The notes below the pieces were generated by a model. It did not search any database and was not told the DNA's origin. It saw only the letters and a program-made list of their open reading frames with translations. Below, piece by piece: positions 1 to 64,000 of a stretch of DNA of 64,000 nt. The number at the start of each line of letters is the position of its first letter. The stretch's first letter is position 1. The position numbers were made by a program, and so were the translations under genes. The stretch is taken from contig BDIU01000350.1 of the NCBI GenBank assembly GCA_002118135.1, positions 1-64,000 of the forward strand, written 5' to 3'. The stretch is from Trebouxia sp. TZW2008. Lineage: Eukaryota > Chlorophyta > Trebouxiophyceae > Trebouxiales > Trebouxiaceae.

Positions 1-61
1 TCTGTTGACCCCCCTGTTGGGTCCCAAGGACAGTAAAATTGATTGATTGATTGATTGATTG
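1..61 (+). mobile_element. Possible retroelement 3' end with GATT tail
   Basis: A short unique segment is followed by about six TTGA/GATT units (about 37-61). A short 3' fragment ending in a tetranucleotide array is typical of 5'-truncated non-LTR elements, and other fragments in this window also end in tetranucleotide tails. The part visible here is too short to identify, and it could be a plain microsatellite. Confidence 0.3.
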
Positions 62-719
62 AAACTGTCTGCATTGGCACAGAAGTTTAGCTCTAAGTCT
101 GGGGATATAATCCGTTGCTTTCACCATGGGTCTTGGGCAGCCCTGGGTGCTTCTTGCAGGCTTTCCAAATGTTGCACTGCACAGTCATGAAGGGGCCGCA
201 AAAAGTGTGCTAGCCAAGTGCAACGTGTTTGCTGACAGAATCTTGATAAAGTAATATATGCTTGCAGGTTGCCTTTCATATGGCGTGCTTTGTGTGTTGC
301 TGTCACAGTATGTTGTTGCCACTGTCATACAGCATGTAACTGCTATTGTACAGTACTGTAATCAGTCTCCAGGCAGCAGCATCAGTCGCAGCACATAAGC
401 ATCTTGACCTCTTCTTCTGCCTCTCAGGAGTGACGTCATCAGGACAGGGGCTGCCAGCAATGAGTAATGGCACCATTGCTCAACCCTGAACTGTTCTTCA
501 ACTTTGCAGGGGTGACCCCACCTGGGGGTGTGCCATTACTCATAGGGGTCAGTCCAGCCCTGCTCACAGAGCGAGGCCCTCAAAGAGGCTCTGAGAAAGA
601 CTCAGGAAGTGTACGCCCATGTGGCTTTTGGGACGTGGAATCTGTGAGTGCTGAGGTAAGTGTGCATGAAGTCTTTGTGTTGAACGAAGCTGCTGCTGAT
701 GGTCGTGTTCTATCTTCAG
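62..719. other. Upstream region of the glycosyltransferase gene, no exon assigned
   Basis: The glycosyltransferase gene must have 5' exons encoding its N-terminal acceptor domain, because the first exon I can place already encodes the middle of the protein. I found no convincing exon here apart from a decayed copy of the 720-791 exon at about 585-656, which keeps a GTAAGT donor but reads poorly. The missing exons may lie before the window. Confidence 0.4.
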
Positions 720-800
720 TATGAGACTCTGCGGCAGTTTCAAGCAGTGCACAAATATGGCTTTTGGAACGTGGAACCTGTGATTGCTGAGGTGCACATG
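585..800 (+). repeat. Duplicated exon 3' end (glycosyltransferase), 2 copies
   Basis: About 75 bp covering the GFW exon and its donor is present at about 585-662 and 720-800. The downstream copy keeps the frame expected by the next exon. The upstream copy has a strong GTAAGT donor but a degraded reading frame. Confidence 0.6.
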
Positions 801-3800
801 CATCTCAGAGCTAAGTAGCAGTGCTGCTCAGGTGTGTAAAACATTGTTTTGTGGGACTGATCTGTGTCAGCGTGCTACAAGTCTTAACGTCATAACCAGC
901 TAAGTAGTGTTGCAGCGTTTGGTATTTGGCATTATACACATGTGCAGATGCTGACAGCTGGCTTGATTGTCAAGGCCGTGCTTGATGTCAAATCTGCGAC
1001 CGTACCAGGCAAACATGCCGACAGCAGCAAGCAAACATCCTGTGCAATTGCCATGCCAACCCTGGAGTGGCAAGAATTGGTAAAAACCTTGGAGCAGCAA
1101 AACATTTATCAGGTCAATCCCAAATTGTCTTTGCTTTCAGGATCTCATTCCTGAGATCCTGAAAAATGAGATGAGCTGCATACTGGTACAGTGCAAAAAT
1201 CCTGGAGTGGCAGTGAATTCAAAGCCAGATCAAATTCGACTGCCTTCAGGAATCAGGGCCTCAGGAGCTAGACAAGCTGCTGACTTTGCACCCAGAGCTC
1301 AAGAAAGGCAGCTTTGCAGAGTGGCAAGGCACAAGACCTCTAGTTTGCTTCAACTTTGGCAGCCTGGCCGCACGTGGGGTCCTTCCTGATGCCCTGCTGC
1401 TATTCAAGCTGCTATCAGAGACCCTGGAGCAGGCTGGGGCCAAGGGCATCCTGCTCACAGGTATCCTTGCTGACTTGTATTCAAACCAGCAGTTGCCTGC
1501 AATCAATTTCTTGCTGATCAGTGCATCATATATATTCAAGCTACGGACAAAGATCCTGGAGCAGGCTGGCGCTAAGGGCATTCTGCTCACAGGTGCCCTT
1601 TCTGCGTCAAAGCTGTTGAACATCAAGCTGTTCTTGGGGACTGCTTTTCGATTGATGCATGCTACATGTGCCCGCAGCTCCGTTTCTCTTTTCTGATGTG
1701 TTGTGACCAGATCCAGCTGAAGCTTGTGAGAGCCTTGTTTTGGTCTGATTATGTGAATGAGCAAACTTATGCCTTGCTTGGAACAGGATGTAATATTGAC
1801 AAATGCTTTGTCTTGTTTAACCTTGTGCGCAGCATCAAGCTTGTGGCAGCATCTTTTGTGGCACATAGCAGATGAAGGCATGCAGCAATTTCCCAGCTTC
1901 TGATGCAGAGTGGTAGTAGAGTCTTGCCACTTTATGCTGAGTCCTCTACATCTACAACGGACCAAATGATGTGAGACCACGTTTGTCACAATGGTGGTTA
2001 GTTCAGGTGATTCCATGCAGGCATCAAGACTTGTCAACGGTGCAAGCTCACTGAATGTGTCAATCTCACAGCTGATACCTGTATGTGCAGAGAGGTACAT
2101 GTTGCTGTTTTGGACACCTGGCTATCAGGGATGGGTCAAGCAGACCCCCTCCTACTAGGTGACCTGGCCACCTTTTCAGACTACCCTCTACTACTGTACC
2201 TGCATGGTCGATGTCCATACAGAGCTTATGTATGTGTGCAGAGGGTTTCATGCCGCTGTTCTTTGACACCTGGCTATCAGGGGTGGGTCAAGCAGACCCC
2301 CTCCTGCTGGGTGATATGGACACCTTTCCAGACTACCCCTTACTTCTTTCCAAATGCAGTGCATTTGTCCACCACGGCAGCAGCACAACAGCAGCAGCTG
2401 GCTTGGCAGCTGGCCTCCCCCAAGTGATTCTCCCTGTCACAGCTGAACAAACAGCAATGGTACGTTCCTGAGTTGTGAAGTGCACGATGAGTTCTCCCCA
2501 TATAGTGCAGATGTGTACCATGGCAGCAGCACAAAAGCATAGCTGGCTTGGCAGCTGGCCTGCCCCAAGTGATCCTCCCTGCCACACCTGACCAACAGCA
2601 ATGGTGAGTTCTTGACGTGTGAAGTGCATGTGTGCACCACGGCAGCAGCAGCATGACAGCAGCAGCTGGCTTGGCTGCTGGTGTTCCCCACCTCATGCTG
2701 CCTGTCACAGCTGAATAAACAGCAGCGGCACATTTCATTGTCATCTTGGTGTCCACAAATTCAGACAGCCTTGAGCGCATAAGACGATGCACTTGCAGCT
2801 GCCCGTCTTGTTGTCTGACGCTGTGTGTCTGATGCTGTGTGCATGTCTGATGATTTGTTGTAAGACTGTGCGTGTCTGATGCTGTGTGTGTCTGACACTG
2901 TGTGTGTAATTTGTGCATCTGAGGCCATGTGTGTCTTATGCCTCGTATCTGATGCTTGTCTCTGATTGTTTGTGTGTCATATGTTGTGTGCGTTTGATGT
3001 CAAGCAGACAGGCTAGTCCAGCTGGGAGTGGCACTGCAAGGAACGAACATTCAGACAGACTGTTGGAACTGACACATCTGCAGAGGGTGGAGTGAGAGAG
3101 AGAGGGATGTCAAGCGGACGGCTAATTCAGCTGGAGGTGGCACTGCAAGGAACAAACATCCAGACAGACTTTAGGAATTGACATACCTACAGAGGGTGGT
3201 GTGGCTGGATGCTGTGTGTATCTGATGCCATGTGTGTCTGACAGTGTGTGTGCCTGATGCTGTGTGTGTCTGATGCTAGGCAGACCGGCTTGTCCAGCTG
3301 GGGGTGGCACTGCAAGGACCAGACATCCAGACGGACACATTAGAAATCGATTCTGTAAATGAGGATGGTGTGGCTGATGCCAAACTCTCTACAGCTGCAG
3401 AGCAACTTGGGGACAGTCTCAAGGTTGGCTTGCAGCTAAATGCTGCTGTGCACTTCATAGCTGCAGTCATCATTACGTGGCTGGCTTTGCCGTTGGCTGG
3501 TCTGAAGAAGCATCATGCAAGTATGTATATCATTGTGTATCATGCATGTATAAATCATTGCGCATCATGCATGTATATGTATCTATATCGTTGTGTGGCA
3601 CCTTATGCTGTTGGCTGGTCTCAAGATGCATTGTGGATGCATGCTGCAGCTGACAACAGGTCAAAGATCCTATCATCATTGCATGCAGTTAGGCTTTTTG
3701 TTTGAACATGATGTAACTTGGCGCATGTCATAAATGAAGTTGCTATTGTGTCGCTTTTACGCTGACATCTTGTCTCAAGAGGCATGTTGCAGTTGAGGCT

Positions 3801-4567
3801 GGGCCACAATTCCAGCGTGTGTTGCAGGTGGGCTGTGCTGCATTTCAGTGCATATGTTGGCTCCTGCTCAACACAGCTCAGTACAAACGGTTGAGGACAG
3901 CACAGGACCGAACTGGTTGGAGACAGTTGATTGCTCCAACACATACCTAGCTGGGCCTGCTGAGCCTGTCTGGCACACGTCTAGAAGGAGTGCATGAATG
4001 AAGTAGCTCCTGTCGTTGTTGTGCTGCAGGCTGCGCTGTCTAGCAACTTGCAGCAAGCCTGCAAAAAGCTGCAGAAGCAGGTATCTCAAGAGGACAGCCT
4101 GCAAAGGGCAGCAGACCTCACCCATCCGCATGTAAGCATATATGCTGCCAGTCCCTGCCTTGACAGGCTGCAACTGAAAGCGTGAAAATTGTTTTGCAGG
4201 CTGTGCTGTCTGGCAAGTTGCAGCAAGCCTGTCAAGAGCTGCAACAGCAAATAACACAAGCAAACGGCCTGCAAAAGGCAGCTGATTCTGTCCACAAGCA
4301 TGCAAAGCTACATGCTGCCAGTTCCTGCCTTGACAGGCTGCAACTGAAAGCGTAAAGGTTGCGCTGCAGGCTGCGATGTCTGGTAGCATGCAGCAAGCCT
4401 GCCAAGAGCTGCAGAAGCAGGTGTCACATGAAGACGGTCTCCAGAAGGCAGCAGACCTCATCCACCACCATGCAAGCCAACATGCTGCCCACCCCTGCCT
4501 TGATAGGCTGCAGCTACCAACAGGCACAGCTGTTGACAGCTCAGCTGATGCAGATGACCCCAGCCAG
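720..4567 (+). CDS. Sterol 3-beta-glucosyltransferase-like protein (GT1), 5' partial
   Basis: Transfers a sugar from a UDP-sugar to a lipid acceptor, probably a sterol (family knowledge). Exons: 720-791, 1250-1460, 2242-2459, 3280-3423 and 4370-4567; all phases join (0,1,0,0,0). The order matches the C-terminal donor-binding half of sterol glucosyltransferases: a GFW motif, then RPLVCFNFGSLAARG (the family's Pv-FGS segment), an EQAGAKGILLTG strand, then FVHHGSSTTAAAGLAAGLPQ, the nucleotide-sugar loop, followed by ADRLVQLGVA and a helical HEDGLQKAADLI tail. The canonical loop is HHGGAGT, so HHGSSTT is a variant. Without splicing at 4567 the last exon runs to a stop at 4742-4744. If the 4567 donor is used, the frame continues into the FkbM exon at 4855. 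Introns contain duplicate exon fragments and a LINE end (3885-4003). Confidence 0.82.
1401..1600 (+). repeat. Duplicated exon 3' end plus donor, 2 copies
   Basis: The last about 60 bp of the 1250-1460 exon with its donor recur at about 1533-1600, again encoding EQAGAKGILLTG followed by a GT. The second copy has no matching upstream exon half, so it is a decoy 5' splice site inside the intron. Confidence 0.75.
2081..2735 (+). repeat. Exon-junction duplications flanking the UDP-sugar-loop exon
   Basis: The exon start (acceptor plus the FDTWLSG segment) is present twice, at about 2081-2170 and 2233-2330. The exon end (HHGSSTT loop to donor) is present three times, at about 2353-2465, 2508-2612 and 2624-2735. 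Only the 2242-2459 combination reads in frame with both neighbours. The later copies have in-frame stops. Confidence 0.8.
3003..3345 (+). repeat. Duplicated exon start (DRLVQLGVA exon), 3 copies
   Basis: Segments beginning at about 3003, 3111 and 3277 share the AG acceptor plus the start of the exon for ADRLVQLGVALQG. The third continues into the full exon 3280-3423. The first two break off after about 70-80 bp and carry stops. Confidence 0.78.
3885..4003 (+). mobile_element. LINE 3'-end fragment (family A), + orientation
   Basis: This segment, starting near GAACTGGTTGGAGACAGTTG and ending in a short GAAT-type tail, is closely matched at 5651-5752 (+) and at 9925-10020 (-). Several same-family 3' ends with tetranucleotide tails indicate 5'-truncated non-LTR retrotransposon insertions. 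This one lies in a glycosyltransferase intron. Confidence 0.6.
4020..4520 (+). repeat. Tandem triplication of an exon with its intron flanks, about 170 bp period
   Basis: Copies start at about 4029, 4199 and 4370. Each contains a CTGCAG acceptor, an exon encoding a QQACQELQKQ-like helix, and a conserved trailing segment. The third copy is the one whose frame and length fit the model. Copies 1 and 2 end in early stops (near 4185 and 4354), so they would truncate the protein if included. Confidence 0.82.
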
Positions 4568-4854
4568 GTGACAAATCCGGTGCTGTCAGATCAGCGCTGC
4601 TATACCAGGGCTGTTGGATCGGTGCCGTTAGAGCAGCGTTTCATAATCTGTGCTGCTTTGACAAGTGTCACATCAGGAGCTGTGCTCGGTGCCTTGCAAC
4701 CTTTGTCATGTCATGGTCAATGCGCTGTACGCATGTCCATGTAAAGCATGCTGAAAGCGTCTGGCTATTGTTGGTGTGCAAATAGAGCAGTGCATATGCC
4801 ACAATGAAGCAATGACTATGCATTCAGCAGAAGTGATTGATACGAACTGTGCAG

Positions 4855-7711
4855 GACTACATCAGCTTGCCCAATGGCTGGCAGGTAGTGCCAACAGCAG
4901 AGATGGAGGGCTTCTTCATCTGGAATGAGATTTTCAGGCAGGAATGCTACATGCAGCATGGGCTGCAATACAATGAGGGAGACATCATCATGGATGTTGG
5001 CGCAAATGTTGGTGAGTCCTGCTGCTTTAATACATGACACTGTCATGTGACAAACCATCATATGCGAAGCCTGACCTGATGATGCTTGTGCTGGTGGTGG
5101 CTGTGGTGGTGGTGGTGCTGCTGCTGCTGATTGCAGTCACCGCAAGCCTGACCTGGTGCTGGTGCTGGTGCTGGTGCTGGTGCTGGTGCTGGTGCTGGTG
5201 CTGGTGCTGGTGCTGGTCTTGGTGCTGGTGCTGGCTCTGGTGCATGCTTCAGCGTTGCTGCTGCTGCTGCTGCTGTGACTATATGCCCCGGCAGATGCAG
5301 GGAAAGTCTCCTTTCAGCAAAACAGAGGCTTTGCTGTAGGGCAACTTGATTCTGGGCTTTGAGGTCAGGCATCAGTGACAAGGGGTGAAAGCTCTGAAAT
5401 CTTTGTTGCATCCATTTTGGGCTGCTCTGTCAGGCATGACACAAACCCAAATCTCCAGTTCTGTGATGTGGACAGCTGTGGCTTTGCTGCAGGCCAATTC
5501 ACATCTTGGGCTCTGAGGCCAGGCAGAAGTGGCAAGAGGGGAGTGCCTAGTCAAGTGTTTGCGGTTGAGCCCTTGCACCAGAACCTGACAGTCATGCAGC
5601 ACAACCTCAAGCGCGAGAGCCTAACAAGCCAGGTATGGTTTAGCTTAGCACATGATCGAACTGGTTGGAGACAATTGATTGCTTCTGTACGTATCTAGAT
5701 GGGCCTGCTGAGCCTGCCTAGCCCACGTTCACAATGAATGAATGAGCCAGGTGTCTCATGATGCCAACCTTGGGCTGAGAGCACTGCAAGCCCGGTGTGT
5801 CGTGAAGCTAAACCATTTGTTGCAATGACTGCAAAGCTGAGCTGCTGATGCTCAGCTTCTCTCAGGGTTGAACCCCCATCAGCAAGCCAAAGATCAGCAT
5901 GGTCGCAGGTTCATGTAATTCCAGCAGCAGAGGGAGCAAAGCCAGAAGAGCTCAAGTTTTGCTACTGCCCAGTTGTGCAATATCACTTGCCAACTGCAAC
6001 AGAAGCGTGACGCGCAAGGCAAGGCAAATAATGCCTTTGATTGGCAAGCATCAGAGCAGTATGTGTGCAGGTTCAAGTCATACCAGCAGCAGTGGGAGCA
6101 AAACCAGGGGAGCTCAAGTTCCGCTACTACCCAGTCATGCCTGGCAGTTCTACCTGCCATGTTCAAGAGAAGCTTGACTTGCAAGGAGATATGATGCCGG
6201 ACTACTTCTTCCAAGATGCGCAAGACGTTGTGTGTCCTGTGACGACCGTCAGCCACATCATGCGTGACTACAGTATCCAGCATGTTGATCTGCTCAAGGT
6301 GAGTTAGCCTCATGCCTGGGTGGGTCTTTCTATAAAGATGCCCAGGACGTTGTGTGTCCTGTCACAATTGTCAGCCACATCATGCGTGACTATAATATCA
6401 AGCATGTTGATCTGCTCAAGGTTATGCCAGACTTCTTCCTCAAAGGTGCTCAGCGTGTTGTGTGTCCTGTCACCAATGTCAGCCACATCATGTGTGACTG
6501 CAACATGAGGCATGTTGACCTCCTGAAGATGAGCCAGCAGCTGTGCATTTGCTGGGCTCCTGCACTTTTTCATGGTTCATCTTGTTAGGCTATGCAACGT
6601 TCTGGCTGTTGTCAGCTTATGCAAAACCAGTTGATAGCTTGCTGCTGCTGATGGAGCTTGCAGACAAGGTCAAAAGCTGTGAGCAATGGTGCCTTGCGGT
6701 CAAGTAGCTGTGACAATTCTGCTGGCATCAATCTTACACCTGTGCCAGCCCGCTTGTCTTCTTTGCAGATTGAGCAGTGCCAAATCAGCGGCCACATGTA
6801 GATCTAATCACAGCTTGTGCTGTTGCAGATTCATGTCGAGGGCAGTGCCAAATGAGCTGTCACATGTGGATCTAATCAAGATGTGCACTGTTGCAGATTG
6901 ATGTTGAGGGCAGTGAGCTTGAGGTGCTGCAAGGAGTGCTGCCTGAAGACTGGGCGTGCATCAAGCAGGTACACAAGCAAGCATGCCAGAGTTGATGTAT
7001 TCCCGCACTCTGCTTAGCACTGCGCTTGAAAATCAATCCAGAAGAGGTCTCTCTAGGTTCAAAGGTGCTGTGCCGGTTTAGCACAGATCCACGTGCGATA
7101 CATTTCTGACCTACAGTAGCATGTCGTCATGGGGGCACAATACAAGGCAGCTGTTGCTGCTTGCATGCGCTGCATCACTGTTGATCATCAGATTTGTGCA
7201 TGTTGCAGAGTTTGTGGTTTACGTGCGAGCCTTGTGTGACTGCTGACAATATTTCAAATGCCTGCAATTTGGACAGCCCACACGGTACATGCTGACAGAG
7301 TTCTGGCTTGGCAAATACGGCTTTCCAGCTCTGTGGCCAAAAAGTCAGCTACATAGCAGCGCAAAGACAATTTCTGACCGCTGCTAATCGTTCCATGGCA
7401 AACAGGTGTGTGCAGAACCGAGCTCTGCAGCTGTCACGCATTGCACATGCTTGACAGTGCATAGGCTTGTCAAGTCATACAACCAGGCAAGCTGCAATTT
7501 GCCGGCAACAGCACTCATCAACCTGCTTCATCATCAGCATCAACATATACAGTGTGAGTGCATGCAGGTTGTGCTGGAGTTACACGATGTGGAAGACCGT
7601 CTTCAAGTTGCTACAGCGCTGCTAGAGTCCCACAACTTCAGTGTTGTCACTGCTCGAGACTTGCCTCCACAGAACGTCATGATCTATGCCAAAAAGCCTC
7701 AAACTCTCTAG
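4855..7711 (+). CDS. FkbM-family SAM-dependent methyltransferase
   Basis: Class I O-methyltransferase fold of the FkbM family; the substrate is unknown. Exons: 4855-5011, 5493-5632, 6071-6298, 6897-6968 and 7568-7711 (stop), with all phases consistent; they encode 246 residues. Visible motifs in order: DYISLPNGW and an EIFRQECYMQHG segment, the SAM-binding DVGANVG, VFAVEPLHQN (end of the second strand), YYPVMPGSST, HVDLLK then IDVEGSELEVLQG (the classic FkbM C-terminal motif), and VVLELHDVEDRL. The first exon has no in-frame ATG before its acceptor, and the conserved domain begins right at its 5' edge. The true start must therefore lie in an upstream exon, possibly in the glycosyltransferase (phase 0 to phase 0). 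Confidence 0.88.
5146..5250 (+). repeat. GGTGCT hexanucleotide microsatellite in an FkbM intron
   Basis: About twelve near-perfect GGTGCT units, followed by a short GCT run near 5254-5275. The long Cys-Trp (+) and Pro-Ala (-) reading frames here are artefacts of the repeat. Confidence 0.9.
5330..5575 (+). repeat. Duplicated start of FkbM exon 2, 2 copies
   Basis: About 80 bp around the acceptor and start of the 5493-5632 exon is present in diverged form at about 5337-5410. The upstream copy has lost the reading frame. Confidence 0.7.
5651..5752 (+). mobile_element. LINE 3'-end fragment (family A), + orientation
   Basis: Matches the fragment at 3885-4003 almost throughout, starting at GAACTGGTTGGAGAC, and ends in AATGAATGAATGAG, a short GAAT tail. 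It lies inside an FkbM intron. Confidence 0.62.
5904..6160 (+). repeat. Duplicated start of FkbM exon 3, 2 copies
   Basis: Acceptor plus about 90 bp of exon start occurs at about 5904-6000 and 6068-6160. Both copies open with a valine-rich strand (VHVIPAAEGAKP versus VQVIPAAVGAKP). The second leads into the complete exon. The first diverges after about 30 codons. Confidence 0.8.
6210..6530 (+). repeat. Triplicated end of FkbM exon 3
   Basis: The segment encoding VVCPVTTVSHIMRDY and HVDLLK is present at about 6222-6298, 6346-6423 and 6453-6529. The first copy has a normal donor (AAG|GTGAGT). Later copies keep the coding similarity but have weak or no donors. Confidence 0.82.
6767..6910 (+). 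repeat. Duplicated acceptor/start of FkbM exon 4
   Basis: TTGCAGATT followed by the start of the VEGS-encoding exon occurs at about 6767, 6832 and 6892. Only the last leads into the full 6897-6968 exon. Confidence 0.6.
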
Positions 7712-8505
7712 GGCTGCAGCAATCATGGTGATGGCGGCTGTAGTCATGTCTACGTCAAGCGACTGTCGCATGCAGCCATTGAGCAGTGGTTAAGCATACA
7801 CGCTTGTTGATGCAAGTCATGCTGAGCAGTCAACGTTCTCTGCACTAAAGGTGTGGCTACATAATTACTGTATACAGAGTGTTACTGGTTGGCCCTGTAG
7901 CTTACGTACACCAAACATCTGGCCTTGCCTGTCAAGCACAGTGTGAAGCAGTTGCAGCCTCAAAACCCAATGCAACACATGTTTATGAGCAGCCATCATG
8001 CATGTATGGTACTGGCAAAAGTATGCTGCGCTCAATCTGGTGTGATGGTGAGCAAACATCCCTCAAGTCCCTGGAAGCGCGCTATCTGCTGTACACGTGC
8101 TTTCTGCCTGTGCATTGCAACGCTGCAACGTCTTGGCCAAGGGCCAATTTGTAGCGCCTCAGTCTGGCAGAAAGTTGAAAAGGTTACACCCAGCAACTGT
8201 CAGTGTGTGAACAATACCCTCTGTGCGAAGTTGGGCGGCATTTGCGCCAGCCTAGATGTAAGGTGTGTGTCATAGATGCTCCCATGCCGAAGTGAGCATC
8301 GTCACGGGACATCAACCAATTGTCAGATTCGAAGCTAGCTAAGAAGTTCGCTCCGAATCCACAGCTTCTTACGTCAAACTTGAGTTAGAAGCTGACTCAG
8401 CCCATCGACTTCGATAGGTTCGGTGAGACAGCAGTTGTCTATCACGTTCTAAACATAGTTTCACACTCACTCACACCACAGACTTGCTTGCAGACCCGTC
8501 TGCAC
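7712..8505. other. Intergenic region between FkbM and HPPD
   Basis: About 0.8 kb between genes on the same strand. It should hold the methyltransferase 3' UTR and the HPPD promoter. I recognise no gene, RNA or clear core promoter element in it. Confidence 0.5.
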
Positions 8506-12107
<3,602 letters not shown>

Positions 12108-13300
12108 TTTTGTTGAAATCTGTTGCAGTGTTCAGCAGGGTTTTGGTTGTGTGGTTTAGCCCACTTGCTGCATTGCTTCTGTATCATTTTCAGCCAGCCG
12201 CAAAAGGAATGGACACAGATAGAGCTGGATTTAGAGGCCTGGTCAGTGTGCTACAGCTCACATGCTTACTCTGGCACTGGTTCACCGTTCAGCAGTAATT
12301 GCACCGTCACATGTTGTCTCAGCTACAGCATTGTGCGCATTGGTGACAGCATAGGCAGAGGTCATGGCCTTGGACTGCCACAACAGTGTCATAGATAGCA
12401 GTAATTGGACCTGGCGGATTTTCCTGACTAGCTTGTTTCGGTTGCACTATGAAGTGTTCTTATAAAAATTGAATTATGCACTCATACATTTGAGTCTGCA
12501 CGTGGAATGCTTACATTTCAGTGTTCATCCCCATACTCAAGCATGGCAACACTATCTTGCCCTTTTGGTGGCGTCCACTCCTGATGTTACACTCCCAAAC
12601 CGTCATGACCATGTTTGCTGCAATTTCTGCATTGCACCCTGACTTTGCGCTGAGGGCATTGCACTGTGAGTTATTCAAACAAAGCACTTCGCCACTGGCT
12701 CAATTGGCTGACAGTTGTTACTGGTCAGCTGCTGCGTCAGCAACAACTTCAAGTAACTTCGTTGCTTGGTTCACTTCTTCAAAATGCTCCCAAAGCCCTG
12801 CAGCGACACATCTGATCAAGCACAGATCCAGCCATCTCTTGCTCAGGCACCAAACGACAAAACGTCAGAGTCAGCCAAGCAAGGCAGTAACAAATCACTT
12901 GGCGATCAACTCAACAGCTGGACCAAGGGCGATATCATCTAGCGCCTACATCAATGGGCGAAATGCTCATACTGCAACAGCCATTGCAGCATACCCGACA
13001 ACCAAGCGTAATTCTTCTGCCACCGGACACTTCCGTGATGATGCGAAATGACGTTGACTTTTCCCCTTTCAGAAGCATGACTGCTCAGCAACTATCACTC
13101 AAAGTGGTCAGAAAAAAAGGGTCTGCTCGCTGCATCCTTTTGTTTCTGCTGGAAACGCTCGACCTCTGCCTGGTCGAACAAAACCCCCAGCTGAAACAGC
13201 TTCTCTGCACCCTATTCCAAACAATGACAGTTTCTGAGGAAGTGCATGCAATGCCTTGTTGAACGAGGAAGCAAATTTGACACGCTCTTATTTGTATACT
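12108..13300. other. HPPD 3' flank and gene-poor DNA
   Basis: About 1.2 kb of HPPD 3' flank. An open frame of about 176 codons starts near 12521. It has no recognisable domain, no splice partners and a composition like its surroundings, so I do not call it a gene. Confidence 0.45.
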
Positions 13301-13600
13301 CTCAGCTTCTGCATGCAATATGGGCATGAATCAAGGAAAAAAGCCAACATGATCTGGCCTGTATCATTGCAGCTACTGATTGCAATGCGGACATGAAAGG
13401 AGAAAAAATGCCAACACAATCTAACCTGTGTACCTTCAGCTGATGCATGCAATGCGATCATGATTGAAGAAACAGATACAACATGATCTGACCGGTATCA
13501 TTTTGGCTACTTCATGCAACGCAGACAAATTGAAGAAGACACAACATGATCTGACCTGGATTAGTTCTGGATGCAGGTGCGCAACTTGTTCAGCCAAATT
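13300..13600 (+). repeat. Diverged tandem repeat, about 65-70 bp period
   Basis: At least four units start at about 13310, 13378, 13441 and 13510. Each has a TGCATGCAAT-like start, a purine-rich AAGAAAAAA stretch, and CAACATGATCTGACCTGTAT or a close variant. No coding role is visible. Confidence 0.7.
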
Positions 13601-14479
13601 ACAGAAGACCTCCACATTTGCCACTGATTGTGGTGCCAGCCTACAACACGATCATGAACTTTTGATCTGCACTCTGGGAGTGACTGGGTAAACAAGGACT
13701 ATAGATTGCATGTGACCTTAGCCATTCCATGCAGCTGCCAAACTGCTGGCCAAAGCATGATTGCCACTGTTGCACTCTGCCATTGATTGTCATATTTGCT
13801 TTGCCTGTTTACGTTCCTTGTAGTCGGTAGTGGTGAGTGGCTGATTATGAAAGAGCGGTGCGTCAGCGATCCATTGTATGCAAGAAATGCTGCAGGTCGA
13901 AGCAAGATCGCAATGAAAGCAGCTTACTTGAATGCTTGGCAGCTTGGTCCTTTCCATGCAATGCATGGCGCAGGGTCTGCGCCCACTGACTGCAAAAATC
14001 CGACATGGCCTCTTGATTGCCGTTTGTCGCCTTTTGGAGCCAGTCAGAAATATCTGACAGCATAGCTGTTGTATCTCCCTGTACACGGTGCAACATGAGT
14101 GTCAAGCACTGTCAGTCAGCTGTCTGTAAAGTTGAGCAAGGATTCAGAGCTGCTGTGTCCCTCGCCTCTGTGCTATTTACAGATGGCTGCAGCAAACACA
14201 GGCACTGTGTGACATACATCCACCCATGCAGAACGGCTTGCTGCAACGATATCAAAACTATGAATTGCAAAGCTTCACCAACATATAATCCATCAACAAA
14301 AGCATCTGAATCTCAGGACAGCCAAAACAAAGTTGGTATGTAACAAGACTAATGTTGCCTATGAGCAGTGAAGCAACTGGCGGCAGGGCGACCAGATGGC
14401 CTGCGTGCATCTGTTGTACAGCAAAAGGCTTTTCGTCATCATATACATCTGCATTGAGGGAATTTGAGTAAGACCATAC
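13601..14479. other. Intergenic, nothing recognised
   Basis: No gene, repeat family or RNA recognised in about 0.9 kb. Short open frames on both strands lack supporting motifs. Confidence 0.4.
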
Positions 14480-14726
14480 CTTGTACGCAGACAAGCCTTT
14501 GGCAACTATTCTAGCTAGCAGTTTTGTCAAGATTTTGCTTCTGCGCAATCTATCATCATTGCTTTCCTCCACTATAGTTGAGTCTTGCATGTACAGCTGG
14601 TAAATAGCTGCCACGTGGCAGAAGTTGTAAGCAGCTGTATTTGAGTGCCCATCATCTAGTTCAGTGAGACTGGATACAGCCTTGAAAACTGGATCAAGCC
14701 TGGGCATGCAAGCATTGAACAAGGGC
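14480..14726 (-). CDS. Possible internal exon of an unrecognised gene
   Basis: On the minus strand a good CTGCAG acceptor (next to 14726) and an AAG|GTATGG donor (next to 14480) bound 247 bp of open frame. It encodes LTELDDGHSNTAAYNF, LYMQDSTIVEES and ILTKLLARIVAKGLSAYK, a helical, leucine-rich segment. I cannot name a family or find its neighbouring exons. It may be a decayed gene fragment. Confidence 0.3.
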
Positions 14727-15744
14727 CTGCAGGTACACAGAGCATTCTTGTACCCCTTAAAGTTGCCTAGCTTGTAAGCTGGAAGTCAGAGGTCACGCAA
14801 CAGGCATGGCTCACGTGAGCAGAAGCATCATCTTTTGCTTGTAAATTGGATTGCTGGCAAACTGTGTTGTAGTATCCCATAGCACTTCTTGTAGCGCACC
14901 CACATTTTAGAGATGAGGATGCCAGGAGAAACATCCTGCATGCATTCCCGACTCAACAAGCCAGGATTCAAAGCACTGCAAGTCTCAACACGGCTGTTGG
15001 TCATACCTTGCTGCTCAATTCTAGCAATAACTGCAGCTGTTCTGGCTGTGGAAATCCTTGGGGTTGCAATAGCAGAAGCAATTCAGCAAGTAAGCCCGGA
15101 CATGCTACAGGATCAGATCCTTTGGAATAAGCTCAAACAAGGTGTGTTGCGGCGAGTACTTTCAGTACAAACGAAATGCCAAAGACAAGTTCATTTGGCA
15201 CGACGATTGAGGCTTGCGCGACCGAAATTCTGACCCTCCAAATACTAGACGCTTGAGACGGGAAGAAACACGAACGAGTAAGTCCGCGGACCGAGCCAAA
15301 TTTGACTAAAAGTTGGTCATGTCATGGTTTCGGAGGGCCCTGCCACCTGGCAAGGCACGCGGTGCTTGAGTACCTATAATAGGCAGTCGCGCGAGTCGGT
15401 CTCAACCACATTTGGGCGCGACACTGCGCACACCCAGAGAGACCTATACTCTCAAAACGCTGCACAGGTAATAGGATTCGCTTGCTTCTTTGTTGTTGTC
15501 CGCCGCTGTTGCACTTGTCTTGATCAACACTGTCATCAGACGTTTTGTGGCAATTAATCGTAGGCATCTATCGTTGCCCATCGGGCTTCTTTTACTCGCT
15601 CTTGCTGTAAGATGTCTGCATGCATTGAAGCATCTCGACGCGAGCTTCTTGGAGCGTTGCTGACGCGATCTCTGTGGCGCTGCAGGTTCAGCAAGTTTTT
15701 CGATTAGACGGCCAAAGGCACTTGACAGAGAGCCTTTCGGACCG
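14727..15744. other. Upstream region of ferritin-like copy 1
   Basis: About 1 kb before the first exon of the 15745 gene, presumably including its promoter and 5' UTR. No element recognised with confidence. An open frame near 14913-15233 has no known domain. Confidence 0.4.
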
Positions 15745-17058
15745 ATGAAGGTGAGAAAAGTTGCAGATTGCGTTTCAGAAGTACAGCATCCACTTGATGT
15801 CTCTTGACCGCCTATTCGTCGCCTCGACTCATCCGCCCACGCTCTGCCGTACAGGTCGCCTACGCATTTGCCCTACTCGGTCTGCTAGCATTTGCTGCAC
15901 CGCTCACCAGCGCCAGACAGCTAAAGCAAGCCTCTTCCACCTTCACAGACGCTGACATCCTCAACTTTGCACTCAATCTGGAGTGCCTCGAAGCTCAGTT
16001 CTACTCTTGTGCAGTGTACGGCCAGCCTCTGTCAGCAGACCTCACAGGCAATGGTCCAGCCCCTATCGGCTGCCAGGCAACCAACTTCACAAATGACGAC
16101 ATCTACAGTCTTGCCATGGATGTTGCCAACAACGAGATTGCACATGTTGCTTACTTGAGGGCAGCTTTGGGCAACAGCTCAGTGCAGTGCCCTCTGGTCA
16201 ACATCGGCAGCGCCTTCTCAGATGCCGCCAACGCTGTTCTGGGCACCACCCTGTTACCTCCCTTCTCACCATACATCAACGACCTGTACTTCCTTCACGG
16301 CGCCTTCATCTTTGAGGATGTAGGTGTGACTGCCTACAAGGGCGCCTTGACCAGCTTCCAAAACAGCGACATCATGTTGGCTGCTGCTGGTAAGCTTTCA
16401 GCACATCTGCTTGCTTTGCACTTGTTGTGTTCATTCATTTCATTCTGACCTTGACAACAAAGTGTGTTACTGTCAGCCTTGACTTGCTCTCAAGTGCACC
16501 CCAGCTTTGTGCTGAATTCTGCACTTGTCAATCGCATGCCGTTTGTCATGAGCTGAGCATCAAGCTGTTTGTCTTTGCACAGTCATGTATTGAAGCCCAT
16601 CAGAATGCTGTTTGCCAAGTTGCATCACCTGACTCAACCGCAAATCTTGCAGCATTTGTCTACTCTGTACTTAGAAAAACTTTGCTCTGTTACATCTGAC
16701 CTTGCTGACTGACTGCTGTTGCTTGACTGCAGGAATCATGGCAACTGAGGCTTACCACGCCGGTTACATCCGCACTGCTCTTATCCAGAATGGTGATGTT
16801 GTCACTCCATACGGCCCCAACGTCACCACCATTGTCAACGCCATCTCAGCAGGCCGTGACCAATTGGACGGCACATCCACCCATGACGATGTTGGCATCT
16901 TCAATGCAGCAACAGGAGACTACATTCTGTCCCCTGTTGACGCCAATGCCCTTGTCTTCTCAAGAACACCATCCCAGGTTCTGGATGTGGTGTACCTGAA
17001 TGCCAACGGCAACCCTGGTGGTTTCTTCCCCAACGGTGTCAATGGCAACATCCACTAG
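15745..17058 (+). CDS. Ferritin-like desiccation-related protein, copy 1
   Basis: Secreted or endomembrane protein with a ferritin-like four-helix domain, of the PCC13-62 desiccation-related family. Its biochemical role is unknown; the family is linked to water-stress tolerance. Exons: 15745-15750 (only ATGAAG), 15855-16389 and 16733-17058, giving 288 aa with phases joining. The six-base first exon completes the signal peptide MKVAYAFALLGLLAFAAP, which is followed by an LTSA cleavage region. The domain shows the expected acidic/His positions: LECLEAQFY, NNEIAHVAY, FEDVG and ATEAYHAG. The inverted paralogue at 44930-46435 has the same structure. A TGTAA-type poly(A) signal lies at 17422. There are no exon duplications here, unlike the neighbouring genes. 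Confidence 0.93.
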
Positions 17059-18720
17059 GCTCAGCTACACTGCTAGGTCTTCAGTTCAATTCCCAACGTA
17101 CATGCAGAATCTATGTAGCTGTAGCATGCTTTCTAGCGTTTGACCTTCAGTTTTGACTTGTCCTCAATGGTGTCAACAGCAGAATCCATCAGTTCTGTGG
17201 CTGTGTCCAGCGTAGATGCAGAATCTATGTCTTTGTGAGGTGCAGCAACTGTGACAACTGGTCTGGACGCAACAACTATATTGACTTACTCTGGTTTGTT
17301 ACTTGATCATTTACTTGGTTCACCATGCAATGCCTTGTACACCAGCAGAATTTCTTTGACTCACTGCTTGTTGACTGATACTTTGTGATATTTAATTGGG
17401 CTGATCTGTACAAGGAAATACTGTAAAATAATTTTGCGCAATGACCTTTGACTACTGCATTAAGCAAAGAGTGTGCATTCATACATAGCTGTCAGTCACT
17501 GGCGCCTTGCTTTTCTTCCTGCATGTAGGCCCTGCAAGCTGTTAATTTGTAGCAGTGTGAACAATAAGCACCTCACCGTCTAGCTAGCAATTGCCTTGAT
17601 AGCATGCGAGCATCTCGTCAAGTGGTGCATTGTACAGCCGCTAGACTGCACTTCAAATCAGTCTTTTTGTTGTGGTGCATATACAGATTTGCTGCGCCCA
17701 ATATGCTGTATAACAACTCAGCATCAGTACAGCTGGTGAGAAAGTGCATCTGAGCTGCCAACAGCATTCCTAATTGTAAACCTTCGCTATCAAGCTCGTG
17801 TTTCCCAGTGAGATGCAATGTGACAGTCACAAGCAGGTAAGCTTGTGGCAGGTGCATGCATGACTGCTGTGCCTTTTGTGCTGCCAGTGACAGTAACACA
17901 GTCAAGTTCACATGAAACTGTTTCAGCTGACCTGCGTGCGGCTCTTGATCAGCCCCTGCAGCAACATGTCATGGCCTGCTTGTGACATGACTTACAGGGA
18001 CAAATGCATGTGGAACTCGAAAGGCATCTCTGGTAGCGCTGGAAAGCCCCAGCTTTGGTGCTGGTACGCAGAACAAATCATGATTAATTTAGCATGGAGT
18101 CCGCTCAGCCTCTAGCATGCTGTGCTTCCTCTAAGCAAATAAGCCCGGGTTTTGCAGTTTTACTGACACTCGCATTCTACATGTCAGCCAGAACATTGCT
18201 GCTTCGAGGCCTATCTTGTAAGTTACCTCTCAGCAGCTGTTTGCTGATGTTCAAGGCCAGCAATGTACTGCATGATTTGCATAGTTTGAAATGGCTTCTG
18301 CAAAAACAGCTGCTTCAAACTGTGTTTGCAAAATGCAGATTATGTCCAGCTTAGAAGCTCAGCAGCACTGCGGCAGTGGCAGCTACCATGAGTTGAAGAA
18401 CAGTGTGACAGCACAACGGCAGAGGGAAAGGGCATTATATCAACTGCCAGTGGATCGACACCAGACTGCACAGACTGGGAGAAGAGGCACTTACGCTCAG
18501 GCTCAAGGTGGCAAAGTAGTGGCAAAGTCCTAGGCGGTTTTCAAGCCCTGCCAAGTCAATCTACTAGTGACATAGTGACTATGGTTGTAGAAGAGCTGGG
18601 TTGTGCCTTTGGTATCAGAGTCCTATGAGTCAAAAGGCCAGTGTGTTGAACTCTGTGTGTGTGTGTGGACACAACTGGAGAGTTTTAACAGATGGAAGTT
18701 TTGGCAGTCTTGAATACTTG
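17059..18720. other. 3' flank and intergenic DNA
   Basis: Contains the 3' UTR of the ferritin-like gene and a candidate chlorophyte TGTAA polyadenylation signal at 17422-17426. A minus-strand open frame of 97 codons (17618-17911) is leucine-rich but unrecognised. No gene is called. Confidence 0.4.
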
Positions 18721-18899
18721 TAAATATGTCGATATCCATCATTTCAGACATTCAGGCATATAGACCAATATGCATCTCTGCATGTATCTTCCATGCGAAG
18801 TTACACGCGACTTTCGACCTCTGCACATCTGCAACAACCGATACAAACGCAATTTCGTAGGTCTTTGAGCAGCAAAGATCTTAACACATCCGCGTACAC

Positions 18900-19080
18900 A
18901 GGAATACACACTGAGCAACGATACCGCAAGTCTCTGCATATTTCCCGGTCAGAAATCTACGCATACTTATTGGCCAGAAATCTTCGCGTGTCTTAGGGTC
19001 TGACGATCTGCAGAGCCGGAAGTCTGCGGGTGTGCAGGTCTGCAGCGCCAGAAATCTCCGGGTATACCTAGATGACTAAT
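18900..19080 (+). repeat. Short diverged tandem repeat
   Basis: Five or so loosely related units of about 25-40 bp built on CAGAAATCTCCGGGT/CGGAAGTCTGCGGGT. Strongly diverged, with no coding frame. Confidence 0.45.
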
Positions 19081-19904
19081 CTGCGCTAATCTGCAGGATG
19101 ACATAAGTACACCAATCAATGGAAAAGACTTGGTAGATCTTCGCGACTGAGGAAGTGCACAGATCTACGACCCCCTAAAAAGACAGACGTTGGCAACACT
19201 TAGGAATCTGCAATTCAAGGTCATAGCAGCCTAGTGAAGACCACTGCAGAAATACTCTTCGAGAAAGGGCTTTCTGAACAACAGCTAGCTATTCACCTCA
19301 AATACTCACTTCTAACTACTCAGTTCTGCTTTAGCTGTTCAAGTCTACATGCACATCTGTAGATCATCTGAGCTGTCTCTCGTAAGGCACGACACATACA
19401 TTCAGTGCACAGAACACAGTGATTGTACAAAACCAAGCAAGTGCACCTGAATAAGGCGAGCAGTAGTACCAATATTGCCCTCAAGCTTAATTTGGCATAG
19501 GTAAGCAGACGAGAAAGCTGTCTGTCTGTACTGCTGTGCTCAGAGCTACCTGTGCAAACACAAGTGTTGAAGCCAAACATCAGCGACTTATTGCTACGGT
19601 CAGCCGCAGATGCAACAAGCTATTGTGATCAGCGCTAAGCTGCTCCCTATGCATGTGCCAATCCTGTGCGATGACAATACCACGACTGACATGCATCAGC
19701 TCTCTATCAAAACGCAGAGAGCTAATGCCAAGCAGCTGGAAGATTGCAGGCCAAGTCAGTTACAAGGTTGTGCAAAACGACAATACTCTCAAGGGGTCAC
19801 ATTGTACAAGCAAGATTGTGCTGGAATTGACGCTGGCAGTTTGCCAGGAAAAGAAAGGTTCAAAAATTGCCAAAATGCAGAGGCAAGATTGTGCTGAGTC
19901 AAAC

Positions 19905-20125
19905 ATAACTTTTGCAGCTTGTAGACTGTTGCGAATGCCAGAACAGAAGCTCCACATACACGTTTGTGTCGAGTGCAAGAAAACATTGGCAGCTTGTGGG
20001 TTGCTGCAAATGCCAGAACAGAAATTCCTTGGAAGGCGCCAAATGCACAGCCGTGTTTGTGCCGGATTTTATGCAACAATTGCAGCTTGTGGGCTGCTGC
20101 AAATGCCAGAACACAAGTGCCAGAT
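19905..20125 (+). repeat. Three-copy tandem repeat in a gene-poor stretch
   Basis: TTGCAGCTTGTGGGCTGCTGCAAATGCCAGAACA-like segments occur at about 19912, 19988 and 20080, with different spacers. Each begins with an acceptor-like TTGCAG and stays open in one frame (AACGLLQMPE repeated). It resembles the exon-start duplications in nearby genes, but I find no host gene. Confidence 0.6.
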
Positions 20126-20482
20126 AACTTGCCTGCGGTTCCAACCTCTTCTGCAGCTCCACGGTCTTGGTCAGTGCAGTCCAGAAGGCTGCCTAGACAG
20201 AGCTTGAAGACCATTACCAGCAGTCATGTAGCGTGGTGCTGTCTAGGCGCTTGAGCCTAATGAGCTGCGATTATTTTTGCTGACTGCCCCTGCCAGCTTT
20301 TTAATCTCAGTAGAAACGCAGAAGAATGATTGTGGATGAGCCATGCTTGAGGCTGTCTGCCCTTTGCCAATTATACAATAAGGTACCTATCAGCATGATC
20401 GCTGCTACAGTACAGAGCTCAGCACATGAATGGTTTGCTTGCTAAGCACAGAGTTTGTTCTGCTGTCCTCAGTCAGGAGCAA

Positions 20483-23400
20483 TCATGCTGCACTCAACGC
20501 TTTCATTCTGCTGATGATGAGCTGTTTGAGGTCCCTTTGCGCAGCATCAGATAGAAAGGTGTACTCCACGCTGTCGATCACCAACTTCCAAAGATCTGCC
20601 TCACTCAACCCAAAGGCCTCTGTAGCGATGGCGTACTCCTGTGACAAGGAGGTTTGGAAGACGCCTGAGTCATCTGTGCACAGCACTACAGGATGTCCTG
20701 CATGCATACAACAGTTTTAGGACAACATACAGAATTGATGGTAATGATGACTGCTCACTTGTGGAAGTTGTCTTGCTCTGTGAAGTGTAACGCGTGCTCC
20801 CACAACTGCATTGGCAAGCAAGGATTTGCAAGACAGGTGGTGTACATCACGTGCAGATCATGTTGTATTTGTAGCATACTGCTCAGCACTGCCTTATACC
20901 GCATTGCCACCGTAATTTGCAGGCATCATTGTGTAATGGTGCCTAGGCTTGTTGCAGAATCAGCTATGCTGCAGCCCTGAGGAAAGCAGAAAAGTTAATT
21001 TAAAGCATCAGGCAGCATGATGCGAGCCTCTGTGGGCAGAAACAACCCAGAATTGCTGCTGAGAGAGCAACAATCAGCAGAAAAATCAGACCTACGGGGT
21101 TCAGCCCTGACAGCTTTGACCACAGTTCTTGGTAGCTCTGGAACCAAACTTTGCATCTCAGCCCTGACAAATGAAATTTGCACATTGTAGCGCTTTCTGG
21201 GATCCACCATGTAGTCACAAAAAATTACATGTGCACATTGTGGCACTTTTTAGAACCCAGCGTCTCTTCTTGAGAAGGCAGTGTGACAACAGCTCAAGGC
21301 GTCTTTGTCTACTCAACGCATTGACCTCTAGATCTGGCCCAAAAGTAAAGTGTGTCTGGTCCATGTTACTCTCAGTCTCAATCTTCAGCTGAGAATAAGA
21401 TCAATCAGAAATACTACATTTTCGGGCCAGATTTGGAGGTCACGGCGCTGGACAGGACAGAGACAATTGACGCTGTCGCCACTCTGTACTTGTCTGCAGA
21501 GGGGATGGATGTCAGAATGCAATACAATGTATTGTTGTTTGATGATCATGTAGTCCTAGGCTGCTTCTAGCCACAAAGGGTTCCATCACGACTCCTGACA
21601 GCGCAAAGGTATCATACTTTATAGGACAGAGCATTTACCAAAAGTAATGTTGTCTACGAAGGGAAAGGAAAAGGAAAGACAAGAAAAGAAAAAAGCAAAA
21701 GAAGAGAGAAGAACATAAAAAAAGAGGAAAGACAGGACTTTCTGGTTCAGCGCCGCAACAGAAACTCTGTGAGAACAACCAGCTCAGGATCTAGATGATG
21801 ATCAGCAATTACATCATGCAGCATGTGCTTGATCAGCCTTCAGTGAAGAACAGGGTTCTACATGGGTTTTGGGGTTGTCGACATCGTGTATGCAAGTTTG
21901 AGGGGTTTGAAGGGCAACTTGTTCATACTGCACTAGCAATGTATGGATATTGAGACATTTTCATGTGCGCAAGTTGGGTGGCTCCTTTGCCAGGGGAAGT
22001 GGGTGGTGTAAACCCTTCTGAGGAATCTGATCTGCTCTGTAGAAAGGTAAGAAGTGATGACCTGGAAAGCGTTTGACATTGGCCGTGGTGACATTGCTGC
22101 TGAAGCACAACTCCACAGGAATGCATGATGCAAACAACCGTGTGATTGGTCTGCCTGCAGTCAGGAAGCTGACCTGCTTTGTAGAAAGGTAAGAAGTGAT
22201 GATCTGGAAAGCCTTTGACACTGGCCGTGGTGACATTGCTGCTGAAGCACAACTCCACAGGAATGCGTGATGCAAACAACATATGATGTGTCAGCCTGCA
22301 AATAGGAAGCTGACCTGCTTTGTAGAAAGGTAAGAAGTGATGATCTGGAAAGCCTTTGACACTGGCCGTGGTGACATTGCTGCTGAAGCACAACTCCAGA
22401 GGAATGCGTGATGCAAACAACACATGATTTGTCAGCCTGCAGTTAGGAAGCTGACCTGCTTTGTAGAAAGGTAGAAAATGGTGATCTGGGAAGCCTTTGA
22501 CACTGGCAGTGATGACATTGCTGCTGAGGCACAGCTCCACAGGAATGTGTGATGCAAACAGCTGCTGCTCTAAAGCTGTATTAAGGCAGCACATGTGGCC
22601 AAGTCTGTCTGGACGGAACTCAAGCATCTGCTGCGTTTCTTCTGGAGCATACACCTAAATATCAGACCACATTCGTCCTTTGCTCAATGTGAAAGAGGTG
22701 CACAATGCATTGGGCTCACATGGCTTGTGGCCAAGTACTGACATTAGTCGCAATGGACACAGATTGTTACCACAACTGCCAAGTTGACTATTGTATAAAA
22801 ATTATGCTTAGTCCAAAGATCTCAGGCTGCCTCTACTGACAGAGACTCCAGTCATAGCACCTAACGGCATAGACTTTGCTTTTTGGTTTTCAAGGATTTC
22901 ACGAAAGATCGACATCAGCAGCACGCAGGGTGATCTTGAGACCAGCCTGTTGCGCTCTTTGCACAGCCGGCAGCCAGTCTCGCCACGAATTCAGAACAGG
23001 GTCTCCTGACAAGTCAATGCCAACCGCCTGCTGCTCTTTGTGAAGGGCAATTGCCAAGTCCATCGTCTTGTGACTATTGTGATATATAGTCAAAGAATGC
23101 AAGAAGGCCTTACCTCAGCAGCATGCAGAGTGATTCTCAGACCAGCCTGTTGCGCTTTCTGCAAAGCCGGTAGCCAGTCTCGCCACGAATTCAGAACAGG
23201 GTCTCCAGACAAGTCAATGCCCACCACTTGCTGCTGTTTGTGAAGGGCGATTGCCAAGCCCACTGTCTCATGAGCCTGTGCTGTTGTCTCACGCCTGTCA
23301 ATGCTCAGGATCAGTCCTACACTGATTGGCTGCTGCTGTGTATCTGCAGTATGGTGCCCTGTCTTCACAGAAACAGGTAGGAGAGTCACTTACAAAGAAA

Positions 23401-24631
23401 CACAACTGTTGATGCTGTTTATGAAGGGCGGTTGCCAAGTCCACTGTCCACTCATGAGCTTGCTGTAATGTCTCACACCTATCAATGCTGAGTATCAGCC
23501 CTACACCAATGGGGTGCTGCTGTGTGTCTGGCAATATGGTTCCTTGTCTTCACAACAAGAGACACCAGGGTCAGTCACACAGAAGCACCAATTGCAATGC
23601 CGTGAGCAAATCGTGATCAGACCAATTGGAATGACATGCCGCATGTGATTTGTCCTGCATCTGTGATGCCAGCTCCACATTGCATCATTCACAATGGTCA
23701 GGTATGGCTTCTGCAGCATGTGAGTATGTTTGCTCTGTGTTGTGCACCAGCACCAGCATGCAATGCATGGCAACAGTCATGGGTGTTGAAGGATTTTGAG
23801 CACACCTGAAGCCTGAAGCAATTTGTATTCCTCAACGCCTGCCAGCACTGCTTGGCAGTATGATGCCTTGGTCATGTCATGCTCTGGCCTTGCCTGTAGG
23901 AAACAGTGTCGGCAAACTTTCAATCCCCTTTTGCTAGCTTAAAGCATTCTCAGCAAAGAATGACAAACACCCAAAACACTTGAGACCTCTATTTTTGGGG
24001 TTTTGCAAGCCCCATTGAGTTTTGCAACAGGTATAAAAGCCAACACTGGTAGCAAGTGCGGTGACGCAAATTGCAACAATTGCAACTTCTTGGGTGCAGT
24101 TGCCCCAGCAGAAAAACGTTGGTGCACACCAAGACTGCTGCAAGGATGCAGTTGTACATACCTTGGGAGTCGTTCTGAGTTCAAGGTGCACGATGTTGTC
24201 AGCAGCACAGTCTTCAATGACTTCCCTTGTAATTCTGGTAATCACAGCATGGCTGGTAGTGATGGTATGTATGACTGCGAACAGCTTGAAACCTTCCGGC
24301 AGAGACCTTGTTCCTGCCAACAGGAGCTTGTGTGAATTCAGCACGCGGAGATTGGGCACTGTGACACCTCGCTGTGCAGAACGTACCGCTCTTCGACAGA
24401 AAATGAAGCTGTTCGGGGCTTAGACCTTGCTTCTCGGCTAATTCTCTGCATGCAAGGTGGGTTTCGGCGTGAGTTTCTTTGCACTAATGGGCGTATAGCG
24501 AAGCAGTCGTGAGCCTCTCGCCTGATTGTGCTGTCTCTGATGGACCCGTTCAAGTGCGCGTGCAGCTCGACCTTCGGCAACTGTCGACAAAAGCGCAATT
24601 GGCCCTCTGAATACGGCAGTGCAACAGCCAT
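20483..24631 (-). CDS. ADAL: N6-methyl-AMP / adenosine deaminase-like protein
   Basis: Zinc aminohydrolase of the ADAL/MAPDA group, which deaminates N6-methyl-AMP to IMP. Exons (5' to 3'): 24631-24522, 24445-24368, 24306-24162, 23893-23806, 23343-23114, 22654-22456 and 20697-20483. All phases join, giving 354 aa, the usual length. Catalytic motifs: [10 protein letters not shown] (His24, His26), [15 protein letters not shown] (His214, Glu217) and VVLCTDDSG (Asp292/Asp293). The first intron appears to use a GC donor (CAG|GCGAGA). The exon 3 acceptor is an AAG rather than the usual CAG and is the least certain junction. The 1.8-kb intron 6 opens with three further copies of exon 6, and exon 5 has two partial copies. 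Divergent from the DDHD lipase gene, 276 bp apart. Confidence 0.94.
21655..21745 (-). repeat. Homopurine tract in deaminase intron 6
   Basis: About 80 bp of almost pure A/G on the plus strand, so a long polypyrimidine run in the sense of the deaminase transcript. It is about 1 kb upstream of the last exon. Confidence 0.7.
22010..22590 (-). repeat. Four tandem copies of the deaminase exon 6 core, 141 bp period
   Basis: Copies (in transcript order) end near 22456, 22315, 22173 and 22032. Each encodes [19 protein letters not shown], then [11 protein letters not shown], followed by a GTCAGC donor. The first three copies are in one continuous open frame of 47 codons each. The fourth has shifted frame and its donor GT is AT. 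Only one copy is needed by the family alignment, and any of the first three donors gives the correct phase for the last exon. Confidence 0.9.
22905..23535 (-). repeat. Partial duplications of deaminase exon 5
   Basis: The functional exon is 23343-23114. An upstream partial copy (about 23530-23400) holds only the first half ([15 protein letters not shown], then a GTAAGT donor). A downstream partial copy (about 23075-22905) holds only the second half and reads ITLRAADV where the functional exon reads ITLHAAEV, so the zinc His and catalytic Glu are lost. Confidence 0.88.
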
Positions 24632-24907
24632 CTAGAGGAGTGGACTTTTGGAAGCTGCGGTGAACATCGGAGAAATACGCGCAACAAACGTTGAGAGCGC
24701 AGCTGCAGACCTAGCTGGTCGAGTCACGGGAGTCATATGGATTCCATATGAACGCTTTATTCCGAGACCTTTCCGACATCGCAGCTGCTCACACGCAGCG
24801 GAGACCCTTTTGAGGATAGCGCTTGCTTCAGTATGGCTGCTCCAAGCGCGCAGTATGAAGCCAATGGCTAAGCGCCTTCTTGCAGTGCACAGTGTGACCG
24901 GATCAGG
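24632..24907. promoter_or_regulatory. Shared divergent promoter region (deaminase / DDHD lipase)
   Basis: The two start codons face away from each other with 276 bp between them, so both promoters and 5' UTRs must fit here or overlap the genes. I see no clear TATA box. A bidirectional promoter is inferred from the layout only. Confidence 0.5.
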
Positions 24908-27900
24908 ATGAGCGCTTCTCAGTATGAGCTTCTCGCCGTCGAGCAAGTGCGATGGTACTGGAACACGCAGCCGTTCAACCTCAGAGGTGATATATCGCTC
25001 CCGCTTGGCGCTCTGAGCGCTTGATCCAGATTTGGAGGCCTTTCCTTTGACGTGCAGCTGTGCATCAGTTGGATATTCACTCAAGGTCTCAGCTGAAGCG
25101 CTTTTGTGAGGAGGACTCCAACGCGCTGGAAACGCAGTACAGGTATGTCAGCGAGAACTGCAGAGTCTGCTGGCAAGCACACGGTGTCTTGTTTGTGACG
25201 AACATACAGCATATGCTGACCAAGCTCACTGTGATCTGTAGGCAAAGGTCAGAAGAGCTTGAGAAGGCTTGGTGGAACGAGCAAGCTGAGCTGAGCTCCG
25301 GCCCTGCTGCTGCTGGCAAAGGTGCTGTGCCTGAAAATGAAACAGCCTCCACTCAGTGGCAGGTAAGCCAGACCCATCACCCATTTTCCCATGCGTGCCC
25401 AGTGCACGAGACACACTCACTGCAATTATGCCTCACATGCACAAGTGTACATCAAAGACTATGCATGCACATCAGTTTGCTTGCCTGCGCCTGGAGACGC
25501 ATGAGCATGCAGCAGGTGTCAGAGCACATCTTTTTGGCCGTGCAATCTTGATCAGTCACCATTTGAGACTCCAGTGGCCGCCTACAGCACGCGCGCATGC
25601 TTGTCAAAGCAGCTTTGCCACGTAGTGTCTGAGCTTAGTCATAATACTGACTGCTTATCACATTTCAGGACTATGTTCTGGGCGAGCGGGAGGGTGAGGT
25701 GGGCACGCTGGTCAAGGCTGGCTTGCATGAGGTGGACATGGCCAAGAGGCGACTGCAGCCTTGCTACTGGCCAGGCACGTACCACCGCGTAGTCAGAGGC
25801 TCTTGGTACATTGACAAAGGCTCAGGCTATGCACCCCTCAAGGTGAATTCTGTCAGATGTCTATTTCTCAATTCAGCCGTGCTATTGGGCCGGCACTTGT
25901 CTGAATTCAGCTGTGCTATTGGCCAGGCACATGCCATCATGTGCTCAGAGGCTCTTGACACATTGTAAGGGCTCAAGCTATGCACCCCTCAAGGTGAAAA
26001 GTCAGCTGTGTTCTCAAACTTTATGACAAAATCAGAAGCAAGAGTGCAATCTTCTTTTTTTGCATAAGACCAGGAATACTGGGAGACATTACTTACAGCC
26101 AGCTGATTTGCACATGACTGGCTGGCTGCTGTAGTGTACCAGATATTTATGCAACTAGCTGATTGTGTGCAGGAGACCGCTGCAGGCGAGTTTGAGGAGG
26201 CCTTCACAAGCCGTTCTCTGAAACGCAGGTTTGACTAATGTGCACAGCCGTTTTCTTGGCAGCCGTGAAACCTGTCTAGATGCTGCATGTGCTCAAGCAA
26301 ATAAGCTTGTGTGACGCAGGAGACTGTTGCAGACGAGCTGGAGGAGGCCTATAGAAGCCATATCTGGGATCCCAGCCTCAGGCACGTCAGGAAACAGAAA
26401 CAAGGCATCACTGCAGCGCGTGTTGAGCTGACTTCACTTTTCACAAAGGCACGCAAAGATGTTGCATGGCATGGCATGCTGTTGCGGTTGTGTGCATGAG
26501 AACAAATGACCCTCTAACATTGTTGCAACTCGAAGCAAGGCAGCATTGCAGCGCATGTTGAGCTGACTTCACCTTTCACAAAGGTACACAAAGATGTTGT
26601 ATGGCATGGCATGCTGTTGCAGCTGAGTGCATGAGAACAGATTACCTTTTGGCATAAGTGGAAACAGAAACAAGGCAACACTGCAGCGTGTGTTGAGCTG
26701 ACCTGTCTCTTCACAAGGTACACCACACTGCAAGTGATGCATTGCACGCTTTGCTATTGTAGCTGCACCTCTTCTTGACAATGGCGTCTATGCAAAGCTT
26801 TGTTTTGGTAGAGAACCTTGAAAAGCAACCTGAGTATTCAAATATAAGCTGTATCACAGGTATCCATGGGACTCCTGCAGAGGATGCCACATACTGATGG
26901 CACAGATATCAAGACATGATCTCATGTGTTCACCTTTTGCATTTGAGATTGCTTAGCTGATCTGATACCAGCAACAGCAGTGCAATTCAGGGCCCATGTG
27001 TTGAATCACAATTGCAACTGCATGCCGCAAAAAAGACTGCATGCTCATTAGGTGTCTTGAAGGTAGCCTAAAAGTAGCAGCCCAGCAATACGTGCTGCAC
27101 CAGCATAACCAAAGCAAAGGCAAACTGCAAAAGTTGCTGTTCAGTTGGACCTACAAGCCTTGCCAATTTTTGTGAAACCTAAACCAAGCATAGTTTGTGG
27201 GTGTGTGCAGGGGCAGTATGCGCTATTTGTAAGTGACAAGGAGGCCTACCTGTGCACTGACACAACCTTTGGCTCCTGGTTCTCAAGGTGGGCATGCAAA
27301 TCTGTTTCTAGTTATGCTGGCATACTTGTGTTACATCACAAGCTAGTCCAGGGTCTAGAGCTTGGCAATCAAGCACATCCAATTGGCAACTCGACCTCGT
27401 CGACTGATGATGATGTATGGGTGAATGAACGGACAAGTATTTACAGTCGAAATGCAGGAAGGGCAGCTCCTCAGGGGCAAGGCTGCGGCGGGGGTACCTA
27501 CCCCCTACAATCATTGTTTAATCAGCATCACAACAAGACTTATCATGTTCATGATCAGGACACATGAGCAAGTAATTATCGACAATAAACTTGACAGTGG
27601 GGCCACAGGAAGGGCAGCCCCCCGGGGTCACCTACCCCCTCAATGATTGTGCGATCAGATTCAGACAAGTCAGTACTGTCATTGCAGTTGAAATATATGG
27701 ATACTATACATGATAAGCATTGACAGTGGGATTGCAGGAAGGGCAGCCCCCCAGGCGCAAGGCTGCGGCGGGGGTACTTACCCCCCTCCCCCTCAGACAA
27801 GCAGCTGGAGGTGGATGTCAAGCAAGAGGAGGTGGACAACTACTGTGCAAGGGTGCCGGTCAACCGCCTAATTTTAGCCTGCCATGGCATTGGGCAGAAG

Positions 27901-30615
27901 CTGGCTGTCAGCAATATTGCCCATGATGCTGCCTGCCTGCGCCTCATCATGCGCCAGCTGTCACAGGCGAGTTTGGGTGTGACTCTCAAACATAGTTTCG
28001 CTTTGCTGATGTTGCTGCACCCAAGTGTCAGACTACTGCTTGCCTTTGGCGTGCCATTGCAGTGGGCAGGAGCTGGCTGTCAGTAAAATTGCCCATGATG
28101 CTGCCTGCATGCGCCTCATCATGCGCCAGCTGTCACAGGTGAGTTTGGGTGTTACTGTCAGATTGTGCATTTGAATGCTGTTGTTTCTGTGGCAGAGGGC
28201 CGGTGAACCGCTTGGTTTTGGCGTGCCATGGCAGTGGGCAGGAGCTGGCTGTCAGTAACATTGCCCATGATGCTGCCTGCATGCGCCTCATCATGCATCA
28301 GCTGTCACAGGTGCGCCTGAACTGACCAATTTCTTTTGTACTGCTGCGCTTGATGCACCGGTGCTAGTTTGCCATGGCATTGGGTAGAAGCTGGCTGTCA
28401 GCAACATTGCTCATGATGCTGCTTGCCTGCGCCTTACCATGCGCCAGCCGTCACAGGTGAGTTTGGGTGTGACTATGAGATGAGTGTGCTTTGATTTGCT
28501 GTTGTTTATACGTCAGAGTGCCTGCCATGGCGTTGGACAGAAGCTGGTTTCCAGTAACTTTGCCCATGATGCTGCCTGCCTGCGCCTCATCATGCATCAG
28601 CTGTCACAGGCGAGCATGAAGGGGTCCCAGTCCCACAGTGTCTGCTTGAAGGCCTGCTCAAAGCTGCTCTGCTTCATGAATTTTCAGAGAAGTGATCCTG
28701 AGCTGCTGTTGGGAACACTGCATTAGGATGCCACAGAGTTTTGTTGCCTGGTCACAGCAGCTTTGAATACAGGGAATGCATATGTGCAGGTGACCATGGG
28801 CACGTTTTGCAATGACACCAACATGGACAGACATCGTTTTGTGACAACAGTTGCTTTATGTTCAATGTACGCGCATGTGCAGGTGACAATGAGCAGGGAG
28901 GACAATGAAGTTGGGCGGGTTGAGGTTCTGCCAGTGCAATGGAGAAAGCATCTCACGCTGGAGGTCAGCCATCACCTAGTTCAAATGATGTTCATGATAA
29001 AAGCACATCTGCCAATGTACTATCGAAAGCATCTTGTGCTTGAGGCCTGCCATCACCTTAGGGTAGACGGTTTGAATGATAAAAACACACAACTGCCAGT
29101 GCAGTGGAGGAAAAATCTTGCCCTTGAGGTCAGCTATCATCTGTACTGATGTCTATCATCATCACCTTTTTCATGCTTGCTAGTGAGGTCGTGCTAGATG
29201 CATACAGAAGCATTTCACCCGAATTGACAATTTATCAAACAACCCAATCAACAACAATCCCAACTGCAAACAATGCATACAACAGCACAAGTGCTAGGTG
29301 TGTGTGGCGCAAGTCCTGTCTTGCCTAGTTGTCTAGTCTTGAACATCATTCAGGTATCACGGCCATGATATGCTTATGTGAGCTATGGCGAAAGTCAAAG
29401 ATGAGTCATTGCCTGGCAAATGCATGGTAACACTACTCAGCAAGAGCCAGGCTTGCAGAAACAGCAGCAGCTCGCTCATGTTTGTAGGGTCAGTCAAATT
29501 TGAGTTGCATCATTACTGCCAAGCTTGAGGACACAAAACAACATAGATGTAGGCACACTTATGCTTCAGGTTGACGCAATCTCAGAGGCTTTGATACCAG
29601 CATGACTTTTTGTCAGTATCTTCAGTGAATTACCATACATAATGCTCAATTACCTAATACATAATACGCAGTACGAAGTACTTGAGATTATGGATCACTG
29701 AGATGCAGTGCAATTTACCAAATACGCAATATGTCGGTGCAGATACGTAATACCTAATGCGCAAGTATTTGAGAGTATCAATCATTAACATGGAGAGTAT
29801 GGTGATTCACTGCTCTTCCTATTATTGGTACTATCAGTCTTGTTGTTACGGTAATGGCAGTGAAGATCATCTCCACAATTGTCAATTGCACTGTAATGTT
29901 GGTACAGGTAGATGCTATCTCAGAGGCATTGATGCCAGCTGGCGTTCGTGGGCTTCGCAGCATGTTTCATGCCACAGCTGTGGAGGTGCTGCTGTACCTG
30001 ACTCCCCTGCACTGCCAGGACATGTTGGACTCCTTAACCACTGCCATGAACGCCACCTTCCACAGCTTCATGAAGCGCAACCCCTCCTTCAAGGTGTGCT
30101 CAGCTATCCATTGACACCGTTTGATACGCCACCTTGCATAGCTCCTTGGAGTGTGATATTGCAAGTGCAATGTTTGCAAAATAATATATCAAGATTGTCT
30201 GATTTGCCATTTCAAGACCCTCATGAAGCTGATTTCCGCCTTGATGGTGTGCTGAGGCGCAACAGGTTCCGCATGGTGTGCGGGCTCATGTGTCGGTGCC
30301 AGCTACTTGCTACCTTCCATAGCTTCATGAAGCGCATTTTGTAATCATCAAAACACTGCAGTGAGACCCAGAGTGTTGAGGGTGTGCGCAGGGCAAAGTG
30401 AGCCTTCTAGCTCATTCTCTGGGCAGCGTGCTGTGCTATGAGATCCTCTGCAACCAGCCTCATCTATTTGACCAGCTAGAGTTCAACCTCCCCAGTCCTC
30501 AATCACAGGGTCCCCTCCAGCCATCTCACCCGTCCGCCAGTATAGATCACAACAGTCCTACATCCAAGCAACAGCTAACCTCCATGCAATCTCAGCAACC
30601 ACAGCAGTCACAGCA

Positions 30616-30665
<50 letters not shown>

Positions 30666-33600
30666 AGCAGCAGCAGCAGCAAAGGCAAGCTTCAACTAAG
30701 ATTGCGTTTGGGCCAATGAGCAGCAGGGACCTGGACACAGCTGCACGCAGCATTCCTGGCTTGCCTGAGCAACGCTCAAGTGCACAGACGGGTCTTTCAC
30801 AGAGTCTTGGGGCACGTACAAACCCTGTCACCACTGCAGAGGTAATTACTAGATGTTTCAGTGTGTGTGCTAGGTGTTGGTATGCATGCAAGGCTGCAGA
30901 CAGGGCTTTCACTTTCAGAGCCTAGGGGCATGCACTGGCACCACAATGACTGCAGAGGTGTGTTTTCAGTTGTGAGGTCATGTAGATCTAAGCAAATTAT
31001 GAAGCTCTGCGCTGATATGTTGCACTGCAGCGCCTCAACTGCAGAGGTAGCACCAGTCATGAGTGTATGTTGCAGCTTGTGTGTTGGGTGTTTACCAAGC
31101 ATGCAGGGCTTTAGACCAGGCTATTTCAGAGCCTAGAGGCATGCACTGGCATTGCCCCTATTGCAGAGGTAGCATCAACATCTAGTACGAGTTGCACTCT
31201 GTGTGCTAGGTATCTGGAAGGGATTTGCTAGGCATGTCATGCTGATAAATACTGAACTGGAAGCGCCTGTGCACGGGTGCTAGATGCTTTCTAGGTATGG
31301 GTGGCTTGAAGTCTTAGCTACGCTGCGCTCAGCCTATCGAGCCTTGTGCGACATAATCACTGTCTCTGCAAAGTCAGTAGCAATGCGTTTGACTCTGGAC
31401 AACCCCTTTAGCCACAAATGTCTGCAGTTTCTGCAGCCGACACATGCACTGTGATACAGCTGAAAACAGCTGTTCTGCAATCTTCAACAGAACACCACGT
31501 GCCGTTAGTTCTATACTTGCCAGCAGTTATGGTTGGGTTGCAGTCCCAGGTTTTGGAATCAGGGTGCTGTGTCTGCAGGGAGACAAGCTGAGAGCACAGG
31601 TTGAGCAGCTACAGTTGGAGTTGCAAAGTGTGCGCGCTGACAGAGAACGGCTGCTGTCTGGCCAGCAGGCACCCACTTGCTGTGGAATGTCTGCAGGAAG
31701 ACAGGCTGCAAACACAGATTGAGCGCTTGCAGTCAAAAGCACTGTTGTATACTTGCAGGAAGATAAGCTCCGGGCACAAGTTGAGCAGCTGCAATTGGAG
31801 TTGCAAACTGTGCGCGCTGACAGAGAACGGTTGCTGTCCGGCCAACAGGCTTCTTCTTCTGGGCAGGCTGGCATGGCGTGGCAACCTGCCCCCCTGCCCT
31901 ACCCCACTCAGCAGCAGCAGCAGGTGCATCATCTTTCTTTTGTGTATGACCCAACATGGTGTGACATCAACTGCGAACAAGTGAAGAAGATCTGAGGGCA
32001 TTATTCTCTGTTTGGTTCTGTGCTTCTTTCCTTTTGTTGGCAAGCATGAGCCACTGTTTGCCCTTAGCTAGAGGCTAGGATTTTGACTGCTAAAGTTTCC
32101 TTTTGTCTTCTCCCTTCCGTCAAACATTGCTTGTGTTGGAATGCACTTGTTTAAATGTTTGCCATCAATGATCCAACATGCACAACTGCAGGTACTACCT
32201 TGAGCCTTTACAATCAATGATGGTGCATGCACAACTGCACGTATAGTCTTGCGCTTTGACAATCGATGATTGTGCATGCAGGAGACCAGGGCAGGTGGCT
32301 TGCTACCGCCCCAGATGACCATCAAGCCCTTGCTCTTCCCTGTGGACAACTTCATCTGCATAGGTACATTACAGCACGTAGTGCTCAGAGCCAGCAGCGC
32401 TGTAGCAGCCTGCAATTGCTCATTGTCTAGTAGCCTTGCTAGCTGCCCTGTTGCTCTGCATTGTCAGGTGTCAAGAAGCTCAAGAGTTGCATGCACTGCT
32501 GTTTGGAAGAGATTGGTGAAGAGTGTATCCTCTGTGCTACCACAATCCTGGCATTACAGGTAAGGTTGCAGATGCTCTGTACAGTTCCACCAGCGGTGCA
32601 CTTTTATGCAGTAAGCACCCAGTGGCACTGAAGCATGGCAGGCTGATTCACCTTCTTTTGCCCTTGCAAACAGCATGCCATGCATTGCCAGTAATGACCC
32701 TTGAGCTTCACCCAGTTTTTGAGCATGCAGCTCTGACCTAGTGGGTGATGCAGGTTCTCCGCTGGGGTTGTTCTTAGCATTGAGGGGGGTTGACCCCACC
32801 AAAGGGCGTGCTCTTGGGGTGGCAGATCCGTCCCTCCCCACACAATCCCTAACCTCTTCTTCAGACGGTCTGCCAGCTGTCAACAGGCTGTACAACCTGT
32901 ACCAGCCTTATGACCCAGTAGCCTACAGGTTAGCTCCTGGTTAATGCCTCTTTTGCGCTACATGCCAGCTGCAAACAAAAGCACTGTCCATGACAGCCAT
33001 ACTGTTTGGGGAGATGTTTTGCAGTGTCAAAAGCAGGCCGTGTGCGCGACTCCAATCCATAAGATCAAAGTCTCTGACTGCATTAATGGAGAGCAGAGTG
33101 TATGGCTATCATAATGCTTCTTGTGTGGCTATCAGCAAGGCTGATGTCCGCTACAGTGTCTGACTGGCCCCTCTCGCTGACTTGTCTTCAATAGATTGGC
33201 AATGCCACCTGCACGTGTCATTGCTCCGCCAAAGCCTGCAATGGCTGTGACAGTTGCAGGATGTTGATGTTAAGCAAAACAGGCGATGGTTGCCAAGGTC
33301 AAGACTTGACTTGGAAGCTGCCCTGTGGCACACAAGCTTGAGGAGGGGACCTTAAGGAGGAGAGTGTTGTCCACTGCTCAGTCACTCAGGCAGCTCCTCT
33401 TGACTTCCTATGGCTGAACTGTATGTTTTGCTGATGCAGGATGGAGCCGCTGATCATATCTGGTGGCGAGAAGCGAAAGCCTGTCTTCGCGCCGTACTAC
33501 AAGGGCGGTCGGCGGCTGCATATCGGCGTGGCGGAATTTGCCGAAGACTTTGGCGGTTCGGTCTCCAAGGCCGCTCTCGGTAGTATGTCCGTCATGAAGA

Positions 33601-34952
33601 TGGCAGCGGGATATCTTGGCAAGGCGGTGGTTGCCTCCAAGGTGGAGAAGCAAACAGATAAGGCAGGCATTCCAGCAGACCCTGCAGCAGCTGCTGCTGC
33701 TGCTGCCGCCGCTGCTGAGCAAGAAGGTAGGTGCTGCTGCTGCTGCTGCTGCTGGCCAGGTCTCCCTACATAATGTCATGCAAGGGTGTAAGCATCTGCT
33801 AATGCTGCTTGATTAAACACACAGGCATCATGACAGACTGAATCAATATGCATCAGCTGGCAGCGCTGCAGTGGCCGCCTGTGTTCAGGCCAGCTGTCTG
33901 CAAGATTAGCTGTGCTACATGATGATGATCAAATTGTTGCTAGCAAAGCCTCTCAATGACATACATGTCTGTATTTCATGCAAATTAGAACATGCAAGGG
34001 GCTGAAGCCTGCAGGGTTGCATTGCAGATCAAGACACTGAAGTTGGAGCCCTGGCAGATGAGGCAGATGTGGAGGTCAAGTCAGGTGCACTGGAATCTGC
34101 CATCTGGCGGCTGACAGGGGGTCAGGGGGGTTATGCGGGGGGCCCCAGGGATGGTCCCCTGCACAAAGCAAAATCTGTGACGGCTGCTGATGCAGCTGCT
34201 GCTGTAGCAGCTAGTGAACCCACCGCTGAAAGGAGAACAGCAGCAGGTCGCGTGGACTTTGTACTTCAGGTCAGCTGATTGTAGCCAACGCTGTTTTGAT
34301 GCCTCACAGCATACCTTTTTGTTTTGTTCATTGTTCAGCCAAGGCTGCACTACTGTGGCTCTTGAGCTGGCAGAGGTGCATTGATCAAGGAGGAGACGAT
34401 TGAGAAGAGGCACTCTTGTGGGACTGCGCGATGTGCTGTTGCTTATATGGTATGTAGCTGGGATGCAATGACTCATCTGCATGCTGGCACCAGGAGATTT
34501 CATATGCCTTGCGTCATCAGCCAAGCCTAGCTCAACAAGGAGCAAGCTGCAGGATTTCCTTAGTTGGTGATCTGGAAGCAGATTCCCAATACTGCACTGA
34601 CGAGCAAGCTTTGAGAGATGGCCGAGATCACATATTGTAGCAACATTCAAGCACTCATGCCGCAAAAAATTGCAGTGCTTCATTGTACAGGGATCAATGG
34701 TATTCTTGGTTCATTGTGCAGGACTCTCCAACGGAGAGCGCATACTTGGCAGCCATCAAAGCCCATTTCTGCTATTGGGGCAGCTATGACACAGCACTTT
34801 TCATTCTAAGGGCGGTGTATGGCATTGACGTGTTGCAAGAAAGCAGATTTGCCAGCAAAACCAAGCCTGATCAGGCAAATACTGACAAAGGCAATGGCCC
34901 TGAGAGCCAGGAAGAGAAAAAGGCTGAAGCAAAAGCTGCTCATGCAGGCTGA
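24908..34952 (+). CDS. DDHD-domain phospholipase A1 (SGR2-like)
   Basis: Intracellular lipase of the PA-PLA1/SGR2 group, acting on phosphatidic acid at endomembranes. Sixteen exons: 24908-24986, 25058-25142, 25242-25362, 25669-25842, 26320-26448, 27211-27287, 27738-27966, 28883-28963, 29908-30093, 30392-30841, 31759-31923, 32282-32363, 32754-32928, 33440-33726, 34028-34269 and 34722-34952. All phases join, giving 930 aa (Arabidopsis SGR2 is of similar size). Order: VRWYWNTQPF, a W-E-V-D-M segment with YWPGTYHRVVRGSWY, the LACHGIGQKL strand, KVSLLAHSLGSVLCYEIL with nucleophile Ser396, a glutamine run, a coiled coil, then the DDHD domain with Asp673, Asp850, His869 and Asp877. The lipase box is A-H-S-L-G instead of G-H-S-L-G. 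Exons 5 and 7 seem to end at GC donors. Many introns carry duplicated exon junctions. Confidence 0.94.
25765..25996 (+). repeat. Duplicated end of DDHD lipase exon 4
   Basis: The exon end from TACTGGCCAGGCACG to GCACCCCTCAAGGTGAA recurs in decayed form at about 25882-25996 with internal stops and indels. The terminal CTCAAG|GTGAA is preserved. Confidence 0.8.
26170..26720 (+). repeat. Duplicated start and end of DDHD lipase exon 5
   Basis: The exon start (CAG, then GAGAC.GTTGCAG.CGAG) is present at 26171 and 26320. The exon end (AAACAAGGCA, then GTTGAGCTGAC, to TTCACAAAG) is present at about 26395-26448, 26528-26583 and 26660-26716. In the first end copy the position after TTCACAAAG is GC, while the later copies have GTACAC. 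The canonical donor may therefore exist only in the duplicates. Confidence 0.8.
27453..27790 (+). repeat. Three copies of the start of DDHD lipase exon 7
   Basis: GCAGGAAGGGCAGC followed by a C/G-rich segment and CTTACCCCC or a variant occurs at about 27453, 27607 and 27733. The third leads in the correct phase into the exon that encodes the HGIG strand. Confidence 0.82.
27870..28615 (+). repeat. Five copies of the end of DDHD lipase exon 7
   Basis: Segments encoding HGIGQKLAVSNIAHDAAC to the donor lie at about 27885-27966, 28055-28138, 28230-28310, 28376-28456 and 28526-28610. Donors after CAG differ: GCGAGT, GTGAGT, GTGCGC, GTGAGT, GCGAGC. The first copy is joined to a full exon start. Copy 3 also has the preceding VNRLVLACHG part. 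Confidence 0.9.
28783..29145 (+). repeat. Duplications around DDHD lipase exon 8
   Basis: The exon start (GTGCAGGTGAC.ATG) is duplicated at about 28783. The exon end (CAATGGAGAAAGCATCT to GAGGTCAGCCATCA) is repeated at about 29015-29055 and 29093-29140. Confidence 0.7.
29275..29340 (-). mobile_element. Short LINE ORF-end fragment, - orientation
   Basis: The minus strand reads a remnant of the RT C-terminus (the AW.DRTWATHT end seen at 52130-52310 and 58980-59217), about 60 bp. It lies in a DDHD lipase intron. Confidence 0.5.
29572..30345 (+). repeat. Duplicated start and end of DDHD lipase exon 9
   Basis: The exon start (CAGGT.GA.GC.ATCTCAGAGGC) appears at about 29572 and 29905. The exon end (ACCTTCCA.AGCTTCATGAAGCGCA) appears at about 30055 and 30310. 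Confidence 0.72.
30605..30685 (+). repeat. CAG tract encoding polyglutamine in the DDHD lipase
   Basis: About 25 consecutive CAG/CAA codons lie inside exon 10, about 45 residues after the serine-nucleophile motif, in a low-complexity Ser/Gln/Pro linker before the coiled coil. Confidence 0.92.
31570..31850 (+). repeat. Three copies of the coiled-coil exon start (DDHD exon 11)
   Basis: Acceptor plus LRAQVEQLQLELQ-type coding sequence at about 31577 (two thirds of an exon), 31690 (short) and 31751 (used, 31759-31923). The copy at 31577 is open in frame for about 35 codons. Confidence 0.85.
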
Positions 34953-36093
34953 TGATCCCAGATTGCTTCTCGATACAGAGGCTTCCATGGTATCATATAT
35001 GATGCCTCATATATGATAGCGTAGCCTTTTCTTCTTTCCGGCTGATACAGTATCGCTGCCTGAAGCTGGTAGTTGTAGTGGGTAACACATTCATTCCCAG
35101 TACTTGCTCCGCCATTGTAGAATAGTGTAGCACTGCGGCACGCAATGCACAGACAAGACAGATCCATGCAGACAAATGTTGCATTGCTGCAATGTAGACA
35201 ATGAACATGCAAAGCGGTTGCTCATGGCTGGCAGCAGCTCAAGGCAGTAGGCCTATCACACAAACATTCAAGTCATATGCATCTGGCCTGAGTGTGCTTC
35301 GTGAAATAACTACAGCAGATCGCCGACACGCAATGCCTGCAGGGCTGAGTACTGTATGCATTGGCTTTTGCACCTTGACGGAGCTTGAGCTTGCTCATGT
35401 GCGTGTTCCTATACGGACATGCAGACAGGCCCTGGGGGCAAAATGTAGATGATAATCGTGTAGCAATCCCATGCCCTGTCCTGCACTGCTAAAGCATGAT
35501 GCATCAGACAACAAAACATGATCCATTACAAGAAAGACTTAGCAATTCCCAAAACGGTCAAACTCCGACCTTGTCGGCTTATGAGCAAAGCATGCGACTG
35601 CATCTGCTTGAAAAGGTGCAATTTTGAGAAATGATGAGAATCTGACTCACTCAGGTACAACTTAAAAAGAGACCAGGAAGAAAAAGTCCCTGAGTAAACC
35701 AGAGGACATGGCGGAGCATGTTGCAAAACCACAAAATACACACACAGATTGGCACAAAGCAAAAACAAAGCACACACAACAGGGTGAACAGGCTGCATGT
35801 GCGCATACGCTTCCTCGCCATCTCAAACCTGAGGCAAATAGCCTAGTCGAGAAACCTGCAAGAGATGGGCAAGGAACATGACCACCATACTCACCCCAGA
35901 CTGTGTGGCCGACATGCTGAGTGGCCAAAGTACAAGGCTGAGCTCACAAAATCAGATGCTGAAGTATCCATGACATGACTTCAGCCAGAAAGATCCTGTG
36001 CTGAGCAAGCCCTAGAAAGTAAGTCAGCGTTAAATGGACCATTTGACGAAACATGCGCCATCTGGTTAATCACTCTGGCAGGCGACCGCAGTG
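34953..36093. other. Convergent intergenic region (DDHD lipase / glyoxalase I)
   Basis: About 1.1 kb between two converging genes, holding both 3' UTRs. No other gene, RNA or repeat recognised. Confidence 0.5.
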
Positions 36094-39000
36094 TCAAGCC
36101 AGGTGTTTGCGGTGCTTCACGTCTTTGATGTAGTCCTCCTCATTGAAGAAGACGAACTTCCAGCCAGAAGGGTCTTGTGTCACTACACTGGTGATAGCAG
36201 TGCCGGGAAAGTATCCCACGTCTTGCAGCAGGGGTGCACCAGCCTGCTTGATGGACTCAGCAGTCTTGAACACGTTCTTTGTTCCAATGGCAATGAATTG
36301 GAAGCCATCACCCTTGTCCTCGACCTGTAAGCAACAGCAACCAAAGATGAAAAGCTGATAGCCTATGTTAAGACGTTGCAACAACCTGCCACTGGAACTG
36401 CAGCAGCCGAGGAAGCTATGGCATTCCTTGAGGCAGAGGGTACGCTGTGACACCTATCACGTGCCATCTTGGCGAAAGATGCAGCGCATGTCAACGACAC
36501 AGTCAGACAGGAAGCAAGCAAGGACCCACTGCAGATATCATGTGCTCACAACTCAGCTGAGAGATGCGGTGAGCGACGGAACAAGCATCATGTGCAAAGC
36601 AATGCTGTCCAAGCGAGTTGCAGACGCAAGGGATTTGATCCAGGCAGTCAGAACTGGAATAGCTGCAGAAATGGGATATTAATACTGGCACTGATGCAGA
36701 TACGAGAGAGGTAAAACACGAGCTTACGAGTCGGTATAAGTGCGGATGCCAGGTACAGAAGCAGCAGAGCTGAGAGGTTTGTGGATTAATGTACACACCT
36801 GTGCAGGGTCTGCAAGCAGCAGCTCAATCCAGGTGCCGTCCCTCTCAGAGGGCTTGAAGCTCATGTAGGCACACTCATGGACACCAGGGGCTAAATGGGC
36901 CTTCCTTATCAGGCGCATCCCCAGAACCTGCACACCCACAATGTCAGATTTGCTTTGCGTGGTGATGCATCTCATGTGATGATGACAGGTGGGTCTAGTA
37001 CGGAGGGTATGGCAATGGCACACATGAGGAGCTCACAGTGACATCCAACATCAGGGCATAAGCAGCAATGTCCAGCAGTTGCAAATAGCAGCGGGGGGAA
37101 TAGTCAAGATAGCATGAGTCATTGCATACCGGCGGATGTCTTGTGGCAATTGAGATGCACACACACTGATAGCAGTGAAGAGACCAACTTGCTGACAGGC
37201 GTACCTCATGGTAGAATTTGATGTGGATGTCCAGATTTCCAGCAACTCGCAACATGATCTGCAGCAGCAGGCAGGGCTTGAGAACGCAGCATGCAGAAAT
37301 CAACTTGCTCCATGCTGCCAACATATGCAAATGGAGCTGCAAACCAGGCAAACACGCTGTCAGGTTAAAAAGGGATAGCATGATAGCAGGCCAATTGGGC
37401 ACAGAGGTTGCCACACTGCCAAGGGATGGGCTGCTTACACGGGACAACAAGCTTAGAGTGGCATATACTGATAGCATCAAAGAATGTAGTCACTGCATTG
37501 CTGGCAAGCCATAAAACGCGCTTGACAAGTAGCATGCTTGCCATAAGTGTCATCAAAGTGCCAAAAGCATACAGCAAGGACACAATGCTCTGCCTGTCAT
37601 GAAAAGCTACGGCTGTGAGCAGCAGCCAATTGCTACACCCCTGCTGCATCTGAATGCAGCCGCATATCCCGAGCTGAATCAACACGTCATTGAAACATGC
37701 CTTAGTGTCAGACCTCCAGGTGCTTTCAGGGTGCTGGCCATACATCTCATCAAAGTGGCAAAGGGCGTACAGCGTGAGATTTAGATGTGTGCTCGTCAAG
37801 AGAAGTCTACTACTGTGACTTTGAGCAACAGCATTGCTGTCACGATCCTGATGCAGCCAGACATAGCTGTGTCTCCTGGGTTGACGCATGACACCAGCAT
37901 CAAATGCTCAAGTGTCAAAGCTTCAGACATATTCTGATGGACCATCAAACCTGACAGTGTGATGAAGACGCAACAAATACTTGACTCACAAATCAGACAT
38001 GGCGCAGGCTGACCTTGCAGAGAGCCTCAAATACATTGCGCTCATGGCGCTCCAGAACCTCCCAGAAGTAGCCAGCAGGGTCCACCACACATGCCACCTT
38101 GTCAGCATCCCGCCCCAGCCTCAGAAATTCTACATTGGCAATCTCAAACTCCTCTACTTTGGCGACGCGGCCAATGCCTGCACACAATGCCCAGCTTTTG
38201 ATGGTTACAGTGCTAGTGTGACCACAGCTCCGGCCTGCCCAACTGCTTTTGCTGCGCCACAAGCAATGCTATGGCCAGGACACTGTCTGGGCAATCACCA
38301 TGTGCATGTGTTGGTTTTTCTGACAGATTAGGTCTGTCTGACACTTGCGCTCTGCCCTGACAAAGGTGCCATCTTTCACTTGGATTTCAGCTGTTTGCTG
38401 ATGTCAGTTATTGTGAAGCTGCCAGCAAATGTGTGGGCACATATGCTACATCATGCTGATATGCCATCACTGCTTACAGAAAAGAAGCAGGAATTGATCT
38501 GCATTCATTGCCTTCCCTATGATCTGTTTTACAAGGATAGCGAGGTCAATGGGCTTCTTATACAACAGACGCACATTGCTCCATTGCATATTCTATTTTG
38601 AACTACAGTCATGCTGCTCCAGGCCTTGCAGGGCTGCAGATACATCTGCCTCCTGTATCACAGTGTCCGGTAGCCTATGCATTTGCACAGACTTCAAATG
38701 TACAGAAGGCGTGGATACCTGTGTGTTGCATATCCTCTAGTAGCTTTGCAATGCGCAAGCCAGGATGCGAGCAGGAAAAGTGACCAAATGCTCTTCCTAG
38801 GTGGACTGGTGATCGATGCTCATCATTGTGAAAGTGAAGGGTTGCATTGGAGCTTTCAGACCCTGCAAATCGAATTTTGTAACACAACCGGTAATGATGA
38901 CTACTTCCAGTATTTCTTCTGACAAACAGATGCAGAAGGTACCATGCTGAGCATTATAGTGCTAAAGACAGACCTAGATGGAAGGCTCTGAAGGAAATGC

Positions 39001-39366
39001 AGCTATGTGACAAGCCTCATTGCAATGGAAATGCAAAGAATGACGTTGACTCAGGCTGGGCTCTATGCACAAGCACTGCACAGCTGATGCTCAGGCGCTG
39101 TTTTGACATATGGACATGAGCAAAAACGAATACAAGTGCCTGTTAATAAGATGTGTAAGTACTGTTAAAAGGCCGTGTGCCACACCATATCCGCAGACGC
39201 TGGTGAATTGGCCTTGCTGAAGGTCTCCAAGACGTCTCAATAAGCGCATGCCCAGATGCTGCTCATAGAACTGCTGCGCGTGTTCAATGTTTTGTACGCG
39301 GACACCTAGCACCAGAATCCTTCTGGCATCCTGTTGAGCCCAGCAGGGATCTTGGCTTCCGTTCAT
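36094..39366 (-). CDS. Two-domain glyoxalase I (lactoylglutathione lyase)
   Basis: Detoxifies methylglyoxal by isomerising its glutathione hemithioacetal. Exons: 39366-39186, 38862-38719, 38177-38014, 37258-37205, 36927-36799 and 36324-36094. All phases join, giving 300 aa. Two tandem VOC domains as in plant GLXI: domain 1 from ILVLGVRVQNIEHAQQFYEQ with metal-type positions His88 (GRAFGHF) and Glu148 (YFWEVLER), then domain 2 from IMLRVAGNLDIHIKFYHE through GMRLIRKAHL, FQFIAIGT and WKFVFFNEED. Domain 2 has Gln in place of the metal His, as is usual for the degenerate second site. The ATG at 39366 sits one base after a CACAG acceptor, so a 5'-UTR intron is likely. I see no organelle targeting signal in this reading. 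Confidence 0.93.
37535..37780 (-). repeat. Weak duplication in a glyoxalase intron
   Basis: A short segment (TCATCAAAGTG.CAAA..C.TACAGC) occurs twice about 200 bp apart in the intron after exon 3. It is much less clear than duplications in the other genes and does not involve an exon junction. Confidence 0.4.
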
Positions 39367-41640
39367 TCTGTGTCAATTCAAATGAAGTTTAGTGAGTGGT
39401 CAGCATTCAGTCAGCATTGATAAGCTCAAGCTGATAGCAGCTCACCTAGTGTAAACACAATATGATTTGTTTTGTTTCTCAAGCCAAATACGTTCACGTT
39501 GCACAAACATTGCGTGCAATGGTAGCAATCGCCCCGAGGCGATGTGTGTATGAGTCTACGGCCTGCAGGCAGCAGCGTAGCACTTCGACAGGCGTGACTG
39601 AAATTTATCATAACGACTTCGGTCAAGCGACGCTGCCTGAATGCTGCACGCAAGGACGCATATACAGACACGCAGGCTGTGTCCACAATGTCGGGGGTTA
39701 CCATTGCAGGGAGCCCGTTTCGAACATCTGCATAAAGCATGTACTTGGCCTCAGCGATCAAAGCCGAGTGACTAAACAGCGCCGATTCACGACAATTTGC
39801 TAACCTGCTCAACATCAGGCATTGGCCGCTTGCCCCCGCATGGCCTCACCCTGTTTGATCAGATCACTGTACTGTCGATTGCCCGCAGGCGACAGTACAT
39901 GTCGATACTGAGTAACCGAGGGCAGCTGCATCTGCCCTGCCCTAGCAGGTACCATGCCGTTACCAGGATAGCCAAAGAGGCTGTGACTCAACAAGTCATC
40001 ATCAATGACTTTGCAGCAATACAATGTCGTGCGTCTTTTGTATCGATCGTGATCCAGGATGCCAGACCAATTCAGTAGCTTTGCTGATGGGAGGCTGGAG
40101 ATATTGAATGATACTTATTGCTGTACATTTGTATGGTGTTAAATAACAAGATAGTCGCATGGCAGCATTCTGCAACTGAGGTGTGCTGTGCAATCCAACG
40201 AAGTCTGCACAGTTGTAGTCTGCAGATCCCTGACAGTGAGCACAAACAATGTCAACAAACGGGCATTTGACTTGAATTCACACACGCCCAAACACATGCC
40301 TTTCGGGCAACAATCTAGACCCAAGAGGTAAACACCACCACCTGGAGGAACATACAAGTCCTGCAATAGGTTGCCCTTTTCCATCTGACTGCATGAAAAT
40401 TGTGCTGGCAGAGAGGTTGTTGACAAGCTCAAATGCTGTGTTATGTGATCAACAGGGTAGGCTTGAGCACTACAAGAAAAGTGGCTTGAGCAGTCCTGAG
40501 GGGAAGGAGGAATAGGAGAGCATCGCATGAACGGCACTGAATGCTGCAGTGAGACAGCAAGACAGAATGATTTGCATTGGTTGCTGAGGTGAGAAAATTG
40601 CCTACTGCCAGCTGGACAAGCCCGAGCACTACCACTGCTAGTGATAGGAGTGTCACCTCTGTGGCAAATCTGCTTTCACCACATACTGCTGGAGCTTTGA
40701 GTACTGAGCTATGAAGGCTGCCATCAACTCACAGCTGCACCACACCGACTGCTTTGCTAGAGTGCTGGAGAAGCATAGCTGATCAGGCAGTGTTTGTAAC
40801 CATATGAACAGATGACTGGGCGCGATGTTCTGATGGTCAGCTCTGATCTGGCAGACGTCCATTGTCAATATTTCTGATTGCAACAACCACATGCACCCTA
40901 TTCATAACGGCAGCTCAGCTTCGTCGTTCTGAAGTTCAGGAGAGCTGACCCGAACGCGAAAGGATTGCGACGGCTATTTCGGAGAGCGAGCATTGTCGGT
41001 AACGATCAAGTTCACAATGATAGCTGCGTCCAGCATTGATGCCTCAGATGCTGCTTGGTTCATGAATTGCTGTCGTCGATTGTGAAGCAGAGTTGCAGCG
41101 ACTGCGGGACGAACCCTACGAAAGCCCTCTACCACACCCATACATGTACAAATTTGCCATGGCAAGTCTGTTATATACACTCTCAAATTCGGGGTTGACT
41201 ATACACATTTCGTGCTTCAAAAGCTTAGATTCGCAGTGATGTGAGTGGGTGTCCAAGACCGGCTCAGTAGCAGTCGTCTACCAGCCCAAGAATGACGCGC
41301 CTGAGTCATCTTCATCAACAAGATGAAATGATGATCATCGACAGAGATCATGCAGCGCTTTGGCTGAGGGGCTTTTTTCAAAGCCTTGGCTCAGTATGAG
41401 CGCTGCATGGAAGACAAACATGTGTTTCCTGATACCCTTCAATACACCGCATCAAGGAAATCATGTGCATGCTAGCAAATTGGCTATCAGCAACGCAACG
41501 CCACGCATACAAGTGTGCAAAATTGCACAAGTTCTTGCAATATGCAAAACTCACAATGCTCAAAGACTGCCAGCCCTGTTGATGGGCACTTGTCAGGCAC
41601 AGCTTGAGCTGCCGTTTTGCTAGCTTGTCACCTGTTTGCC
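39367..41640. other. Gene-poor region upstream of glyoxalase I
   Basis: About 2.3 kb. A minus-strand open frame at 40024-39815 ends in LIKQGEAMRGQAANA and a stop. Another at 39815-39426 ends at a strong CTAG|GTGAGC donor (about 39445) but does not join in frame to glyoxalase exon 1. Either could be an exon of an unrecognised gene or 5' leader. Neither shows a known domain. Confidence 0.35.
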
Positions 41641-41659
41641 AAGCTAATAAGGTGGTAGC

Positions 41660-41820
41660 TCAAGTCTTGTCTTGTCTTATCTTATCTTGTCTTGTCTTGT
41701 CTTGTCTTGTCTTGTCTTGTCTTGTCTTGTCTTGTCTTGTCTTGTCTTGTCTTGTCTTGTCTTGTCTTGTCTTGTCTTGTCTTGTCTTGTCTTGCCTTGT
41801 CTTGTCTTGTCTTGTCTTGG
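41660..41820 (+). repeat. CTTGT pentanucleotide microsatellite, about 31 units
   Basis: About 155 bp of nearly perfect TCTTG units with a few TCTTA/CCTTG variants. The long Lys-Thr-Arg-Gln-Asp frame on the minus strand and the Leu-Ser-Cys-Leu-Val frame on the plus strand are products of the repeat, not genes. Confidence 0.97.
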
Positions 41821-41829
41821 TTTTGGGTG

Positions 41830-44800
41830 AGGCCTTGCTTTGGATCAGCTGCGCAACACTGATTTGACGTCTTTGCCTCACGTCCAACGGTGTTGGCTTT
41901 TGATTCTCCAATGAGCAAGTACAATAAGCAAACAGCCCAACAGCTGAACTATTCTCCCTGCTGCAGCTGCTGAGGTAGGAATTGGTATGACTTGAAAGCC
42001 AAGATGCTCTCAAATAAGCTGCCACTGCAATGCACACAAATTCTCTTGACGACTGCAGCACATGTTGCTTGTTTTTTTTTTCATCAACTGTAATGCAGTC
42101 AGTGTGTTGGCAGCTCAGCAGGTATATCGTGCTGGTGAGACAGGAGACAGCTGGACATGGCTCAGTGCTTACATCAGAGGTGCTTGTTACACACAGTAAT
42201 TGTAGCTGCAGAAGCATTGTAGCTTGGCAGAGTCAGCCTCTGTCACACAGCATTGTTCTGACTCAAGGCTCTTGAGGTGTAGGTGATCAACTCATCAGTT
42301 GTCATGCCAATGTTGCAGATGCTGTGCCGCAGCAAAACTGGTTGTGAAACCAATCTTTGTCTGCCATGCTGAATAACTTTGCAGTTTGATCGCAGCCAGG
42401 GCTTCTTTCTGGCTGCACGGCCTGCACATCTTTGCACATGATGCCAATGATGGCACTCAGAGCAGGTATGTGCTTGCAGGAACTCAAAACATCTGATCAC
42501 AGCTCGGCTTCTTCAGCACACACTCTGCCTGTCAAGCATAGGTCTAGTCAGGTTTCAACTTGATACACATGCAGCCGCCTCAGCAATGACGTCTGAATTG
42601 ACTGTACCCTGTGCAGGGTTGGGCAGCATATGCATCAGCTTAGGTGTGGGGGGCGTTGCAGATACTCAGATGCCCAAGTGACCTTTGAGTCTCAAGCACA
42701 GGGTCAGCTGGGACAGCATTCTTGCTTTCCAAGATGACAGCAGCTCCTAGCCAGATGCAATTGTGCACACGTGAGCGCACTGAAGGCAGGTATGTCTTAC
42801 ATGCCTTGACACTGGCTGCGATGTCATACAGTATCAAGATCAGCATAGGCCTCCTTGGCAGCTGTCACAAATGATGTGCCAGCAATTGCTGTTAACGTTG
42901 CAAGCCAGGGATGCCTTTCCTGAGTACTGCTTGCCAAGAGCAATGTGTCATGATGCTGCCTTGCAACAGGATCCTGTTGTTGGAAGTCAGTCTTGACCTT
43001 CGCACTGAAGGTTGCTCTAGCTTGCAAGACTGACAGCATGACTGCATTGTCAGCTCAGGTAACCTCCATCAAAAGGCTCGGCAAAGTTTATCGTGAGATC
43101 GCAGCAGGAAGGGCGCTTTGCTCTGCCAAGGCCCTGCGTTTTGCTTACAAGGTGACTAGGCTTTAGGCAGTGGACAATGACCAATGGCTGCATGAACAAC
43201 ATGGATGGAAACAGTGAAGTGCTCATCGCTCAACACAACCACATTGCAGATGCCACATGTCAGACCTGCAAGGCTAAGAAGGTGACTGTCCTGTCAGCTC
43301 TGCCAGGTGAAAATCACGAGGGGGAGGGGGGGGGGGTCCTGGAGCCCTGCTGCAGCTCAGTTGCACTCTTGGAAGTGCTGACGTACTGACTTGGAGGCAG
43401 CTTGACTGGCACTTCACAACTTGCATGCATCTCAGCATTGCATTTGCAATATGGCATTGCTGCACATTATGTTGATGGTTCACCAACACTGCTGCTGCTG
43501 CTGCTGCTGCCGAAGCTGCAAGGCACGGAAACTTTGGCAAAAGACGCTGATGAGTACAGTGTACATAGTTGCGTGCCTGTTGACATAGCAGAATATGTTA
43601 CAGTTTTGTGCTGTGTTGTGCAGTGTCATGTGCGGTTTGTGAAGCTTTAGGCCTGTTTTGGTAGGGTCTCAGGTTCAGTATGTATTAAGAGAAGTCCAGG
43701 TAATGTGAACGTAGTTGTATTGTAAGTCCAAGACAGCCTGAAGTCAGGCATGCATGTAAAAGTCAATCAGTTTTCCTGATGATGCTAAGTGCGTACAGAT
43801 CCTGATATGGAATGATGCTGAGCTGAGCGTTGAACCGCAAACAGCATGTGCAAAGCTTGAGCAATGTGAGCCTGTAGCAATCAAACACTTTGATGCAATG
43901 CAATGCCTGCTGCACCACTGCATTCTTCATGGCTTGCTGTTGTAGGTGACGGTAGTAACAAGCAACATAGCCATGGCCTTGATGCTGGAAGGCACCAATC
44001 AAAGCGTCTCACAAACGTAGTCTGCTCTGCACTGGTTGGTCACAATGCATAATATATGGATATTATACTCAACTGGAAACCTTAGCGCGTACTCACTGCA
44101 TTGTCACAAGGCCCTCCTGGCCCACTGGACTACTCAGCAGCAGCCTCTAGCGTAATAGGGCATGCCCTGCTACACTTGCCACCTGATATCAAACAATTTG
44201 ATGCAATGCAATGCTAGCACGAAAGACTGGAGTTAGGTGGCTCTGGCTCAATGAGGTGCATCAGTGGTTGCAACTGTATTGAGCCATGCAGCGCTAGACA
44301 AATACAAAGCATGTTGGCATGCAAAGAGCTCAGCAAGATGCGTGAGTGCTTGCCGTTGCACATAGACTTGCAGTGCCAGGCCAATGCAATGCAAGGCAAG
44401 ATCATGGCCTGGGCATACAAACATCTTTGGCAGGGCCTGAAAGGCAGCACTGATGCGGCATGCTGTGATTGCTGGTAGGCGAGATCAGTGCTGTCGTTCC
44501 AACACTCAAGTGCAAGACAGTGGCCAACCACACCATTGAACAATGTTAAAGACAATATGGCATGAAGCCTGTGAAGATTAGCTTGTATTCAATGCATTAG
44601 TGGATGGCACTGAAACCTGGAGAAGCTGACAAAGGCACTGTCTAAATTTTTACAGCATTGCATTTCAAGCAGCTCATTCATTTGTCAGAAGATGTTCATT
44701 CATTTGGTCAAGAAGCATCAAACTCATGAAATTGCAAGGCTGGTACTTCAGCTAGCTATCTACATAGGCAGAGCAATCAGGCTAGAGCTTTGTACACCAT

Positions 44801-44929
44801 TTGGATCACAATCAGAAGTTTAGGTCAGAAGTCACAGGCAGAAGCATGCTACAGCTAGATGCTGCATCTACAAATAGATTCTGCATCTACACTGGGAATT
44901 GGACTGATGACCTAGCAGTCAAGCTTAGT
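41830..44929. other. Gene-poor region downstream of ferritin-like copy 2
   Basis: About 3.1 kb with several short open frames on both strands (for example minus 43039-42640 and minus 44002-43763) that lack recognisable motifs. The frame at 44002-43763 vaguely resembles algal helical-repeat proteins, but not enough for a call. Confidence 0.35.
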
Positions 44930-46435
44930 CTAGTGGATGTTGCCGTTGACACCGTTGGGGAAGAAACCACCAGGGTTGCCGTTGGCATTTAGGTACACCA
45001 CATCCAGAACCTGTGAGGTGGTCCTTGAGAAGACAATGGCGTTGTAGTCAACAGGGGCCAGAATGTATTCGCCTGTTGCTGCATTGAAGATGCCAACATC
45101 ATCAGTGGTGTCTGTGCCGTCCAACTGGTCACGGCCTGCTGAGATGGCGTTGACAATGGTGGTGACGTTGGGGCCGTATGGGGTGACCACATCACCATTC
45201 TGGATCAGTGCAGTGCGCACGTAACCAGCATGATAAGCCTCAGTTGCCATGATGCCTGCAACAAATCAATCATGAACTGTCAGTCACAACAGCAGTCTGA
45301 ACATGCTTGCATCATTGCAATGTGATAGAAAGACAGGGGTGATTGCAAGCATATTGCACAATAGCAGCTGCCAAAAGCGTGCCCTTAAAAGGGCGCAGAA
45401 CAGGTGCTGTGACAAGCTGATGTGACAAGCTGATGTGACAAGCAAGTGTGACAAGCTGATGTGACAAGCTGATGTGACAAGCAAGTGTGACAAGCTGATG
45501 TGACAAGCAAGTGTGACAAGCTGATGTGACAAGCAAGTGTGACAAGCTGATGTGACAAGCTGATGTGTGCAAACAGCAATCCAGTGAGCATTGAGAAGTG
45601 CACATGTGTGAAACATGACAGGTAAGCACAGCACACATGCTTGAGTGATGAGATGTGCATGTGTGCTTGAAAGTATGTGACAGGGATTGCACAGCATGGC
45701 AGTGCAGTAAATGATGAGAAGTGCATAAAATGACAGGTAGGCAGCAGTAAGCTTACCAGCTGCAGCCAACTTGATGTCAGTGCTTGAGATGCTGCCAAGG
45801 GCACCCTTGTAGGCAGTCACACCTACATCCTCAAAGATGAAGGCGCCATGAAGGAAGTACAGGTCGTTGACGTATGGGGAGAAGGGAGGTGACAGGGTGG
45901 TGCCCAGAACAGCGTTGGCGGCATCTGAGAAGGCGCTGCCAATGTTGACCAGAGGGCACTGCACTGAGCTGTTGCCCAAGGCTGCCCTCAAGTAAGCAAC
46001 GTGTGCAATCTCGTTGTTGGCAACGTCCTGAGCGATGCTGTAGATGTCATCGTTGGTGAAGTTGGCTGACTGGCAGCCGATAGGGGCTGGACCATTGCCT
46101 GTGAGGTCTGATGACAGAGGTTGGCCGTAAACTGCACAGGAGTAGAACTGAGCTTCAAGGCACTCCAGGTTGAGTGCAAAGTTGAGGATGTCAGCGTCTG
46201 TTGGGCCAGACTGCTTCAGCGATCTGGCGCTGGTGAGTGGTGCAGCGAATGATAGCAGGCCGACAAGGGCGAAGGCGTAAGCGACCTGCAAATGACAGCA
46301 CGAGGCGAGTTAGTACGAGGCAGCGAGGCCAGCTGGGCTACAGCGAGTCAAGATCAGCCGTCAACAACGAGTGTTGGCAACGTCGTTAACATTGCTAGGC
46401 ACAGCTGAACGAGCAGCAGGCTCACTCACCTTCAT
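44930..46435 (-). CDS. Ferritin-like desiccation-related protein, copy 2
   Basis: Paralogue of the 15745-17058 gene in opposite orientation, about 28 kb away. Exons: 46435-46430 (ATGAAG only), 46285-45757 and 45255-44930, giving 286 aa with phases joining. The signal peptide is MKVAYAFALVGLLSFAAP. The ferritin-like ligand positions LECLEAQFY, NNEIAHVAY, FEDVG and ATEAYHAG are all kept, so both copies look functional. The proteins differ mainly just after the signal peptide and at scattered conservative sites. Intron 2 (about 500 bp) contains a 13-bp minisatellite that copy 1 lacks. Lies downstream of RTF1 on the same strand. Confidence 0.93.
45406..45568 (-). repeat. 13-bp minisatellite in intron 2 of ferritin-like copy 2
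   Basis: About twelve units of GTGACAAGCTGAT and the variant GTGACAAGCAAGT, partly alternating. Not a CRISPR: there are no unique spacers, and it sits inside a eukaryotic intron. Confidence 0.95.
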
Positions 46436-47451
46436 CTTGCCAACGCACGCGGGTCTGACAGAACCAAAGCCGATCGACGTTTTAGATCTGAGTATCCTGC
46501 AGCGCCACAGAGATCACGTCAGCGAAATTGGCCCACATGAACGCTTTTTGGCTGAAAACACCACGGTGCAAGGCATGTTTGCCAGTCACACAGGCCGCGC
46601 GCTTTCTAGCATACACAGTGCTGCTGGCACGACAAGCGCTGGACACCAGTGAGCAACAAGAGAATGCGATTCACACGATTCACAAGCTAAGTACAGTAGC
46701 ATGACGATGCGCACCTGTGTGGTGTCCCAAGGAGCACTTTTGGTTAGAGATCGACTGATGATCAAGTGCAAAGGTGTCAAGCGGGCCTGTCTTGCGCCTC
46801 AAGTAGGTCGCCTTGAACTTCACCAGCTGGCACGGAATCTAACTTACGACATGATCTACCACGCTGGCCGTGCCGCTGGCCGTTCAAATTAGGCAAGCGA
46901 CCAGGCGAATGATGAACGTGATGATTGAGGCACTGCCTGGTCGGGGCAGGCTTGCGACTGTGGCAAGCCGTGCGCAGTGTTGTTTGCAATGTGTGCTGAC
47001 AGGCAGACAATGTCGTGTCAGAAGAGCTTTCACATCAGTCGTCCTGCCCAAATGCTGCCAGGAGCAGTAGCTATAAAACAGCCCTTCCAATTCAGGCTAG
47101 CTCACAAGAACACCAAGTGCAACCACATGCAGGTCTAATCGATGATGCCGCTCGTCACAATCTGCTTTCATTGCATTTTGTGTATGCATCGGACAAACAA
47201 ACTCGTAACACAACTATACGTACAGACCTGAATTCCGGATTTCACTACGAATTAAGGGGAGGAGTTTACAAGTATAGTAGTCTGGGAGGTTGCTATAGCA
47301 AGAGCGATTGGCGGTTACAAAACCTTTTTGCACTAGAAACGATGTAGCAATTTTGGTCCCACTGTAGTAACTGGTAAGTGTGTAATTTTCACCTTACACC
47401 TGACACACATGAACCCTCTGACCAGCGCATGCAAAGACAGTGTGCCCGTGT
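46436..47451. promoter_or_regulatory. Intergenic region, RTF1 3' flank and copy 2 promoter
   Basis: About 1 kb between the RTF1 stop and the start of ferritin-like copy 2. A minus-strand TGTAA polyadenylation-type signal lies at 47398-47394, 54 bp after the RTF1 stop. No other gene seen. Confidence 0.45.
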
Positions 47452-50400
47452 CTATATGCCCTGCCGCCTTTTGTACTCACTCAGCGTGAGTAGCTTCTTC
47501 ATATTGAGGTCTGCTGGCACAGCAACTTGGCTGGGCACAAAGCCGTACTGAGGACCCAACAGCTTCCTAGCCTTGATAGCGCCCTCTGGGATGGAGTCCA
47601 GAACTGATATGTCAATCTCGAGATTGGTCACATCGCCATTTGCATTTGTGCGCACAGCTGCGGCTGGCACTTCAAGACCTGCCAGGCTCATATTACCTGC
47701 AGCAGCAAACACATGCCATTGGATGCTGCCTGCTGTGGGTCAGCAGAAATGGGAAAGAACAGTCAATTTAGCGCTTTCCAGGTTGTTGACATTTTCATTT
47801 GCATTTGTGCGCACAGCAGCAGCAGGCACTTCAAGACCAGCCAGGCTCAAATCACCTACAGCATCAAAGACAGCTCAGCATTTACAGTGACCCGGCATGC
47901 TTGCAGTATGCACGACAGCTTTACAGCAGAAACTGCAAAACCAGTCTCCACAGTGTGCTGCTACCTTGATAAGTGGGCAATTGTGCTAAGTAGGTTGGCA
48001 AGTTTTGTTCATCAGCAAGCAAGGCAGAACAGCTTGCTATTTGGGGAATCTCAGAAAGAGGCTGCTCTGCCTTGACTGCCTGTGTTGGAAAGACATATGT
48101 GGTAGAGAAGCAATGACACACATGTGGTCATGAGCTTGCTAGATGCTGTGGCTATGAGATGCACAGTAAGTCTGCCTGTGGTTCCTGCTTGCAGCATAGC
48201 CATCCCCATTAGCTTTCAAAGTTTAGCTTTTATATCTTGGGCAAAAGAGTGTCCAAAGACATTCACCAATGCCGAAGCCGATGAATATGCTTAGGATTGC
48301 AGCAATTTGTTACAAGGTTCGATAGCATCTGTGGCTGGCTGCTCAAAGTTTAGCTTGGACAGATAGAGCAGTCCTGGATAGATACAGTCAGAAGATGAAA
48401 CAGTGAGTCTACCTGTGGCTCCTGCTTGCACCATAGCTGTGCCATCCTCATTCACCTTGACAACAGTGCCAGCAGCTGCAGCAGCAGCTTCCAGCTCATC
48501 CCTCTTGCTCTTTGGAATGGTGCTCCAGTACACCTTGGATTGAGTCTTCCGCCTTGAGAAAGCATCAGCTCCTGTGGCACTCACCTATACAACAGAAAGT
48601 TGACTCATTACTCACAAGCGCAGTGGGGCAGACAATGAACACAGCAGCAGCAGTAGCAGCAGCAGCTTCCAGCTCGTCCCTAGTGTTGTTGGGGATTGTC
48701 CTCCAATATACTTTGGACTGAGTCTTTCGCCATAAGAAGGCGTCAGCTCCTGTGGGACTCTCCTGCAAATCAAACTCTGGCCAGTCAACATGAAGCTGTA
48801 ATTTTGGCTGCTTCTGCTCACAATGATGCCTATGTTACGATGCCTCACGGCGGGGCATGTGCTGGGTGCAATCTGCTGCAAGCGTGCTACCTTATTGTAA
48901 GGGGCATGGCAGGCTGCTGAACATATGCCTTGCTGCACGATAGTAACTTTGCAGACCACACTAGTGCAGACATTGCCTAGATAGGACCAGGTGACGCACA
49001 AGGCATATGAATAGAACTTCTGCTTGGCAAGTAACAGCACACCACAGCCGCCAGTGACAGGCCTTGATAGCAGCAATGCAGCAGACAATGATTGTAAAGC
49101 GGGCGGGATGTCAACTCACCTTCTGGTTCTCAGGAGCTGAGGACACGTTCTTATAAGCATTCAGAAAGTTTATGCGCTTGTTCTTCTCGTTGACATTGCT
49201 CATACCAAAGCCTCGCCTGTTGGCCTGGCGGTCCACATTGGCTTGCCTGTTCTCAAGCTGCGCCAGAGCCGTCTCAGCTCTGCAGCACAACAACTAAGCA
49301 TGAAAAGCGGGGTACATTGGCATATTTCTGTTGTAACATTAGTCATGCTTCTTGTAGCATAGTTGCACACATCAGCTTCTGCGAGTGGCGGCTGTCCATG
49401 TGAGCAGGTCGCAGGCCATCAAGAACAGAACAGCAGACTCTGCTCAGATAGCTGCTGTACACTGCACAAACACAGCAAACATGTTGTTAAGCAATCTGTA
49501 GAAAGCTGCAACGGTTTTGTTGATAGGTCCACAACTCCAAAGGCACCTTTGCACGATGGAGCTGTATAGGCTCAAAACAGTTTGAGAAAGCTGACCACAC
49601 CTGGCTTGCTTCTGGCATTTTACATAAATTGTGCAGTAGTCTAACTGTCTATACTTGCCTGAAGCAAGAAAAGCACAGCAGTGTGAGACACTTCAAAAGT
49701 CGGCAATCTAGGCAAGGGCACAAAGCAACGCTGCATGGACATCACAAGCGATGTTGGCAGATAGTCACCCACCAGCACCCTTCTCAGCAGTGCTATCAGC
49801 CATTCACAGCATTGCAACTCTATCATCAGCCATTGAACACACAAATCTAAACATATCTTCCTGTCAGCTCCATTCCCACACACTACACGCATGGATGAAG
49901 AATCTACCCACCATCAGCAACCAGAGGCTTACCTCTTCAAGTCGTCAACATTGCCGAGTTCCTGGGCAGGAGCACAGCAGATATGGCAATGCAACCACAA
50001 TAGGACAGTCTGCTCACCATAGGACAGTCTGTTCACCAGTAACAACCAGAAGCTTACCTTTCCATGTCATCAATGTTACCCACTTCCTGAGCATGGTCTC
50101 GTTCCCTGATCAGGCGGGCCTTCTCAGCAGCAATGTTGATGCGTGTGGCGCCTCTTGCCTTCTTGTCAGCCACCATCTGCTTCACATCGGCTGCTGAGTA
50201 TGTGTAGCTGCAGCAGAGATAGCAGGTTTTCAATACAGCAGCAATCACAGCTGTTGACAGGGATTGTAACTGCAGCAGGAAATTGCAGCAAGTTGCATGC
50301 ACATGTTCAGCTGCAGCAAGGAAAGCGCCGCATCAGGGTGTAGCTGCAGCAGAAACAACAAGTTGAGTGATCACATGTACATGACTTCTTCTTGAGCAAT

Positions 50401-50994
50401 AGCAGCTGTTGTGTAGGTGTAGCTGCAGCAGAAACAGCAAGTTGTATGCCAGACATGCATGATGTGTTGCAGAGCAGACACAACTTTCATCAGCTGATGT
50501 GGAGATGTGAAGGGACCAAAAACGGCATGGCATGAACTGCCCTGCAGTTGTTGCTGCAGCACGAGCAGATTGCTGAGCTTCATGTCTCTTCTCTGCTGCA
50601 GAAAGATGGATCTCAGCTTGCAAACTGCTTGCCGTGCGTGCATAAGGTGTTGCCAAGCAGACACAGCAGCGCACCAGATGGAGAGAAGATGTGCATGCAG
50701 CAGGGACAGCATTGCACCAACTGCTGTACAGCTGTATCCGCAGCAGAAACAGCATGAGGACATCTATGTATCTGCTGCAGAAACATGGATGTCGGCTTGC
50801 TGCTTCTGCCGCAGCTGCACCTACACAGTCATTGAGGGATAGCAGCCGACTGCATGCCTCACGCACAAAACTTGTTGCTGTGCAGACGCAACAACTCATC
50901 AGCTGCTGCGGCAGAAACAACAAGTCGAGATCACACTTGCGTGATGTGTTGCTGCACAGACAAAGAATGTCACTGGTATTGGATGTAGCTGCTG

Positions 50995-51025
<31 letters not shown>

Positions 51026-54000
51026 TCACCAACTGCAGTGTAGGCGCAGCTGCAGCACAGAAAGCAGCAGCAACATCCTGTTTGCCTTGCCTGCTTTATT
51101 GCTGAGCAGATGCAGCTACGGGAGCAATCAACCCAGCATTGGCTAGCACCTGTGTCAAGCATCGTCTATGTGCTGAAAGAGACTGAGGGAACATTTGTGG
51201 ACCTGAACGCAGGCCTTGTGCATACAGCTGCAGTAGGTGATCAGTGACGCATAATGCATATGCCTGTACAGATACAGGCACCCCACACACGGCCACAGCT
51301 CACTTTTCAGCATTCTTCAACAGTGCTTTCTGTTTGGTGACATGTGACCGAGTGATGGCAGGCATGCGCTGATTGTGATTGTATTCACTCAGGGCATTCA
51401 GCTCTCCTCCATCAATGTCTTTGTTGGACACCTGGCTCATAGGACAGACTCTGTCGCTGTTACCACGCCGGATCAGGAGCACCTTGCGCGTCTGGACGGT
51501 GCCAAAGGCGTATGGGTAGGTCATGGTCACTCCCATGTCCCTGCAGACACAGGCAGGCTGATCTCGATTACCTTGATCGCTAAACGCAGTTGCTGTTGCC
51601 GCGCTGGATATAAACACCATGTGTGTTATGACATTGACAAAGGCATATGTGTCCTGCAAACATTGTTTATGAGTAACAGTACAGGGTAGCAAGCAAAGCA
51701 ACTGTCAGCAGGCCCTAATGATTGTCAACGTCTTTGAAGCTGCTGTCTATCTCAGGCTCTTGCCTTCCTTCTGGCCGCTGTTGTTCACCTCCAGCTGTCG
51801 CGTTTCTCCTAACAGCTGCTAGTACCACAAGATACTGTTTACCTCCTCAGGAGGCTTTGCCTACCTACCACCCCTGACTAAACCCCCCCCCCCCTCTCCC
51901 CCCCTCCAAGCTCTTAACACTTCCGACTCTGCAGCTGAAATCTTTGCAGTATGCAGATGAGCGCATTGCTGTCACTCAGGCAAGCAAGCACAATCAGGCA
52001 TGGCACAACAGGAATGGCATCAAGATAGGGATGCAAGTGCTGTGCTTCTGACATGCTTCTGTAAGCCTGCTGTGCGTTTTTGTCTTTGCTTGGCAGAGTT
52101 GCTTGCATCAGCGCTGCCAAGCATGGATGTTCGGTTTCATCAACCATCATCATCACCACCATCATCATCATCACACACTCCAACACATGTGCTAGGTGTG
52201 TGTGGCCCAAGTCTTGTCTCGCCAGGCAAGCTTGTTCTGGGCATCTTTGGTGGGGCGTCTGATAATCAACTTTGGAAAGTCAGACAAAACAATGTCGTTC
52301 ATGTTGGGTTTGGGAGTGTTAAACCAGACGTCTCAACAGGGCTGCCCTTGCACACAGCCGTTGGCCATGACCTAGACAAGTGCAGGCGCAACAGCTCATT
52401 CTTTGACTCTTGAGCTGCCAAGTACACAGCCACAGGCAAGAATGCTACAACATGCAGGGGCAAGTGTTTCTGTCTGCGTTTGAAGCTGACCTGGTTTTGC
52501 CTGGTTTCTCTCGCATATTCACAATCTCTGCAAGCTTTGCACAGCCACAGGGCATGAGTTCACAATGAGCAGGGGCAGACATCACTGTCTGCATTGAAAG
52601 CTGACCTGTGCTTGTGTAGGTTGCAGTCTTGCACGTCCTCAACCTCCGCAGTGTTCACACAGCCACAGGGCATGAGTGCACAATGTGCAAAGCAAGAAGC
52701 AGTGTAAGTGCACTGAAAGCTGACTTGTTCTTGCCTGGTTCCTGTTCCTGTACATCGACAGCCTCTGCAATCTTTCCACAGCCACAGGCCAGAATTACAC
52801 GATGTACAGGGCAAGAAGCAGTGTCTACAATTGAAAGCAGACCGGTTTTTGCCTGGCTCCTGTTCTTGCACGTCCACAAGCGATGCAATGTGTACACAGC
52901 CACAAGCCAGAAGCACACAATGTACAAGGGCAACAGCCCACTTGCCGGTCTGAGAGCTGACCTGTGCTTTCCTAAATTCCCGTTCGTGTACACCTACAGC
53001 CTCTGCATTCTTTCCACAGCCACAGGCCAGAAGTACACAATGTACAGGGCAAGAAGCAGTGTGTCCATTGAAAGCTGACTGGTTTTTGCCTAGCTCCCGT
53101 TCTTGCATGTCCACAACCGCTGCAACAATCACTTACCCACAGGGCATGAGTGCACAAGGTACAGGGCAAGAAGCAGTGTCTGCATTGAAGGCTGACCTGT
53201 TTTTGCCTGGTTCCCGTTCTTGTACATCCACAATCTCTGCAATGAGGTACTTGCCGGCATAGGCAACCTTGACCAGGCAGCCAATGATGGTCTTATCAAA
53301 GAATGGCTCGTTCACCCATTTCTCTAGCTTGTAGCGCTTGATTTGCAGGTCATATAGCTCTTTGTTGGGCGCTGGCTGGTCTGTATCCTCATCCTGTACA
53401 GGGTGATACAAAACAGTGAGTAATGAAGCTGAATAAATGCAGCCCTACCAGTGTTGATACAACAGCAGCGACTGCAAAGTGCGGCTTGTGTGCCGTACTT
53501 TTTGTCACTTCTGCGCGTCAGAACCATTGGAGACGTGCATCACAGGAGCAATTGCTGTCCATGTGCACAAATCACAAGCTGATCCAACTGTCCTCGGCAT
53601 GACAAGGGTCAGATAGGCCCTTCATGCAGTGTTTGCATGAAGGCATGTGCATGATTCACGGCAGATTACACATTGTAGCACATACTGACAGTGTGTACAG
53701 CAGCATGAGTGCATGGTGCAAGTTTGTAAACCAGCCCCTGCCAACACAAACACGTGTGGCATAAGGCTGGATACCATGTCCATATCAATGGCAAGCTCTC
53801 CTCGGCCTCTGTCATCCCGCCTGTCCGACTCCCTCCTGGCATCACGCTCCTCGCTGCTGCCCCTCAGAGGTGACGGGCCTGCATTGCAGCAGAAAGCCAT
53901 GATGTTTTCATATTCATCAACTTTTGATGCTGACATGCCAGTGGACACTTGCATGCCTTTCAGACTTGCAAGGCAGATTTACAGACTTGCAAGGCAGATT

Positions 54001-56447
54001 TACAGACTTCACTTGAGTGCATGAGTTGGTTGAATGGCTCACATGTTGTACAGACGGATGCTCATGTCATAAGTAGATGTAAGCTCTAACATAGTTGAGG
54101 CAATGCAGCTTAACATGAAACATGTGTCTTGTGCCTAAAACGATACCTGCAATGACGTTCACCTGAGTTGCCAATCCAAGAATATCGAGAACTACCAGAT
54201 CTGACACAGCAGCATGCTCAAGCTGCATGTAGCCAAACACACGGGCTTGCAAGTGGTTTGCAGGCAGCATCAAGCTCATTGCACGAGCACACCATGGGCT
54301 GATGGAATGCATTGCAGCGCTCATGGTGCATCATAGGCATTGCTGGAGCATGGGACGTTGTCTGAATTTGAAACTTTCGAGTCCACTTGACTATAGCCTG
54401 CATGTCTCAGCCCTATGGCAGGGCCTGTACCACTAGGGTTTGACATTGCGACTTTACGATAGAGGGCAGTGCAAAGACATATCAAGTTCAGCCTCATTGT
54501 GGTACACGCGCGGCCATCACATTATGCGGTGTTGTTGACATGCAGACCAACTGTCAGCACATTACCTGCTGAAAGGTCATCTGCTGACGCCTCTTGGGCT
54601 GAGACTGAGGGCATGCGCTCATTGTCAGAGTCAGACTCGCTGATGTCTTCATCATCTGTGTAAGCTTCATCGCTATCTTGTCCTCGACCCTTGCGACCCT
54701 TTCTCCTGAAACAACGTACTCTGCTAAAACAGACACAACAACTGACAGCACACACATCTTGCATGTTGTGGCCTGCAACATGCTGAGACATTGTAAGATG
54801 CCTACAGGCCCAGACATATACATGGAGAGCACAGATGCACACCCTGACACATGTGACTGCCAACAGACATCAAGACAAACAGGAAGACCCTCCCTTGCAG
54901 ACCTTCTCTCAGCAATATGCAATTACGCTAGGATAGATATATTGACTCACAGTACATACCTTGACTCCTGTGGATGCCGACAAACCTACCAAGGGATGTG
55001 GATACATGCAGCACCGTAAGCTTGGCATTGAATGGCCTGACAGATTCATGATCACACGCTGACAGGTCATTCAGAAGCAAAATAAGTTCTGTGTTTTTGT
55101 ATTTATGACAAGGCCAAGCAGAAGAGCGTGCATGGGTTTATAACGGATGCTGTCATTTCATTGCTGGTGAAGGTCTAACAGAAGTTACAATGATGGTGGT
55201 TTTATGTGCAGCACTTATGCACACTCCACAACAGGTAGCCTGGCTGCCTGACAGCAGGGGTAGCACCCAATGAGCACACTCAGGCTTTCAGGCTTGCGCA
55301 CTTACAGTGTAGAGTTTTGTGGATGTTGATTGCTGCTGTCTTATTCAAGTGTTGTGTCTTACCTAGCCTGCTCCTTGCTTGTTTTGCGCTCTTGCGCTTG
55401 GCGCCGCCTTTCTTGCAGCTCCGCCATGGCATTCTTTTTGCCTGTGTTGGCCGTTTTCTGCCTGGTTGAGGAGCGCATCTGGTCAGCTTTGTCTGCTGCA
55501 CTCTGCAGGCAAACAAACATGGAATCAGCGCAACAGAAGCATTCTTTTTGCCTGTGTGAGCTGTCTTCTGCCTGATTGAGGAGCGCATCTGGTCAGCTTT
55601 GTCTGCTGCATTCTGCAAAATGGTGTCAGTGCAACCAAAGCATTCTTCTTGCCTGTGTTGGCTGTCTTTTGCCTGGTCGAGGAGCTCATCTGGTCAGCTT
55701 TGTCTGCTGCACTCTGCAGGCAAACAAACATGAAACCAGTGCAACAAGAGCATTCTTTTTGCCTGTGTTGGCCGTCTCCTGCTTGGTTGAGGACCGCATC
55801 TGGTCAGCTCTGTCTGCTGCATTTTACAGGCAAATGAAAACGGAATAAGCGCAACAAGAGCAACAGTGCACTCGATTTGCTTGGCGTGATGTATCCAGAT
55901 ATGCCCTGTGCTTCCATGCCTCTACTTGATTTTGCCTTCCAGGGACAAAGCCATGTGCGCAAAGCATTGGGCTGCTTATTGCAGGGTAGCAATGCTGTAC
56001 CTCAGTCTGAACAGGTGCTTGCTTTGCTCTAGACTGCTGCATGAGCCTTGCATTGTTTCTCCTCTCAAGCTCCCTGTCCCTTGCTTCTGCACGCTGAAAG
56101 AACTCCTGCTCCCTTTCAAATTCCGTCAATTGGTCTAGCGCTGCCTTGTCAGCGCTGTCTCTGATCAAATCTTTGCCGTAGCCGTCAAATGTGAAGGTAT
56201 CTGGGTCAAAGTCATCTTCCTGATCGTCTGGTCTGTTGTCGTTGTCTGTTTTGCGCTTTTTGTTGGCAGCTTTGGAGGTTCTAGCTGGAGCTTGATACTC
56301 TTGTGAAACCTCCTCAGAATGCTGCGAGGCTTCCGGTCCTGAATCATCTGAAATGCTCGTCACGCGAGATCGCTTGTTTGCTGGCCTGCCAGCTCCGCCA
56401 GCCTCCAGCAGCAGATCATCCAGGTCGTCGCTGTCGGACCCAGCCAT
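47452..56447 (-). CDS. RTF1: RTF1, Paf1 complex subunit with Plus3 domain
   Basis: Nuclear transcription-elongation factor of the Paf1 complex (VIP5 in Arabidopsis). Exons: 56447-56001, 55502-55363, 54705-54566, 53878-53775, 53393-53197, 51540-51304, 50207-50058, 49279-49120, 48584-48413 and 47696-47452. All phases join, giving 663 aa, in the family range. An acidic N-terminus (MAGSDSDDLDDLLLEAGG) leads to a charged helix with FEREQEFFQRAEARDRELER, then NTGKKNAMAELQERRR and acidic SESDSDNER. The Plus3 domain (about residues 283-410) includes KRYKLEKWVNEPFF, GCLVKVAY, LIAEIVDVQ, FGTVQTRKVLLIRRGNS and VCPMSQVSN. The tail has NYTYSAADVKQMV, EKARLIRERD and SKVYWSTIPKSKRDELEAA. Almost every intron starts or ends with duplicated exon-junction copies. 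Confidence 0.95.
47690..47860 (-). repeat. Duplicated start of RTF1 exon 10
   Basis: The start of the last exon (LSLAGLEVPAAAVRTNAN) is present at 47696 and, with substitutions, at about 47860-47770 in the intron before it. Confidence 0.82.
48410..48770 (-). repeat. Duplicated RTF1 exon 9
   Basis: A partial copy at about 48765-48650 reads TGADAFLWRKTQSKVYWRT against TGADAFSRRKTQSKVYWST in the used exon. It loses similarity after the DELEAAAA stretch. Confidence 0.85.
49933..50060 (-). repeat. Duplicated end of RTF1 exon 7 with its own splice sites
   Basis: A 29-bp mini-exon (49961-49933), bounded by CCCAG and GTAAGC, copies the exon 7 end (GNIDDME becomes GNVDDLK). Spliced after exon 7 it would put TGA in frame. 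Confidence 0.75.
50197..51065 (-). repeat. Array of acceptor-region copies before RTF1 exon 7
   Basis: Minus-strand TTTCTGCTGCAGCTACAC-type segments, matching the exon 7 acceptor, recur at about 50207, 50345, 50425, 50735, 50915 and 51050 with other shared intron sequence. The real exon is the most 3' copy. Confidence 0.72.
51866..51910. repeat. Poly-C/T tract in an RTF1 intron
   Basis: About 30 bp of almost pure C with a few T on the plus strand, that is, poly-G on the RTF1 sense strand. It is intronic. Confidence 0.8.
52130..52310 (-). mobile_element. LINE 3'-end fragment with GAT-type tail, - orientation
   Basis: The minus strand reads NDIVLSDFPKL, IIRRPTKDAQNKLAW and RDKTWATHT then a stop, like the fragments at 59000 and 10300. 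It is followed by a GATGATGATG tail (plus-strand CATCAT at 52140-52173). It lies in the RTF1 intron after the Plus3 exon. Confidence 0.7.
52440..53265 (-). repeat. Seven tandem copies of a Plus3-exon end plus intron start
   Basis: Units of about 114-120 bp begin near 53185, 53071, 52951, 52831, 52715, 52597 and 52483. Each includes the end of RTF1 exon 5 (EIVDVQEREPGKN), a GGTCAGC-like donor and about 75 bp of intron with CCACAGGGCATGAG. The most 5' copy belongs to the complete exon. The others are truncated exon ends with diverged coding sequence. Confidence 0.93.
55363..55830 (-). repeat. Four copies of the start of RTF1 exon 2
   Basis: Acceptor plus AADKADQMRSSTRQKTAN and GKKNA occur near 55825, 55712, 55615 and 55502, period about 97-115 bp. 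Only the last copy continues into a full exon. The other three stop after GKKNA and rejoin intron sequence. Confidence 0.92.
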
Positions 56448-57520
56448 GCTGAGGTTGGAAGGCCAAAGTATGCGGTCTGGTCAAGAGGTCAATCTGTGCC
56501 GTTCGCCTGTCTTGTATGCATGCATTTGCAGTTCACGCTGGCGTCCTGCGACCGGGGCGAGCCCTCGATGCAATCAATGCGTGTTGAAGCAGCTGATCAA
56601 TTGTGTCAACAGAGTGATTGACAAGGGAAGGGAAATTGGGATCAAGCTGGTCCCAAAATGAAGCAGAGCCATGCAAATTCTTTCTGTCCAGCACTTCAGG
56701 TTTAAACAGACGGCAGGGCAGAGCAGAGCAGCCGGCCACGAGTGCTTGTATGCCTTGTGCCTGAGGAGTCGTGACTCGCATGTGCCTGTGGATAATGTGA
56801 GCTCTGTGGATATTATACCTGCTCAAGGCCGCTTGTGGTTGCTATTTTTCAGGTAGTCAATTTTACACTCGGGATCAGTTGTTGCTTGATGCTCGGCGCT
56901 CGTGGTCGGCAAGCTACAGCGCAGCTGCAGCTCAGCCTACAAGTATAAGACAGATGCAGCAGCATCAGCAGCAGCAACTGTAAACTCTATAATCTGTGCG
57001 ATATTGTGCGACACATGCATCAGCTTAGGTGTGAGTGGTGTCACAGATACTCTCATGCCCAAGTGACCTCTGAGTCTCAAGATGAAGCAGAGCCATGCAT
57101 GGTGCATGTGAAGTCTAGCCCTAGCAGCACTTACTCTTGCAACTTGGGGCAAGAGCAGGGCTACAGACATGGGCCCACGCCAAAGTCAACCAAGTACGTG
57201 GCATACTGCAGCAGGCCTGCTTGTGGAGTCTCGCTTTGCAATTGTGCTTCTTGTTGTAAATTAGCGATTTCAGATTGCCAACAGTCAGGCCAAACAAAGT
57301 TGCAAAGGCTGCAGATTGTAAACAATGGCACACCGCCAGAATAATATGAAAGTTTTCAGCGGCATTGCATGGCAACAGTCATGTATACAGTCTTACGGCA
57401 TGAAGACTGGTCTGCAATGTCATGCACAGAGCCTGTTCAAGCTACTACTAGTAGGTTTTGCTTCTTGTGAGCATGCGACTTCAGTATGGCGTCGTGCATT
57501 CTGGGACCGGGTACATGTCA
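56448..57520. other. Region upstream of RTF1
   Basis: About 1.1 kb holding the RTF1 promoter side and the 3' flank of the next minus-strand gene. A segment near 57015-57085 resembles one near 42615-42690 (TGCATCAGCTTAGGTGTG then CAGATACTC), so a dispersed repeat is likely. No gene called. Confidence 0.4.
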
Positions 57521-57910
57521 GCTGATGTTGTATCTCTTGCCACAGCAGGCCTTAAAGGAGTTTCTTGTGGCAGGACACTTAATGCTGCGCCCCACTGCCT
57601 GCCCAGCCCAGGGACAGGGGTACCCCTGTGGCGATTTTGCTTTCAATGGGTGCCTATCTGATGCTGCTGCTCGAGCATTTGCATCACTTGTTTGGCAGAC
57701 ATGGCCAAAACGGATGTGTCATCAAGCATTTCAAATCCTTGGCATGTGTCAGCTGAGATTATATCTCTTGCCACAGCAGGCCTTGAAGGACTTTCTTGTG
57801 GCAGGGCACTTGGTGCTGCGCCCCACCGCCTGCCCAGCCCAGGGGCAGGGGTACCCCTGTGGCGATTTTGCCTCAATGGGCACTTTGTCTGATGCTGATG
57901 CTCCAGTATT
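57520..57910 (-). repeat. Two tandem copies of the SEC-C-like terminal exon, about 224 bp period
   Basis: The segment encoding the C-terminus (CPATRKSFKACCGK) is present at 57749-57910 and again at about 57525-57690 with the same surrounding sequence. The upstream copy (in transcript order) contains the stop used in the model. Confidence 0.85.
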
Positions 57911-60576
57911 CGCGCTACTGGAAGCTTTGTCTGGAGTTGCTGTCCTGAAAGACTGCCAGCTGCCTGTACCACAGCATGGCAGTATGGTCACACTGGCAGC
58001 AGATCATTTTATTCATGCACTGCACTGCACCGCACTACACTGTACTGCACTGCATCATAGCATGCTGGTGATAGACAAATGCAGCTGGTCAGTTGACTGA
58101 TGCACTGCACCGCACCAAAGCCATCTGTCTTGGTGCTGTTGATTTTAGTCGTAACACGGTACCCACAGCCAAAGCAATGACTACAGCCAAAGCGGCAAGA
58201 GGGACTTCACGCTGAGCAATTGGTCGGCTGATATGGCTATTTGGATTTAGGCTCAAAAGATAAGCCGCAGATTAGCTGTCGCATTAGCGTTCAAAAGGAC
58301 AGCCATTCAGTGTGAAACAACTGCAATATCAAGGACCTGCACGTACAGCATGCCTTGCACAGTGATGACATGCAGTACAATCTAAGTGAACAGATGGTCA
58401 AAATCAGGTTGATCAGACATTGTAAGAAAAAAAGAGACAAAGACAAGTCTCACCAAATTCGCGTTCCAGCTGCTGATAATCCTTTGGCATGGGTTTGCCC
58501 TCATCTTTGAGTTGCTTTACTTTGGCTGTCATGCCCTTCATGTACATAAACTTGGCAATACAATCATCGACCTGCATAAGCACACCTCAAATGTGACCCA
58601 ATTCTGTAAAGTGCCTTCAGCTGCATCATAAGACCAACAAATTAGTTGCGAACAGAACAACTATTTGCATGCTGCTACAGAAAGCAATGCCTGATCTCAG
58701 CAGTTTCCAGAGCCAAATCGTCGGTGCAGTTTTCAAAATTTGCTTTCAGATCTTTGACTACACACCCAAATGCTAAGCCTGTTGACACCAGAACCCATGA
58801 TTTACACCATAATTTAGAATATAGGCATTGAGCTTGTACATGTATGGCTATGGCTGATCACTTGACTTGACTCAGATGAACCATATGATGACATACCATC
58901 CCGGGCTAGATCACTACTTTTGTATGCACGTAACAGGGTCGTGAAAACTCAGCAGCAAGCATGTAACTAATGATGCTGGGCAGGGCTCATATAGGTGGTA
59001 TGGACATGTCTGCAGGATGCTAGACACCAGGTTGCCTAAGGTCATGTTGTTTGGTCAAGTCAAGGGATCAAATCCTCCAGGTCGCCCAAGGAAGATCTGG
59101 AATGACATTGTTTCGTCTAACTTTCAACAGTTGAACATCAGGCGTCCATATCGCGAAGCTCAAGACAAGCCTGCCTGGCGACATAGGACTTGTGCCACAC
59201 ATACCTAGCAGTATATGATATTATCATTGTCAGGGCTCATACAGCAACAATCTGTTCTGACCTGTGATACATTGCATCGCACTGCATCTGCTACACGGTG
59301 CCGAGCAGCAGCATCAAAAGTGGAGAGCTGCTGCTTCTCTTGAGACTGCATCGCACTGCACACAACATACTTTTCCGTCAGCGTTTCTATGCGATTTGCA
59401 AGCGAGCTATGCAGCTGGGAATTGAGTCTGAGAAGGTGAGCAGGCATATTGAACAATTGTGTATGTGCCATTTGTTCAAGATGCATGGCAAGGAGACTTT
59501 GCAACATGGTTGCCAATTACAAGACTGCAGCTGGCTGGCTAGTGCTGCCGATAGTCTTGCCATGCTTATGCCAAATGGGATGCTTGCATCTACTGACCAC
59601 GGCAACATTCTTCAAGCATGCTTTTCATGTTGTGGCTTTGTCTGATCAACAGGCGCAAGTCCAGAATTTGGCTGGATGTTGAGCCTGTGCAATGCAATCT
59701 ACCCAGCAATGCTCTCATACAAGCGCAGATTGGCCAAGCATGACGATGTTTATGCCAAAAGTCACTTGCATCAAGGCAATCACCCGCAGTCATGCTTTCT
59801 ACTTAGCAGCTTGGTTGAGCAGACAATGTTAAGGATGACACTCAGACATGATCTTTGCACCAAAGCACAACTTACCCAACAATACTCTCATACAAGCGCA
59901 GACTGTCTGTCATGCCAGCTCTACTCCCTCCAGGAACCATGTTTGCAATGCTTCCCACCCTACGAGCCTGCCGCAGAGTGCTAGCATACTCTTGCATGAC
60001 AGAGACGCATCATGCATTAGTATGCTGCTGCTGGTGATGGCAGCATGCAGCAAGAAAATGCTCACTATCTAGACTGAGCTCCTCAGCTGCTGCACCTTTG
60101 GCTCCCCCCAGACTTTCTGCAAGCAGCTGAATGAATTTCTGATGCTGTCATCTTTGGCACAATCGCTATTCCTGGCTACTTGCTGGGAGCGGAAGTTGAC
60201 TCCCTGATGCTAAAACACGCTGTCTGATAGCTGTAGTTGGGTGAAAGTACAGGTGCAGACACCATACCTGGTAGTCTTGACTTGAGCCAAGTTGGCATCC
60301 AGCTGGTCCCCTCTTGTGTTTGAGTAGTTTGTGAAGCTGCAAGCAAAACAAATATGTGGTGCCCTGTTACAGGCGAGAGTTCGGTCGGGCGCTGAGTCCG
60401 GTCTGCATCTTGCCTGTTGCAAAGAATCTGAAGGCGGGAGCATAGTCATATGCACAGCCGCTGCTGTCGAATGCAATAGGCGCTCGACAGTGCGACAGGC
60501 TTTGCTGTTGCAACACTGGGAAGAGACGCAGCGAGGTCAGCTGTTGCGGCCCGAACAATCTGCTTGCCGTTATCAT
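57749..60576 (-). CDS. Small protein with SRP54-M-like segment and SEC-C-like C-terminus
   Basis: Not identified by name. Three exons join in phase: 59345-59262, 58571-58454 and 57930-57749 (stop). They encode SQEKQQLSTFDAAARHRVAD, CNVSQVDDCIAKFMYMKGM and TAKVKQLKDEGKPMPKDY, then a Ser/Ala linker and PCPWAG then KCPATRKSFKACCGKRYNLS. The helix pattern R-RVA..C.V.QV...I..F..MK.M resembles the RNA-binding M domain of SRP54, and the end resembles the zinc-binding SEC-C motif. Likely first exon: ATG at 60576, with MITASRLFGPQQLTSLRLF, a basic/hydroxylated leader that looks like an organelle-targeting peptide. A possible exon at about 60337-60270 and the joins to the first exon are unresolved. Divergent from the FHA gene. 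Confidence 0.6.
58015..58062. repeat. Short imperfect CACTG/ACTGC repeat
   Basis: About nine imperfect pentamers; low complexity in the intron or flank of the minus-strand gene. Confidence 0.7.
58980..59218 (+). mobile_element. LINE reverse-transcriptase C-terminal fragment, + orientation
   Basis: Continuous frame of about 60 codons from MLDTRLPKVMLFGQVKG through GRPRKIWNDIVSSNFQQ and RRPYREAQDKPAWRHRT to ATHT and a stop. The R-LPK..LFGQ..G..PRGRPRKRW..D pattern is typical of the C-terminal end of non-LTR (RTE/CRE-like) reverse transcriptases. It is the best-preserved copy here. It lies within an intron of the minus-strand gene. Confidence 0.82.
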
Positions 60577-60798
60577 CGAGGAGCTAATGACGTCTTCAGC
60601 AAAAGAAGCCGACAACCTCGTGCATAGTGACGCAAGCGCGACTGCAAGCTGAGAAACACTTTGTGAGAGAGTGGTCTGGCCATGGCTTCGGAGCCAAAAG
60701 CTGTGCTGCGTAAACGCGCAAGTATGCTATGTTACGCCCGCAAGCGATAAGCCTGGTGCTGATGCTGCATAGTCAGAATCTGGCACAAAACTGGGCCC
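60577..60798. promoter_or_regulatory. Divergent promoter region (SEC-C-like gene / FHA gene)
   Basis: About 220 bp between the likely start codons of two genes pointing away from each other. No core element identified. Inferred from layout. Confidence 0.4.
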
Positions 60799-63700
60799 AT
60801 GTCAGCACTGCAGGCTAAGTACATCCCGGCTTGGGTCAACGACCCACCGCCAGATCACTCTCACTATGTTCTGCAGCTACTCGACGCAGACCGACGGGAA
60901 CTCAGTACCAAGGCGATTTTGTTCGGACGGGTTGAGAAAGTCTGCGATGTGGTAGTGAGCCATGTGTCGAGCAGTCGGGTCCATGCCTGTGTGGGCTTCG
61001 ATGCTTCCGGGACTCTTCAGCTTGCAGACCTTGGCAGCACGCACGGTATGCCGCTGCGGCAGCAAGGATTGTGCATGCCAGCGCACTCTCATCTGCTCGA
61101 GTAGCACGTCTGTGCCATCAGACTGCGGGCTACCTGCTTCTGCCAGTTCAGAGCTTTCCTGCACTGAACTGCCGCGTCAAAACACCTCTAGACAGCGCGC
61201 AGATGGTTGTGAAAACATTTTGTATCCTGAGCCTGGCTATCAGCATCACCTGCATCTACACATGGGGTTGTGGGTGTATATGCACACACCTGTGTCAATT
61301 TTTGCAAGCCAATACTACAGTTGGACAGTAATGCAGACATGGAAAGTCGCCACACTTACATGTTGCATCACATAGTCTATGTATTTGTACTGTAGTCAGT
61401 AATCCACTCAAACATTGCAGCCCCTCAAGATATCCATTGGCTCTGGCCAGGCACAAGACATGGGCAGCATGCATGGCCATGATGCATAACACTTCAGTGA
61501 TGTTCTGCACTGATTGCAGGGACCTTTGTGAATGGCGAAAGGCTACGCAAAGGGGAGCGTCGTGAGCTCAAGGTTGACCATGACACCATCTCTTTAGGGA
61601 TCTCCCCAATGAAATTCAAGATCATTGGTGAGTATGCAATGTGACCAAATCCCATCATCAGTCGTGCAACTTGTATCCAAAGCATGTCATGCAGCTTCCA
61701 CAAAGCAGTTGCAACACGTGTCTTGATATTGTCCCAGTTGGCATGTGCATGCACATACAGTTGTGCAGGCTGTAAACTGCATGTGCCGGTTTGCAAGCAT
61801 TGTTGCATGCAACAGATTGCGACTATATAGATATATCCACCTGTGTGTATGTCGGACCAACATAGTACTAACAGCAGCCGTATCCCTCTATTCCTTGAAG
61901 CAAGTTCACGCTTACTGTACATGTTCTTCTTGCAAGTCTTGAATTTGCATGCAATGCAGGTCCAGACAGCCCTTCGACAGCTGATGCTGCTGACATTCAG
62001 CCTCCCAAAGACAGCAACACAGCTGACAAGACTGCTGCAAAACCCTCTGACCCTGTCAGCATAGCGAATGGCCACCCGGCCTTTCCTCAAAGACCCACAT
62101 CATCAGAGGATGGGCCAGCCACTGCAAATGACACAAGTCACAGCCCTGACCAGCAGGCTGCTGCCCTTGGTGAAAATGCTCCGAGCAATGATGACAACAC
62201 TCTTGTGACTTTAGACAAGCATGTTGTGGGAGAGGAGCTTGATGCAAGGGCTTTGACAGGACAGCAACAGCAGAATGACGGCACACCTGCTGCTCCCCAC
62301 CCAGATGCTGAGCAGCAAAGCAGTCACCAAGTCTCAAGCATGCATGTCGTTGGTGAGGAGCTTGACACCAAGGCCTCAGACCATCATCAGCAGCAGCAGC
62401 AGCAGCAGCAGCATGACAAGCTCAGTCTGGCTCATGCAGATGCAGAAAGACAGAGCAATCAGGCTGCTCCTGAACATGTTGTTGGAGAGGAGCAAGACCC
62501 AAGGTCAACAGGGTCTGATGGGCGTCGACCAACCCCCCGCCAGCCCTCCAAGGGCCCCCAGACTGCGCATAAGTCACCAGGTAGTCATCACACTGCTCTT
62601 CAAACAAGTCAAGATGGGTTTGTGCATTTGTTGGAGCTGCTGTGACAGCCAGAGGCACATGTGCTGTCATGATGTAGCTCGTCAAGTTGCCTGTTGAGTC
62701 TGGCAATGCCTGTGCAGCATCGTGTGTATCCCTTCAATTGCAGACAAGAGCTTGACAGCAGCAGCAGCAGCAGCAGCAGCAACAGCAACAGCATCAGCCA
62801 CTAACAGTTGACAAAGTTCCAGGCTGTGAATTGCTTGTAGGATAGCAGCAAGTTGCGTCAACTGCTTGCAATCTTTCTGACAGCTGGCCTGCACATTATT
62901 CACAGTGGTACGCTGCCTGTCAACATGAGTCTCTACCTCTGCCTCATCTCAAACTCCTGTCACAGCGCACTGATACTAGCTGCCATGGCGATATGGCTGG
63001 CAGGCATCAGAATTGTGCCATGCAACAAAGTTTCAAGGCAGATGATGCAGGGGCACAAGCTTCCTTATATGCGTCATTTGTCTGTGATTAAATTGAGTTA
63101 GTGTATTGAGGTCATCAAGGCATTGAGACCGAACTAAAAGCTGCACATTCTGCAGGGGCACATGCCGACAAACAAAATGCAACACTCACGTGCGTTTGCA
63201 TTGAGACAATGTCTTGAGGTCATCTCAACTTCCGGAGAGAATTGACTGCTGCAGGTTATGCAGGGGCACACGTTTTCACACAAAATCCAACACCCATCTT
63301 CAACGTCACAAACGTGATGGTTTCAGGTAGCTTCAGACATTCTGACTCAGCATATTTTGCAGGGGCACATGTGGACATAGAAGATGGAGAAATGTCTGGA
63401 GACAAAGCTGGGGACACGCTTGAAGAAGCAGTTGGGGAGACACCAGCAGCGCCTCCTCTGCTGCTGCAGCTGCTGCCGCTACTGGAGATGCAGAAGTACG
63501 GGTTGATGCTGCTGATGGAGCTGATGACCTACACACCAATCATGTACTAATCTGCAAAGCCTTCAGGCAAAATGAGTTATTGTAAATGCTGCAGAGGCAC
63601 CTGCAGATGTAGAAGATGGGGAGATGCCTGTAGAAGAAGTCAGGGAGATGCCAGCACAGGCAGAAGCTGCTGCTGCAGCTGCTGCTGCAGCTGCTGCTTT

Positions 63701-64000
63701 AGCAGCTGGAGATGCAGTAAGGCCAGGAACTGCTGCCGTTGGGGAGGAGCTTGACCCACATGCACACACAGCCAGTGCCAGAACAGCCCCAGGGCAACGC
63801 AGCAACAGCCCTGAGGAAGAAGTGCGCAGATCAGCCAAGGCCACAACAGTCCCAGGGCAGCGCAGCATCAGTCCTGAAGAAGACGTGCGCAGATCTGCTG
63901 GGCGCCCTGTCGGCGAAGAGTTGGACACTGCAGCTGCCACAGCAGAATTTGCTTCAGATTCAAGGGGCAGGGGCAAAAGCCCTAGGCTGGAATCCAACAG
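60799..64000 (+). CDS. FHA-domain protein with repeated VGEELD motifs, 3' partial
   Basis: Phosphothreonine-binding FHA domain at the N-terminus, so probably a nuclear or signalling adaptor; the family is not identified. Exons: 60799-61045, 61520-61627, 61960-62580, then probably 63595 to beyond the window, all in phase 1. FHA signatures: AILFGRVEK (Gly43-Arg44), VSHVSSSRVHACV, and LADLGSTHGTFVNGERL, split by intron 1 inside STHG. Behind it is a long, charged, low-complexity tail with five copies of a VVGEELD-type motif (62217, 62343, 62476, 63746, 63910), a short glutamine run (about 62390), an alanine run and two PGQRS.SPEE.VRRSA repeats. The copy of exon 4 at 63361-63550 is frameshifted and reads into a stop. 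Confidence 0.78.
62755..62795 (+). repeat. CAG tract in an FHA-gene intron
   Basis: About ten CAG/CAA units in the intron between exons 3 and 4. It is intronic by the model above, so the leucine/alanine frames over it are not coding. Confidence 0.85.
63035..63625 (+). repeat. Up to five copies of the FHA exon 4 acceptor/start, about 100 bp period
   Basis: TGCAGGGGCACA-type junctions occur at about 63046, 63153, 63256, 63359 and (as GCAGAGGCACC) 63591. The last two continue into exon-like sequence (VEDGEM), and only the last keeps the downstream frame. Confidence 0.85.

Follow-up and report, generated by a model that had tools for sequence, protein, structure and literature searches.

Why do short tandem copies in this genome lie so often across the boundary between an exon and an intron? 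The question is raised by the first 64,000 positions of one contig of the lichen alga Trebouxia sp. TZW2008 (genome size 68.5 Mb), here called the window, in which a first-pass annotation had seen such copies at the splice junctions of many genes and had suggested a genome-wide mutational habit. Here we surveyed the arrays of tandem copies in the window and in other contigs. The anchoring of the arrays on predicted junctions stands, and its cause is what we infer: with a probability of about 0.6 the arrays are fossils of a recurrent local tandem duplication, with a unit about as long as a nucleosome, which mostly spanned an exon-intron boundary. The computed results behind this reading are the clustering at junctions, the unit length, the near-neutral state of the copies and the single copy in the related proteins of one gene.

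The main sample of 264 kb was made up of the window and 20 further 10-kb stretches from 9 other contigs. Splice junctions were predicted from sequence with a small HMM gene finder, for which these 264 kb also served as the training set; it converged on MAG|GT for the donor and TGCAG|G for the acceptor and predicted 404 exons (median 114 bp) and introns with a median of 353 bp; its gene models were compared with related proteins at the DDHD gene only. An array was defined as merged self-BLAST direct repeats with a score of at least 50 and an offset of 30-500 bp. Local direct repeats scoring at least 40 were seen in 11 of the 12 sampled blocks, the 10-kb block C376b having no array by self-BLAST, and no repeat scoring at least 40 was found after dinucleotide shuffling (one shuffle per block, 12 blocks). 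The 128 arrays of the main sample consist of nearby, same-orientation copies of gene segments, as in internal tandem duplication. A further sample of 30 loci (90 kb, in pieces of 1.5-3.1 kb around dispersed repeats and outside the training set) added 42 arrays, which gives 170 arrays in 354 kb.

At least one predicted junction is held by 111 of the 128 arrays in the main sample, against 73.9 (sd 5.3) under 2000 shifts, and by 111 of the 123 genic arrays, against 78.8 for random placement within genes. In these 264 kb the self-alignment check proposed with the first-pass annotation speaks against random placement relative to junctions. The window itself holds 33 arrays, 28 of them with at least one predicted junction, and among its genic arrays the count is 28/29 against 18.0 (sd 2.6) for random within-gene placement (Table 1); one of the 28, at 30853-31151, is in doubt, since the micro-exons that supply its junctions have no orthologue support. 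The anchoring is not confined to the window, as 83 of 94 genic arrays in the other 20 stretches hold a junction (60.1 expected, sd 4.3), and the presence of repeats in 11/12 blocks and in unrelated genes agrees with the recurrence that had been claimed. Two-copy genic arrays taken alone give 60/69 against 35.5 expected. Of the intergenic bases 3.8% lie in arrays, compared with 24.7% of those in exons and 24.1% of those in predicted introns, and the last figure fits the earlier suggestion that introns are lengthened in this way. The further 90 kb give weaker support: a junction is present in 31 of the 42 genic arrays there (26.4 expected, sd 2.8; p 0.07), so that the unit length repeats clearly and the junction excess weakly, in short pieces that hamper gene finding.

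Table 1. Repeat arrays of the window, with the intron-gain candidate of another block in the last line
Position	Strand	Feature
619..793	+	Two copies, exon end + donor, offset 136 (predicted glycosyltransferase-like part)
1401..1604	+	Exon end + donor, offset 132, second copy is the decoy; single copy in P0150-P0152
2084..2347	+	Acceptor + exon start, offset 151, decoy is the upstream copy
2355..2724	+	Exon end + donor, offset 146
2823..3380	+	Acceptor + exon start array, best offset 110, mixed with 16-bp minisatellite
4018..4515	+	Period 170, about 3 copies, with donor and acceptor junctions
5882..6186	+	FkbM gene: copies across an acceptor, offset 162
6194..6537	+	FkbM gene: copies across a donor, offset 122
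6774..6915	+	Copies across an acceptor, period 68
9613..9737	+	HPPD-like gene: copies across a donor, period 64
10758..10952	+	HPPD-like gene: copies across a donor, offset 124
22021..22560	-	About 4 copies of 141 bp: exon, donor, intron start (adenosine deaminase gene)
22912..23588	-	Adenosine deaminase gene: copies of exon and intron together, offset 200
25756..25998	+	DDHD gene: exon end 25842 + decoy 25908-25998 with frameshift and stop
26390..26723	+	DDHD gene: exon end + donor, 2.5 copies, period 135
27432..27785	+	DDHD gene: acceptor + exon start copied upstream of exon at 27738
27843..28620	+	DDHD gene: exon end 27966 and, beside it, four more copies
near 28016-28138, 28185-28310, 28319-28456 (stop), 28520-28630	+	DDHD gene: the four further copies
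28927..29142	+	DDHD gene: exon end 28963 + copies, offsets 81 and 165
about 25905, 26653, 27456, 29093, 29558, 31585		DDHD gene: other decoys (tblastn)
30853..31151	+	Probably intronic throughout (no orthologue support for the predicted micro-exons); offset 214, 76%
31574..31850	+	DDHD gene: acceptor + exon start copy, offset 180; exon at 31756 orthologue-supported
47618..47872	-	RTF1-like gene: copies across an acceptor, offset 159
48163..48437	-	Short copies across a donor, offset 237; dispersed element in spacer
48470..48764	-	RTF1-like gene: exon copies at offset 178, each predicted as an exon
49909..50093	-	Weak array at a donor, offset 125
50337..50444	-	Weak 29-bp repeat, offset 79
52422..53244	-	Array, period 118/237 (RTF1-like gene)
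55429..55862	-	About 4 copies, period 110, acceptor + exon start (RTF1-like gene)
63405..63688	+	Weak array, offset 208, partly low-complexity (FHA gene)
11295-12199 of joined block (L027:1295-2199)		C155 intron-gain candidate; exon-copy array on inspection

The spread over unrelated genes holds, with part of the list given by the first-pass annotation identified by name. Predicted products lie above the Pfam cut-offs for FkbM, adenosine deaminase, glyoxalase, Plus-3 (RTF1-like) and FHA, and the DDHD gene was identified from related proteins; the glycosyltransferase-like and HPPD matches fall below the cut-off, and the SEC-C-like gene of that list was not identified.

The arrays form a class of their own by unit length, a point which the first-pass annotation did not hold, as it gave neither a tight unit length nor a contrast to short tandem repeats. 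By self-BLAST the units run from about 60 to 300 bp with 2 to about 9 copies, and the median is 142.5 bp (quartiles 123-174) in the 264 kb and 145.5 bp in the 30 further loci. A minimum unit of 60 bp was rejected as an artefact, the BLAST self-search being blind below 60 bp, and short periods were judged by Tandem Repeats Finder (TRF) instead; the fall-off above the main unit length is real because detection rises with length. TRF reported 116 non-overlapping arrays in 264 kb. Periods below 60 bp show no enrichment (5 of 76 arrays with a junction, 10.8 expected), periods of 60-99 bp give 4/10 (3.5 expected), those of 100-249 bp give 27/28 (17.6 expected) and those of 250-499 bp give 0/2 (1.6 expected). 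There are thus two classes of tandem repeats, split by period and junction overlap. A minisatellite has a unit of roughly 10-60 bp, and the junction arrays stand outside it as a separate period class in TRF. The nucleosome-like size of the unit is a lead only, the size being the one thing that points to nucleosomes or replication.

The arrays can also be followed from the exon edges. In a sensitive alignment test each exon end was compared with its own adjacent intron, a match being taken at z >4, and 64 of 230 donor-side and 51 of 218 acceptor-side ends had a copy there. The other end of the same exon, used as a wrong-end control, matched in 2/117 and 3/122 cases (about 2%); with the same test, intron segments matched in 91/533 and intergenic ones in 6/190 cases. 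A wider scan found copies for 67 of 259 donor and 58 of 256 acceptor ends, at median distances of 157 and 153.5 bp. In the sampled part, about one in four predicted exon edges therefore has its own copy and splice site about 150 bases off. When introns were cut into 1302 tiles, a copy was seen for 207; 73 are exon-like, and the other 134 are purely intronic.

It is possible, though we advance it only tentatively, that a process in Trebouxia aimed at exon-intron edges re-copies about one nucleosome length of transcribed DNA across the boundary and is a main engine of intron growth in this lineage. If true, it would act so often that about one junction in four has a decoy and arrays make up as much as a quarter of the intron DNA.

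Doubtful, on balance, is the alternative in which duplications fall at random within genes and the pattern comes from survivorship together with a slower decay of pairs that include a constrained exon. Wholly exonic arrays are indeed few (2/128 in the main sample, 3/42 in the further 90 kb), purely intronic copies are common, constrained pairs stay detectable for longer in simulation, and the p value of the further 90 kb is also in its favour. In a simulation, 6000 tandem duplications of the observed unit lengths were placed uniformly, those internal to exons were lost and the others decayed neutrally. Simulated detected arrays held a junction in 43% of cases with a median likeness/offset of 1.0, against 87% and 0.6 observed, and simulated junction fractions of 0.68-0.93 were reached only at t > ~0.2, with quartile identities of 71-79%; the observed short-likeness two-copy arrays have a median identity of 85.6%. 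As this simulation counts junctions per unit and the observed 111/128 counts them per array, exon ends and intron tiles were compared in a matched test, in which the hit threshold is fixed and the observed counts are thresholded by z. For exon-end hits per junction relative to those per intron tile, the test predicts a ratio of 0.71 overall, and by age 0.51 (t <0.1), 0.58 (0.08-0.16) and 1.22 (0.15-0.3), against 1.61 observed. The matched test shows a smaller junction excess in the same direction as the first simulation, and since its prediction spans 0.51 for young copies to 1.22 for old ones, which comes nearest to the observed value, the excess depends on age. Random duplication with selection and decay, as modelled, thus falls short of the junction excess, how far short depending on the assumed age, and the short tandem repeats, which lack the pattern, also speak against it; the simulations, the matched test and TRF together place the anchoring claimed by the first-pass annotation beyond this model.

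How far the likeness between copies runs bears on another reading, which is unlikely: insertion of a filler or mobile element that duplicates the target exon end and leaves a copy, a non-homologous spacer and a copy. In its favour, the likeness of single-junction pairs stops sharply 2-31 bp into the intron in 45 of 77 cases; it runs on in 32/77, so that the long intron-side likeness expected of whole-unit homology is seen in these 32 and mostly not shown for the other 45. Against insertion, the mean unit is similar in the two groups (155 and 141 bp), and thus close to that of clean tandem arrays. In two-copy arrays (n=72) likeness/offset is 0.6; exon-side identity is 0.85 (donor) and 0.82 (acceptor) and about 0.61 at 15-45 bp into the intron, with a null of about 0.5. 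Spacers were alike to neighbouring sequence in 24% of 55 cases at p 0.05 in a first test, and a test of the short-likeness pairs gave 4/30 at p 0.05 (3/33 without the first 12 bp). Forty-three intron remainders were scored for a fit to duplication only, unrelated sequence only, both or neither, with 8, 21, 1 and 13 at a low indel rate, 14, 14, 8 and 7 at a generous one, and 9, 22, 8 and 4 without the first 12 bp. Nine arrays read closely showed decoy deletions and older third copies in several, and we read the misfit as layered duplication, deletion and decay.

The spacers themselves do not look like an inserted family. They are intron-like and T-rich in the sense strand; 10 of 41 have matches in the sample (8 of these with local copies) and 31 have no source there. 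No sequence is shared among the 41 compared spacers (best E 0.02 over 16 bp), and the three that were tested match only themselves in the genome. A mobile-element or introner family was rejected, as no sequence is common to the 41 spacers of unrelated introns. Introner elements are intron-associated repeated DNA in algae; the present arrays are likewise repeated DNA tied to algal introns, but each copies its own exon and the spacers share no sequence.

At one locus the insertion reading and the duplication reading can be compared in related lineages, at protein level. The open frame over the array at 1401-1604 was the query, and its relatives P0150 (91%), P0151 (75%) and P0152 (49%) were found by matches that each cover less than half of it. 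The exon end is single in all three, and therefore the decoy is absent there, having either never been gained or been lost by recombination between copies. In P0150 and P0151 the translated intron after the exon end resembles, by eye, the post-decoy sequence of the window and is unlike the sequence past the exon in use (1461-1532), which is what a filler insertion would give; in P0152 the sequence past the exon end resembles neither.

The copies were further considered as functional alternative or mutually exclusive exons, since some decoys are in frame and are called exons by the gene finder, and since exon-exon pairs differ by 0.251 at codon position 3 against 0.122 and 0.109 at the others. 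This is very unlikely and was set aside on the codon pattern. Between an exon and its intronic copy the differences at codon positions 1, 2 and 3 are 742, 652 and 1120 of about 4805 sites each (0.154, 0.136 and 0.233), as expected where the original is constrained and the copy is free; gap openings per 100 sites are 1.06 between exon and intronic copy and 2.03 between two non-coding copies, and only 21% of the exon-to-intron gap lengths are divisible by three. The splice dinucleotide survives in 73 of the 112 intronic donor copies (GT) and in 72 of the 108 acceptor copies (AG), about the rate of neighbouring bases; the codon, gap and splice-site counts are not independent because several HSPs per array were counted. 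Coding constraint on every copy, expected of mutually exclusive exons, is thus not seen. Exons of the DDHD gene were placed by tblastn with P0122 and P0123 (Trebouxia), P0124 (Myrmecia) and P0121, the last of which, from a 3990-bp contig, is probably transcript-like, and a segment with five copies in the window has one in each of the four proteins. With near-neutral copies, frameshifts, some stops and this single segment, the supply of alternative exons proposed by the first-pass annotation is not supported. The intronic copies look like dead, freely drifting, near-neutral decoys, which points to local duplication as a recurring process by which introns become longer. Gene conversion may keep the decoys young; the clustering of mismatches between copies is only weak (z 0.15 with se 0.15; simulated values -0.27 to -0.04).

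Creation of an intron when a segment with AGGT is duplicated in tandem, the other outcome that had been proposed, is hardly credible: one array in C155 aligns donors to acceptors with an intron length equal to the offset (10 alignments), but it consists of about 9 copies of one exon end with alternate ones called introns, the only other case (C124) has unequal lengths, and no clean, unit-long path from the GT of one copy to the AG of the next was found among repeats with offsets up to 500 bp in the 264 kb.

In the preferred reading of recurrent local duplication, each event would add to the adjoining intron an extra exon end or start together with its splice site; the original copy would keep being spliced, so the duplication would be nearly silent, and one confined to an exon would disrupt the protein and be lost. 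The arrays would then expand, contract or decay, making the intron longer. The DNA event may be the re-copying of about 140 bp by polymerase backtracking or by fill-in of a staggered break, possibly favoured at transcribed exon edges because modelled selection and decay fall short of the junction excess. Against this reading, pure tandem duplication does not fit all arrays, later deletion and older third copies explaining part of the misfit; purely intronic copies exist (134 of the 1302 tiles); the excess in the further 90 kb is weak; and the junctions of the main sample come from a gene finder trained on that same sequence.

The kind of event is known as internal gene duplication or tandem genomic duplication (Rogers 1989; Gao and Lynch 2009, as cited in PMC4974935), and, in the available part of that source, it likewise concerns short tandem segments within genes, some across exon-intron boundaries. 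Here, unlike in that part of the source, the segments form a narrow class of about 120-180 bp at about a quarter of the tested junctions, with dead-looking copies and with no intron creation found. The potato RdRp gene, in the same partial text (PMC4974935), gained a new intron by tandem duplication across one intron-exon boundary; its segment also crosses one boundary and carries splice signals, but it is a single event with a new intron, and here there are many events and no new intron is seen. Fill-in by Pol alpha-primase/CST at breaks is a known route to small tandem duplications at staggered breaks, described in the accessible part of PMC8355091 for Cas9 nicks in mammalian cells, where, unlike here, a junction preference is not mentioned. 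The open-access Trebouxia literature yielded nothing describing such arrays: in PMC11523091 the words intron, tandem and exon are absent, and in the available portion of PMC12712428 intron occurs once and tandem and exon are absent. Titles and abstract openings of open-access papers showed no genome-wide habit of this sort elsewhere. Within-gene tandem duplication is therefore the known kind, and the density, the unit size and the junction association are what is unusual and new.

Intron growth and the tolerance of decoy splice sites have so far been inferred mostly from rare single events. As the 170 arrays in 354 kb show copies and distances, the retention, decay and splice-site competition of duplicates become measurable genome-wide. 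The arrays are also a warning that gene callers may draw dead exon copies into gene models, as our gene finder did in the DDHD and C155 genes. No relatives were found in the viral and prokaryote collections, and in the search for paralogues in the own genome the scored ones among the matches listed were short dispersed repeats or the window itself. Elsewhere in the window a ferritin-like protein is encoded at about 15.8-17 kb, with 80% identity to Trebouxia proteins.

GC splice donors may be common in this genome, as judged from the sequence. In the DDHD gene, GC was found at window 27967 and 26449, directly after two exon ends positioned by the related protein P0121, whereas their copies carry GT. 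GC was present in 23 of the 112 intronic donor copies of the sampled arrays. The junctions in the array of L027, a stretch sampled outside the window, are GT or GC; the exon end copied there is presumably acetamidase/formamidase-like.

The dispersed element with the (AATG)n-type tail is retroposon-like. Its copies differ in truncation, and the 5635-5745 element matches at least 39 further genomic places at 89–95% identity among the matches listed. GCCAGGT flanks the window copy on both sides, and a predicted splice donor starts 2 bp before it. The five other dispersed sequences (110–190 bp, mostly in introns) have numerous copies of about 76–92% identity among the matches listed, and the short (ATTG)n-ended repeat occurs in at least 39 other places among those listed, a few of them close to contig ends.

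Neither desiccation-related gene carried a junction-type repeat array in the self-BLAST array scan. The stretch around the 57516-57913 array holds a long open frame despite its intergenic call, and it is possibly a gene missed by the gene finder.

Positions of the repeats and genes (window unless L027 is named)
Feature	Position	Remark
(AATG)n-tailed element	5635-5745	sequence matches
Further copy	9919-10016	strand opposite to 5635-5745
Further copy	3878-4003	by eye
Other dispersed sequence	10147-10301	
Other dispersed sequence	29623-29813	
Other dispersed sequence	34555-34669	
Other dispersed sequence	48227-48343	
Other dispersed sequence	52160-52300	
Short repeat	1-62	(ATTG)n end
Single exon end	L027:1295-2199	about nine head-to-tail copies
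Desiccation-related ferritin-like gene	15855-17035	strand opposite to 44953-46285
Desiccation-related ferritin-like gene	44953-46285	strand opposite to 15855-17035
Repeat array	57516-57913	offset (distance between copies) 231, 88% identity; called intergenic by gene finder
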